Positions 1-64,000 of a DNA stretch of 64,000 nt are shown one piece after another. The notes under the pieces are model-generated. The model searched no databases, was not told the origin of the DNA, and was given only the letters and a program-made list of their open reading frames with translations. The position numbers and the translations under genes were made by a program. Within the stretch, counting starts at the first letter, position 1. Each line of letters starts with the position of its first letter. This DNA comes from Buxus sempervirens (Eukaryota > Streptophyta > Magnoliopsida > Buxales > Buxaceae): assembly GCA_947561395.2 (NCBI GenBank), contig OX387187.1, positions 6,702,976 through 6,766,975 on the forward strand, in the 5' to 3' direction.

Positions 1-810
1 AGTGGTTTAAGCATGTCTACATTGATAAATCATGTTTTAAGGATTAAACAAGGAAGTGAATTTGTTTTTTATAAAGGTTTTGTTTTAAGATCTGGAACCC
101 TGTTTATAACCAGACTTTAGTTATTTTGTATCTTTTTGGATTTTAACCGAGATTTTGGTGGTAATATGTTTAATTGATTCAACACGCTGTTGTCTCCTTG
201 TATGGGGGTCTTGCTCTTGATATGTATATGTTTCCACGTATGTGGGTTTGTTCTATCACATATGTGACCTCACATATACTGTTATTTCATAGTGTATAAT
301 TTATGTTCTCGCATATGCAGCTATTTCATGTTCTATGCCTTATGTTAAGTATTGGCTGATTTTATGAACAAGTTATTAATGGTTTTTTTATTACGATTTG
401 TGTCTAGTGAGCTTAGCTCTTAATGGATCCATAGAGTAGCTAGTAAGTGAAATTGTCTTCTGTCACGGGAGTGGTGGTTCAGTGGTCCTAATGGGCCACT
501 CCCAAGCGGTTTGGAGGATAAAGGTCTAAGGATCAAATCCCCTGCGCGTAGGGTTAGTCCAAGGACTGAGGCAATTATCTCCGCCTATAGGATCGGTGCA
601 CTTTCATGGTGTTGTGGTGATGGTCCATTTTCCCCGACTAAGGCAAGGTCGATTTGGTAGCTACAGCTCAATCCGAACATTCCACAACGCGGAGGAAACC
701 CCTATGGTAACGCCCAGGGGGGGGTGTTGATCACACCAGTAGCCCCCTTCCCCCCATTCTTTTACCAAAATAAAAAAAAAGTGAAATTGTCTTTTGGAGT
801 TCGAATTCTG
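1..810 (+). mobile_element. Fragment of a long LTR, interrupted by a SINE
   Basis: Non-coding. The stretch around 370-459 (GGATCCATAGAGTAGC, then AGTGAAATTGTCTT) reappears inverted at about 1634-1700, so this is a plus-strand copy of the LTR family that lies in minus orientation from 811 onward. The copy is split by the SINE at 460-778 and resumes at 794-810, where the minus-orientation LTR starts. It runs off the left edge of the window. No reading frame is preserved. Confidence 0.5.
460..778 (+). mobile_element. tRNA-derived SINE with target-site duplication
   Basis: RNA polymerase III-type retroposon of about 319 bp. Box A-like TGGTTCAGTGG is at 475-485, box B-like GATCAAATCC at 531-540, and an A-rich tail (AAAATAAAAAAAAA) ends at about 780. 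A 15-bp direct repeat, AAGTGAAATTGTCTT, flanks it at 445-459 and 779-793, as expected from LINE-mediated target-primed insertion (the leading As overlap the tail). It inserted into the plus-oriented LTR fragment. The SINE family is not identified. Confidence 0.85.
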
Positions 811-3746
811 TGTAACGCCCCAGATCCAGGTTTATTTAAAGATCATAAACCCAAACCCTAAAGGTTAGAAAAAGGCCCAAATATATCTAAACCAGATATA
901 AATAAAAACCTATTCATAATCAGAGTGTGATAATAATGATAAATTCCTCAAACAATCGTGGAATAATAATAATAAAATACTATCCAAAATGTAAACCATC
1001 AATTTCAAGTCTGGTAAGGTCCACTAAAATAATCCCAGTACATCCCACATAAATAATCCAAATCAAATAATAATCATGGCATCCTGAACCTACCCAGAAC
1101 AATAGAAATTCTCCTCTCAATATTCAACGTAGTCCCCCCTGTATATCTAACCCAGCAGCGTCCTCTCCTGGAATGTTTGAAAACAAATCCAATAAAAACA
1201 ATAATGTGAGAAACAAAAACTCAGTAAGTAGCCATGCAGAAATATAAATTTTTAACAATTCGAAAATATGCAAGCGAGTAATCAGGATAACCAAGATAAA
1301 CATAAACACAATGAAATATAAAATGATGCAATCATACAATTAGTCTTGTAGGACTCATAAAAGGAAACCAAAGATAGATCAACAGACTATGCCAATATGC
1401 TACCTAACCGACTTATCAATGGGCCAGCCAATATCGGTTAAACTATTCGACACTACGCGGAAGTATTCAACCGATACTGAAGTGAGTTAGCATATACGGT
1501 CCAACCAATACCGGAGTGGATAACGTAGAAACCGACCGATACCGGAGTGGATAACGTAGCAACCGACCGATACCGGAGCCATACCATCGTAAACATGATG
1601 GAGTGTCTATGACATAGAATTCAAACTACTCTAGAAAACATTTCACTTACTAGCTACTCTATGGATCCATTTAGAGCTAAGCCCACTAGACATGAAAAAC
1701 ACCAAAACTGGGTATAGGACATACGTCATAAAATAGCCGCATACACGAAGACACATACGTGTCAGAAACAAACCCACATACGTGTCAAAAACTCACCCGG
1801 ATACATGGAGACACATACGTGTCGGAATCAAGGTTACCTTTTAATCCATCTTAATAAAAACTATGATCACCACTATAAACATATTTGAAATCTATAGAAA
1901 GTAAAATAACCATGATTAGCTTTTAAACAGAATCCCAAGAATTAAAAATATCATGTCTGTATATTTTGAAAAGCAAAAATTTAAGACTCCGTTAATAATA
2001 TGTTTTTCCAAAAATTGGCATTAAAAAAATGCTCGATTCTAGTTTTAAATAATTCCTAAAGTACCTTTTAAACCTAAACCTTAAGAAAAACCTTTATAAT
2101 AATAGCTCTCTAAAATTCCACCACCTTCTCATCAAACCATTTTGATCACTTCCCAAATATATATAATCTGAATTTTTCCAAAATAAATCATACAATTCCT
2201 TAATGAACACATGACACTATAAGTCCCATAAAATTTACGGCCAACTTAAATAGAATGGCCATTCTCAAATCTTTTCCATATCTCCCCATCATAAAATTTT
2301 ATGCCTCTAAGATATAAACAAACTCAAATCTGGTTTCATATTAATCTGGGAATTTCCAGAATTCAAAACAAACCTACATCCATCATAAAATATAGTCTAT
2401 TTATATTCTATAGAATTTTTAATCAGAACTATATAAATTCTGCATTTTCTGACCTAGTGGGATTCAAATCCTCATAACTCATTCATATCTTAACCAAATT
2501 AGATGAAATCTGATTTGTTAGATTGCTAACTCAATTTACTAAAATATCAGTTTTACAAATTTCCACCTGGTTAATTATTATAAATTTTCAAATTCTACTT
2601 TAATTCAAAATTCTGTCCTGACCTGCAATAGTAACAATTCGTTTAATATTACTAAATCATAGAATATTGCCTAGAGTATATTTTTTAGTGAAAATAGAGA
2701 CGTAATGGAACAGCTTTCATTCAGAAACTGAAACCTAAATATGTCTCTAAAGTAGCTTAAAAATTCCACCTATCCAAAAATTTTCTGCAGAAATTTGGGT
2801 ATTAAGTATTTTCCAATCCTTTCTTAGTTATAACATGTTCAACTACACATTAACGATAAAATTTATCAAAACCCCTTTTAATGCATCTTAAAAGTAACTT
2901 CTAGACATAACTCATAATTTATATGTCTCATGAATTCTAACCATCAAGGTTTTAATGGTATCAAATAAAATACTAGAGCATTTTAACTAGTATTATGCAT
3001 TCGGTGAAATCTTTAAAATTTTAGCATTCTCAACCAAAACAAAACTCATGAAATCTCCATTCAAATAATCCCACATTATCCCACCACATCATTTAAAGTT
3101 TTAGAATCAATCCAATAGCTAGAGCTTGCTAAAATAGAATTTTGCATGCTAACAAGTCAAAACTAGAGATAACAATGATATGTCGATTGAATAAACCGAA
3201 AACAGAAATTTTATGCATATTGAAGGGGCTAACTTACATGTTGTTTTAGGCTAAATTCTCTCCAAAATTTCCAGATATTAACTCTTTCTTACAACCCAAC
3301 AAAAAAACACAACAAGCCTTTGGATCGGGTTCTAGTTTGCACATAAAATAATCGTACATATATTAGAGACTTTGCAAATATTTTTTAAATGAAACTAACG
3401 CCTAAAACCTGATGTCTCCCTTACCCAAAACCTCAACAAACAGCAATATTAAATTCCAGAAAATCCTAGGTTGTCTCACTTTATGTTCAAAACGTGAGCA
3501 ACACTAGGTATTGTCTTTAACGCCTAGATCAAGAAAGGTTTTATCTCACAAAATTTTCCAGCAACCCAAGACTATTTGATTGAAGATAAAAGACCAAGGT
3601 TCTGATCAGATTTCATACCTTAAATCCCCAACAAGATATCCTCTTCTCCTCTCTCTAATCTAAACAAGAACAGCATAAAATAATAACCCAGAAATTTTTT
3701 TATCAAGAACAAGTTGACACCTGGTACAAAGTATACAGATCTTTTG
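811..3746 (-). mobile_element. Long LTR (minus orientation) of the TGTAACGCCCC family, right border unresolved
   Basis: The plus-strand TGTAACGCCCCAGATCC at 811 is the complement of an LTR 3' end (GGGGCGTTACA). Inside are short diverged repeats built on ACCGATACCGGAGTGGATAACG (1500-1575), the GGATCC-containing block shared in inverse orientation with 370-459, and a very AT-rich body (1860-3500). There are no coding domains. The 5' end on the right is not recognisable; it may be truncated near 3740 where another LTR begins. Confidence 0.5.
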
Positions 3747-6290
3747 TGTAACCCCAGATTTCAATACCATTAGCACACCCTAAATAGTAACTTATTGTGT
3801 AGGTGAAGCTGGAGAAACCTAGACTTGAAGCCGGCCAAGTGGCTAAGTCCAGGCTTGTCAGTAGCCTATGAAGGTGAGCAATCCCTAGATCATTAAATAA
3901 GATTTATTATTGTGAGATGAATAAGTGCTAAGTGGTAAAGTGTATTTTGCAATAGGTGGAGTGGCAAAGTGGTGATTGTTGGTGTTTGATGGAGGAAAAG
4001 GGCAAACTTGGAAATAACATGGAGAAAAGGGAGAAATTTTGGCTAAGTGTGAAAGAGGGAAGTTTTTGCCTCATTCGTATGAAACACCCTTCCCAACCCA
4101 CACCTTTTTCTTCCATTCTTTCCCACTCTCTACATTCTTCTTCATCTTCTCCTCATTCTCTTCCCATCATCACACTCCTTTTCTCTTTAAATCCATTTGA
4201 AGAGAGAGAGACCATTGCTAGCAAGCAAAGAAAAGGAAGAACCCAAGAGGGCATTGTCGTTTGGAAGCTTGGAGATTCGTGGAGCAAGCAACCAAGGAAG
4301 CAAGAGTGCTGTTCGTGGGCTGTAATAGGAGCTATGAAGCTTACTTAGTTGATTGTAAGAGGTAAGCAACACCACCCTAACCTATATTTTCGTTTTTGCC
4401 CAAATTCGTATGCCATGTGAAGATTGAGGGTTTGAATGCGAAATCAATTATCCTTGCAAATAGAGGAGTAAATTGTTGGGGGTTTTGTAGGAAATAGGTA
4501 ACCACACATGCTAGAACCAATATAGGGCCTAAAAATCATAGAAAATAGTGAGAATCGAAAACCCTAGAAAAACCACGAAAATCAGATTTTTGCGAATCTG
4601 TGAAGTTTCTGGGGCGCCCGAAGTGCCGCTCAAGCGCACCTTCGAGTGCCCATGTTAAATTTTAATGGTTGGCTGGCCACTCGAGCGCGGACTTGAACGA
4701 CCCGCCTGTGTTTTCTAAAAATTCAAAACCCGAGAGCTAGTTTTCCCAGGTAAGCCGAGTGCTCGAAGTGCTACTCGAGCGCTCCTTCGAGTGACCTAGT
4801 CAGATTTTCCAAAAACTTGGATTTTAGCCCAAATTGAACTACGGATTGTTTTTATTGGAATCCAACCAATGTACAAGTAGGATTTAGGTGTCTAGGAAGT
4901 GTACCAACTGGATTTATCTCAAAATTTCAAATAACAAAGATTTTGGGTACGTTTTCTCTAAAATAGGATTCATAGAGAGTTTACGTTACAGATTCTTACA
5001 GAAGTGGGATAAATTGATTCTACCACTTGGAACACCTTCCAAATGATCCTTGGAAGTAGAAAACCAAAGCCAAATTTAGGTTGCACCTATATCCAAAGAG
5101 TTGGGGCTTAGGTTGCCAAGTAAGCCATGAGTTGTAAGATTTTTTGTTGAAATTGAAATTGTTGTATTTGATTTCTATTATAAGCATGCAATTTATTGTA
5201 GGGCATTGGCCCATTTGTTAGCATGCCGTATATTGTGATCATGAGATGGAAAGGGTATTGGCCCAGTTATTATTGTATTATATGGAGGGCAGTGGCCTGG
5301 AATTACATGAGAAATGAAAGAGGGCTTGGCCCAAGATTGACTCGGTTAAGGCTGCAAGCTACCCTTAAGATGTTATACACTTGTTGTGGTATTAATGAAA
5401 AGAATATTTACATAATGAACCCTTAAGTTATGGATCCATAAACTTAAACCGAAATGTTTGTATATAAATGCCATGGCCAAGTTACAGTTGTTCTTATTCT
5501 CTATTGTTATATCATCCCGGCACCAGCAACATCGGTGGCCGATGCCCATTTGCTATGGGGAATCAACAATGGATGCCTGTACGTCAAGGGTAATCGGCGT
5601 ATGGATGCCCACGTCAAGGGTAATCGGCGTAGATGCCTAGCCACCATGTGAAATCAGTGAAGCTAGATGAGGTCATGTGCATTGTATATTAAACATCCTA
5701 AATAACAAGTGATAAAAGTTGAATGAAGGAGTGTTTATCAAATGGATTACTTGTACACCTATGCACATGCTTACACTTATTGTATGACATTAAGTTGCCG
5801 CTGTTTTCATAGCATTATAACTACCCGCATGTCATGGTTTTATCGAATGATATTTGCATCAACTATGTTTTCACCGAGCATGCATGTGTTGCTTACTGAG
5901 ACATTCGTCTCACAGTTGCTTTACCATCTTATTTTCAAAGCCGTCAACATCTGGTGTGAAGGACCGAACTGGGGACAGAGGAAAGGAAAAGGCAGTAGGG
6001 TATAGAAATGAAGACTTTTATAGGCCTACTTAGGATTTTACCTTATTGTACATGTTATAGTTTCTTTTTGGACTTGTAACCCTATACTTTGAGAGGAGTG
6101 TTTAGTCACCCACTATTTTGTAATTAACTTTGTAGTCCAAGTGACTTGTTAGATTTCTTTTATACAAATACACTTTTGATATGCACATGAATCAAATGTA
6201 TATCACTTGCACTTGTCTTAGGAAAAAGTTTTAAATTATCCGCATCTTTTTTTGGGTCGTAAGACCAACTTGTGACGACCAGGGACTGGA
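3747..6290 (+). mobile_element. Long LTR-like block starting TGTAACCCCAG
   Basis: It starts with TGTAACCCC at 3747 and has LTR-like organisation: a pyrimidine-rich leader-like stretch (4090-4190), a cluster of palindromic GCGC boxes (4611-4800), a block of repeated GGGNNTTGGCCCA-like phrases (5200-5350), a duplicated GTCAAGGGTAATCGGCGTA phrase (5580-5632), and a CTTACTGAGACATTCGTCTCAC segment (5890-5915) shared in design with the LTRs at 10999 and 41627. The end is placed near 6290 from an AAAAAGTTTTAAATTATC phrase also found near the end of the LTR at 41923. Open frames here look accidental. Confidence 0.4.
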
Positions 6291-6599
6291 GGATGCCTTG
6301 GAGAGGCATACCTGGTTCAGCGACATGACAGCGACTCCATAACACATGTAACATGCTTTTTCCACGCGTCCGAGGTGCGCACAACTTTGTCAGCTCCAAC
6401 CTTACTGAAGGCGTCGATCTCCAAACTAGTTGCACCAGAAATTCAAAGAGCTCCAAAAGGGTGGTTTAGCTCTCAAGCTTCTAGAATTCTCAAGAATGTG
6501 AGTGGCAGAAGAACCAACTCCATGGGTTGACAAAAATGCAAAAGTTTTTACGAGAACAAAGATTCTAAATCCCACACAAAGCCTCTAGCTTGAGCTACA

Positions 6600-7508
6600 A
6601 AGCAGTTGTTCCTCATTGGATCATGGTCAGGAAGGCTAAAATCCCATCATAGTTTAGGTAGTTGTTGAAACTACAAAAGAGCCATTGAAGCCTCGTACTT
6701 TTGTTTTTTACAGGATTGGTGAGCCTAATACGGGCACTCTGGTGTTTGAACAGTTGGTATAGAAATTTGAAGCTCCAACCTTGCATGCTCCACAACCATA
6801 AGCTTTTTAGAGTCATTATCTCCACCCTGTACACGTTCATAATAATCTTGTTTCTCAAAAGTCATGTTGAAAGGGATGATGACAGAACAAACATCTTGCT
6901 GCATTGAAAAATAAAAGCAACAAGCAAAGTCGTATCTCATCCCATTTAGAAAAATTAGAAGATTTGGATGTTTCAATCAAAGATATCCTACTTGTTAAAA
7001 GATGCTCCATTAATGATGATGCTATGAAGGTGAAAGATTTACCAAAGCCAATCATACTCAATCGAAGAATCATTAGATGAAAAAGCTTCTTCTGAAGAAG
7101 AACTTGAGCCTGCTCAAGCTACTTTTGAAGAAGGGGGTAAGTCACTGTTGATGATCTCTAAGAGCTAGCTAAATCTTGGGACAGAAGAAAAGCCAAAGCC
7201 TATCTATATGATCACTCTCCTAAGCATGGAAGAAGCCAAGTACTTCGAGCTACTTAGGGGATACAAAGACGTTTTTCCATGGATGTACAAAGAAATACCC
7301 AGACTAGATCTAAAATTTGCAGTTCATCATCTTGTAGTTAAGCATGGTGTCGTCCTATCAAACAAGCTTAGCATCGCCATCACCCCAAGCTCATTCCACA
7401 TATTGGTGTTGAAGTTAATAAATTTAACAAAGTTGGTTTCATCCAGGAAGGCAAACATCTAATACGAATATTTGTTCTGGTGAAAAGGAATAATGGTTAA
7501 ATGCGGGT
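6600..7508 (+). pseudogene. Decayed Ty3/gypsy polyprotein, part 1 (upstream of and into RT)
   Basis: Translated fragments match plant Tat-type Ty3/gypsy polyproteins: a FYRIGEPNTGTLVFEQL-like piece at about 6690-6765, then EEKPKPIY and MEEAKYFELLRGYKDVFPW running into VHHLVVKHGV (7180-7360). The last is the conserved lead-in to reverse transcriptase. Stops and frameshifts are frequent, so it is dead. The RT resumes after the insertion at 7509-12880. The intact element at 51398 carries the equivalent segment (KDVFAWSYWDMPGLD), which supports the assignment. The protease and gag parts are not recognisable upstream. Confidence 0.75.
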
Positions 7509-10500
7509 TGTAACGCCCCGAACCCAGGTCAATGCAAAACCAACATCCAACCCGAATTCGGTTCGCTACTATAAGAACCCGAATTCCGTTCATCAACCAA
7601 TCCGAGATGTTACTAGCCCATATCAAATAAACATCAAGAATATACCAGACTAAGAAATAAATGATCCATTCATTAATTAACTATCAGAGTGCGGAACATA
7701 TATGTGCGGAAGTATAGTCTAATATCCTCAAGAAACTAAGATATAAATTAACCATCAAAATCAATATTAAAGTCTGGTAAAATAAAAGGGTCACTAATCT
7801 CTCATATCTCTAATACATCAAACCAAAATGAATAATAATCTGATCAAAATAACTAAATCCATATCAATCCACAACCTCAGACAATATCCGGATAATAGTA
7901 CTCCTCCGGCGAATAATCAGCTAGCTCTCTCTGGAAATGACTACTATGATCCCCCTCTCGCGTATCAACTGAAAAATGAGATAAAGGTAGGGTGAGATAT
8001 GAATATCCCAGTAGGTAACACATGCGTGTTTAAACAGTTCATATACATAAAAATAACAGTTCATGCACGATTAATCAATCTCAACTAAACAGGCTCGTAT
8101 AACCATTCATATCGATCATGAATACAAAACAGTATAATAAACAGTTTTAAATATAAATTTCAGCAAGTTCTATGATAGGAATCTAATATCATAAATCGAT
8201 AGCATAACCCATACATTACTAGGATGCACTAAACAATCACATCCAACCAATATACCAATTACATGCCTCCAGCATGTATGCAACAGTAACAACATGTGTT
8301 TGTGATTTTAGTGTCATTGTAGGACTCACAAAGATAGATAAACCTTTTAAGATGACTCTCGACCAATCGCTATACCACCGTGCGGCTTAGGAGCAGTGCT
8401 ACTGTAAAACCCCGAATTTTAACCTAATAAATAAATAAATAATAAATAAAAGAAAATATGAGTTAAGTGAAGATTTAGAGGGTAAGTAATTCAAATAAGT
8501 CATAAGTTGTAAATAAAGAAAGAATTTTAATGAAATTAACCTAAAAGAGTAAAAAGGGTATTTTGGTAATTTTCAGAAAAGGGTAATTAATAATTAGATC
8601 CTTAAATAATAACTAGAATTAGAAAATAGAAGGAAATAATTTATTATGACAATCTAGAAATTAAAAGAAATTAATAAAAAGCCTAAAAGTGGGACAAAGG
8701 GTAATTAGGAGATTTCACGTCTTAATTTGGGGAAAATAAGGTTTTAGGTGATAATAATGTTTAATTAAATGTTTTACACGAAAATAGGTTATAAATAGGA
8801 GTTTAGATAATAAGAAACTTAATTAGTATTGTTTAAGTAGAAAAATAGAAGGTGGAGAAAAAGTAGGAATTAAATTAGAAGGATTAGGCTTTAACTAGAC
8901 CATGGTTAGGTTAGCCCAAATTAAATTAGCCAATTAGGGTTGGTTTAGGATTTCTAAAGCTTAGTATAAATAGGAAACTAAGGTTAGACAAGAGGGAATT
9001 TTCGTGGGTTCTTCTGGAGAGAAAAGAGGGAGAGAAAGGAAGGAGGTTCCTAATGGAGGTGTCTGACCAGCCACCATCAAAATATTATCGGGGAAAATCC
9101 GTACGGTGGATGGCCTTCAAATTTGGAGGTTTTGTTCTTCACTGATGGAACTACATTGTGTACGGTGGAGATTTGAATTGGAAGAGTCTAGCTTGGTGCA
9201 TTTGGGAGCAAAAGTCAGGTCCAGAATTAGAAGTTTCAATGGAAGAAGGATTTAGCGTATAAGGCAAGTAGTAACTCTTGGAAAACGTGAGGAATTGCAT
9301 GATTTCGTTTTCTGTGATTTAATATTGATTGAACGGATTAGTCGAAACAGTATTTACATGGAATCAAATGGGTTATATGTTATTGATTGGTATTCTTGAA
9401 GGATTTGTTGAAATAAAGAAGAAAACTTGGTTTAATCATGAAAATAATTATAGGATGGTATTCAAATAAGAAGAATTAATCTAAAGGGCTTTAGGAATGT
9501 TTTAGAATGTTATTAGATTAATTTAGACCAAAGAAACATATGGCAAAGGCATAAAAATCCGAACTTTAGAAATCTGGAAATTTCTGTTTAATTTTGCACG
9601 AGCGCCTAGGATCGCCCAGCCCTGTAAAGGTAGGCGCTCTGTTCAGATTTTGCAGATTTTGGGAATTTTGTAATATGAATAATTATCCAATAAATTTTCT
9701 GATTAGTTAAGCATGTTGGCATCTTTATAAGGACCTAAGTAGGCTATAAAAATTATAAAATTAATTTGGAAATATTAAGCAATAAATTGAAGGTTATAAT
9801 GAAAGGATTGTTTATAAAAGAGTCAAAGGGTATGAATATTGCTAGAAATAATACTACTGAAATTTATAGCTTATAAACATCTTTTAAACTTCATTCTAGG
9901 TCTGTAGAACATGCTGGAAAAATAAAATACTGAAAATTCAAATAGAAACTAGCTTAGGTGCTAAGGTAGGAAATTGGATTCTAATAAAAGGGATTAATAA
10001 AGAAAACTCTAAGTAAGATTGGATTTACTTTATTTTGAGCTTTAAATAGGAATATTGGCTACTGGAATTGCATAAATTTAGATTTTATCGGATTTATGAT
10101 ACTTGAGTTTTATTTTGAATATAATTGGAAGAATTGCATATGTTATTCTGAAAATGCCTATAATTGGATTTGTTATGATTGAATCATGATTTTCACATGG
10201 AATGGAATACTTGGGTATAGATTGGTATGTGGTATGATGTTGTTCTCTTTAATTTTACGGCTTCTGTGGTTGAGTTGATACCAACTTTTACGGCAGAGAT
10301 GGGTAATCCTCTGTGTAGAGATGTGTAATCCTTTACAGGTAAAAGTGTGTATGCCTCCTACATTAGCGTGTCCTCCCGTATGTGGTTTTATCGTGGTTTG
10401 TGTCAGTGGGCTTAGCTGTATATGGATCCATAGTTTTGGCTGGTTAGCTGAGTGGTATTTAGTTTGGGTTGAGTTACTCCTATATGCAAGCGCGCTTCCC

Positions 10501-12880
10501 TTTGCAAGTTAGTTTGCTTTGAGAAGGTCCTATGTCTGGAGGGACACCCCGGTGAGCCGCTGGTGATTCCCTGTACATGTGGATAAGCGACTACACTCCA
10601 TGTATTGATTCTGGTGCTGCATGCTGGTGGTACGTCCAACTCTGCGGGGTTCGTGTGCAATAAGTCGATGACTACGGCTCTTGCCTAAGCTGCGCTGCAT
10701 GGGGCTTGAGTGTCATTAAGTAGCACTGCCCCTAAGCCGCACAGTGGAATAGCAGTTAGTTGAGTGTCATCTCAAATACTTATCATCTTTGTGAGTCCTG
10801 CAATGGCATGTGTTTTATCGCTTTTATCGGTTTTACCCCGTTAACATCAAGTTACTAGTATTTATACATGATCGTATGTTTTATCGCTTTATTTGGAATT
10901 GCCATGGATAACTTGGATTTCTCATCTTATCGTTGATTAATCGAATACCTCATGACTATTTGATTACATTGGACTATTTCTTATTACATACACCTGCTAC
11001 TTGCTGAGATGTAAATCTCACTCCGTTTTCCCCTATTTTTCAGGTTGCTTGGAGAGATCGCGAAGATGGGGTTTTAATTTGATGGGTAGAATTGTAATTG
11101 GAATTAAGGTCACGTGTTGATTAAATAAACTTTATTGTAAACTGAATTGATATTATTGAATAAAGAATTGTTTTTATTGGCCATCATAACTCTGATGTAA
11201 TTAATTAGTAGTTTTTAAAATTATTGTGAATCTTGGTTTGTATCTGACCCCAGCTTCGCGGTAACACCTCGAGTTTGGTTGTTGAACCGGACTTGGGTTG
11301 TTACAGTAGCGAACCGGGTTCGGGTTGGGTGCCAGATTGCACTGACCCGGGTTCGGGGTGTTACAGCTACTAATGATACTCAAGTCCCATGCAACGTAGC
11401 CTAGACAAGAGCCGTAGTCACTAACTTATTGCACACGTACTCATCAAAGTTGGCATGTACCACCAGCATGTAGCACCAGAATCAATACATGGAGATTGTT
11501 GCTTATCCACATGTACAGGGAATCACCAGCGGCTCACCGGGGTGTCCCTCCAGACATAAGACCTTCCCAAACAAACCAACTTACAAAGGAAGTGCGCTCG
11601 CACAAGGAAGAAACTCAACCCAAATGAAATATCCCTTAGCTATCTAGCCACAACTATGGATCCATAACCAGCTATGCCCACTAGACTCCAAAAATCCCTA
11701 AAGTCTAATAATTCTATAAGGGTTGGTGCCTAACGGCATATAAAGGGTAAATCTGACATTTCCTTCAATATTTGGGTTAACTGAGTTGAACTTATGATCT
11801 GAAATCTCTTTATGTAATTATCTGGTTTATCGTGTAATTTAGAGATGTTCTGGTAATCAAATAATAGGTCAAATCTTCCAAGGACTAAATTTCACGGTTT
11901 CATACAAAGTTTGGCAACTAGTGTCCTAAATATCTCCCTAATTTATTTTTCTGTAAAACAGGAAATTTGATAAATTATTTTGGTTTTAAAACATGTTAAT
12001 TAATGATTAAAATTGACTAAAAATAGTTTGGAATTGAATCAGGGTTTGAAATTACGAATTTCTACATTTTCTATACAGAGTGCTAAGGATCGCTCAGGCG
12101 GTCTAAGGTAGGCAGTAGTTCAATTTAGGTCGTTGACGATAAGTCGTCTAGCGGTCTCGAATTTTGTACTAGCGCCTAAGAGCGCTGAGGATTGCCGAGT
12201 ACAGTAAGGTCGGCGGTCACTCAAAAACGTTCAGAAAGTGTTCGAAAATGTGATTTTTCCTATTCTAAGCATTCAAACAGTACATATAACGATTATAGCA
12301 TGCTTTATACATATATCTACATCACAAAAACATGCTTTGGAGATTAAACACACGTAAATACAAAACGAACGATAAAAACTGTGTCACCTACCTCTGTTTA
12401 CGTTGTTTCTCCTTCTCTTCTTAAACAACGACGACCACTATCACCCAGAAATGTTTAGAAGATCAAAATCAACTTACTTTCTCCCTTTTCCTTCTTCTTT
12501 TCCTTCTTCTTCTTCTCCTTTTCTTCTTCTTCCAAACGCCAGCGGTCGCTCACGATCGTTTTGTGTCTTGAAGCTGCTGAATACGAAGAGAATACAATAG
12601 GTATTCCAAGCGTATAAAATTAGGGTATTAAACAAATACTTATACCCCCTGATCCCACGTAGCTCACTCACTATCGTTGTATGCACACTGCCCAATCAGA
12701 ACACGAAATATGAATCATACCTTGATAACTCATGATCAGACGGTCGGATCTGCATCCAACACTTGATATCCACTGATATCACGGTCACCTACGTCAATAA
12801 ATTATTTCCATCAATTATAATTCCCAAAGATATTATTTATTAATTTATTATATTATTTAAGGAAAATTCGGGGTCTTACA
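7509..12880 (-). mobile_element. Solo long LTR A (minus orientation), interrupted by solo LTR B
   Basis: Plus-strand borders are TGTAACGCCCCGAACCC at 7509 and AAAATTCGGGGTCTTACA ending at 12880. Read on the minus strand this is TGTAAGACCCCGAATTTT to GGGGCGTTACA. Flanks are CGGGT (7504-7508) and CAGGT (12881-12885), a probable 5-bp target duplication with one change. The flanking sequence is the two halves of the gypsy pol. Without the nested LTR B (8403-11365) and one TSD copy the element is about 2.4 kb with no internal coding region, so it is a solo LTR. It carries CTTACTGAGAT/ATCTCACCC-type and GCGC-box segments (12070-12240) found in the related LTRs. Confidence 0.8.
8403..11365 (+). mobile_element. 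Solo long LTR B nested in LTR A
   Basis: It starts TGTAAAACCCCGAATTTT at 8403 and ends GTTCGGGGTGTTACA at 11365 (2963 bp, TG...CA). It is flanked by a perfect 5-bp target-site duplication GCTAC (8398-8402 and 11366-11370). A TATA box (TATAAATA) lies at 8965-8972. It is the same family as LTR A but opposite in orientation: the block 10393-10780 reappears inverted at about 11380-11720 and 8310-8400 in LTR A. There is no gag-pol and no second LTR, so it is a solo LTR formed by recombination. Open frames inside are not conserved. Confidence 0.88.
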
Positions 12881-13690
12881 CAGGTGTGTTGATTTTTGTG
12901 ATTTGAATAAAGCGTGCCAAAGATGATTTCCCATTGCCTGTTGTAGAGCTTATGGTCAATGTAACTACTTGATATAAAGGTTTGTCTTTTATGGTTGGTT
13001 CATTAGGACACAATCAAATCCAAATGGCTCCAAAGAATGAAAAACTCACTGCTTTTTGGACTCCAAAGGATAATGTCATGCGTTTTGGATTCAAAAATGT
13101 AGGTGCCACTTATCAGTGTGCAATGCAAAATTTTTTTGATGATATGTCTACACCAAAAGGTATAATTCTATGTAGATGAATTGGGCGTGAAATCAAAGCC
13201 AAAAAAAAACGATCATTTGGATGACCTTTGCGATATATTTAACAAGTTACAGAAGTATCAATTAAAGATGGATCCTTTGAAGTGTGAATTTGAGGTCACA
13301 TCAAGAAAATTTCTTAGGTTTATTGTTCACTACTGTGGCATTTAAATTGACCAATCAAAGATAGATGTCATCTGAAATATACTGGAACCAAGCAAAATTC
13401 ATGAGTTGAAAAGCCTTCAAGGTCATTCGGCTTATTTCGAAAGTTTATATCCAATCTCACCAAAAGATGTCTGCCATTAGCAAAATAATGAAGAAGTATG
13501 TCCCTTTTTAATCATATAACGATGTAAAAATGCTTCTAAAATTATAAAAGAATAAATTTCGTAAACCTCAGTGTTGATGGAACGAATTCCAAGAAAACTA
13601 CTCATCCTTTATATTACTGCACAAGAGCAATCATTAAGGCTCTTCTTGCATAGGCCCATGAAGAAGGAAAGAAGAATTCTTTTTACTACT
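12881..13690 (+). pseudogene. Decayed Ty3/gypsy pol, part 2 (RT to start of RNase H)
   Basis: Continues the pol interrupted at 7508. CVDF-like and DLNKAC-like residues occur at about 12887-12920, then FMVGSLGHNQIQMAPKNEKLTAF (12980-13050), FGFKNVGATYQCAMQNFFDDM (13084-13145), and pieces equivalent to LRKYQLRMNPLKC, GFIV and the RNase H segment ending near YYL (13690). The normal YVDD box is degraded, and stops and frameshifts are many. It matches the intact RT at 52060-52400 in order and spacing. It is non-functional. Confidence 0.8.
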
Positions 13691-14097
13691 TGTAAGCATC
13701 ATAATTTTGCACGAGTTTGAAAATTAAAAGTGTGCACAAATCCCAAAACCTCAAAAGAGTAAGAAACTGAGAAAATAAGCAAATGAGGGTGATTTGGTAA
13801 TTTTGGCACTAAGGATTTTAAGAGTCTTAGTTTCATGCCGAGCGAATTCAAATTGTGAAAGTTTGCGAAAAATCGCACTCAAAAAGCCCTTGAAATGAAA
13901 AAATTAAAACAAATTGAAAAATAAGGGCTTTTGTGCAATTATCATTAATGCAAACGAGACTTTTAAAATCTCTTTACATGGACACATGTCATCTATTGGG
14001 AATGCACAAATGGCACAACATGCCACATGTTAGGAATGATGTGGCATGAATTTTTGGGATTTGGTTGTATAAATAAAAGATAAAAGAAAATAAAATT
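13691..14097. other. Non-coding stretch between gypsy and copia remnants
   Basis: AT-rich sequence with no recognisable domain. A TGTATAAATAAAAG phrase near 14067 may be a relic TATA box of an LTR. No repeat borders are resolved. Confidence 0.4.
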
Positions 14098-14910
14098 ATT
14101 GAGATCCTTGGAATGGAAATCCAAAGGGACAAATAAAAGGGCAAACTATGGATGTCACAAAAGAAGTACATGTGGAAGGTGCTAGAGAGATTTAACATGA
14201 ATAATTCCAAATCAGTCAGTACTCCTCTAACTAGCCACTTTAAATTATCTGTTAGATCATGTCCTTCTACAGATAATGAAGTGAAGCAAATGTCCCGTGT
14301 GCATACGCTAGTGCAGTAGGAATCTTGTGTATGCCATCGTTTTCAGTAGGCCTAACATCTCTTATGCAGTCAGTATTGTCATTAAGTACATGGATAATCC
14401 AGACAAAGAGCACTGGAATGCAGTTAAATAGATATTTATGTACTTGAAAGGTACAACGGATTTCAGTATCTTGTATCAAGGACAAGATGGAATAGGACAA
14501 GTTGTAGGCTATGTTGGTGCAGACTATGCAGGTAATCTGGACAAAAGTAGGTCTACCATAGGATACATATTTACACTTGCTGGAGGGCCTATCAGTTGGA
14601 AATCTATGCTTCAATCAACTCCCGCCTTATCCACAACTGAGCTGGAATATATGGCAACAATGGAAGCTGCCAAGGAAGCCTTGTGGTTGACAAGTGTGAT
14701 CAAAGAATTGGTATTGAAGCAGGAAAGCTTATAGTTGTATTGTGATAGCCAAAGTGTAATTCATTTGGCAAGGAATAAGGTTTACCATGCCAGGACAAAG
14801 CACATTGATGTGCGGTATCATGCTCTCAAAGAGTGGGTAAAAAGTAGGCAAGGTGAATCTGATAAAATTTCATACAAACAACAATGCAGCTGATATGATG
14901 ACAAAGCCAG
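14098..14910 (+). pseudogene. Ty1/copia pol 3' remnant (end of RT plus RNase H)
   Basis: Residues ILGMEIQRDK, SQKKYMWKVLERFNM (14098-14195) and YASAVGILVYAI-like, then MYLKGTTDFSILYQG and YVGADYAGNLDKSRSTIGYIFTLAGGPISWKS (14438-14610), ALSTTELEYMA, and YCDSQSVIHLARN and RTKHIDVRYH after 14733 are the standard order of the copia RT tail and RNase H. The ADYAGD-type and DSQS motifs are visible. In-frame stops (for example at 14732) break it. The upstream RT, integrase and gag are absent. Confidence 0.85.
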
Positions 14911-15046
14911 TCACAACATTGAAGTTCAAGAATTAGTTGGACTTGATCAATCTTCTGCATTGTTCGATTGGTGGATCATCCCAAGGCGTGGAGATGGCAT
15001 CAGTCATGATGCTGACCTCGTGTTAAGGTGGAGGTCATTGAATTCT

Positions 15047-15640
15047 CGCCAAGGTGGAGATCTCTTGGAGCATATTCTAGAAAGGTGGCTCAAATTCAAT
15101 GAATTCGGCATCACCCCGAGAAATAAAATCCAGCATCGTTAGGTGCACCACCGTGATGCTATTGCATGGTTGTAAGAAAGTTGGCAAACCAAAGAAACTT
15201 TAAAGCCTCATAATATTTAAAAGGGTGGCAGCACATTTAACCACCCAAAAATGCCTATAAATAGGCTTGTTCCTTTGTTCCCTCAGCATTGGTTTTACAA
15301 CCTAAGAGGTGTGGTGCAATTGGAGTGAGATTTTTTTGAGAGTTTTGTATAACTCTCTTCTTTATTTATTAAGAGGTGAGAATTGAGTAAGGTATAAAGG
15401 TGTAAAATTAGCTCGGGTTTCGAATACAAAATTCGTGTGGTGAGCTTATTGCACTCACTTTTCTCAATAGTGAAGAAGGTGATCGGAGCACGCCTCGTGG
15501 ACGTAGGCAAGAGTTTTGCCAAACCACGTAAATTATCGATTTGCTATATTTATTTATTTCCCTGTTAAGCTAATTTTCTTGAAGATTCCCGTTATCATAT
15601 TGTTTACAGCTAATTTTCTCCACGCTTTTTTGTAAAGCCA
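15047..15640 (+). mobile_element. Ty1/copia 3' LTR remnant
   Basis: Follows the copia RNase H remnant. A purine-rich GCCAAGGTGGAGA at about 15048 is a plausible polypurine tract. A TATA box (TATAAATA) lies at 15256-15263. The downstream CGCCTCGTGGACGTAGGCAAG and GAACCACGTAAA-like phrases (15490-15535) are typical of the R/U5 part of plant copia LTRs. Exact borders and target duplication could not be fixed. Confidence 0.6.
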
Positions 15641-15949
15641 GTTCTTCTCTAATCCTTATGGTACGTGTTCTACTCACTTGTTTCAAGTTGGTGTATGGCT
15701 TGAGAATGAATCTACGAGAGAACGAGATATTCATTGTGGGAGATAGTTCTAAAGCATTGGAGTTGAGTAATATGCAGCATTGTTGAATAGGTTCATAGCC
15801 AATGACTTACTTGTGCATCCGTATTGGTGCTCATTGAAAGTCAAAAGCTGTTTGGGAACCTGTGATTGCTTGAATGCATAGCAAATTGGCTTCATGTAAA
15901 GGTAACTTCTTGTCAAAAGGAAGTAAAATAACTTAATTTAAAAGTTACT
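15641..15949. other. Non-coding stretch
   Basis: No domain, repeat border or RNA gene recognised. It probably contains the end of the copia LTR or the flank of the LINE that follows. Confidence 0.3.
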
Positions 15950-17116
15950 TTATCGAATTTACCTACTTATCTTCTCTCTCATCCATACCTATTCTTCCGG
16001 CTTATGTTGCTAAAACTTTGGAGCAAATTCAAAGAAATTTTCTTTGGAGAGGTTGAAGGTGAGGCTATGATGTATCATTTGGTGAAATGGGAGGAGCGTA
16101 AAAATAAAAAGGAGGGGGTCAGGTATCAAAGACCTGTGTTTGTTTAATCAGGCTCTTCTCGGTAAACGGTGTTGATGCTTTGGTGGTAGAGAAGAGGAAA
16201 GCTTATGGAGTAGGATGATAGTGGCCAAGTATAATTACAACACCAACGACTGGATGCCTGATCCAGTTAAAGGCATCACAGGGTGCAACCTGTGGTGACC
16301 CATCAGCAGGTTATCACCGGTTCTAGTCAAAGGGATTCGGTATGAGCTTGGTAGTAGAGTCAGTAAAATTTTGGGAAGATTATGGGTGTTGAGATGGTCT
16401 TTTCAAGGTAAATTTCCAGGATCTCTATGATTTATCGACCTCCAAGCAAGCCTACATATCAGAGATGAGACGCCATGGTCCTGAAGGATGGAGCAAGAAT
16501 TTGTTCTTTAGGCGTAATATTCTGGATCGAGAATTGGATCCTTTTATCTTTGATCTTGGGTTATGCAAATGATCAAAAGCTTAATCTAAACAAGAACGAA
16601 AAAATGGGTTTCTACAGCCATTTCAACAAGATCTTATTTTCAATTTGTCAGATATGTTGTGGCAACCTATTCTTCCTTCAAAAGTAGGTTTCTTCATGCA
16701 GCTCTCGAGAAGATATTGACCATAAATAAACTGATGTAATGTGCAAAACACAATTGGAATAAGTGGATCATGTCTTCATTCACAGCAACTCAGCTAAAGC
16801 AGCATGGTCTTATTTCCTTACTAGGTTTGAGATAAGTTAGGTGCTCAGTAGAGTTGATTCAAGTGATGAAATCTTGGGGCCTTATAGTTCGTAGGAAGGT
16901 GATATGGGGATTAATACCAACAGCAATCACGTGGGCTTTGTGGAAAGAGAAGAGTAAGAAAATTTCTAAAGATAAATCTAGTACTCAAAGATCTACATTG
17001 GATATTTTGGTCATCAAGCTTGGAATCATGCAGACTCTTGGAGTTCCTGGAAGTTACACATCCATTCTCTTGTACTTTTGCCTCCTTTTAATATATCTTC
17101 TTATTACCCATCAAAA
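15950..17116 (+). pseudogene. 5'-truncated L1-type LINE, 3' end (RT tail and zf-RVT region)
   Basis: Frames give residues typical of the C-terminal part of plant L1 ORF2: SKFKEIFFGE, HLVKWEERKNKKEGV (16070-16130), LWSRMIVAKYNYN and DW (16200-16250), and later WALWKEKSKKISKD (16930-16980), which corresponds to the W..WKERNRRIF motif of the zf-RVT domain. The 3' end is CTTCTTATTACCCATCAAAAAA (ending about 17116), the common 3' terminus of plant L1 elements. Frameshifts and stops make it non-functional. It lies just downstream of the host RING gene, in the opposite orientation. Confidence 0.75.
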
Positions 17117-17578
17117 AAGGAAATTGGCAGAATGGTTGTCTAAGCTGATAAGGATTTTACTCATGATCGCTTGAACTGATACTGGTTTTTTATCTCTGAA
17201 ACCTGACTAAATTCTATGTAACATTTGTGTAACCAGCATCATTTAGCAAGCACTACCCCAAAAAATCAGAGGGCCAATGGAAAAAATTTTGCAACTTTTC
17301 CTTGTTTGGAAAGTAAAAGGAATTTCTTGCTTTGTGTAAGCAAGGCATGGAAGAGGATAATTCTGTTTAATGAATTTTGAATCAGGTTGTTAATTTGCAC
17401 CCAGAAAAATTACAGAGGTGCTGCAAAGAAACTCGGAAAAGACCAAATCAACGTACATACATCCAAAGTAGTAACATTCACCAAGGGACAGAAAACTCAT
17501 CAGCCAGCCAGAAATCAAGCATCTTCAAGGAAAAATCTGTGCACATGCCCCAGTACCACAGAACATGGACCATGCTGC
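17117..17578 (-). other. Probable 3' UTR / downstream flank of the RING-H2 gene
   Basis: Unique-looking sequence that follows the stop codon at 17579-17581 on the minus strand. No coding potential beyond chance frames. It would carry the 3' UTR; no single polyadenylation site is certain. Confidence 0.5.
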
Positions 17579-17639
17579 TTAACTCTCTATAGACGAACCA
17601 TCTGATCTGCAGACATCCCCACGACAAAGTGGACATACC
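17579..17639 (-). CDS. RING-H2 gene exon 6 (last zinc ligands and stop)
   Basis: 61 nt after a CCTCCAG acceptor. It completes Arg549 and encodes [19 protein letters not shown] followed by TAA at 17579-17581. It supplies the final C-P-L-C ligand pair. The short tail is usual for this RING subtype. Confidence 0.9.
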
Positions 17640-20600
17640 CTGGAGGCAAGAGATAAATGAACTAAAATTATGAGCAATCAAATACTTGATTAGGGTCAAG
17701 AAGAACAAAACAAAAACAATTGAGACAGTCGCACCAAAGGATCTTAATAGACTGTTAAAGCAATCAAAAAACACAGCATGTATTTGACACAATGAAAAGG
17801 GGTTTGCTCAGCCTGCCTCCAGCTGAAGGCACATAGCTGCTCAAGTTTGCCATTAAAATGGCCCAATGAAGCCGCACTTTCCAGTTGAACTGTATCCTAC
17901 CACTTCCAGGCTTTCAAAAGTCTTCCTCTCAGTTATGTTTATGACAATATTATCCCTATTACAGGCTTGCCTTCTATAGCCAAAAGAGGGTACTAATCAA
18001 TGCAAGTGGCTTTTTATGCTTTAATAATTCTCACTATGAGGTTAAGCAAAAGCTTTTATGTCCAGACACTAGGGTCATGATAAAGAAGAGATTAATGAGA
18101 GAAAAGAAAAACGGGAAAAAAAGAATATAATGAGTTTAAGAGTTTGGCTTGAACAAAACTTGGTTTTATTAAGCTGTAACAGAGTGCTCAATGAGAGCTC
18201 CAATGAATGAGCAGACCAAGACAAAGGCAAGTTATTCTAAATCAAGAACATGTTTGGATAATTATCTCAGTTGGGAAGGCAAAATTATCTTATTCAATCT
18301 ATTTCTGGATGGAAACAAGAAAGACGAAAGATCCCAATGAAGCACAGAAATATAACTAGAAATCCATGCAAACAAAATTTTAAATACTTGACTCTTGTCA
18401 GCAGAAAATAAGGAAATCTATTTCAACATCTTTGTCCAGCAATTTGATCCCAGAAATATTTACTGGGATTGCTGTGAGAAATAGTAGTTGAAAGCTAATA
18501 AAAATGGGAACTTACAGTTCATAAGTGAAATTCAAGAATTAGAAAGGAAAAAACAAGGAATAAGCGGCCACATAACCAAGTAGCTCCCTTTTTTAAATCA
18601 TCTCCTCTTCCAAATTTTTAGAAACAGAATTTTTGTTTAAGCATTAATTTAACTTTTATAGCTCTTTCTTAATTTTAGAGATTATTATTTCTGGAAGTTT
18701 CCTATTTTACCATTTTTTTGAATTTTAATATTTTCATCAGCGTACTTTTGAAAATTTGTGAGGCTATATATCTAAATAGGCTGCTTACAGCATGATTTGT
18801 GTGAATTGAAAACATTGCTCAATAATAAAAACAACCAAATGGACTATCCAAACTCCTTACGCCAATAACACTTATCCCATTCCATCATCTCAATCTGTCA
18901 AAAGTACATATTCAGTTTTTCAGTTTTATTATTTGTACTTAATCATATTTCACTGACTCAGTACAAGAACCATTTTTGTCTCTCACCATTTTAGATCAAT
19001 CCAATTCATTAGTCTATAGTTCTGAACAATATCCTTGTCAATGTCTTCCTCCCCTCCTCTCCCACCCTCCACCCCACCCCAAAAAGAAGAAGAAGACATT
19101 TTGGGTGCCTGGAATGGGGGGGCTCGCTCGACCTGGCTCCACCTTTTTTTTTTCTTTTACCTACTAAGACACTCACACATGCGAGTCACACGTGGGAGTG
19201 TTGAGATGCCCATTAAAAGGATGAAATTTGATTGAAATTAGCTTGGCAGCACGAAATAAGGGAGGGGGGGGTGTGCCGGGTGCCTCAAATGGCTTTTCCC
19301 CTCATGCCGTTGATTTCAGCGGCATGCCGTGGCATGAGTGTAATTCGAGGCACAAAGGGGCATTTCGACCAGATTTCGCTGATTTCGAGGCACATGCCAA
19401 GCATGCCGCTCGGCATGCCGCAGCATGAGCGTATTGGCTTTTTATTCAATGAATGTGTCATTTTCTATTTTTATTTACTTGTATTTGTATTTTTAATGAC
19501 TTGTATAGGCTTTTTATTCAATGAATGTGTGTTTTATGTACCAATTAATGATTATTGAGTGTTATTTTAAGCTTATTTCTGTATTAAATGGTCTTAAGGG
19601 CAAAAAATTGCAAAAAATAAGCTCATTTCCCCTGTTTTCCCCCCATTTCGGCAGCATGCCCGACAAAATTTCTCCGGCATGCGAAATTGAAAACCTTGGT
19701 TCTATCTTCTTCCCAGGTTCTTTTTTTTTTTGTCCAATCTTAGCCTAATCTGACACGCTCTCTTTTCAGATATGTAGCATAGAAGCACTAAATGACTCTC
19801 TAAAAGCATATTTGGAGCTTGAGATTGTTCGTGGACACAAGCATTGAAGATAAAATGTGTATTTTTCAATTTTGAAGGCTCAAATCTACATACAAGTAGT
19901 TGATGATATGAGGAAGATGACGTGGAGAGTGACGTGAATCTGATATATCAAGGAGAGAGATGACACATAGGAGTATAATACAAAGGACGATATGATGGTG
20001 GTGGTGGTGGTGGTGGTGGTGGTGGTGGTGGCGGTGGCGGTGGCGGCGGCAATGACAATGATGGGGGTAATGGACACAGGTTGCCCCAGTGTTGAGTCCT
20101 TTCAATGAGAAGGCCGAATTCAAGCATGCCACACAGGATCAGAACCATGGCAGGTAAGATTATGGTAGTCACAGTACCAACAGAACATGGACTTTAACAG
20201 GGGGTAAAGGAGAGGAGAGGCAGCATATACACGACGAGTCCTCTATAGCTTAGAGCTTTGGAAACATGGATTTTGAATCCAGTACTTCATCTTATAGATA
20301 TGCGGATCAGTCCGATTAAAGCTATGGAAGATACTATATCCGGTTAAAGCTATGAGTGGATACTACTATCCTCAGCCTGATATAGCAGATTCATTTGATA
20401 GTAGTGATGGTTCATACGGATATCATGGATTGCAGTTGTAGACATCTGATAATTTATTTTTTCTTCCCAGTGAACCCTTATCCATATGGTTTATATGCTA
20501 TACCCCAACCCTATGCATATGACTTTATTGGTTATCCTTCACCACTGCCTGAGCTGGGATTAATATTTTGGTAGTTAATGCTTACTATCCCAAGCATCCT

Positions 20601-23600
20601 CCAATTGGAATCGTGGCACATGAGACAACAATTATGAGGCCCATGTTTACATATACAAGGAGCAGTATCAATATAGAATGGGATGGAAGTGCTTCTGACA
20701 CTTTATGGGTGAGAAAGCAGGGTTTGAACCACCTAGATACTCCAAACAGTTTTGACAACCACAGATCACCATTGTAAGTTTTCTTTTATTTGTTATTCAC
20801 TTATTATTGTTTGGAACTTCCCATTTAATTCACGCAATCAATCGATGGTATTTGATTAACATGTGTTGTATTTCTACTTACGAGTTATAAATGATTATCA
20901 AATATAATTCTTAAGTTTTTATACCAATATTATTATGTATTTTATCTGTATAAGTGAATATTATATATGATTACTTATTTTTTTTTTCAAATAATATAGT
21001 TTCGCAAGTAAAAAATAAATAAAAATAGGTTTTGGCGAAATTCCAAAATTTCACACAATTCATTCGATTCAAGTTTTTCTCCTTGAACTGCGTGCTGTCA
21101 AAATTTCATTTCATGCCTTGGGCAAATGCACAACAATAACAAAACGTAAAACCTTGACTATATCTAGGTTGATGTAGTAAAGATATCATCTACAAATAAT
21201 GATACACCAAAATACCATCTATTGAATATGAGCTACCATTTCATCCCTATTCCATTCAACCAGAAGAAAAAAAAAGGAAAAAGAAAAAAGGAAAAGGAGA
21301 AAAGAATAAGAAAATAAGCAAACATACATGACTCATAATATGAAACCATCGTCACTAGAAATCTGCTTGTCCCCATGCTAACTGATATCCTAATCAAAAC
21401 TCCGCCATACATGTATTTAACAATATCAATGAGTTTGATTGGTACTTCTTTGTCCACAAACCACAAATTAACCCCTACATATTCTCCCATATGCTTTCTC
21501 AAGATCAATAAAAACATATGGTCATACTCTCTTTAAAATCCTATACTAAAAAAATCCACACAAAAAAAAAAAATCATTAATATATAAAAGTTGGTGATTC
21601 CATTTCTATATAATCCAAGAATGAAAATGTAGACAGTTCCTTGGAAATAACAAAATTATATGCTGATATCATTTAGCATTAGTATTTGGTTGGCCAAATT
21701 TTTATTTTTATTATTTTTTATGGATTTATTAAATTATGTGACTTTAGTAGGACCTAAACTAGGTTGCAGTGTTCCTTTATTCAATTATATGAACTAAAAA
21801 AACAATTTAGAAGTTTCATATAGCTATAAAATATTGTTACTGGCTTTAAGCCATCTCAAAGGAGTGAAAAAGTCAATGGTTCCTAATTCATAACTATATC
21901 ATCACTGGCATTTGAATTGGCCAATCCAATCTGTGATACAAAGAGTTTGTCAAATGGCAAAAATGCAAAAGTTAATATAGAGAAATCATGGCCTGTATCT
22001 GGCTGAAAGTAACAACACAAAGATGTTCTAAGCTGAAAGTCATAAAAATTCAGGACATTTATTCATAGAGCACAAAGGGGATAGAAAACTGTGTGCATCA
22101 ATGCATATGAAGGCCCAAGATATCCAGAATTTATATATAACTATTTTCATTCATCCAGTTTACACAAGTGAACATTAACAACAAAAGAGTCTGTATTAGA
22201 TCCATAGATGAAACCAAGAGTGCAACATATAACTGAAAAAACAAAATTCAAAATCCAGCTTTTACCTATGAATTTCCTTGAGCCATTTATCTATACATAT
22301 TCGGTGAAATTCATGATGGCAAGGCAATAACCGCATACAATCTCCTTCCTCATACTCCACAAGGCATATGTAGCATCTGTTAATGAGAAGTTTCCCAAAG
22401 CAAATGACAGGAAAAAAAAATTAAGAAACAAAATTAAAAAATGTGACTGAAATGGTTATAAAAATTTTTATTACCTAAAACAAGGAAAAAAAAATCAGGA
22501 TATCATTAAGATTATGTAGACAGAAGGGAATAAAAATAAATCATTAGCACATGTTTGTCCTGCCAAGATAAGAGTGATAAATGACAAAAAGGTATAAGAA
22601 CCTATAAAAACTACCAAACAAATATTTACTTAAAGGCCAAGCCTCTCTAAAGACACCCCTTAAGGTAATTCAATTCTACATGTCTTCTTATCATGGATAT
22701 CTCGCCTCACACTGGAGATAAAGTCCATGCTCTAACTAAATTCTAATTTGGGCAATTCCAACACAAATTAGAATGAGGCATTTTATTCTTGTTATTGTTG
22801 TTGTTGTGTTGAATCAATGCATTATTTTAACACAGATGACAAAATTAAATAGATATGGAAATCCTTAAATTCCAGAAAATTTACTTGAATCTATTTAAAT
22901 AGAACTTCAATTGTAAAGGTCAATGGTCTTTTAAGTCAATAGACTTTTTACTTTTTTATTTACAAAAAACAGATGAGAGAGAGAGAGAGAGAGAGAGAGA
23001 TTCTCCAAATCCTGATTGGTAGCAGTCAACCACCGTTATATATTGGTGATGTGTATCACACTTATCACCAATAGTGTTGTGCCAATATGAACCAATACCC
23101 AGCAAATATTCCAAAATGCATGCATGTCTACCAACTGCCTTCTGTTGAAGTCAGAACTTGTTTTGATGCTTAAATATGCAGTATATTTTATGCTATATGT
23201 ATTAGTATGGGATGAAACTTAACAACCAAAAGGAACACACTTCAACGAGAAAACAAACAATATCTAGTCACAAAGGAGAAGAGAACCTAAATGAACTTAT
23301 ATAGCATATAGGGTGGTTTCACTATCCAGTCAAAGAATTCATCAAAAAATTTGACTGGAATTTTATGGGAAAAAAAATATATAACTTGTATAAGTTCTGT
23401 ATAGCATTGGCTCATTGAATAGTCAGATTGCTTTTCAATATTGCTTTGGTGGCAAAGAGACATTCGTATAAGTGGCGTGGAATATTGGGCTATGAAAGCT
23501 GCAACAATGTAAAATGAATCTATAAGAATAGAATGACAAATTCAATAAGTTTCTTACTGGTATGAAATTGAAGGCGATAATGAAGTGCCAACTTCACCAC

Positions 23601-26600
23601 TCTAGACCTTGATTTACATTCCACTTGAAAAGTCACTAGAATTCATCCCCTTTTCCACTCTTGAAAAAAATTCTATGCATGGAAGACTTGGACAGTAACA
23701 ATGAAAGACTGGTTTAGAACTTTTTTAGAATATCAAAAAGGTCAGTTGGAAATCTGACAGACACCGGCATTAATGCACATTAGAATTTTAGTCACTGACA
23801 TTACTAGCAAATTTTCCTCAATGACCGACATATTATATATCTAAATTGGAACAACCTCAGGGACCAAGATGTCAGCCTATCCTTGTTTATAGATAAAAAC
23901 ATATGCGATTATATATTTTCAGTATTGAAATTACTTAAGGTGAACCAAACTAGAGGTAGAATAAAGTAGAATTAACTTTAATTATCTGGGCATGTAAAAC
24001 ATATAATTTGAATGAAGACATTCTATGAGGATCCAATCAGATTATGGATAGAGATGAACCAGAAAAGAGTGAAAACTGGTTACATTCTATGAATAAGTTA
24101 TCCTACTAGCCCCAGTAACCATTGACTTCATACCTTAAATAAACCTGATCTTAGAACATTACAAATTATATAAGATAAATGAAAGACTGAATCAACTTAA
24201 TAACAGAGAACCTAAAGTGCAACAAATGCTATAGGTACAGTCTGCAAACAGAAACAACTGCTAAACGAAAATATTAAAAACTGTGGCAGACAGGCTTGCT
24301 AACTTTGGATGTGAGTTCCTATTTTTGAAACCGTAACAATCTTCCTATTCCTGTCAGAGACTGTTTACAAATGGCACGTTGAGGATATGGAGTCTACCAA
24401 AAGGTAAAGAAGGTATACTTGGGGAGAAAAACCGAAATTTATCCTTGTTCCCAAATGACTGACCACCAATCGATGATGAAATCCTCCAAAGAAATTCCCA
24501 GAAAATCAAGAACACAAAGAGACCATTTTCTTAGGTATATCCCAACATTCCTACACAAACCACCTAAGGATCTCTCACAAGCATCAAAACATCTGCTGTT
24601 CCTCTCCTTCCATATTGATCAGCATACAAATTAACAAATCAAAATCCATGAAAAACGCTGCTCTTTACATTCCCTACCCAGCTTCAGAATTAATCCATTT
24701 GCATCCTCTGTCCAGCTTCAGAATTAATCCATGACATTTTCTGGCAGCACCCGATCTATCTCAGAGAGAATAAGAAACTCCTAAGGCGTGATACCTCTCT
24801 GCAATGGAAAGATAAAGGAATCACAGTCAACTCAATGGCATGCAAATCATACAGCTGTTGCAAAATCACATCCCCCTAATCTTCAAATAATCTGTAGTGA
24901 GGATCTGCTTCAGTTTTTACCATACAACCAAGAAAAGACCTCAAACTACCAAAACTACAATAAAACAACAACACCACACAGGTGGCAGCCTTGGAGGATG
25001 TTGAAAGAGGTATTCCTCCAATAATCCAAGGACAGAAAACAGCTTAACCAGAAGTATTAGTCACTTCCTCCCATTTGCACATAAATTTCATAATTGTGAA
25101 CCCAACAATTGGCTTGAAGACCAACCAAGATGCACAAGTTAGCCTGATACAACCATAAACCTCCTCCCAAGTAGACACACCTCCCTCAAAAATCCTTTTA
25201 TTCCTGTCCTTCCACAATACCCAAATGAAAGCATAAGGAATTAACTGCTGCATTAGACTTCCCCTCCTCCCGCAGTGGGCAAATATCCATTTTTCAAGTA
25301 AGTCATTCAGTGAGGCGGGTGCACACCAAGAATTATGTGACAACTGCAGAAATGCCATCCATGATCTATATGAAAATTTGCAATGGAGAAACAGATGATT
25401 TATTGACTTTCTATGATTGAATAACATCACGCATTGGTGAGGAGGCAACGCTACAGCTGGCCTTATCCTTTGGATCAGATCACAGGTATTAATTTTACAC
25501 AGCAAAGTAGACCAAGTAACAGCTACACAAGGAGCATTAGACTTCCAAATATGACGAACTGAATAATGAGCACAAGTGTCCTCCATATCCACACGAAAGC
25601 AAGAAATAAAGAAGCTTATAGAGAAGTTATCATTAGGTTCAAGAATCCAAACACGAGTGTCAGAAAAATCAGGGGCAATAACAACTTTATGGAGGAGATG
25701 AAGAAGAGAAGCAAATTCCAGAGATCAGCAGGTCTAAGGTCTCTCTTGAACTGCAGATTCCAAATCAATTCCCAGACCAAGACAAAATTTCAGCGAGAAA
25801 AGCAAATCTTAAGGACGCTAGTTTGAATAAACGAGGAAAGGAAGAGAAGAGGGCATTGTCACCCCACCATAGATCAAACCAAAAAGATGTAGATCCCTAT
25901 TTCCAACATGAATCTAGAAAAACAAAACAAAACAAAAAAAAGCAAATAAGGATGAGATAGCCTTTGAAGGACTCATTTGATAGGTTTTGGCTTTAGGTTT
26001 GATATCCCACCCATTCTTGTGCACCCTGTACTTACTAGCTATCACTTTCCTCCATAAGCCTTCCCTATCCATGTTAAAGCGCCACAACAACTTATACAGC
26101 AATGCTGAATTCCGAGTTCGAATATTACTCAAGTGAAGCCCGTTTTTACTCTTCTCCTTACACACAATACCCCAACGAACAAGACAACCCCGCTTAGCAC
26201 AAGACCCATCCCAAAGAAAATCCCGTTGTAATCTTTCAATACAATTAACAACTCTAGTGGGCATCCTAAAAAGAGAAAGAAAGTAGATAGGAATATTTGA
26301 CAAAGCAGACTAGACAAGAGCTATTCTACTACCTAAGAACAGATACCTCTTTTCCAATGGGCCAATCTGCTCTCCACCTTTTGATCCTCCAATTCCCAAA
26401 AGTCAGCCTTTCTAACATGAGGCCTAAATACTTGAGAGGCAAAGACCCAGAGGAACAATCCAATCTCTTCGCACATTTACTTGGGCACGAAGCCTCGACA
26501 TGTATACCAGATAAGGTGCTCTTGTCAAGGTTAACATTCTGGCCCCACGCCATCTCAAAGCACCTAAGAATGCATTTGATCCACTTAATCCTATCTTCTG

Positions 26601-29600
26601 AGGTGTTGAGGAAAATAATCATATAATTGACAAACTGAAGATGGGACTCATTTGTTAAGATGTATTTTATACACCACGTGACAATTGAATGACAAAAACC
26701 TAGTGTTACTAATGAAATTCATCAAGTGTGTGTTCAGAAACAGTTTCTATGAGTTTCGGGGGAAAAACAAGCCTTTTTATGCTTGGCGCTGGCTTCCCGC
26801 TACCTGGTGCTGCCTGCTTGCAGCATACTTGAAGTGGCACAAATCTGGGTTGAGTAGCGCTGGCAGCATGCAGGGTGTGGCTGCTCTCTGTTTTTAAATC
26901 AAGTCTTGTTCATAAGTACACAGAGCACCAGCACCAGGAGCTACTAGCGCGCGACGTGGGCGTAGGCAGCGTTACCAACCTAAAGAGTTTCTCCTGAATA
27001 AGAATCAAAAGGCGCTTCTAGCGCGCCACCTGAGCGCATGCAATGTGAAAGGCGTGAGTAAAGAGAAATCCAAGCGCACAACCTATGCTCTCCCAGCCCC
27101 CTGCCAGCGCCAATCGTAATCTGGGTTTATAAATAGGTTTTTAGGTTGTGTTTAACCTAACTCTTCTTAGAACTTGTTATTGCTATTCTTCTGAAGAGAG
27201 GGACGTTTTTTACGGCACAACCTTGCACTCCAACTAAGATTTGCAGAGACAAATCTCCTTTGCTTCGTTGTCTTTGAAGTGGTTGATCTTCTTGGTGGAT
27301 TCCTTGAAGAATTGGCGATCAAGATAGTGGTGGAGTCCAAGATCAAGATCGTGGTGACATTCAGAGGATTCTGATCGTTGATTGGTGCAACTGGTGGATT
27401 CTAGAGTTGATGTTGTGCTTCTTTGTGTTTGACGTTTCGAAATTTTGTATTTCACCCCCTACCAACACGAAATGGGGGGGCGAAAACAGTTTCCCCACAT
27501 TTCACTAGGGTGCCGAGACCCCAGCAAAATGCTAGGGTCACTTAATAGCGCATGGACCCAGTGCGTGCGCTCGGCACCTCACCAAATGTTGGTTTTGGGG
27601 GAAATCTTCCCCAATCATCAAATTTTTCCCCATTTTTCTCAAATTTCTTCCCCCTTCTCACTCCAAATCAACTTCCAACATAGATTGAAACTGAAAATGG
27701 ACATCTCCACCAACATTTGAGTACTTTGGAGGCTTTGAAGGTTTTCAAACAAAGTTAAATGATGTTTTTCCCCTATTTAGTGTTGTAATTAGCTTATAAT
27801 ATTATGATTTTTGGATATGATCTGTAACAACACCTGATCTATCGATGGGTGTTGTTACGCTTAAATATGTGGACAACTGTGCATCAGGTTTACGCCCACC
27901 TCGATCCTAACTCAAAGGGGCAGGCAAATTTCGGCAATGAGGTAAATACTAAATAAATAACAAATAATGAATCTATCAATTATAATTTGGAATATATTCC
28001 ACATTTTTACTAATTTCAAAATATTCTCTTATAGTTGATCATGTTTAGAGATGCCTTTGAGTCATTTGGAATGACAACCGCCATCGCCTCGCAGAATACG
28101 ATGATGCTGTGTAAGTAATGTAGTACATTTTGGTTACTTTTTTAAATTCACTTAGAATTTCTAATTATTTTTTTTATTCTTATTGAAAATCATTACACTT
28201 TTCAAGCGAGTGGTGGGCCATGTACGGAGTTGATGCCCCTACTGTGTTGAAGCTTGCCTACCAGATTCTCGCTCAAACTGTATCCTTGTCTGCATGCGAG
28301 CATAACTGGAGCACCTTTGGGTTGATTCATACAAAGCAAAGGAACTGGCTCGGCTATCAAAAACTGCAAAAGCTCGTGTTTTGTCACTACAACATGAGAT
28401 TACGAGTGATGCAGTTGGAGATCGAGACACGTAGTACATATGTTGAGGACCCCCTAGACATTCTATGCAGCATAGCTTAATGAAGACAACCTTTTCTCAA
28501 AATGGGTGAGGACGGTGGAGTTAGACAAGATTGATGGTGGGCTGAGTTCAGTCGTTGCTCGTGCCGCAGCAGAGATGGGGATTGATGTTGATGCTGTTAT
28601 GGAGGAGAGAGGATTTGCTTCCGTTGACTCTTTCAATAGAGATACCAGAGTAGTGCCACCTTCAGTTTCTGCAGTAGCAGTGACAGCCTCAATCCCGGTT
28701 TAGTCAGGTGAGCATAGAGAGTTGGAGTCAGAGGACGACGACGATAAAGATGATGATAGTGGGAGTGGTAGAGGGTCTGATGATGACGATGATGATGGTG
28801 ATGATCATCAAGGAGGTGGACACTCACATGGGCCAAGGTTAGTCCTTTCACTAGGGAGGCAGCAAACACACACGCGACCGAGGACTCCTACCATGGAGGA
28901 CGACACGCTCAGGGTGGTCAATCAGAGATAGCGGCACATACTTTTCAGAGGCGGGGTAAGGGGAAGGAGAGGATTGGTGCCCGAGAGGAGGAGGAAATGT
29001 CTCGATCTCTTATGACTATGGACATGGGAGGATCTAGCAGCACATCTTCATATAGTTATGGGGATCAAAGCGGACAATATGAAGGATATGCATATCCATA
29101 TCCCAGGTAGTTGCAGACAACTAACAGCTACGGGTTATTTCCATCCTATCCAGTTGCACCAGCTCCATATCCAGCTGCATATGAATACGGGTATGTCCCA
29201 GTGCCAGTCCCAGTCCCGAACATCCCATATCCATATGGTTACTATCCTCCACTTCCACCACTAGTCGTAGTAGATCCTGAGGATAAGTATGAGGATGAGA
29301 ACGAGAGTAATCTTATTATGAAGGAGTAATATGATGATTGTCATCCTATGGGCTTTGTTGTATATTTAGATCAGGATGAGTATGATGAGGTGGTGCGTCG
29401 TTGCAGAGGTCAGTACGCAGGGCGCATGTCGTAGAGGCGAAATATTCGTATGTTTGAGAGACGACGGCAGCAACAACAGCAGCATTTCCAGCCTCCTAGA
29501 CATTCCACCTTTTAATGATATTTGATAGTGATAGTGATACTATCTAGTGTCCATTGGCTCCAGTCTGTCTTCCACTTTGTAGTTTGTACTTTGTTTTTAC

Positions 29601-32600
29601 TTTGCAATTTGTATGACTTCGTACTTGGTAGTTTATAACTTCGTAGTTGTACTCATCTCTTGTATTTTGCATTGTGTACGACTATGAGTCTATGACTTTG
29701 TTTGCGCTTTGTTGTGTGGTTTAATAGCTAATATTTAATAGTTGTACTTGTATTTGTTCATAAATTAGAGACCTATGCTTCCTTATTCTTCCTATGTTTA
29801 CATATAAATTGTATACAATCATGTATAATATGTTTTTCTTCCTATTTTAGGCTGCTTTTGTGCATTTCGCAAGTTTTTACTGATGTGCCACCGGTGTGCC
29901 ACCAATTTCGCCAATTTTCCTTTTTTTTTCCCCATTTCGTCAATATTTCGCCAGGCTGCCGCCGGATTTTTGTTTCGTGCCCCTGGCAGCACGCCAGGCG
30001 GCACCAAAAAGGCAAACCTTGGTGCTTCTCCACATGGTGTGAACAAGAGAGAATTGTTGGTAAAGGTTTCGTAAGTTGTAGAGTAGTGTCTACTTTATCA
30101 GAAACCTTTTGTAATTCTTTTTGTTCATAATGGATTGTTTCACAAGGGTTGGTCGCCTTAAGAGACCCGAGGTTTTACCTAGATGGATTACTAGGATTTC
30201 CTCATTATATCTTGGTCTCAATCTCTTTATTTAGATTGCTTTTATTCTTATTAAAATACGTGGAGATTTGGGCCTGGCACAGTACCACACTGTGAGTGGG
30301 TGTGCTTTTTCAACCTTGACATTTAGACATCATCTACTCAAGCAATAACCCACTAAAGAAGATAACAGAGGAGATAAAGGACAGCCCTAGAGTAACCACC
30401 TAAAAGAATGAAAGAAACCACTAACCCTACAATTCACAATGAGAGAAAAAGACACCCTCCAATTGCACCCGTTAATCCATCTTCTCCACCTAATACGAAA
30501 GCCTCTCCAAGCCAAAAGGGAATCAATAAAAATTCCACTCCACCTTGTCATAAACCTTTCTTTTTTTTGGATCGGTAATGAAATCAAATTTGTTAAGATA
30601 AGAGGAGAGAATACTCAAAAATACAATAGGGTATAAAAACAAAACCAAAGCCCAAATCTGAAGAAGGGCCCTCCACCATGTTAGAACAAGATATTCTACA
30701 CATAGTGGAGCGAAAGACACCCTACTCACACCCAGACAAGCAACTCTTTAACTTAATAGCCTCCCATCCACAAACCCCACCCACAGGGACATCCACCAAA
30801 CCTAAACACAAAAGGATGCCCAACAACACCTACCTAATGTCATCAACCGAGTAGCCCCTGAAAGAAGGAATTAATACAGCCTTTTCAAGATATAGCTTGC
30901 AGACCAAATTGGGAATCCTCAACCTCTCCCTTTCCTCCATACATTCATTGGCCACTAATACAATATCTAAAATTTGTCTACCACCAATAGAGGCTGACTG
31001 ATTCTAGGTCACAATAGAGGACAACACTTCATGAACCCTAATGGAGGGAAACTCCCGCAATAATTTTGTAGACACTAGTGGTGAGGCTAATCGGTCTATA
31101 GTAATTGTCATGAGGTGCTCCCTCTTTTTAAGGAGAGAGGACAACATATGTAGCATCAGTGTTTACAGTTTCGGTGGCACGCTGAATTTTTTTTTTGTTT
31201 TTTGTTGCATCTACGATGTGTTTCACAAGAGGAAAGTTGTCGATTTGCATTTCTGGCAATTTTTCACGGCGTGCCAACGAAACGAGGTGACGTGCCAACA
31301 AAATTTGGTGAAACTTCCCCAAAATAAAAATAAAAAAACTCCCAGTTTTTGTCTTTATTGATTTTTCCAGCATTTCAGCAACAGAAAGCTACCAACTTGA
31401 CACCCCCAAATATGACTAAACTCCACAGCCACCTCCTCACTGATGTTCATTCCCTCAAGTGTGCTCTTACTCCAATTGACTTTCAAACCTGAAATCATAT
31501 GTACGGTGAGATACCCTAAGGGTCCCTCGACCTATGGCTATCCCCTGCAACAAATCCATCTCAACCACACACTCTATAAACTCATGCAATGCCTTGGCCA
31601 CCAACGTAAACAAAAAGGGAGAAAGCAGTCGCCCTGTCGTAGACCTCTAGACGAAGGAAAGAAACCTGCCACTGACCCATTTAAAATGAGTGAAAAGTTA
31701 ACCTTGTCCACATATCACATAATCCATTTTCTCCATTTCATACCAAACTCTTTCCATTGTAAGATAGAATCCAAGAATTTCCACTCCACTTTATCGACAG
31801 CTTTCTCAAGGTCCAATTTCCAAATGACTCCAGAATTGTTCGGACAAGACAAATTTTCTACACATTCATTGGCAACCAGAGTGCAGTCCAAGATATGTCT
31901 TCCTTCTACAAATGCGCTTCAGCTCGAAGAAATTATCTTTGGGAGAGCCTTTTTCAACCTAAGGGAAAGCACCTTGGCTATGATCTTGTATAGACTTGTT
32001 ACTAGACTGATGGGTCTAAAGTCCTTGATGCCTACTGCCCCTACGTGTTTTTTGGAAAAAGAACCAGAAAGGTGGCATTGGTGATCTTGTGGATGATGCC
32101 AGATGTGTGGAACTCCTCAAACACCTCTATTAAATCCATTTTGACAGTTTCCCAGTTATTTTTAAAGAAAACAATTGTAAATCAGTCAGGCTCCAAGGCC
32201 ATGTCCCCATCTAGGTTCATCACTGCTCCTTTTATTTCTTCTTCCTCAAAACCTCTTTCCATCCACTCACTCATTGATTCATCTAACCTCTTTTGGCCCC
32301 TATATTTTAGTTGGAAGCGGGTCTGATGCTCAGATTTATAAAGCTTTGAATAAAGATGGATCAAACTTTCACCAATTTCCTCCATGTTCACTACCAGTTT
32401 AATTCCTCTGTTTGTTTTACAGAAGTTATTTAAATGATAGACTCGCATCATTCTACATTTCACTTAGCAAGTCTTAGCATCTTGTTGAATAAATCATAAA
32501 AGAATTATATTATATTTGTTACCTGCTTTATATATATGCATATATATTTTATATACTTAGACAAAATCATGTTAAAACCCAACCTTTTTATTAATATATG

Positions 32601-35151
32601 AAAGACCTCAGCCCTAATCTGGCCAACAGATGTTGAAAACATAAACACAAATCCACCCAGGTCAATGACTACACAGGTTCAGATGGGTTGACAGGTGGGA
32701 TCATATTTTGCCACCCCTAGGCATAACCTTGGGAATAATCACATATTTGCGAGCACAACACAATTTATATTCCCAAAATCTTACTCCATGTCCTCTGCTC
32801 CATTCAAACTTCACCTCTTTCCAAGCACTTATGAATATTCATAACATTTTTTCAGACTCTGATCCAGTAAGTACTGGTTGCCTTAGAATCAGAATTTTCA
32901 TTTGTCACCCAAATTTATTGCGTCCACACTTCTCCACGGATCATCTTCCCCAATGCTAAATGTCCATAAAAATTTCCTAACTCCCACCATAGGGCATTTT
33001 TTCATTGAGGTCTGTTACATTTTACCATATTGGTTTTATTACTACAGCAACAATTCTCTTACAGGTGAATCCACTTACACTAACAGAAGTTATTTGACTC
33101 CCTAAAATTTTTGGCTCACATGTCTCCATCTCTTTGACTTTTATAAATCCACGTTGATAAGAGTAGAATAATAGGTAGATATGCTCCTCTCCCTCTGGTG
33201 AAAAGGCAATGTCTCTATCTCAACTGATAGATCCTCGACATGTTCCTTTGCTGGGACTAAGTAGCCTTCATTCACTTCAAAATCTCTCAGGCTGGATGTA
33301 ACCATGTGAAGTTTCTTCAGGCATAGTTTCATGGATCGCTACAATGACATTATAATTATTTTTCTTGCTCTCATTTCTGATGCAATGAAGTCCAAGGTCG
33401 GTGCCTTCCTTTTCCCACTTAGATTACCTAATTTTCCCTAACCTTTCACAAATAGCTTCACAGATTGTGTCCACTCAAGACACTTCTTGTTATCAAGGGC
33501 AATGATTGAGATCTGAACACTTGTCACTGGTTCCTCTTATGTCAATCTCAATTCCAGACACTCCTAAAGAATAAGAATTTTCTCATGTGCTTGCAATCAA
33601 CTTTCAAATACTTTTCTAAAGCAAATGTCTGCAAACCGCAATCCGAGACACTTGTATGCTTAAAGACCAACAGAATAACAAGAGGATACTACAACAAATT
33701 CAACAACATTAACGTTTGCTATCGCACCCAGCTAACAGATATCCAATCAGATTCAACATTGCCTGCTTCAATAGTTTAGCAATAGACAATCTCAAGATAG
33801 GAACTGCCAATTCAGGCATTGATAAAGACCATGTACACATACAACTCTTCTAGTAGATGAATTCAGATTTTAGATACCACAGAGAAACCCATTAATATCC
33901 AGAACACATAGAACCAAATTTGATTTATGCTCTTATCCTTCTTACATGAATCAGATCTGGACACCAGTCATGACAAACAACAAAGACAGTCACTCGATCA
34001 GGAGAAAATGGAAAGAGAGAAAATATTAAGGATCAGTCAGATCTGGGTTAATTTTCAGATGGATACTTACATAACCAACATAAATAAATAAATAAATATG
34101 ACAAAAAAGAAGAAAAAGAGAGGAAAGGACAAACATTTTGTTTGTTTAGATCTTGCCTTATTTTTTCTCTAATAATTCATGGCTGAAAGAGGAAAGAGAT
34201 GAAGAGCAGAGATAAAACAATTGGAGAACTGAAAAGTCAAGGCTTATTGTCCTATTTTTCCATTCTTTACGATAGTGGAGAGAAATAATATTGTGGAGTT
34301 ACAAAACCAGAAGATGATGCTGGGACAAAAGCAGTTCATTTATTATCCTTATCATTATAGTCAGTTCATTAACACTTACAATCAGCCCATCAGTAATTAC
34401 AGCCACAACTAATCATCCAATGCCAGTTGGCAGAATTTTACCATCCTCGTCGTTGCAATCAATTTGTAGGTGCTAATCACAATCAGCAGACCATTAATAA
34501 AAGTTATGACCAACCATATGAGTATATTGGGAGCTATAACAACAAGTGCAGTGCGATGACCTGGTTGGATTATGCTAAAATTTTCTTCAGTCTCTTTTTT
34601 TTTTTGGATCAGTAATAAGAGAATTGTATTGATAAGAGAAAAACTGATACAGCAGGGGTACACAACTTGTGTACCTCTAGAAAAAAAAACTACAAGAAGG
34701 GAAAAAGAAAAAAACCAAAATAATTTAGAGAACAGATTATGAGAGAAAATCTTCCAAGTGTTTGTTAGAAAAAGAAAGGATTGAAGATGTCCACCAAAAC
34801 AGTGACCTTAATACCACTAGCTCTTAAGCTTCCACCTTCCTCTCTTTGTTTTGAAAAATTCTCCTGTTCCTCTCCCCCCAGATCACCAAAACAGCTCTCT
34901 TTTTTAGACTATTACTAGTAATAGGAGATATTGCTACTGGACTTGACAGTTAATTGAAGTACAGGTGTATGTCTCCTTTTTTTTTTCTTTTGGGTACCTT
35001 GCTAGCATTGGTTTCTTTGTCATTTACTGTGTAATCATTCTTAGCTTCTTCACTACATTTTACACCATCTCTATGGAGTTAAATGGCTCCAATAGCATGT
35101 TATTTGAAACAGAGATGAAAATGGTGAGAAATCGATAGAGAGAGTGAGGGA

Positions 35152-35203
<52 letters not shown>

Positions 35204-38200
35204 GATGAAATAACTTTTCTGTATTTCTTATCTTCGTATAAGGTAATGAGGTACACACATATGGCAGAGAATGTATTGGTTTTGTATGGACCGCTCATGA
35301 AAGATTCCTCAATGAGCTGGATATAGGACACCTGTCCTATTCTATACTATTCTAGAGTATCCCTATTTCCACATGTGCTGAAATACAAATCCATCCATTA
35401 TAACACCTGGGATAAAGCCAAATAGATTTTCAAAAACTTTCAATTTATCTTAGCCTTTGTTGCTCACTCATTTACATAATTTTGTAGTATTGCTCATAAG
35501 CTTAATTCTACAATAATTATTAAAATTTTGGATATCTCCTTTATTTTTATACATATGTACTATGCTTTTCTTCCAAGATTTTCGCAATTTTCCAGTCCTC
35601 AGAATGCCTTCAAATAATTTTGTCAACCAAATTACAACACTATCTTCCATGCACTTCCTCACTTCAAGTAGAATATCATTAGGTCCTATGGCCCTTCTAC
35701 TTTTATCTTAGCCAAACCTATCTTCGCTTCAAGGGCCCTAATCTCATGAATGGATCAATATTTTCGTGGCTCTCTAATAACCAACATTCGTGCCTAAATG
35801 AAGTTCTCTGTACATTCATCATTTAATAATTACCTAATTGTACAGTAAGTAACTTCTTCATATGCATGATACTTTATTTGCTCCTACTTTTTGTTTATCT
35901 TGCTTACCACCTTCTGTATAACGTATAATTTGGTTGAATTGATCTTATTAATGCCGACTTACATATAATTTGGTTGAATTGATCTTATTAATGCCGACTT
36001 ACATATAATTTGATTGAATTGATCTTATTAATAACATATAATTTGGATGAATTGATCTTATTAATGCTGACAAAAAGTAGGAGCAAATAAAGTAGGAGCA
36101 AGATAAACAAAAATTAGTCTTTGAAAGTCCTCAGTCCAGTCCAGCTTAATCAAATAAAGTATCATGCATTCTAGAAGATACATGGCCAACAGTTTTATGC
36201 AAAACAGATTACGGAATATGAAAAACTTACTGAGCAGCCTCCTCAGTCTCGTACTTTTGTGACTTCCTATGTATTTTCACCGGCATGGATTCAACAACCT
36301 CCTTTGGTGCAGGAACTGATCCAATTGAAGATACAGATGGTCGGGAAGACAAAACCACAGATTGCTGGTGAATTTCATCCAGAACCTGATTAAAATATTT
36401 ACATAAATTTTACTTCATATCCAGTAATGCAACATAAAAGTTACAGGAGTAATGCTCCAGAAGGGAGATAACAGTATTACCTCAAATAAAGCTTCTGCTA
36501 ACATAACAATTCTTGATATGCTAGCTCGTGCACTGGTATCTTCATCTGGATTACTAGTCCTGCTACTAGTCCGGCATGTACAACGACCAGTTCGATGTTG
36601 ACCCGACAAAATACATGACCTTTCATGTCCTGACAAATTCTCAAAGCGGCTTCCCAAGCGCTGAAGTGCTCGAACCTGAATTTCAGCAGAAAAACTTATC
36701 AGTCTGTACAATGTGTTAGATCAGTTATAAAAGGAAGACAGAAGGAGAGAGGAAAAAAAAAAGAGGTCTAGCAATAGGATATGGATACAAGATGCTTAGA
36801 GACAAAGTGCAAAATTAACCACCAAGGCAGTCCCACTATATGGATGCTCTAGGCCGATAAGAAAACCTGAAGGGAGATCTTCAGTATGAAATCTGTTGCT
36901 TCTGTTCCAGACATTACATGGTATTTCATTTCCCAACCATCCAAAAGAACATAACAAATTGGATGATCAGGTGTATCCATAAAGGTTAATTTTTTGGACT
37001 AATAAATATCATATAAGAAGCTGCCAAGTGGTGGACAACTCATGTTGCTGTACACAACATATAATGGCTATGCAGTTGGAAGGTCAGTATATCTGTAAAT
37101 TTACATTCAAATGCGTCAGTTTACAAACCTGAGATCTTATTCTTCTTCTTCTCTCAAGGAAATCTGTCCTGCGTTCCATCATATCATGATATCTGGCATC
37201 CCTTGTTCGAGAGGCCTCCACCTCAAAATCATGACTACTGTAATCAGAGTTCAACTCAGCAGACAGAGGCTGACCTGATGAAGTTGGTAAGGCTTCAAAA
37301 TTCCCATCAGAAGATGATGTTCTCATTTCCCGGGTTTGTATCCGACTAACTTGAGTATCATCTCTTGCTTCCCTATGACCAAACATTACATCAGAGAAAG
37401 AGGATCTGCGAAGAACCCTGTCTCGAAGCCTCCCAACACTTAGGGTTCGGCTAAATCGAACACCTCTCTCCACAGGTTCCCGATCTCCAAGTCGTCTATC
37501 ACAATGCCTTGTTTCTATGCTCTCTGTTTCTGGAGGAACTCTTGGAGAATGCCTATTCACATCAAACAAAATTCCTGTACCCTCATTACTTCTGACCACA
37601 TTCTGCCTAGAAATTATCTCATCATCCTGCAAAGGGACTGAATGTGCAGAGGCTGAAGGGTCTGAGGGACCAGAAGAAGTGTCTTCATGTTGTGAGGGAG
37701 GCAATCTATTAACACAGCACGCAGAAAGCAAGTCGCTAGCTTGACGAGTTCCATCTCTATTACTTGAGCCACTGGTTGGCCCTGCACGCATATGGAATTC
37801 TTCTTCACGGCTTGAAACTGTGGAGAAGAGAGGATAAGACCTTGATGAACCCAAACTGGCTGCTCTGCTCAGTCTGAAGTTTATGTTCCCAGGAAGAAAA
37901 CTAAAGCGGGACCGGAATCTACTTGAAGGGTTCAAGGATCGAGGAGAGATAACTTGCGTAGAGCTGCTACCAGCTCCAGATACACTGTCAGTCAGACTTT
38001 CTTGACTCCATTCATTAAGCTCATCATTTGAAGAAAAACATTGCACTTCATTAGATTTTTCAACTTTAACCTTGCGGCAAGAATCTCGCTTCACTTGATT
38101 GGACTCTGATTGAATCTGGTCTGTACATGTCTCATCATTCAAATTACCATTTTCTTTGTTCTGTTGAACAGAAACCTATATCATGAGTAACAAAAATTTT

Positions 38201-38776
38201 TAGATTCCTTGAATAATTTCACATTGGCAATGCTAGAATCACATTAAATGAAAAAATTTCAACTTCAGCACTGAAAACATCATAATAAACATCTGCAAGC
38301 ACACAAAGCCAATAAAGAAAGCACAATGATTTATGCACTACTAATATTGAAAACTTCAGAAAACACACAAAAGGAAAATTTGAGAAATGCAAATTTCATT
38401 CATTAAAACTAATTTTCAGCAGTTATCACTGTCAAAAATCTGCATTATAAAAAGCCATCATAAAGAAAATGCTACAGAAACCATAACAGTCGGACTTTTA
38501 ATATGACAAACTGATAAAAGCAAGCTGCATTTTTCCCTAATGTTTCAACAAAGAATAGCAGATACAGAAAAGCAAATATCCTTGCCGCAAAAAGGATTCA
38601 CGCAAAAAGTGATCATATAAATATTAAATATCACTCACCAGATCTTCATTTTCAGCACCATAAGATCCAGATGATCGGCCGAGACATGAAGACTGGAAAA
38701 CCCTACTTCCCATTGACTGCGTCCTCCGAACACGAGAAGCCGACGTCGAAGCATCTTTGCTACTGCTCGATCCCAT
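17579..38776 (-). CDS. RING-H2 E3 ubiquitin ligase, six exons across 21 kb
   Basis: Predicted 568-residue protein assembled from exons 38639-38776, 37129-38175, 36481-36675, 36231-36385, 22266-22376 and 17579-17639. All introns are GT-AG and phases match (0, 0, 0, 2, 2). The N-terminus MGSSSSK is a good N-myristoylation signal. Residues 47-460 are Ser/Arg-rich and disordered-looking. The C-terminus holds a RING-H2 finger with ligands C513, C516, C531, H533, H536, C539, C551 and C554 (C-X2-C-X14-C-X-H-X2-H-X2-C-X11-C-X2-C), preceded by EEAAQ and followed by a short tail to Ser568. By family it would recruit an E2 and ubiquitinate unknown substrates, probably at a membrane if myristoylated. It resembles plant proteins often annotated RLIM/RNF6-like; I do not assign an orthologue. 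Introns 4 (13,854 bp) and 5 (4,626 bp) are full of transposons, yet the frame is intact. Confidence 0.9.
19236..19700. mobile_element. hAT-like terminal block with GGCATGCC palindromes
   Basis: GC-rich island in AT-rich intron. Many CATGCCG/CGGCATG palindromic boxes occur at 19309-19430 and 19650-19682, and it ends GAAAACCTTG, similar to the right end of the hAT element at 30011-30021 (GGCAAACCTTG). A 23-bp direct duplication (GGCTTTTTATTCAATGAATGTGT) sits at about 19437 and 19509. Subterminal short repeats of this kind are typical of hAT elements. No matching left terminus or 8-bp target duplication was found. Confidence 0.45.
19740..20780 (+). pseudogene. hAT transposase C-terminal tail fragment
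   Basis: Non-coding now, but collinear with the tail of the hAT element at 28700-29340: an Asp/Gly-rich repeat, then GAGTCCTTTCAATGAGAAGGC (compare AGTCCTTTCACTAGGGAGGC), a GGGTAAAGGAGAGGAGAGG phrase, AGTACTTCATCTTATAGATATG, and a Tyr/Pro-rich segment ([16 protein letters not shown]) corresponding to [13 protein letters not shown]. The region equivalent to the acidic run has become a (GGT)n expansion. The N-terminal part is missing and there are many stops. Confidence 0.6.
19995..20050 (+). repeat. (GGT)n / (GGC)n microsatellite
   Basis: About 18 tandem TGG/GGT triplets grading into GGC triplets. It sits inside the hAT tail fragment where the related element has GAT/GAC triplets. Confidence 0.9.
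22266..22376 (-). CDS. RING-H2 gene exon 5 (most of the RING finger)
   Basis: 111 nt with an AACAG acceptor and GTAAAA donor. It supplies the last base of Gln512, then [23 protein letters not shown] and DKWLKEIH, giving six of the eight zinc ligands. Reading phase (one base, 36 codons, two bases) fits exons 4 and 6 exactly. Too short for an ordinary ORF list. Confidence 0.92.
22976..22999. repeat. (GA)n microsatellite
   Basis: About 12 uninterrupted GA dinucleotides in intron 4. Confidence 0.95.
25044..26652 (-). pseudogene. L1-type LINE ORF2, C-terminal half
   Basis: On the minus strand from right to left: [15 protein letters not shown] (equivalent of SHLQFADDT, with the active-site DD changed to NY), [25 protein letters not shown] (26622-26329), [27 protein letters not shown] and [10 protein letters not shown] (26303-26000), then the zf-RVT region with [16 protein letters not shown] and [13 protein letters not shown] (25592-25044). 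Frameshifts separate the pieces. It is the 3' part of the L1 whose RT continues at 30322-31110; the two are separated by the LTR inserted at 26653-30320. Confidence 0.85.
27423..30021 (+). mobile_element. hAT DNA transposon with 8-bp target duplication
   Basis: Flanked by a perfect 8-bp direct repeat GTGCTTCT (27415-27422 and 30022-30029), the duplication size typical of hAT. The ends align as a degraded inverted repeat sharing GTTTG (TTGTGTTTGACG against CAAGGTTTGCC). Short GTGCC/ATTTCG subterminal repeats occupy 27470-27600 and 29880-30010. It contains a decayed transposase. It nests within the LTR at 26653-30320, which nests in L1. Confidence 0.8.
27830..29330 (+). pseudogene. hAT transposase, decayed
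   Basis: The clearest part is 28200-28480: [16 protein letters not shown], then [20 protein letters not shown] and [10 protein letters not shown], the hAT C-terminal dimerisation region. Upstream, [19 protein letters not shown] (28036-28090) may be the preceding exon. Downstream come an acidic [11 protein letters not shown] run with GGGHSHGP (28722-28830) and a Tyr/Pro-rich tail (29111-29329). The N-terminal BED finger and most of the catalytic domain are absent, and stops interrupt the rest. It would have catalysed cut-and-paste transposition; it cannot now. Confidence 0.8.
30322..31110 (-). pseudogene. L1-type LINE RT, N-terminal half
   Basis: Minus-strand fragments in L1 RT order: [28 protein letters not shown] and [10 protein letters not shown] (about 31010-30870), then after an insertion [41 protein letters not shown] and LSPLL-like residues (30560-30330). 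It continues at 26652 after the inserted LTR. An L1 3'-end copy (30559-30870) breaks it between the LEKA and DKVEW motifs. Stops and frameshifts throughout. Confidence 0.8.
30559..30870 (-). mobile_element. L1 3'-end retroposon inserted in L1 RT
   Basis: Plus strand begins with T-rich TTTTTTTTGGATCGGTAATGAAATC, the complement of an L1 3' terminus (...ATTACCGATCC plus poly(A)). It resembles the unit at 34596 and the L1 3' end at 17090-17116. It separates two adjacent RT motifs of the surrounding L1. The left border and target duplication are not resolved. Confidence 0.55.
31140..31365. mobile_element. Possible non-autonomous hAT-like element
   Basis: A block with GTGGCACG, CGGCGTGCCAACGAAACGAGG and CGTGCCAAC phrases. 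These resemble the subterminal repeats of the hAT element at 29880-30010. It lies between two L1 fragments. No inverted termini or target duplication could be fixed. Confidence 0.3.
31370..32470 (-). pseudogene. Second L1-type LINE RT fragment
   Basis: Minus-strand translation from 32463: [40 protein letters not shown]; then [26 protein letters not shown] (about 32020-31940), [51 protein letters not shown] and SRGLRQGD (to about 31620), and [15 protein letters not shown] (about 31480). The YADD segment is deleted between VSHR and GLKVNW. It is a separate copy from the L1 at 30322-31110, because the RPISL to LEKA block occurs in both. Confidence 0.85.
34596..34915 (-). mobile_element. L1 3'-end fragment
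   Basis: Plus strand starts TTTTTTTTTGGATCAGTAATAAGAG (complement of an L1 3' terminus with poly(A)). Upstream on the minus strand are residues [18 protein letters not shown] (about 34905-34850), the W..RNRRIF motif at the end of L1 ORF2. 5' truncated. Confidence 0.65.
35155..35199. repeat. (GA)n microsatellite
   Basis: About 22 GA dinucleotides in a purine-rich setting in intron 4. The frames that read through it are artefacts. Confidence 0.95.
35380..35810 (-). pseudogene. RTE-type LINE RT fragment
   Basis: Minus-strand residues [71 protein letters not shown] (35710-35468) and a following QRLRQIESF piece match the RT of plant RTE elements (GPDDIP.EVWKC, YKNKGD, NYRGIKLMSH). This clade differs from the L1 copies nearby. 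Truncated at both ends, with stops. Confidence 0.8.
35860..36172. repeat. 40-bp tandem repeat bracketed by an inverted repeat
   Basis: Four imperfect copies of a unit containing ATAATTTGGTTGAATTGATC and TTATTAATGCCGACT fill about 35928-36068. The flanks are inverted: GCATGATACTTTATTTG and CTCCTACTTTTTGTTTATC at 35862-35900 reappear reversed as AGTAGGAGC...GATAAACAAAAA (36075-36110) and CAAATAAAGTATCATGC (36150-36167). It ends about 60 bp from the exon 4 donor. Confidence 0.75.
36231..36385 (-). CDS. RING-H2 gene exon 4
   Basis: 155 nt, beginning [17 protein letters not shown] and ending KYETEEAA plus two bases before a consensus GTAAGT donor. It leads directly into the RING domain, which is found only 13.9 kb away. 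Confidence 0.88.
36386..36480 (-). other. Intron 3 of the RING-H2 gene
   Basis: 95-bp GT-AG intron, a normal small plant intron. Confidence 0.85.
36481..36675 (-). CDS. RING-H2 gene exon 3
   Basis: 65 codons, phase 0. Acceptor TTCAG before [14 protein letters not shown]; donor GTAATA after MLAEALFE. Contains a Cys-bearing [12 protein letters not shown] stretch but no named domain. Confidence 0.85.
36676..37128 (-). other. Intron 2 of the RING-H2 gene
   Basis: 453-bp AT-rich intron with no recognised insertion. Confidence 0.85.
37129..38175 (-). CDS. RING-H2 gene exon 2
   Basis: 349 codons, phase 0 at both ends, starting [11 protein letters not shown] after an ATAG acceptor and ending RRRRIRSQ before a GTTTGT donor. 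Low-complexity Ser/Arg/Asp-rich region without a recognised domain. The 352-residue open frame at 37084-38142 is this exon plus intron read-through. Confidence 0.9.
38176..38638 (-). other. Intron 1 of the RING-H2 gene
   Basis: 463-bp AT-rich intron (GTGAGT donor, ATAG acceptor) with nothing else recognised. Confidence 0.85.
38639..38776 (-). CDS. RING-H2 gene exon 1
   Basis: 46 codons from ATG at 38776 to a GTGAGT donor. It encodes [16 protein letters not shown]..., ending ENEDL. Gly2 and Ser6 suit N-myristoyltransferase. The start is chosen because this Met has the myristoylation context and the frame joins exon 2 in phase 0. Confidence 0.85.
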
Positions 38777-39600
38777 CACCCACTAACCGTCAATACCTTC
38801 TCTAAATGCAGCACATAGCCACCCAAAGCAATCCTTCAAAACGCATTCCTTCCACTATTCAAACCCTATTTCATTGAAAAATAAAAAGTAGAGGATCAGA
38901 AGATTATTCTGCTCGATCCCACCTCCCTTCAAATCTTAAAAAAAAATCTGCTCAAAATGCAGCTCTGATCCAACCAAAACAACCCCAGAAATCAAATTTT
39001 CACGTCGTCCAAACCCTAATGCATTGTTAAAAAAATCAAACAAAGGGGGAAAAAAAGTCAAAAAACTTTTTCTTCCGCGAAATCCCAGAAAAATAATGGA
39101 GTATTATCACATGAAACAAAACGAAAAAAAAAGCTAATGCGGGCTTCACTTGCAAGGAGGAAAATCCAGCAAATATAAGAATAAAATACAATGAATCATG
39201 CCTTCGATAACGAAACTTGATCCAGATTTGCAGGAACAAGTATTAAGAAAAAAATTTTGATTTTCACTTTTGCTCTGAAAGGCTGTGAATTCAAGGTTCA
39301 ATTTGAACGGTTGGATATTGATCTGCGGCTCTGTTACGTTAATTTGTACTATCACCTTTATTACTTCTGCTAACGAGACGATAAATCCACGAATAATGCC
39401 GTTTTCGACTGAGTGGCGTCGCAGAGATGCAGGCAAAGATAAATTCAAGATGGATGGACCACGCTTTTGAGTGGGAAGAACACTTTCGGGTTTTTTTTTT
39501 TTTTTTTGGTTTTTCTTGTTTTGGAGCAAATTACAGTTATCTCCTTTCCGTATCCTTCGATTAGTTTATCTTTTTTTTTTTTTTTTTTTTCGTCTTCGAT
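38777..39600 (-). promoter_or_regulatory. 5' UTR and upstream region of the RING-H2 gene
   Basis: Sequence preceding the ATG on the minus strand. It holds two AAACCCTA-type boxes on the plus strand (38862 and 39010; TAGGGTTT on the gene strand, a telo-box-like motif frequent in plant 5' regions). Poly(T) tracts occur at 39488-39507 and 39572-39590. The transcription start and TATA box are not certain. Confidence 0.45.
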
Positions 39601-40099
39601 AAGTTTATCCTTTGGTAATTTTTATTTAAGGTATAATAAATAAAAAGTTATAAATTTAAATGATTAAATCATCCATAACTTTTAAATTGATTATTATTAT
39701 TATAATATTTAAACCTTAAATTTTTATTTCTCAATATAAAAAATCTCAAAACCTTAAGACTTTTTGTATTTAAAGAAGGGTAAATTTGTTGAAAGACATT
39801 CAAATTTTAATAATGTTATTATAAACGGAGCGACATGTAGCAAGTAATAAACCCAAAAAGGAGCTTAGTGCCATGTTAGAAACCGCAAAAGAGGTAATTG
39901 CAGTCATAAGAAACTAAAAAGAAAGTAAGTGTGACTTTTTTCCTTTTTTAAAAAAAATATGTTTTTCTAACTTTTAAACTCAAGATTGGAGGATGGGAAG
40001 CTTTTGTTTTTCATAAATTTGTAACGTGGGCGCTAGGTTATAACTAACTCAATAAAAAGGTTTTAAAACACAACAATTAACTAGGAATATGGCATGTGC
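39601..40099. other. AT-rich intergenic stretch
   Basis: No gene, RNA or repeat border recognised. Confidence 0.5.
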
Positions 40100-40250
40100 T
40101 TCATCATCGTCGTCATCGTCATCATCATCATCATAAGCCAGTTCTTACCAAAGTGGGATCGGCGACAAGAATCTTGTCTCTCCATCCCGCTCTATCAAAA
40201 ATCATATTTATAGTTAATTTATGTTTTTGTAAATCTTATTTTATAAACTC
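40100..40250 (-). mobile_element. RTE LINE/SINE 3' tail
   Basis: (CAT/CGT)n microsatellite (40101-40134) followed by AAGCCAGTTCTTACCAAAGTG and GGATCGGCGAC. This is the complement of the characteristic plant RTE 3' end (GTCGGC...CACTT...GGCTT followed by simple repeats instead of poly(A)). Confidence 0.7.
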
Positions 40251-40259
40251 CATCCATGT

Positions 40260-41923
40260 CTTTTGTAATTAGATAATTATTAGAATTAAAAACTAATTTG
40301 ACTTAAGATGGAACTAAATTGAATTTATATAGCAAGATTTATGGCTTATTAAGTGGAAAAAGGGCACTTTAGTAATCAAACTTGGTTAGGAGTCCTAAAT
40401 TGTGAAATTAGTGAAGTTATGGGGTGATTGGGTAATATTTAAAAATAGGAATAAATAATAGAACGAAAATAAATTAAATTAGAAATTAGAGATTAAATGA
40501 AATCCTAATCCTAGTTAGAATAGGGAAGTCTAGTAAAATTATAATCCTAATAGGAAATCTAATTCCTAATTGGAGTAAGAAAACTTAAGGCCCCATTATA
40601 AATAGAAAGCTATGGAATATTTTTAAGACTTTTAGCTTATCAATGGAGATCTGAATGTGGAGAGAAACCCTAAGAGCTTGGACATGGAGAAGATGAAGGA
40701 GAAGAAGTAAGAATATTGATCTAGAGAGAGAATAAGAGGATTCAAGAGAGAAGAAAGTGCTGTAGAAAATTCCTGTCCAAATTTCATCAAAACGATATCT
40801 GTAGAGATTCCACCATTGGATCAATCTCAAATTTTTTTTGATGAATTTGACATGTAGAAAACTCCAACAGTGGAATCTCTACAGATCTCGTTTTGATGAA
40901 ATCTGGACAGGAATTTCTATAGTTCTTCCATCACTATAGTTCTTCCATCTGAACAGTGGAATCTCTATAGTTCTTCCATCTGAACGGTGAAGATTGCGTT
41001 TGGACCTATCTAGATCAATCCTTGACCGCTGCAGGTGCGGCCTGGTCTTAGCCGAGGTTGCTATCAGTAAACGGTTTTGTTTTATTTTTCAGGTTACCAT
41101 CCATATGCTTCAATGAGACATCGACTTTTCACGAGCTTTATATTGGTCATGCAGGTTGGTTACTTGTGACTTGCACGTTGGAGCTATGATTTGGCTGTGC
41201 TTGAGGATCACTCGTGATTTGCACATGTACTGGTATTAGACATGTTTGTTGTGGGTCCATTAATCTTTGATCGGATTGGTATGGCCTCCGCGGAAGCGGT
41301 ACCCATGATGGGATTTTATTTTGGACTTTGGATTATACTCGCCAACCCATGCGTGGGTGGTCTGCATTGATGGTTGATGGAGGAGATGGTAGTGACTGCA
41401 AGTGCGGGCTCCATCTATCATATAAGTCGTGATGTGGCGAAATATGGGGGCAAGAATATTCTTATTAAGTGGTTTCAATTCACGAGTCCTATTTTGTCAC
41501 ACGTGTTTGTTTTGGATTGATAATTGTTATTATTGTATCATCGTATTATTGTGGTTTTGGTTTTATCGTTCACCTCATGACTAGTATTGTAAAATTATGG
41601 ACTGTTTTACATCATGCACCTTGCTACTTGTTGAGATTTATTCTCACTCCGGTTTCACCCCATTTTTCAGGTACTCTTGGCAAGGACGTCAAAGCTTGGG
41701 CTAATTATAGATGGGTAGTTTATATAGTTGTAGGTTATTCATGAAATTGAAATCATTGTATATCATGGTTGTTGATTAATAAAGAGAATTTAAATTTAAG
41801 TTTCCGCATTTACTCTGATTATAAAGTTAGAAAAAGTTTTAAATTATCAAGTTTCTTTAGTTGTTTTGTTTGATTACCATAACACCTCAGGTTTGGGAAT
41901 GGACCTGGAACCGGGGCGTTACA
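40260..41923 (+). mobile_element. Long LTR Z, 5' border unresolved
   Basis: Ends ACCGGGGCGTTACA at 41923. TATA box (TATAAATA) at 40597-40604. Shares the TTGTTGAGATTTATTCTCACTCC and TTTTTCAGGT phrases (41627-41670) with LTR B (10999-11045). It contains a long inverted repeat (40757-40922). No coding domains; the exact left end was not found. It abuts the primer-binding-site region of the minus-oriented element to its right. Confidence 0.55.
40757..40922 (+). repeat. Near-perfect inverted repeat (hairpin) in LTR Z
   Basis: The left arm 40757-40818 (contains CCTGTCCAAATTTCATCAAA and CTGTAGAGATTCCACC) pairs with the right arm 40862-40921 (contains its complement, GGAATCTCTACAG and TTTGATGAAATCTGGACAGG). 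About 60-nt arms with roughly six differences and a 43-nt loop. Followed by a triplicated TATAGTTCTTCCATC phrase to 40985. Confidence 0.85.
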
Positions 41924-41991
41924 TCTATCTAGTGTATCACTCCCCAAGACCTGCCTAAGGTTTTCTAAAACCTAGGGCTCATGAACCAAAT

Positions 41992-42003
41992 GCTCTGATA
42001 CCA
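41992..42003 (-). other. Primer binding site of a minus-oriented LTR element
   Basis: Minus strand reads TGGTATCAGAGC, complementary to the 3' end of initiator-Met tRNA and common in plant LTR elements. It is three bases after the LTR end at 42007. The downstream leader (41924-41991) is then cut off by LTR Z. Confidence 0.8.
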
Positions 42004-42006
42004 CCT

Positions 42007-42409
42007 TGTAACGCCCCGAATCCGGGTCTCTTTTTTTTTTTTTACTCGGATCAAGGCATTAACTTGTGATACATTACAATCAGCTTAAAGATAAAGAAAT
42101 AGAGAACTAAGATTTATCAGATTGCTAGGAAGCTTAAATTATTCCTTAGAAACTGGATCTTTCTATTACATTAATTAATCAAATGAAAGGCAACTACAAG
42201 CTTAACTAACTCATAAATCCTACTAAATCACCTACAATTAGTCCAAGAAAATAAATACATCTATGTAAAATGTCCTACTCTTGTTTTTTGACTTTTCTAT
42301 ACTACAAGCCCACTATCAAACTAACCAGAGGCGTCCTCTCCAAGATGACCTGAAAAACAAAATATAAAGTAGGGGTGAGATACGAATATCTCAGTAGGTA
42401 ACACGTGCA
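42007..42409 (-). mobile_element. 5' LTR fragment W (minus orientation), split by the Tat element
   Basis: Plus strand TGTAACGCCCCGAATCC at 42007 is the complement of the LTR 3' end next to the primer binding site. It contains GGGTGAGATACGAATATCTCAG (42374-42395), shared with LTR A (7989-8013). At 42409 it is interrupted by the Tat element; the rest would resume beyond the right window edge. The expected target duplication is GTGCA (42405-42409). Confidence 0.7.
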
Positions 42410-42500
42410 TGTAGACACCCCAAATTGCACAAACAATCATCAAAAATCATTATCTCCTGGAAAGCCAGCACAGAATTTGAAGAAAATATACTTTTACCTG

Positions 42501-42640
42501 TATCCGGATACTCCATCCGGATACAAGTACTTCTTCATGTATCCGGAATGATTATCCGGATACATGTGAGCCTTAATGTATCCGGTACCATGTACCGGAT
42601 ACCTTAAAGCACTTTGTTATCCGGTCTGATATACCGGATA
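42501..42640 (+). promoter_or_regulatory. Array of four TATCCGG-N9-CCGGATA palindromes in the LTR
   Basis: Modules at 42501-42523, 42540-42562, 42579-42601 and 42618-42640: identical 7-bp half-sites, fixed 9-nt centre, exact 39-bp pitch. They lie about 160 bp upstream of the TATA box. The same array recurs in the 3' LTR at 62673-62812. Confidence 0.95.
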
Positions 42641-42797
42641 CCTTAAGTTTGCTCAAAATTAGGGTTTTCCGAGAGCTTTTCACTTTTACCATCATGTCCC
42701 TCATTAAATGAGGGGAAATCGCGGAAATAACCTTAGGGTTTAGGTTGGAGGGGTTCTAGACATTAATTTGTGTCTACCAATGACCTTAGCCCTTGCC

Positions 42798-42805
42798 TAT
42801 AAATA
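42798..42805 (+). promoter_or_regulatory. LTR TATA box
   Basis: TATAAATA in a CCTATAAATAGGAG context. The probable start of genomic RNA lies about 30 bp downstream. Confidence 0.75.
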
Positions 42806-44687
42806 GGAGCCTCCTCCTTGAGCAAATGGCACACAACTCTTGTTTTGAATTCTCGCAAAGAAGAACTCCAAGAGAAGAAGAAAACCGCTGTGGAATCGCC
42901 TCCAGCACTCAGGTAAGCCTCAACTTTTCTTTTTATTTTCTGTCTTTACATTCCTAGATCTAGATCTCTTCTTCTACATTTCTGTAGTGTAAAGCCTTGT
43001 TTGTATGTGTGGAAATCCTTCCCTGGCTCAAAGTATCTCAAGACTCCCCTAGCCGTAAAACGTGAAGGCGGATCTAAGAGAAACGAGACTGGGGATTGAC
43101 CCTAGTGCTAGAACCTATGTAGCATAAGGCCTTTTTGATTGATTGTAAACCGTTCCATATTCAAAGTACCCTTGATTATCTTAAAGAGAACAGAGGGAAA
43201 CGATAATGGAACGGAACCCTAGGCTATGCTAGAACCTATTTTGTTGAATCTATATGCATGTGTATGGATCTTGCTTGGTTTTTTCACTTTTGCACACATA
43301 TCACTATTTTGGCGGGATAGGCTCATATTAGGGGTTTATTGCATTTATTGTGATAAATCTCAAATAAATGGCCTAAATCAATTCTGGAATATTTTTAAAT
43401 GTTTTTCAAAGGTTTTGGATTCATCTCACACGAATCACACACTTTTTATCAATTTTCGGATTTGGTTTTTACTCAAAAATGGCTTAGCTTGACAGCACCT
43501 GTACCCTTACTTCGGACGTCCGTAACTTCATCATCCGGATGAATTTTGGGGTGATTTCAGAACCATGGGAAAGGTGAGGCTGTCTAGTTTATGTCCACCA
43601 AATTTCATGAATTTCTATCTAGCCGATTTTTGACACTTCTCTGTCGAAGTTAAGTGGACAGTTCAGGTCCAAGTACAGAACTTGTCACTTCGACGGACCG
43701 CCATGTGTTCGTTTTAAGTCCGATTCAAGTGGTTTTTATTTCTGAGTACTCCTTTTTGAGTCTATTTTCAAATCCAGTTAGTTTCATAATTTTTGGATTC
43801 CATTTGAATTATTGGTAGCTGATTTACTCAGAACTGCTCATTTGCATTTTTCTGGGTAAATCTGTGATCTTCGGGGCCTGTTCGGGAGACCGCCCAAGGT
43901 ACACCCGAAGGGATTTTTATATGAGGCTAGTTTCTGTTGAAAGATGGCCATACAGACTTCAATCACACCAAATTTCACGGATTTCTATGTAATTGATTTT
44001 TCTAGACAATTTTCCAAAGTTGCCCACTTACTACTTTTAAAAATCCCCAGCAGCAACTTCAAAGGAGCATAACTCCTAGGATTTTTATCCGATTAACTTG
44101 AGATTTTGCATGAGTTCCTTATTTATCATAATCTTTCAAATGGAGTTGGTTTGAATCAATTTAAAATTGGATTTGAATGATTTCAAAACAAAGGACCTTA
44201 CTTTTTACCAAAATTCCCGGATTTGCCTCAACTTGGTTTTGGCCACTTTTACTTTGATTTCCATCTTTTGAAATACTCCAGAAGTGATATTGACATAAGA
44301 GAGGATCTAAAATCCATTTGGATCCTCATGTGAAAATATCATACATTGTTCCTTTTTCAAGGCTTTTTCATGATTTTTAGCAAGTTTTTTATTTTCTTTT
44401 TAGCATGAACATACACTTGGCAACCACTTCGTGTGGATGAATGGGGGTGCCTAACACCTTCCCCTGTTCATAATCTAATCCCCTTACCCATCTCTGGATT
44501 TGATTTTCAAGTAGGGTTATTTTTATCCTAGAATTTGTCTTTTGGCTATTTTTACCTACTTTTGTATCTTTGGTGTCCATTCTCACCCCAAAATCATGAA
44601 TGGTGGCGACTCTCCCACTTTTTGCGTTGAGCCCGTGTGTTGACGGAGGGACGATCACTCCGGTGATTTTTTCCCATGTCTCACAAC

Positions 44688-44706
44688 TGGCGACTCTGCT
44701 GGGGAC
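44688..44706 (+). other. Primer binding site (tRNA-Arg type)
   Basis: TGGCGACTCTGCTGGGGAC, two bases after the LTR end. Complementary to a tRNA 3' end ending CCA, of the Arg type used by Tat/Ogre elements. Confidence 0.85.
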
Positions 44707-44929
44707 TTGTGGATTTAAGCCTTTTTGTGTTTTGTTCATGCTTTCTTTACTTGTGAATGCTTGCTATTTTACTTATGTTATTTGTGCATATTGTGGTATC
44801 TTGAAATCTGATTGGGATACTTTGAAATCTAGATGAATAAAGGCATGCGTATATGGTTGTATTATGCTTAGGATCATGTTTATGGCCTTATCTTGTTGTG
44901 CATGTCTACTTGTTTTTTGTACCTTGTTT

Positions 44930-45310
44930 TAGGAGGTTTTAGTGCCATGTTTTGAGCACGAAAATAATGAGCAAAAATCTGTAAATACAGTAGCCATTAA
45001 GATGGTTTTCAAGCATGTAATCCCTCATGAAAACACTTTTGTATCATGTCAAGTAGTTGCTAAATTTTTAGGCATTAATTTGGGGGTATAAGGGAAGCAC
45101 TTTTGAGCATGAAAATTCTGGAAATTTCAGTGTATATTTGGGGAATTTCAAGCATGTTTTACCTCATTGAAACACTTTTGAACCATGTCAAGTAGTGCTA
45201 AAATTTTAGGCTCCAATTTGGGTAGAAATAGTACACTTTGAGCATGAAAAAGAGCATGAAATCTGGGATTTTAGGGAATGCTTTTGGGTTTCAAGCATGC
45301 TTACATGATT
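44930..45310 (+). repeat. Diverged tandem repeats in the leader
   Basis: Two to three imperfect copies of a unit of roughly 130 bp containing GAGCATGAAAA, TTTCAAGCATG, AAACACTTTTG and CATGTCAAGTAGT. Non-coding. Confidence 0.7.
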
Positions 45311-46064
45311 TAATGGTTGTTTGTACAAATGACATGTTTTGTATAACACTTTTTGGGCATGTGATATTTTTTGTGCATATTTAGTTGTTTTGGTGCTTGC
45401 TTGCTTGTATTTAGCTTCATTATCTTTGTCATTAGTACCTTGGCTTGAAATTGAATGCATGGCTACGAAAAAGAGTGGCAAGGGGCTGGGACGTTGTGAA
45501 TGTTACCACAATTTAAAATTGCACTTGAGCACTTGAAACAATTTGCACAGCCTACCCTTTTACCTATTAGGAAGTAGAACCATGAATGTGTGTAGCTTGG
45601 CGCACCGAGGTCGTGACTTCGGAAAGCGAAAGTGAAAACATTTACCTTAGAATTTGGGTCAATGATGTGATGACAATGGGATCTGTGATTCGATTCCGGG
45701 CATCACTAGACTTGAGTTTTAAGTTGCCAATTAAGCCAAAACCCAAAAACCATACGCTTGAAGGTGGAGAAACACGTTTTCGGCTAAAAGCACAATTGCG
45801 TTTGGGGAAATTGGGTGTAAATGTGGGAAGGCCGTTTGCATGTTTTACAGGCCAAGGTATAATGTGAATACCATGTTGAATGAAGGTAATACAAGGTGGC
45901 AAGGTAAAGCCATGTTCTTTTCCTAAATTTAGGGAATTTTGCAAGTATGATGTCCAAGCCCAATTTGGGGCAAGTTTTGAAGGTCAAATTAAGGTGAACA
46001 TCAATTGGGAATGAAAAAAATCAAATCTGGTGAAAAAATGAGGCAAAAAGGGCCATTTCGGCAA
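45311..46064 (+). other. Leader sequence without recognised features
   Basis: No coding domain recognised. Frames at 45586-45987 overlap on both strands and show no family resemblance, so I do not call an Ogre-type ORF1. Confidence 0.4.
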
Positions 46065-46204
46065 TAACCGGTAACTCAGGCCGGTTAATAACAACTCTGT
46101 TCATATCCGGTACATATTTCCGGATACAAAGACATATGCGGATATCCGGTTAGATTGACCGGATACAATAAGGCATATTCTTATCCGGAATAGTATACCG
46201 GATA
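46065..46204 (+). promoter_or_regulatory. Leader array of four palindromic modules
   Basis: Modules at 46065-46087 (variant TAACCGG-N9-CCGGTTA, both half-sites changed symmetrically), 46104-46126, 46143-46165 and 46182-46204, at an exact 39-bp pitch. No TATA box lies next to it on either strand. Confidence 0.93.
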
Positions 46205-46506
46205 CATTCAAAAAATGCACAAATTGGCTTTTCAGCCCAAATTTTCAAAATAAAATGCCTAAAACACTGTGGATAATCCTTAGGCACCCCGAAAAGAACA
46301 TAAGAAATGTTCCCAAAAATACAAAATCAAAAAAAAAATACAATAAAAAAAAACAAAAAAGGATAAAACATTCTTTCAAGATTTAACCTAAGTTTGAAAA
46401 TCAAAGAGGAAACCAAGGTGTCATATTTTTTGACACCAACTCAACTCAAACATATGTCAATCCAGCTTTAGAACTGGAAAATCTTCTAAAATGCATCAGA
46501 TTTCAA

Positions 46507-47475
46507 ATCAAAAAAATTGGGACCCTTGGAAGCCCTAGAATATTCCATGAAAACCTTGGTTGGTTATTTTTATCAATCAAATCAAAAAAAAAAGAAAATT
46601 GGGACCCTTGGAAGCCCTAGAATATTCCATGAAAACCTTGGTTGGTTATTTTTATCAATCAAACAAAAAAAAAAAAGTTGGGACCTCTGGAAGCCCTAGA
46701 ATATTCCATGAAAACCTTGGTTGGTTATTTTTATCAATCAAATCAAAACATGTGTGGGACGCTTGGAAGCCCTAGAATATTCCAAGAAACCTTTGGTTGG
46801 TTATTTTTATCAATCAAATCAAAACATTTGTGGGATACTTGGATAGAGTAGTCCAAGACACCTTTGGTTGGTTATTTTTATCAATCAAATCAAAACATTT
46901 GTGGGATACTTGGATAGAGTAGTCCAAGACACCTTGGGTTGGTTATTTTTATCAATCAAATCAAAACATTTGTGGGATACTTGGATAGAGTAGTCCAAGA
47001 CACCTTTGGTTGGTTATTTTTATCAATCAAATCAAAACATTTGTGGGATACTTGGAAGCCCTAGAATATTCCAAGACACCTTTGGTTGGTTATTTTTATC
47101 AATCAAATCAAAACATTTGTGGGATACTTGGATAGAGTAGTCCAAGACACCTTTGGTTGGTTATTTTTATCAATCAAATCAAAACATTTGTGGGATACTT
47201 GGATAGAGTAGTCCAAGACACCTTTGGTTGGTTATTTTTATCAATCAAATCAAAACATTTGGATAGAATATTCCAAGATACCTTTGGTTGGTTATTTTTA
47301 TCAATCAAATCAAAAAAAATGAAAACCTTGGTTGGTTATTTTTATCAATCAAATCAAAAAAAAATTGGGACCCTTGGAAGCCCTAGAATATTCCATGAAA
47401 ACCTTGGTTGGTTATTTTTATCAATCAAATCAAAAAAAAAATTGGGACCCTTGGAAGCCCTAGAATATTCCAACT
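46507..47475 (+). repeat. Leader tandem array of about 13 units
   Basis: Units of about 45-82 bp, mostly 71-73 bp, each containing GGTTGGTTATTTTTATCAATC followed by A-rich sequence and either GAAGCCCTAGAATATTCCA or GGATAGAGTAGTCCAAGACA. Two unit types alternate: type 1 at both ends and type 2 in the middle. The long frames across it are repeat artefacts. Confidence 0.92.
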
Positions 47476-47616
47476 CAAAAAAAAACAAAAAAAAACAAAA
47501 ACAAAAACAAAAAAATTTTTCTGGCTGGTGTTCACCTAACCTACTGGTTTACATATATAGGGGTGTGACTCAAGCTAAGTGGAAGCTAACATGTTCTATT
47601 CATTTTTTTCCCTCAG

Positions 47617-47688
47617 GTACATTTAACCCAGGTACATTTACACTTATTGGCAATCATTGCTCCTGTGACCAGATCCAAAGTAAGAACA
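47617..47688 (+). promoter_or_regulatory. Predicted leader-intron acceptor and short 5' UTR exon before gag
   Basis: CATTTTTTTCCCTCAG|G at 47615/47617 is a strong polypyrimidine acceptor 72 nt before the gag ATG. Paired with the donor at 42913 in the LTR, it would remove the entire 4.7 kb leader. Splicing is inferred from signals only. Confidence 0.45.
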
Positions 47689-50600
47689 ATGAATACTGAA
47701 GAGAACCAAGCCCAAGCTACCGTCCCTGCTCAGGACTTTACTCAACTGCAGGAGCAAGTGGCCGGTCTGGCCAAAATGCTGGGGGACCTACTGGCGGCTC
47801 AGGCCCAACAGGCCCAAGCCCCGAACCAGGCATCTACTTCCCATCAGGCACCACCACCTCAGGCCTACATTCCGCCTCCGGTTCAGCCTATGCCTGAGCC
47901 CATTTCTGAACCAGTCCCTGAACCCATTCTGATCAGGGAAAATATGGCGGAGTCTGAGAAAGAGCTGGAGAAAGAAAAGGCCCGAGATGAGATGGAAAAG
48001 AAAATGCTGCTGAGGATAGAAAGAATCCAGGCAGAGCTGAAAGAGGTGAAGGGGGGAGGCAGCCATGCAGGCACCACCTTCGAGGACCTGTGCATGTACC
48101 CGGATGTCTGTCTACCGGCTAAGTTCAGGTGCCCGGATTTTGACAAGTTTGATGGCACGGGCTGCCCATTAAGCCATCTGAAACTATACTGCGGGGCCCT
48201 GTGCCAGTTTGGCCGGGACGATGGAATACTGATCCAGCTCTTCCAGAGGAGTCTGACCGGGTCAGCCCTTCGGTGGTTCGCTACGGTAGACCATGGGAGA
48301 ATCAGGAGGTGGAAGGACCTAGCCGACGCTTTCCTGGACCAATATAAGTTCAACTCGGAGATCGTGCCGGACCGGTACGACATGATGAGGATGACCAAGG
48401 GGAAAGATGAACCGGTACGGCAGTACGCCAAGAGATGGAGAGAGGCCGCCTCCCAGGTCAGGCCACCTATGCAAGAGCCGGAGATGATCTCCACATTTAT
48501 GGGCACACTGGGGCAGCCCTTTTACAACCATCTGGTGGGTCAGATCACCACCAACTTTGCAGCCCTGGTACAGGTAGCGGACCGGATCGAGGAAGGGGTC
48601 AGGTCAGGACGGCTAATAGACTACTCTACTCTGACTGGGCAGTCTGATTCCTCGGCCTCCATGGCCCAAAAGAAAGGGGCCGGATTTAAAAAGACAGGGG
48701 CCCGAAAAGAAGGGGAAGTGAACCTGGTCCAGGCTCCTCCAGCCAAGAAGCCACTGCACGTCAACATCTCGGCATCCCAACAGGCCCAACAGGCCCAGCA
48801 GTCGTACCAGACCCCGCTGAATGTCAACTTCTCTCCCTCTGTGCCAGCTAACACAAGGAGGACCTTTTCCAAGGAGGAGCGGGACGCCTGGTTCGCAGCA
48901 AGAAAGAACCGGGTTTTCACCCCTCTACCCATATCTCTTTCCCAACTACTGCCAACCCTGCTGAAAGGGGAGTACTTGACTCTGAAGGAGCCTAACCCGA
49001 ATGCCACCAGGGGAAGAAATTTTGACACATCGGTCACCTGTGACTTCCACATGGGTGCACCGGGGCATTCTACAGATACCTGCTGGGTATTGAAGCATGC
49101 GGTCCAGGACCTGTTGGACCAGAAGGCTTTGGTCTTTAACACTGCTGCACCCGCCCCGTCGGGGAATGATATTGGGCAGAATCCTCTGCCTTACCACAAT
49201 GGGGCAGACCCATCCAACTCCATCACTGCCATATCCACCACCAGAAGGGCCTTTGACCCATCACAGCTTATAGCACCAGTAGGGACCACTGTCCAGGTCC
49301 GTTTCTTCCAAGAAGAGGAAAAAGAGGAGATCAACATGGTCTCCCAAAAAAATAACAATACAGCTGTTGAGGACATAAGTTCCTCTTTAAACCGGGTCTC
49401 ATCTCTTATGACCCAGATGAATACTGCAAGGCCCCCATTGGTCTTCAATTGCAGTCCACCCATTTGCTCACCATCCAAGCCGTCTAAGGCTCCACTGGTC
49501 ATCAATCTTGACCCCACCACTGCTTCCATCACTTCTTCTGTCCCCACCAAATCCAAACTTCAACCCCTGGTTGTAAATGTGCAGCCAGCCCATACTATCC
49601 CTAAACCGGCCCATACATCCCGGTCCAGACTCCAGCCATTAGTGGTTAACATCCCTAAACTAGCCTATTCAGAGGCCGCTGTACCATGGAATTACAGCGA
49701 GGGAATCACGGCTACGGTTCCAGTGGTCAAGGACCAGAACCAGGAGGAGGTGAACCTCATGACGAGGTCGAGGAGATGTGCAGGGGGTGAAGAGAAAGAA
49801 AAGGAGACAGAAGCAGAAAAAGAAAAAATAGAAAAAGAAAATGAAAAAAGAAAACAAAAAGGAAAAAATAAAGTGGGAGAAGACACCCCCCAGGGTGCAG
49901 AAAATGAGGCAGCAGACCTCATAAAAATAATAAAAAAGAGTGAATTCAATCTTGTGGACCAGCTAAACAAGGTCCCGGCCCAGATTTCAATACTGGGCCT
50001 TTTGCTAAATTCTGAAAAGCACAGGGATGCATTGTTAAGGGTGCTACAGAGTGCACACGTATCCCAGACCATTGATCCGGACCAGCTTGGTAAAATGGTT
50101 GGTCAAATCTTGTCACATAATGTGATAAGTTTCTCAGAAGGTGAGATCAGCCCAGGTGGGTGTTATCATGTGGACCCTTTGCACATCACTGTGCTTTGTA
50201 AGGGCTGCATGGTTGCACGGGTTTTAATTGACAACGGGTCAGCGTTAAACGTTTGCCCGTTAATCACTTTTACCAAGCTGGGTCTGGACCAGTCGAGGAT
50301 CAAGCAAAATGGGCGGATAGTGAGGGCTTTCGATAGCTCTAAGACCCACTCCCTAGGGGAGATTGAACTGCCGGTCACAATTGGGCCGAATATCTTTAAC
50401 ATCACATTTGAGGTGATGGATATACCCGCAGCCTTCAATCTGCTCCTAGGGAGGCCGTGGATACATTCGGCTAGGGCAATACCATCCACGCTCCACCAAA
50501 GGGTGAAATATGTAAGAGGGCAAAGGGTGATAACAGTCCTAGCCGAAAACTTGGTGCCGCCCATTGTGTCACCTGATGTACCATTAATCAATGTGGACTT

Positions 50601-51417
50601 GACTGTCGACAAGATTGCATTCCACTCATTTCAATTTGAGGCGGTAAATTACATACCTGGGGGGTGTGAGAAAAAGAAGGAAAAGGGGACCACTGCAGAG
50701 AGGATGGTCAAGAAAGTGATGGAGAAATACCACTTTCACCCAGGGAAAGGCCTGGGGATCAATCTGCAGGGGATGGTAGAGCCAATCACGGCTAAGAAAC
50801 TGATCCCCAAGGTAGGGTTGGGCTTCAAGCCCAGAGGCTGGAGAAGAATGAAGCACGAAGAAGGGGAGAGCAGAGGCAAAGGAAAACTCCCTCCTTTAAG
50901 GGAAAGTTTCCCTAAACCCGCTTATATAATCCAAATTTCTCCTCCTATGGACCAATCAAAACCTCCCTACTACAATGTCAACCCATTTCAAAAGCCTCCT
51001 GTTTCGGCCCTCCAACCCTATAACCCTTCTCCAATACTGGGAGCAGCAGATGGGCTTGGATCACAGCCCGAGCAGCAGGTGGACTTTTCTGAGGATGTTG
51101 GTGCATTCTTCGCCATGACTGAAGGCGAAAAGACAGGGGCAGACATGGAACTGCCGTTTATTGACTGGGCCGCAGTAAAGGTTCCAGACAAGGTCATTTC
51201 TGAATTGGGCCCTGTAGCAGAAAAGGGCAGTACCCACCCGGTGATGATGGCATCGGATGCTGGGCTTGAAGAGCAGGCTTTCCCTATTTCCCCTGCTCCC
51301 CAAAATTTTGTACTGAACAATTGGGAGGAAACTCCCCTTACCTTTGAAGCAGGGTTAGTGTGGCAAACTGACGCGGCTTCCAAAAAAAACTCCAATAGTG
51401 GAATGCCATTTCCCTGA
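47689..51417 (+). CDS. gag-pro: Gag-protease polyprotein with G-patch
   Basis: 1242 residues from ATG at 47689; the open frame extends upstream to 47647 without an earlier ATG. Gag core about residues 140-290 (LKLYCGALCQFG, LTGSALRWF, DAFLDQYKFN, ESVRQYAKRW-like). A CX2HX5HX4C knuckle, CDFHMGAPGHSTDTC, is near 450, as in related plant gags. A Lys/Glu-rich charged segment lies near 690-725. Retropepsin is near 840-950 with the active site LIDNGSALNV and LLLGRPW. A G-patch follows near 1010-1050 (FHPGKGLGINLQG). It would form the virus-like particle and process the polyprotein. It overlaps the pol frame at its end. No internal stop. Confidence 0.95.
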   Translation: MNTEENQAQATVPAQDFTQLQEQVAGLAKMLGDLLAAQAQQAQAPNQASTSHQAPPPQAYIPPPVQPMPEPISEPVPEPILIRENMAESEKELEKEKARDEMEKKMLLRIERIQAELKEVKGGGSHAGTTFEDLCMYPDVCLPAKFRCPDFDKFDGTGCPLSHLKLYCGALCQFGRDDGILIQLFQRSLTGSALRWFATVDHGRIRRWKDLADAFLDQYKFNSEIVPDRYDMMRMTKGKDEPVRQYAKRWREAASQVRPPMQEPEMISTFMGTLGQPFYNHLVGQITTNFAALVQVADRIEEGVRSGRLIDYSTLTGQSDSSASMAQKKGAGFKKTGARKEGEVNLVQAPPAKKPLHVNISASQQAQQAQQSYQTPLNVNFSPSVPANTRRTFSKEERDAWFAARKNRVFTPLPISLSQLLPTLLKGEYLTLKEPNPNATRGRNFDTSVTCDFHMGAPGHSTDTCWVLKHAVQDLLDQKALVFNTAAPAPSGNDIGQNPLPYHNGADPSNSITAISTTRRAFDPSQLIAPVGTTVQVRFFQEEEKEEINMVSQKNNNTAVEDISSSLNRVSSLMTQMNTARPPLVFNCSPPICSPSKPSKAPLVINLDPTTASITSSVPTKSKLQPLVVNVQPAHTIPKPAHTSRSRLQPLVVNIPKLAYSEAAVPWNYSEGITATVPVVKDQNQEEVNLMTRSRRCAGGEEKEKETEAEKEKIEKENEKRKQKGKNKVGEDTPQGAENEAADLIKIIKKSEFNLVDQLNKVPAQISILGLLLNSEKHRDALLRVLQSAHVSQTIDPDQLGKMVGQILSHNVISFSEGEISPGGCYHVDPLHITVLCKGCMVARVLIDNGSALNVCPLITFTKLGLDQSRIKQNGRIVRAFDSSKTHSLGEIELPVTIGPNIFNITFEVMDIPAAFNLLLGRPWIHSARAIPSTLHQRVKYVRGQRVITVLAENLVPPIVSPDVPLINVDLTVDKIAFHSFQFEAVNYIPGGCEKKKEKGTTAERMVKKVMEKYHFHPGKGLGINLQGMVEPITAKKLIPKVGLGFKPRGWRRMKHEEGESRGKGKLPPLRESFPKPAYIIQISPPMDQSKPPYYNVNPFQKPPVSALQPYNPSPILGAADGLGSQPEQQVDFSEDVGAFFAMTEGEKTGADMELPFIDWAAVKVPDKVISELGPVAEKGSTHPVMMASDAGLEEQAFPISPAPQNFVLNNWEETPLTFEAGLVWQTDAASKKNSNSGMPFP
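51382..51389 (+). other. A8 run in the gag-pro/pol overlap
   Basis: CCAAAAAAAAC lies in the 59-nt window where both frames are open (51359-51417). It is a candidate site for +1 frameshifting or transcriptional slippage linking gag-pro to pol. Confidence 0.5.
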
Positions 51418-54400
51418 AGGTTCTAATGGGCCTTCGTCTTCAGGGGAATTATGTTTAGAAGGCCCACAAAAAACCCAAAAAGATTTTTCTATTTTTTCTA
51501 GAAAATTTAATTTTTTCAAAAGGGTCCAAACCACTTATGAACCATATAATCAGACCGAATTGGACCAAGTTGAATATGACTTCGACCTTGAGCTCGACTT
51601 TGATCTCATGGGGGTCGAAGAAGAGACCGAGGTCGAAGAAGAAGACGTTCCAAAAGAAATTGAATACCAATTGGAACGTCATGAAAAGGGGGTCCAACCT
51701 AATATTGAGGAGACCATATCCATAAACCTTGGGACCAAAGATGACCCAAAAATTGTGAAAATCGGGTCATGCTTGTCTGATGTGCAGAAAAATGAAATGT
51801 CACAGTTCTTGGCAGACTACAAAGATGTGTTTGCTTGGTCATATTGGGACATGCCGGGGTTGGACACTGACATGGTGGTGCACAAGTTGCCAATTTTGCC
51901 AGGGGTTAAGCCGATTAAGCAGAAGCTGAGAAGATTGAAGCCTGAATGGACCTTGAAGGTCAAGGACGAAGTGGTCAAACAATTCCAAGCTGGATTTTTG
52001 GCAGTCTCTACGTACCCAGAGTGGCTTGCGAACATAGTGCCGGTACCAAAGAAGGACGGGAAAGTCCGGATGTGCGTGGACTATAGAGACTTGAACAGGG
52101 CAAGCCCAAAGGACGATTTTCCGCTTCCACACATCGACATTCTGGTCGATAATACTGCGGTACATAGCCTGTTTTCCTTCATGGATGGGTTCTTAGGATA
52201 TAATCAGATCAAGATGGCTAAGGAGGATCAAGAAAAAACGGCATTTATCACACCTTGGGGCACATTCCACTACACGGTCATGCCGTTTGGGCTTAAGAAC
52301 GCTGGGGCAACATACCAGCGGGCCATGACTGCACTATTCCATGACATGATCCACAAGGAGATGGAGGTCTATGTGGACGATATGATTGCCAAATCATGCA
52401 AAGAGGAGGACCACTTGATCAATCTGAAGAAAGTGTTTGATCGGCTCAGGAAGTACAGTCTACGGCTTAACCCGGCTAAATGCGTCTTTGGGGCTACATC
52501 AGGGAAGTTACTGGGGTTTATAGTGAGCCGAAGAGGAATTGAAATTGACCCGGCAAAAGCCAAGGCCATAATTGACATGCCAGCACCCAGAACTGAGAAG
52601 GAGGTCAGGGGCTTTCTTGGAAGGATTCAATACATAAGCCGGTTCATAGCACAGCTCACTGCTATCTGTGAACCAATTTTCAAACTTTTGAGGAAAGATA
52701 ACCCGACGGTCTGGAATGAGGACTGCCAGCAGGCATTTGACACAATAAAGAGGTATTTGCTGAACCCACCTGTGCTAGTGCCACCAACTCCAGGAAGACC
52801 ACTGATCCTGTACTTGTCAGTGTTGGAAACGTCGATGGGATGTGTCTTGGGGCAGCATGATGAGACTGGTAGAAAGGAAAGGGCAATTTACTATCTGAGT
52901 AAAAAATTCACAGAATATGAAGCCAAATACTCGCCATTGGAAAAGACTTTCTGTGCCCTAGTGTGGGCCACTCAGAGGCTAAGGCATTATTTCCTTAGTC
53001 ACTCCACACTATTGATATCCCGGATGGACCCGCTAAAGTATTTATTTGAGAAACCGGCATTGACTGGCAGGACGACAAAGTGGCAACTGCTACTGTCCGA
53101 GTTTGACCTCACATACATCACTCAGAAGGCAATCAAGGGTCAAGCCATAGCTGATCACCTGGCTGCACATCCTCTGCCAGAATATCAACCCTTGAAGACC
53201 AACTTCCCAGATGAGGCAATTCTGTACACTGAAGAGGAGGACAGTGAGAGTTCTTGGCAGATGTTCTTCGATGGGGCCGCCAATATGAATGGGAACGGAA
53301 TAGGGGCAGTCTTGGTTAAACCAGATGGTTCACATATCCCAATTGCAGTAAAGCTGAGATTCCAGTGCACCAATAACATAGCAGAATATGAGGCATGCAT
53401 AATTGGATTGCAAGCAGCCATGGATCATGGAGTAGAGGAACTTGACGTATACGGGGATTCGAGTCTTATCATCTTCCAAACAACTGGTGAGTGGAAAACC
53501 AAGGATCACAAATTGATCCCCTATCACCAGTATTTGGAAGAAATAAGCACAAATTTCACTCGAATTTCCTTCAACTATATGCCAAGGGCCAAAAATCAGT
53601 TTGCGGATGCTCTAGCAACCTTGGCTTCAATGGTCAGCATACCAGAAGGAGTAGACATCAGACCACTGGAAATTGAGGTCCGAGATGAACCGGCTTACTG
53701 TCTCGTTCTAGAGGGAGCACCAGAAGAAGAAGCACCATGGTTTCAAGATATCAAAAATTTCTTGAATAATCGGAGTCTGCCAGAAAATGCCACTGCTACT
53801 GAGAAGAGGATAATACAGAGATTGGCTGGTCAGTTTCTGCTAAGTGGTGGACATGTGTACAAGAGGTCACATAGCGACATTCTGCTAAGATGCGTAGCCA
53901 AGGCTGAATCGGAAAAGCTGATTGAGACTGTACATGGAGGAGTCTGTGGGCCCCATATGAGTGGACACATGTTGGCTAAGAAGATCCTGAGGTTGGGATA
54001 CTACTGGACGACCATGGAGCATGATTGCTGTATACATGTCAGGAGGTGCCATCAATGCCAAATCTATGCAGATAACAAGCATGCACCCCAAGGTGAGCTG
54101 CACAACATGACATCACCCTGGCCCTTCTCTATGTGGGGCATAGATGTTATTGGCATGATCTCACCTAAGGCATCGAACGGACACAGATTCATCCTGGTGG
54201 CGATTGACTATTTCACTAAGTGGGTGGAAGCGGCTTCATATGCAAATATCACAAGCAACCATGTTATGAAATTTTTGAAGCACAATATCATTTGCCGCTA
54301 TGGACTGCCAAATGCCATAGTATCCGACAATGCTTCAAATATTAAGAACAAGGACATGAAGAAAATGTGTGAGCAGTTTCAGATCACCCACCATAAGTCA

Positions 54401-54985
54401 GCTCCATACAGGCCAAAGATGAATGGGGCAGTGGAAGCAGCAAACAAGAATATAAAGAAAATCATTCAGAAGATGGTAGTGAGCTACAAAGATTGGCATG
54501 AAATGCTACCACTCGCTCTACATGCCTACAGAACTTCGATTCGGACCTCAACTGGGGCAACCCCGTACTCCCTAGTCTATGGGATGGAAGCAGTCTTGCC
54601 CGTGGAAGTGGAGATCCCATCACTCCGAGTGCTCACGGAAGCAGAACTAGAAGAAGCCGAATGGATCCAGTCGAGACATGATCAACTTAACCTGATAGAA
54701 GAAAAGCGGTTGAAAGCGCTTTGCCATGGACAGTTGTACCAGAAGAGAATGGCCCGGGCTTACAATAAGAAAGTGAGGCCCAGAACTTTCCAAGAAGGAA
54801 ACTTAGTGCTAAAGAAAATTCTACCATTTTTGGAAGATCCTCGTGGTAAGTTCAAGCCCAATTGGGAAGGCCCATATATCGTCAAGAAAGTCCTGTCAGG
54901 GGGTGCACTCATCTTAGCAGAAATGGATGGGTCAGATTTTCCTGAGCCCATTAACTCTGATGCAGTAAAAAGGTATTTTCCTTGA
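51398..54985 (+). CDS. pol: Pol: reverse transcriptase, dual RNase H, integrase
   Basis: 1195 residues counted from 51398; the frame is open from 51359 and lies +1 to gag-pro. RT about 150-370 with MCVDYRDLNR, MPFGLKNAGATYQRAM and YVDD (about 325). First RNase H about 460-570 (LILYLSVLETSMG, YSPLEKTFCALV). Second, archaeal-type RNase H about 615-740 (FFDGAANMNG, NIAEYEACIIGL, DSSLII, NQFADALATLA); this doubling marks the Tat lineage. Integrase from about 840: HHCC zinc finger ending CHQC, then D914 (GIDVIG), D977 (SDNAS) and E1012 (VEAANK), giving D,D-35-E. No chromodomain; ends VKRYFP. All catalytic motifs look intact. Confidence 0.96.
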   Translation: MECHFPEGSNGPSSSGELCLEGPQKTQKDFSIFSRKFNFFKRVQTTYEPYNQTELDQVEYDFDLELDFDLMGVEEETEVEEEDVPKEIEYQLERHEKGVQPNIEETISINLGTKDDPKIVKIGSCLSDVQKNEMSQFLADYKDVFAWSYWDMPGLDTDMVVHKLPILPGVKPIKQKLRRLKPEWTLKVKDEVVKQFQAGFLAVSTYPEWLANIVPVPKKDGKVRMCVDYRDLNRASPKDDFPLPHIDILVDNTAVHSLFSFMDGFLGYNQIKMAKEDQEKTAFITPWGTFHYTVMPFGLKNAGATYQRAMTALFHDMIHKEMEVYVDDMIAKSCKEEDHLINLKKVFDRLRKYSLRLNPAKCVFGATSGKLLGFIVSRRGIEIDPAKAKAIIDMPAPRTEKEVRGFLGRIQYISRFIAQLTAICEPIFKLLRKDNPTVWNEDCQQAFDTIKRYLLNPPVLVPPTPGRPLILYLSVLETSMGCVLGQHDETGRKERAIYYLSKKFTEYEAKYSPLEKTFCALVWATQRLRHYFLSHSTLLISRMDPLKYLFEKPALTGRTTKWQLLLSEFDLTYITQKAIKGQAIADHLAAHPLPEYQPLKTNFPDEAILYTEEEDSESSWQMFFDGAANMNGNGIGAVLVKPDGSHIPIAVKLRFQCTNNIAEYEACIIGLQAAMDHGVEELDVYGDSSLIIFQTTGEWKTKDHKLIPYHQYLEEISTNFTRISFNYMPRAKNQFADALATLASMVSIPEGVDIRPLEIEVRDEPAYCLVLEGAPEEEAPWFQDIKNFLNNRSLPENATATEKRIIQRLAGQFLLSGGHVYKRSHSDILLRCVAKAESEKLIETVHGGVCGPHMSGHMLAKKILRLGYYWTTMEHDCCIHVRRCHQCQIYADNKHAPQGELHNMTSPWPFSMWGIDVIGMISPKASNGHRFILVAIDYFTKWVEAASYANITSNHVMKFLKHNIICRYGLPNAIVSDNASNIKNKDMKKMCEQFQITHHKSAPYRPKMNGAVEAANKNIKKIIQKMVVSYKDWHEMLPLALHAYRTSIRTSTGATPYSLVYGMEAVLPVEVEIPSLRVLTEAELEEAEWIQSRHDQLNLIEEKRLKALCHGQLYQKRMARAYNKKVRPRTFQEGNLVLKKILPFLEDPRGKFKPNWEGPYIVKKVLSGGALILAEMDGSDFPEPINSDAVKRYFP

Positions 54986-55930
54986 GTGAATATTTCTAGG
55001 AAATGATCCGAGGCCATTTTTCTTTATTTCCTTCAAAAATTTTAATCCCTAGTCTAGCCAAGTTGAGCCGGTTCGTTTCTTTGATCAACCTAAACCGGAT
55101 TTACAGTCAAATTGGGGCAAAATCATATGGGGCAAAGGTGAGGAAAGAAAAAGAAAAAGAGAGGAAAAGCAATGAAAAATGGCAAATGAAAGCCAAGTGT
55201 GAAAAAAGATGCAAAAAATGCAATTTGGGGGAAAAGGTTTAAATTCATCATGACTGTAAGTCCGATTGACCTATTTCCACACTTGAAAAATTTTTTTTGG
55301 GCCTTTAATACCCTTTCTTTCATAAACTGAGCCTAGCCTTTATTTCGTCCTATTTTTAAGCCCTCGGTGATCTTAGCTTGTTCATTCAAATATCAGAGTA
55401 AGATGGGTGATGACGGAATTCGGAAGCCGGCCCTAGTGAAAACCGTAACTGGCACTAGGGGCAACATTGGCAAAAAGACAAAAAGAAAAAAAATAAGAAA
55501 AATGAAAGAAAATCAGAGGTTGAGTTGATCATGGGGATTTGAGCTTCAAGCAAAGTTGGCATGAGCAGAATGGGGCAGTTTTGGCAGTTGGGGATGACTC
55601 TAAAGGTCCTAAGATGGACGGTTCTGATCCCTCAGTATTTTCTGGACTACCCTTTTCATTATTTAACCTGGTTTTAATTCTCTTAATTATAGGTGATTAA
55701 GTGCATGGACCAAATTTCAAAAAAATACAAAAAAAATATATAAAAAGGAAAAATTATACTTTGGCCAGTGATGAGAAATCAAATACTTTTCATAAAACCT
55801 TTGTTTTTACAAGCATCTGAGCATTCTGAGGCCAATAATATAAAAACTTTATTTTGAATTAAATCCTTTGTATTTCCACTATTGGAGTTCAATTTTGTAC
55901 AAAGGTATGAAAAATGTGCAGGAAATAAAG
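54986..55930. other. Non-coding spacer between pol and antisense gene 1
   Basis: Purine-rich and A-rich in parts; no domain seen. It would contain the 3' UTR of antisense gene 1. Confidence 0.5.
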
Positions 55931-57647
55931 CTAGTCTCCTAGCCGCTCCTCAAGCTCCCGAATCCGAGCTGCCTGAGCCGCAATGACTCCTGAAGCCCCC
56001 TCTGCAGCGGGATCACTCAAGAAGGAAATGACCTCATCTGAAAGGGCCTGCCTGATCCGCATACTCCTAAGGCTGGCCAAAGTATCCTGGTACTTCTGCC
56101 GGATCATACGGACCTCGAAGCAACGGGCCTGCCTCTGCTCCTCCAGCTTCTCTTCCACAGCAATACGGCGTGAGATCTGCTCCTCAAGCTGCCTCTCCAG
56201 ATAAGCGCCCTGTATCCTGAGCTCCTGGGCCTCCCGTACCCATATCTGCTGAAGCCGCTTATGAGAAGCCCGCTCAGACTCTAGAATGTCCTCATAGGTG
56301 GGAGCCAAGACTACAGGAGGATCTTCGGGTACCGGGGCCTGAGTCTGTATCTGTCCCTTAATCCAGAAGAGATAATCCTTCACGTGGGCTTTTGAGAAGA
56401 CTGGACCATGCATGAAGCGGACATAGGACCACTCCTTCATCAACCAGGCATTCAGCTTCATAGAAAGGGGCCCAAGACGATCCTCATATCCACATGGGAT
56501 GATAATCCCCTGGGTCGCACGGAACTGACGAAGGACCCGCAGAGGAAGATACAGCACTGCATGCTTCAGGCCCGCTAGGATCAAAAAGTTGCGGTCACGG
56601 AAGCTAATCACTGTCTCCGCATTAGGCTGATAAGTACCAGGCCATCTGACCTGGTCATCCTGAAGCGAGCCCAAGAAAGTGAACCAGCCCTGTTTGCCCC
56701 CGGAATATCGGGGCACCCCCTGTTGCTCATCAAGAGAGGGACTTTCAGACTCGGGAAGAAGTGTCGATTGATCTCTTCAATTTGGCTCAAATGATCAAGT
56801 AGCCAAAGCTGCAAAGGAAGAGAGAGGTGTCAGCACATTGTATAAAAAAAAGAAGGAAAAAAAAAGAGGCAAAAAGAAAGCCAAAAAGCAAGAAAAGAAA
56901 ACAAAAAAAAAAAGAAAAAGAAAAAAAAAAACTTTTTACCTGCAGGATCTGAGCACATGCTAGGAAGCGTTTCGACTTCCTATTGTAGCAGTCGGTTAAG
57001 GCCTGATACATCTCAGCTAAAATCATAGGGGCCAACCTCTCCCTCTCCCTAACCTGGCATATCACTGAGATCAAGGCCAAGTCCACCTCATCATCATCCC
57101 GTGGAAAAAGCAACTGGTTGACCACTATCAGGGTCAACGCATTGAATCGGGCCTCCTTATCTTTCCCCCTCAAAAGCTTCTCAGTCAAAAAAGCCTTAGA
57201 TAGGGTCAAAAGGGTGTCAGAATCCCCCAAGTCCTTCTTCCCTATGCCCAAAAAAGTAGAAGCTTCCTTCTTGTAACTGGGCCTAAGAGGTGGATTCACC
57301 ACCTTCTCATCAAACCTCAGGCCCAGGATGGTTTCCACCTCTTCAATGGTGGGGGTCATCTCATGGGTCCCAAAACGGAACAAGTTGAGATCAGGAACCC
57401 AATGACCAATCATGGCCTCTATAATCTCCCACCTGAAGGGAACCTTGGGAATGAGCAGGGTATGGCCTAGGTTGGTAGTACCCCATCTCCTCTCCTCATC
57501 TAGGGTCATAGAGTTAACCCACCGTGTGTAAAAGGAATCCACAAGGTTGTACCTAGTGAGATTTGGGGGTTTTGATCTAAAAGGTTGTTTTGCAGGGGAG
57601 GCAGTGTGGACAGACAATAATGGGGCAGAAGATGATCCAGATTCCAT
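55931..57647 (-). CDS. Antisense gene 1: PMD-type protein, probably frameshifted
   Basis: Exon 1 57647-56940 (236 residues from ATG at 57647) has plant mobile domain (PMD) hallmarks: VDSFYTRWVNSM, HWVPDLNLFRFG, HEMTPTIEEVETILGLRF, FNALTLIVVNQLLF, FLACAQILQ. A GT-AG intron (56939-56809) with a T-rich tract joins exon 2, LWLLDHLSQIEEINRHFFP, from 56808. Near 56753-56756 the homologous frame changes by one base, then runs VPRYSGGKQGWFTFLGSLQDD to a coiled-coil tail (ERASHKRLQQIW ... ARIRELEERLGD) and stop at 55931. So it is a recent pseudogene, or carries one sequence error, or has a further splice. Its own TATA box and palindrome array lie just upstream. Function unknown; cellular PMD proteins act in gene and TE silencing. 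Confidence 0.8.
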
Positions 57648-57757
57648 TGGATTTGACGGGAGCAAGCTAGAACTCAAGAGAAGGAAGAAAAAGGCGAAAA
57701 AGGGGGTTTCTAAACTCAAAAACTCGTAAAAAATGCTCAAATCCCGAGGCAGGCTGC

Positions 57758-57764
57758 ATTTATA
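57758..57764 (-). promoter_or_regulatory. TATA box of antisense gene 1
   Basis: Minus strand GCTATAAATGC, 111 bp upstream of the ATG at 57647 and 13 bp downstream of the palindrome array. Confidence 0.65.
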
Positions 57765-57777
57765 GCATCTTTTAACA

Positions 57778-57916
57778 TATCCGGTAACTCAGACCGGATA
57801 CAAAGGATTTGGTAATATCCGGATAAGTATACCGGATACAAAGGATTCCATGAATATCCGGTATGACATACCGGATACAAAGACCAATCAATGTATCCGG
57901 TATGTCAGACCGGATA
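57778..57916 (-). promoter_or_regulatory. Array of four palindromic modules upstream of antisense gene 1
   Basis: Modules at 57778-57800, 57816-57838, 57855-57877 and 57894-57916, pitch 38, 39, 39. Half-sites perfect. The intervening 15-16 nt begin CAAAGGATT or CAAAGACCA, so the array also looks like a 39-bp tandem repeat. Confidence 0.95.
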
Positions 57917-58137
57917 CCGAGAAAAAATGCAAAAAAAGAGCTAAGGATGAAAAAATCCGAATTTTTTACCTGTTTTACCTGCTTACAAGTCATAATTGCA
58001 TAAAATTGAGAACAAAAGATGTGCAAGACATGATAGAATGAATAAAAAGTTTTTTCATATATATCTGGAAGTTTTGTACAGGGATGAGGATAAATACATG
58101 AAAAATGAAAAAAATCCTAATCTACTCCTCTGCAGGA

Positions 58138-60817
58138 TCATCCCCCGCGTCCTCGGCCGCGTCCACCTCTACGGCCTCGCCCCCAAAGTCCTCGGCCTCT
58201 AGAGTAGGCAAGGATCTGCTCGGCTGCATGGCGAGGATGCCGACCTACCACCTGCTGAAGATGATACTCCAAGCAATAATCCTCGAGATCTGGGGGAGGA
58301 GCAGGAGTAGAATCTGGGGAAGAAGCCTCAGGCTCAGCAGCAACCGGCCCAACTGGGCCCTCATCCAAAGCATCCTCTGCTCCCGCGACTCCAGAAGACC
58401 CAGCATCAGCAGCAGAGGGGATAGGATCAGAAGTAGCTGAGTCCACAGAAAAGAGAAAAATCAGAAGACTCAGATATAAGGAAGAATAAAAGAGGAGAAT
58501 TAAAAGAAGATCATACCAGGAATGTCTGCAGAAGGAGCAGGAGGATCCGGCTCACCAGGATCAGCAGCTGGGACATCCACAGGATCAGAGGCCCGAGCAG
58601 GAGATGGGTCAGGAATCAAGAAATCAGGCTCAAAGAAGGCATCCTGATCATGGGCCGGGCCCTGCACAAGTCAAACAAACATATCAGAATAGCAGAAACA
58701 GGAAAATAATGAAAGAAATGAAAATATGAGAAAGCCAGATACCTGTCTAGCCTGGAGCTCAGCAACCAAGGCCTCCAGCTCCCTGATCCGGGCATCCCGC
58801 TGGGCCACGACCGCATCATGCTCCGCGATCATATCATCGATCGCGGCCCGCTGGCTCTCGAACCGGTCCCTGATAGTGTTCAGCTCGTGTACCTGTCAAC
58901 AGAAACCAAAGAGGATCAGAAATGCATACAGAAAGGCGGATAAAAACAGGAAAAGTACAAGACTTACAGTGTCCTCGTGGATCCGGATGCGGATCCCGCC
59001 AATCTCTGTCATCCCAGCACGAGTGGGTCGATCCATCAAGCATCCTATAGACACCCTCTGGAACCACTCGTCATAATCTCCAACTACTGTAAGCCCCTCC
59101 GCATCCAGGAAGTGATCGAACTGATCAACATCAAAGCCAGGGAGGAGTGTGTCGGGACCCACAGCAGGAGGAGGGACGGGGATGCGAAGTGCGCCAGTGT
59201 GCTGGAAGTACAGGCGCTCTCCCAAGTACATCACCCTACCAAGCCTCCCAAGGAAGCACTGGTAGGGCTGACGTCGTCGATCTCTATCGAAGGCGTCCTG
59301 TACCGCCATCTCACGGGCCACTCCGACGTCCACGTCATCAAATCGGGACAGGAGGAGCTGCAAAAAAAAGAAAAAAAATCAGGTACAGTCAAGATACAGG
59401 AAAAGAGATAAAAAGGAAAAAGGATAAAGGGTTTACATCAGGTCGGCGGGCACGGTCCAAGTGCACCCGAGCGGTGCGGGGCTGACTCCTATCAGCATCT
59501 CGGACCTGGGCCGACCACCGCAGAGCCACAGGAAAATCCGCGACCTCAGGTACCGGGGATGGGCGGAAGAAGGTCATATAGGTGTACATGAACACCTAGC
59601 AAAAGAAAAATCAGCTAAGAAAAGATAAAGCCTAAGGAATTAAACCAGACAGATGAATTCAATACGTGCAGAATCTGCCAGAAGAACCGACTGCTAACTC
59701 CATCGCCTCTCGGGGATGCCAGACCTCGAACTGCACGGCACAACCCGGCCAAGATGGTCCCATAAATGAGCCGACCCCATGCTAGCTGGCGGGTCTGATG
59801 GAGATCTCTCAAAGCGTCCAGGAAAAGTGGGCTGACGCCGGTCGTATCATCCGGGAAAAAGCAGCTCCCAAGCATCAGCCGGAATACGTGCCGGAAGATA
59901 GGCACAAAGGCTGCATCCTCCACGGAGACGGTCTCGTGTCTCCTCTCAAAATGTCGAGCCAGACTCTCCCGCAGCCAACTAATGGAAAGCTGGCCGCTCC
60001 GCCCATCCCAAGCAGTTGGTGGCAGGGCCTGATATCCCAAGAGAAGTCCCATATCCTCCGCAGAGGGCCGCTCCAAGACGATGGTCCGTCCCGTCAAAGG
60101 AATGCCAGTAATCATCACAAAATCGGAGGGGCGGATCCCCAGCTCCACGTCCGGCAGGTGGAACGATTGTGTCTCTGGAAAGTATCTCTCCATCATGGCA
60201 AAGATGAGTGGACGGTCGGCTCTGAATGATGGAATGCTGAGGAAGTGATCCAGGTGGCACCTCCCAAACTCCCGCCTGAGTGCCGGAGAAAGTGACCGTG
60301 CCAACTCGCTGAATCTCCCCCAGCTGCCGCGCAAGTGGGAAGAGTAGTAGGGAAGCGGCACATCAGCCCTGATGCACATAGAGGGGTGGCTATCCAAGCC
60401 ATGGAGGAGCTCTGTATCATGCACAGAAGCCCTCAACTCCTCAGAGACCCCTGCCAGAGCTACAGCAACCCCCTCTGGAGCCATATCTCTGGCTCTGCCT
60501 CGGCCTCTACCACGGCCTCTCTCGCCCTCAGGGGCCTGATCCTGAACTCTGCCTCTGCCTCTGCCTCGACCCCGAGCCGGTGCAACCATGGGCTAAATTT
60601 CAAAGAGAAAGGTGTGAAGATTGTGTGGGAAAGGAGAATAGAAGAAAGAAAAGAAAGGAAATTTTTTTTGAAGGCCTACCTCAGCAGAGCTCTCTCGAGA
60701 ATCGCCTAATGGCTCGGACAGGGTGGCACTAGAACTAGTCTCAATCCGAGCTCGAGAAGAAGAAGGCCGGTCGGCCGGGTCAACCTCCTCACGCACACGA
60801 GAGCGACTCCTAGCCAT
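58138..60817 (-). CDS. Antisense gene 2: PMD protein with RGG boxes, apparently intact
   Basis: Seven exons predicted with GT-AG sites and matching phases: 60817-60680, 60592-59666, 59595-59437, 59357-58968, 58892-58743, 58661-58517, 58436-58138; 735 residues with stop TGA at 58138. N-terminus MARSRSRVREE, then an RG-repeat run (about 53-82), PMD region about 120-355 (FGRCHLDHFLSIPSF, MMERYFPETQSFHLPDVELGIRPSDFVMITGIPLTG, WLRESLARHFERR, WGRLIYGTILAGLCRAV), MYTYMTFFRPSP, a coiled coil (QRAAIDDMIAEHDAVVAQRD), an acidic Pro-rich stretch, and a C-terminal RGG box. RGG boxes suggest nucleic-acid binding, probably nuclear. Regulation: palindrome array and TATA about 1.1 kb upstream with a probable leader intron. 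No stop or frameshift seen. Confidence 0.85.
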
Positions 60818-61913
60818 CTACATACAGCAGGGAAGTGTCCTATGAGATCTAATCCTACTTTGCTTTGAATCTAAATTCAGTTTAAATTTATCAGGAATTC
60901 TACTTGGTTTTGATCTAGATTCATTGCACATTTGTTAGGAACAATACTTGGCTTATTGGGTCCAGATTCAATTCATGTTTAATAGGACCTTGGTCTCTTC
61001 AAAGCTATTGTCAAGAATTCTAACTCAATTTTGTGGTCTGTTGCAGTTCAAGTGTTTCTGGAAAAATTTGAGACAGATGCAAAAGATTATAATAAGTGGC
61101 TCTCCAGACAAGCTAGTCTCAAGAATCATCAAGGATTACCAAGAAAAAAATCAATTGCAGGAAAAGAAATACCACATGATCAAGAATTGGCCATCGAGTC
61201 CGAAAAGAGCCAATGGCAGTACAATGTCAGCAATTCAGAAAAACATCAAAGAGCAGTCAAGAACAAATCATGTCACTGGCAAACAATTCTGAGGTCTAAG
61301 GCAACAGACCATGGTCATCAGGAATCATAAATGACAGAGAAAATGTGGCATGGCATCAAGTCTGAAATTTCCAACAGTATAAAAAGCTTATGAACAAGCT
61401 CGGTCAGCATGCAAAGATTTTACAGAAAATACAAACTCCAATCCTAGGCACTTATGGAGAACAATGGAGAAGGGAGCAATCAAGAACAATCAAACAGTAA
61501 TTCACAAAATGAAGAAAAAAAAATGCAAGTGGCAATTCGGTGCTAAGCTAAACAAGAGCATGTCAGTTGAGGAATGCCAAGCTAAAGTCACTGTTTGATT
61601 AGCAATAAGAAGAAAGAAAAACCTGAATGCAGGTAGAGAAGTTGGATTGGTTGTGGGAAAGAAGAAGGAACCACCGGAATCCGAGAATAGTCGATGAACA
61701 GTGAGAAAATCGCGAGCTAGGGCTCGGCCACGACTGTGAATGAGGAATTGCCGAAGTCAGAGCGTCGCCGGAGCTCAGGGACTCGCCGGAGGTCGCCGGA
61801 GCTGGTGAGGTTCGAAGGAGGATCGTCGGGCGTCGAAGCAAAGAGGAGGATAGCCGGTCTGAGTAATCGGAGCAAGAAGAAAAGAAAAGGAAAAGTCGCG
61901 GTCGCGCGCGACT
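60818..61913 (-). promoter_or_regulatory. 5' UTR and probable leader intron of antisense gene 2
   Basis: Minus-strand transcript from the TATA at 61914 would begin with a CT-rich, GC-richer leader (61890-61623) ending CTGCATTCAG|GTTTTT. The ATG at 60817 is directly preceded by TATGTAG, a possible acceptor, so about 60818-61621 may be a leader intron. Sense-strand frames here are not convincing. Confidence 0.45.
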
Positions 61914-61919
61914 TATAAA
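61914..61919 (-). promoter_or_regulatory. TATA-like box of antisense gene 2
   Basis: Minus strand GGTTTTATAAGTC, 9 bp from the palindrome array, facing gene 2. Confidence 0.5.
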
Positions 61920-61927
61920 ACCTGGGG

Positions 61928-61989
61928 GATCCGGATACTCAGGCCGGATACCCGCAGACCCTCGATTATCCGGATACACTCACCGGATA
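61928..61989 (-). promoter_or_regulatory. Two palindromic modules upstream of antisense gene 2
   Basis: Modules at 61928-61950 (one outer base changed, GATCCGG) and 61967-61989, exactly 39 bp apart. Confidence 0.9.
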
Positions 61990-61994
61990 CCAAA

Positions 61995-62178
61995 GGAAAA
62001 AAGAAAAAAAAACAGAAAAAAATAGAGAAAAAAACAGAAAAGAATAGAAAAAAAGGAAATGAAGAAAAAAAAAAAAAAGAAAAGGAAATGAAAAGAAAAA
62101 AAAAGAAAAAAAAAAGAAAAAAAAGAGAAAAGAAAGAAAGAAAAAAAAAAAGAAAAAAGAGAAGGAAAAGGAAAGAGC
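61995..62178 (+). repeat. A/G-only homopurine tract
   Basis: About 180 nt of almost pure A and G (AAAAGAAAAAAAAAGAAAA-like). It could act as an extra polypurine tract for plus-strand priming or adopt triplex DNA. Frames across it (poly-Lys or poly-Phe) are artefacts. Confidence 0.85.
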
Positions 62179-62194
62179 AAAATTGTGCTACAAT

Positions 62195-62480
62195 TTCTAT
62201 TTTCTCAAAATCCTATTTTTGTCTTGAAATCCACCTCACAGCCACGAGAGCTCTGTGGAATTCGGGACAACTTTGGGAAATGTGCCTGGTCAAAAGGATG
62301 ATATCCACTCAATTTTCAACTTGGTTTGATAAAAAATCAGTTTTTCAAAAACCCTATTTTTGGGCTTAAAATCCACTTCACAGCCACAAAGGGCTCAGTG
62401 GAATTTAAGAATTCTTGGAGAGATGCCCCCTTAAAGTGAGGGCTTTTTGGCAAATCTCCACTCAAAAATGGTTTTCTACA
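62195..62480 (+). repeat. Imperfect tandem duplication upstream of the polypurine tract
   Basis: Two copies of about 140 bp sharing CCCTATTTTTG-like, AAATCCACYTCACAGCCAC, GAGCTCTGTGGAATT/GGGCTCAGTGGAATT and ATATCCACTCAA/ATCTCCACTCAA. Non-coding 3' region. Confidence 0.8.
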
Positions 62481-62568
62481 GAAATTGAATTGAACCGAGC
62501 AAATCATGCTCATGGAATGCAATTTGGGCTTGTCTACTCTTTGCAGCTCACTGCTTCGCAGCTCCCAC

Positions 62569-62581
62569 AAAGAGGGGCAGT
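62569..62581 (+). other. Polypurine tract
   Basis: AAAGAGGGGCAGT immediately before the 3' LTR; the usual position and composition for plus-strand priming. Confidence 0.75.
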
Positions 62582-64000
62582 TGTAGACACCCCAAATTGC
62601 ACAAACAATCATCAAAAATCATTATCTCCTGGAAAGCCAGCACAGAATTTGAAGAAAATATACTTTTACCTGTATCCGGATACTCCATCCGGATACAAGT
62701 ACTTCTTCATGTATCCGGAATGATTATCCGGATACATGTGAGCCTTAATGTATCCGGTACCATGTACCGGATACCTTAAAGCACTTTGTTATCCGGTCTG
62801 ATATACCGGATACCTTAAGTTTGCTCAAAATTAGGGTTTTCCGAGAGCTTTTCACTTTTACCATCATGTCCCTCATTAAATGAGGGGAAATCGCGGAAAT
62901 AACCTTAGGGTTTAGGTTGGAGGGGTTCTAGACATTAATTTGTGTCTACCAATGACCTTAGCCCTTGCCTATAAATAGGAGCCTCCTCCTTGAGCAAATG
63001 GCACACAACTCTTGTTTTGAATTCTCGCAAAGAAGAACTCCAAGAGAAGAAGAAAACCGCTGTGGAATCGCCTCCAGCACTCAGGTAAGCCTCAACTTTT
63101 CTTTTTATTTTCTGTCTTTACATTCCTAGATCTAGATCTCTTCTTCTACATTTCTGTAGTGTAAAGCCTTGTTTGTATGTGTGGAAATCCTTCCCTGGCT
63201 CAAAGTATCTCAAGACTCCCCTAGCCGTAAAACGTGAAGGCGGATCTAAGAGAAACGAGACTGGGGATTGACCCTAGTGCTAGAACCTATGTAGCATAAG
63301 GCCTTTTTGATTGATTGTAAACCGTTCCATATTCAAAGTACCCTTGATTATCTTAAAGAGAACAGAGGGAAACGATAATGGAACGGAACCCTAGGCTATG
63401 CTAGAACCTATTTTGTTGAATCTATATGCATGTGTATGGATCTTGCTTGGTTTTTTCACTTTTGCACACATATCACTATTTTGGCGGGATAGGCTCATAT
63501 TAGGGGTTTATTGCATTTATTGTGATAAATCTCAAATAAATGGCCTAAATCAATTCTGGAATATTTTTAAATGTTTTTCAAAGGTTTTGGATTCATCTCA
63601 CACGAATCACACACTTTTTATCAATTTTCGGATTTGGTTTTTACTCAAAAATGGCTTAGCTTGACAGCACCTGTACCCTTACTTCGGACGTCCGTAACTT
63701 CATCATCCGGATGAATTTTGGGGTGATTCCAGAACCATGGGAAAGGTGAGGCTGTCTAGTTTATGTCCACCAAATTTCATGAATTTCTATCTAGCCGATT
63801 TTTGACACTTCTCTGTCGAAGTTAAGTGGACAGTTCAGGTCCAAGTACAGAACTTGTCACTTCGACGGACCGCCATGTGTTCGTTTTAAGTCCGATTCGA
63901 GTGGTTTTTATTTCTGAGTACTCCTTTTTGAGTCTATTTTCAAATCCAGTTAGTTTCATAATTTTTGGATTCCATTTGAATTATTGGTAGCCGATTTACT
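62582..64000 (+). repeat. 3' LTR of the Tat element, cut by the window end
   Basis: The first 1419 bp of the LTR, collinear with 42410-43828. Three substitutions found by eye relative to the 5' LTR (at 63729, 63899 and 63992). Palindromic modules repeat at 62673-62812 and the TATA box at 62970-62977. Confidence 0.97.

Follow-up and report, generated by a model that had tools for sequence, protein, structure and literature searches.

Fixed-geometry palindrome arrays at sense and antisense promoters of an Ogre-like retrotransposon in Buxus sempervirens: probable operators of dimeric proteins

Introduction

Why would a plant retrotransposon carry the palindrome TATCCGG-N9-CCGGATA many times over, in several of its parts and at a nearly constant pitch? 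The question is raised by a 64,000-nt stretch of the Buxus sempervirens genome (assembly GCA_947561395.2, contig OX387187.1, positions 6,702,976-6,766,975, forward strand), the whole of which is called the window here. Among open-licence PubMed Central papers, we found no earlier description of such an arrangement.

The host element and its antisense genes

The palindromes lie in an LTR retrotransposon on the forward strand. Comparison of the LTR pair sets the 5′ LTR at 42410..44685 (2276 bp, starting with TGTAGACACCCC); the 3′ LTR begins at 62582, leaves the window at 64000 and ends 857 bp further on. The two LTRs differ by six substitutions across 2276 bp and diverge beyond, and GTGCA flanks the element on both sides as a target-site duplication. 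Two bases past the LTR end given by that comparison, a primer-binding-site-like sequence, TGGCGACTCTGCTGGGGA, can be read at 44688..44705 (+); it may be of the tRNA-Arg type. A gag-type ORF (47689..51417, +; Retrotrans_gag and G-patch in Pfam) is followed by a pol ORF (51359..54985, +) with reverse transcriptase, RNase H, a second RNase H and integrase domains. The second RNase H lies between the first and the integrase (RT_RNaseH 478-582, RVT_3 637-755, rve 922-1019), the placement given as the rule for the Tat clade in PMC6317226. According to the same survey, Ogre elements typically have an intron-like gap, averaging 274 bp, between the gag-pro and pol ORFs, and 57% of those surveyed contain a Plant Mobile Domain (PMD). 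The gap is absent from the window element, where the ORFs overlap at 51359-51417. Extra PMD-bearing ORFs, common in Ogre, are present, as both antisense genes exceed the PF10536 cut-off. We file the element by sequence features as a Tat-clade, Ogre-like Ty3/gypsy retrotransposon, and not as Ogre proper because of the ORF overlap.

The two antisense genes are on the reverse strand. Counted from its first ATG, the first ORF of gene 1 (56790..57647) matches DUF7745 (4.7e-18) and PMD (1.1e-13); its second ORF (55931..56776) is rich in glutamate and arginine, appears coiled-coil-like by eye and has no Pfam match. The main ORF of gene 2 (59615..60592) has an RG-rich start followed by a PMD (2.2e-13). 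Mean dN/dS was 0.10 for the first ORF (over 57647-56940), 0.23 for the second (among six copies) and 0.06 for gene 2, values that establish, from substitution patterns, purifying selection on the antisense ORFs. A protein search with gene 2 returned three PMD relatives; gene 1, like gene 2 minus its RG-rich start, returned none. Sequence comparison of the antisense proteins with solved structures gave no match, and the gene 2 ORF yielded a structure model of unusable quality (mean pLDDT 38.4). At other PMD-bearing loci, TATCCGG occurred zero times on the counted strand of 20 stretches of 501 bp, and three such loci checked on both strands (L134, L135 and L136) had no half-site. Antisense accessory genes known from the Tat clade include Grande gene23, the Retand TRP28 ORFs and the PMD eORFs of Ogre (PMC11963269); the role of the conserved ones is described as unknown in the accounts of PMC7264820 and PMC11963269.

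Palindrome modules and their placement at promoters

The exact pattern occurs 16 times in the window, against a mean of 0.00 over 100 shuffles. Array 1, in the U3 part of the LTR (42501..42640), has four exact modules at a pitch of 39 bp (starts 42501, 42540, 42579 and 42618), and its copy in the 3′ LTR (62673..62812) has exact modules at 62673, 62712, 62751 and 62790. Array 2, in the leader (46065..46204), opens with an imperfect module at 46065 (TAACCGG...CCGGTTA, two symmetric differences) followed by exact ones at 46104, 46143 and 46182. Array 3 precedes antisense gene 1 (57778..57916; exact modules at 57778, 57816, 57855 and 57894, pitch 38, 39 and 39), and array 4 precedes antisense gene 2 (61928..61989) with an imperfect module at 61928 (GATCCGG...CCGGATA, one difference) and an exact one at 61967. 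When up to three mismatches were allowed (1.07 matches expected), only one further match appeared, a solitary two-mismatch site at 56083.

A preliminary description of this DNA had counted 14 modules in four arrays. All of their positions were found again, with a perfect match in 12 of the 14, those at 46065 and 61928 being the imperfect ones. Its 39-bp pitch with a single exception (57778 to 57816, 38 bp) was confirmed. Its free centre stood in the main, since most centres vary, with the correction that outermost modules tend to keep a YAACTCAG(G/A)-like centre; this recurs between arrays, between copies and in a second family, and the window's LTR copy departs from it. Module comparison gave mixed signals as to the orientation of the arrays relative to transcription. 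The leader array and array 3, before antisense gene 1, have a common ancestry, as they align at 69.6% over 161 bp (E 8e-10).

Arrays stand close to TATA boxes at three types of promoter, those of both antisense PMD genes included, with the array end 10-13 bp ahead of the box. At antisense gene 1, TATAAA (57759..57764, -) is 13 bp from array 3, a gap kept in six of six copies. At antisense gene 2, a TATA-like TATAAG (61912..61917, -) is 10 bp from array 4; the same gap is found in 4/7 copies (W, A, D and F), and the TATA form is altered in the other three (B, C and E). The third type is the LTR promoter of the single family-2 element, where the gap is 12 bp in both LTRs. In the window's own family the LTR array is not adjacent to the TATA box: a putative box, TATAAATAG (42798..42806, +), matched to the consensus by eye, lies 157 bp past array 1 in the window copy, and the distance is 156-168 bp in all seven copies measured. 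By eye, the leader array has a TATA box on neither side.

Constraint on half-sites among copies

Five more elements read on contig C1 share the four-array layout, and a shorter sixth retains three arrays. Thirty-three arrays were collected from the window and from fetched loci, with each element represented by a single LTR and the family-2 LTR array divided at its gap of 103 bp; their 82 steps measure 39 bp in 78 cases and 38 bp in four. The first step at antisense gene 1 is 38 bp in three of six copies and 39 in the other three, so a slack of one base is tolerated. Between copies, nucleotide diversity (π) is 0.012-0.032 in half-sites, 0.081-0.306 in centres, 0.102-0.257 in linkers and 0.067-0.265 in flanks. 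When the window's three four-module arrays are compared, 164/168 half-site letters are identical, versus 90/220 in centre plus linker; over all same-rank comparisons within elements the figures are 1018/1064 (96%) and 639/1484 (43%). Copies A-I were found through exact module matches, which biases them toward intact sites; when every array with an exact module gives up one of them, the remainder still comprises 50 exact modules out of 84, with differences at 44 of 1,176 half-site letters.

The first leader module has the symmetric TAACCGG...CCGGTTA form in 6/7 copies, the seventh having a decayed right side, and the first module of array 4 has its GATCCGG form in 7/7. The family-2 element has a symmetric GATCCGG...CCGGATC module. 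In a divergent element, arrays are present without detectable PMD genes: none of ten tested ORFs between pol and the 3′ LTR gave a PMD match, and tblastn searches there with antisense gene 2 and with gene 1's second ORF found nothing.

Genome-wide abundance and a second alphabet

The pattern is far from confined to a single element. The 676-Mb genome holds 28,399 exact sites, compared with 5 for the reversed pattern, so that its placement "within one retrotransposon" was an understatement. With centres of N0-30 there are 28,817 pairs (control 58), of which 98.5% have exactly N9; linkers of N1-31 total 20,415 (control 92). The 90 N9 sites listed first on contig C1 (about 6 Mb) are all array members, 87 as read in fetched loci and three from the listing. 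Their neighbour distances of ≤150 bp (n=58) comprise 49 of 38/39 bp, eight of 77/78 and one of 103. Random centre length or pitch among relatives, raised earlier as evidence against a fixed site, was not seen. Equal frequency outside the family, likewise raised, was addressed in part, by the reversed-pattern count of 5 and by the 90 listed C1 sites, all of them in arrays.

Clusters of at least three perfect 6-bp dyads were also sought in 260,826 bases of 46 loci, mostly pattern-chosen. There were 30 at spacer 9, all of the ATCCGG/AACCGG type; with other spacers the clusters were these arrays again, read in shifted registers, together with leader repeats and a small number of others. In viral contigs the pattern occurs in 107 stretches, and 79 of the 80 listed carry one site. 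The one viral contig with three sites (L050) was rejected as a relative, being phage-like and unrelated, with its own TTATCCGG-rich region. No relatives of antisense gene 1 or pol were found in the viral contigs.

Related LTRs carry the same geometry in another alphabet, G[AC]CCGT-N9-ACGG[GT]C, with 27,391 sites genome-wide (control 34) and 28,994 when centres of N0-30 are allowed (control 5,713). Its pitch is ∼28 bp: among 50 sites listed, all 22 neighbour distances of ≤150 bp deviate from a multiple of 28 by at most 2 bp. In three of three LTRs the array is 14 bp from the TATA box. CCG-N11-CGG is common to both alphabets, and the pitches of 39 and 28 bp differ by about one helical turn. One second-alphabet array, at L134, was missed by the dyad-cluster scan. 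The PMD genes beside that array were considered as its own and set aside, since the LTR at L134:4223 is indicated as an insertion next to an unrelated PMD element.

Possible functions of the arrays

The evolutionary evidence for a role at the DNA level is good. We think it probable, from sequence constraint and placement, that the arrays are operators, read by lineage-specific proteins that bind DNA as dimers and control sense and antisense promoters together. Acting as cis-regulatory DNA, each 23-bp module would be bound by a symmetric dimer reading two TATCCGG half-sites across the fixed 9-nt centre, and the 39-bp repeat would set several dimers in register upstream of the promoter. Because the LTR U3, the leader and the stretches ahead of both antisense TATA boxes have this operator in common, a single factor acting in trans would switch or protect the sense and antisense units together. 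Related LTRs repeat the geometry with a second half-site, and the factor is therefore probably one of a family in which specificity diverges from one element lineage to the next. The preliminary description had seen in the modules the look of a dimeric protein site; constrained half-sites, the 98.5% share of N9 and promoter-proximal placement at several promoters bear out that look. Dimer binding itself is our inference, and so are the joint regulation and whether it would activate, repress or counter silencing.

A different reader would be a host transcription factor for TATCCGG, with a paralogue for G[AC]CCGT, as recruited by other plant LTR promoters. It would need no element-encoded binder and would cover the arrays of the element without detectable PMD genes, and promoter-proximal sites are typical of host factors. 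Yet the 90 listed C1 sites, all in arrays, give no sign that the host uses the full 23-mer (reversed-pattern control 5 genome-wide), and two alphabets sharing one geometry, each with >27,000 sites, fit diverging element lineages better; a host factor seems to us somewhat unlikely. The arrays might also serve against silencing or as insulators, a bound protein removing or blocking DNA methylation, instead of activating transcription, in the manner of VANC on VANDAL elements. CCGG, a CG and CHG site, is in nearly all half-sites, and the leader array, without a TATA box by eye, allows a non-promoter role there. VANC motifs are likewise tandem, non-coding and variable between related elements (PMC5735166), and Arabidopsis PMD proteins function in silencing and gene expression (PMC7156037, PMC9899485). 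The second alphabet (CCGT/ACGG), however, keeps a CHG site on one strand only, and we regard this reading as unlikely.

The modules could also be read as hairpins in the genomic RNA, each with a stem of 7 bp and a loop of 9 nt, for example as packaging or translation signals. The arrays would lie inside the expected sense genomic RNA, with the U3 array at its 3′ end only. All four arrays folded are far stabler than shuffles (z -9.8, -8.0, -8.8 and -3.1), and pairing is kept by the symmetric T>A change in the first leader module and by family-2 GATCCGG...CCGGATC. Good folding is, however, expected of any palindrome array, and covariation reaching into the centre was not seen among 57 distinct centres (complementarity at 31, 21, 25 and 17, versus 29.5, 23.8, 25.5 and 22.3 expected). 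Hairpins do not require a constant 16-nt linker, their outer pair is broken in 7/7 copies by the first, GATCCGG-type module of array 4, and they leave the location just ahead of TATA boxes unexplained, all of which makes them improbable. Functionless neutral tandem repeats, copied among parts of the element, would suit the shared ancestry of the leader and antisense gene 1 arrays and the tandem arrays reported in 32 representative Retand elements (PMC11963269). Neutral decay should nonetheless strike half-sites and linkers equally, against the 96% and 43% identity found here. Methylated CCGG is, moreover, expected to decay fastest, and neutrality is very improbable indeed.

If the arrays are operators, the likeliest binder in our view is an accessory protein encoded by the elements, the product of PMD gene 1 or PMD gene 2, which would also serve in trans those relatives without the gene; this step taken by itself is a fair-sized possibility, short of an even chance, and the PMD proteins are candidates only. 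Arrays in the divergent element without detectable PMD genes imply that the binder need not be the same element's PMD protein. About as tentative as a PMD binder is the joint proposal of at least two parallel, orthogonal circuits in the Ogre-like elements of this plant, built on one dyad geometry (CCG-N11-CGG core, 9-nt centre), each with its own alphabet and pitch and with element-encoded, co-diverged binders, PMD proteins being prime candidates. In that proposal the arrays would front LTR promoters, and in the first circuit also the antisense genes, and gene-less elements would be served in trans.

Comparison with known systems

Precedents for an LTR or leader with repeated factor sites are the host-factor boxes in the U3 regions of Tnt1 and Tto1 and, in Drosophila gypsy, the Su(Hw) array; to our knowledge, these occupy a single location, are read by known host factors and involve no antisense gene promoters. 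Gal4-type sites, CGG-N11-CCG, are CG-rich inverted triplets with a fixed 11-bp gap. The Buxus triplets, which belong to a plant retrotransposon, are in the reverse order, CCG-N11-CGG, and the Pfam matches of the eight ORFs scanned included no zinc-cluster domain. As for Tat-clade antisense accessory genes, an operator common to LTR and antisense promoters is not described in the portions of PMC11963269 and PMC6317226 that deal with them. An operator at both would provide a testable link to antisense gene function, whether to raise, lower or protect transcription.

In Arabidopsis, the PMD proteins MAIN and MAIL1 are linked to a promoter motif, DOWN (PMC7156037, PMC9899485), which in the MORC1 promoter reads CATGCAGTTT and by eye resembles neither Buxus half-site. 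Their mode of action is called largely unclear (PMC9899485), and the arrays offer a candidate DNA target for PMD proteins. The arrangement exceeds its preliminary description, since it recurs in a very large number of copies, extends to an element that has no detectable antisense PMD genes and comes in a second alphabet. Two alphabets in one geometry, at >27,000 copies each per genome, would make a large natural data set on protein-DNA co-divergence. A further likeness is to VANC and the VANDAL elements, Arabidopsis MULE DNA transposons in which a short tandem motif in non-coding parts also differs between related elements and is bound by an element-encoded protein (PMC5735166). Unlike VANDAL, the Buxus elements are LTR retrotransposons with rigid dyads, a 9-nt centre and a 39- or 28-bp pitch, and their arrays stand at several promoters directly ahead of the TATA box.

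The element and its antisense genes

A single young Tat-clade retrotransposon starts at 42410 and runs past the end of the window. Its 2276-bp LTRs differ at 6 positions, and GTGCA flanks the element on both sides. By profile matches, gag carries a G-patch, and pol has two RNase H domains followed by integrase. The leader contains ∼71-76-bp tandem repeats (TTGGTTGGTTATTTTTATCAATCAAATC...) at 46503-47485, immediately upstream of gag. Between pol and the 3′ LTR lie two antisense genes; both match the Plant Mobile Domain (PMD), and antisense gene 1 additionally matches DUF7745. Across six copies (the window copy W and elements A-E on contig C1), mean dN/dS was 0.10 for the first gene 1 ORF, 0.23 for the second and 0.06 for the gene 2 ORF; these ORFs are under purifying selection. 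When the copies are read in the window's frame, the first gene 1 ORF of C and D, the second of A and E, and the gene 2 ORF of E each contain one or two stops.

Palindrome arrays in the window and the genome

The preliminary description reported a repeated palindrome, TATCCGG-N9-CCGGATA, at a 39-bp pitch with a single 38-bp exception. Both observations are borne out: the window contains 16 exact modules, where shuffled sequence predicts 0, and two imperfect ones. The latter are forms common to the copies, as the first leader module has the left half-site TAACCGG in 7/7 copies (symmetric in 6/7), and the first module before gene 2 reads GATCCGG in 7/7.

The 676-Mb genome holds 28,399 exact sites, compared with 5 for the reversed pattern. 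Allowing centres of 0-30 bases yields 28,817 sites (control, 58), so 98.5% have a nine-base centre. The listing covers the first 100 sites, which lie in the initial 6 Mb of C1; among its 90 N9 matches, 57 of 58 neighbour distances of ≤150 bp fall within 1 bp of the 39-bp register. The same 6 Mb contains five elements, A-E, with both LTRs and an identical four-array layout (LTR U3, leader, and before each antisense gene). Element F is shorter, with ∼9.7 kb between LTR arrays. It retains the LTR, leader and gene 2 arrays; the gene 1 array was not found in the stretch read, and antisense ORF queries matched nothing there.

Constraint within the arrays

We aligned 10 LTR, 7 leader, 6 gene 1 and 7 gene 2 arrays together with as much as 200 bp of flanking sequence. 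Half-site diversity was 0.012-0.032, as against 0.081-0.306 in centres, 0.102-0.257 in linkers and 0.067-0.265 in flanks. Missing bases amounted to 0.000 within arrays (0.002 in LTR linkers) versus 0.010-0.219 in flanks, a tally over columns present in the window copy that leaves uncounted an extra base of C, D and E in the first gene 1 linker; that step is 38 bp in W, A and B. Across 33 arrays, the pitch was 39 bp in 78/82 steps and 38 bp in 4/82. Locating copies through exact modules biases the set toward intact sites. After one exact module was dropped from each array having one (two arrays contain none), 44 of 1,176 half-site letters differed and 50 of 84 modules were exact. Of 12 one-sided changes within CCGG, 11 were C to T or G to A, which fits the decay expected after insertion. 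Selection retains both half-sites, a centre of nine bases and, with few exceptions, the pitch; the intervening letters drift. The earlier claim of a free centre holds insofar as centres vary, but the outermost module of each array (42501, 46065, 57778, 61928) tends to keep a YAACTCAG-like centre, although the window's LTR copy deviates from it; some of the centre may thus be read as well. A similar centre recurs in the divergent family 2 element described below.

The arrays are old duplicates of one another, the leader and gene 1 arrays being 69.6% identical over 161 bp. The window's three four-module arrays agree at 164/168 half-site letters and at 90/220 centre and linker positions. In one fetched LTR (L127:3006-5187), the body is 94.6-97.2% identical to the window LTR, while the array and upstream U3 resemble those of another locus, L130. 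This LTR is apparently a recombinant, which suggests that arrays are exchanged as cassettes. Its array agrees with eight others at 444/448 half-site letters and 383/656 centre and linker positions.

Placement relative to TATA boxes

The distance from array end to the TATAAA downstream is 13 bp in 6/6 copies of antisense gene 1, and that to TATAAG is 10 bp in 4/7 copies of gene 2. Immediately downstream of the latter TATA position lies a CG-rich inverted repeat (AAGTCGCG...CGCGACTT, 61893-61914), which is present in B and C, where the TATA form is lost, and has two changes in E. Both family 2 LTRs (L128, L133) have a 12-bp gap to TATATA. In the window LTR family, 156-168 bp separate the array from the TATA box beyond it (7/7 copies measured), and for the leader array inspection by eye found no TATA box on either side. 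Several arrays occupy positions where promoter-proximal factors bind.

A divergent family and a second half-site alphabet

Family 2 is a single element (L128/L132/L133) with gag-pol, LTRs of ∼2.9 kb that are 99.5% identical, and a PBS that we take to be tRNA-Arg-like. Its LTR carries two TATCCGG palindrome arrays: the TATA-proximal one has a 103-bp pitch break, and the other, 0.9-1.1 kb downstream, has two modules that are exact and two that are altered. Pol and the 3′ LTR are 2.2 kb apart; 10 ORFs from this interval were tested without any PMD match, and tblastn with antisense gene 2 and the second gene 1 ORF found nothing there. The link between the operator and antisense PMD genes within one element is therefore not obligatory.

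The LTR insertion at L134:4223 matches the window LTR at 92.9% identity over its first 28 bp and at 68% over a 306-bp stretch farther inside. It lacks TATCCGG and carries G[AC]CCGT-N9-ACGG[GT]C dyads at a 28-bp register. Genome-wide, this second alphabet has 27,391 N9 sites (control, 34), or 28,994 with centres of 0-30 (control, 5,713); among the matches listed, 22/22 neighbour distances of ≤150 bp deviate from multiples of 28 by no more than 2 bp. Three retrieved stretches (L157, L158, L159) resemble part of the family 2 LTR (72-74% over 58-250 bp), and TATCCGG was not found in them. In each, the array ends 14 bp upstream of a TATAAA whose context, TTTGCCTATAAATAG, is close to that of the window LTR. 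Two have a further array 0.8-0.9 kb away, and the third a site 855 bp away among the matches listed. Both alphabets share a CCG-N11-CGG core, and their pitch difference of 11 would approximate one helical turn. Second-alphabet arrays also lie near the ends of several window-type elements (G000:C1:3409083-3409186, 4233347-4233450, 4538248), which could reflect chance nested insertion or target preference.

Candidate binders

The preliminary description read the modules as sites for a dimeric DNA-binding protein. The half-site and spacing constraint, together with promoter-proximal placement, is the signature of such a protein acting on double-stranded DNA, and the binder itself is putative. Two alphabets with one geometry suggest related binders of diverged specificity. 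Alternatively, the arrays could act as RNA hairpins: they fold well in computation, and two symmetric module variants exist. This is less likely, since centre pairing is no greater than chance and a hairpin gives no reason for a fixed linker.

Natural candidates for a dimeric protein are those encoded by the antisense PMD genes: they sit behind the same operator and are under selection, and Arabidopsis PMD proteins are linked to promoter motif use (PMC7156037, PMC9899485). Against them stand family 2, which bears arrays and shows no PMD gene, and other PMD-bearing loci, where TATCCGG was not found either in 20 segments of 501 bp (counted on one strand) or in L134 to L136 (both strands). A host factor is a serious rival. 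PMD is very abundant in this genome (8,447 first-look candidates; 117/117 of those scored exceeded the cut-off), and matches are partly paired ∼3.4 kb apart (e.g. C9:33187484-33191975, C14:24506346-24510840, C4:42315242-42319742), apparently marking another element family. A phage-like viral contig (L050:3490-3790) has its own dense TTATCCGG/CCGGATAA sites between ORFs; these are unrelated to the plant arrays.

Relation to known systems

Searches of open-licence PubMed Central papers turned up no Tat-clade element whose LTR shares an operator with its antisense promoters. We class the finding with element-specific regulatory arrays, and the nearest working parallel to the Buxus arrays is VANC/VANDAL.
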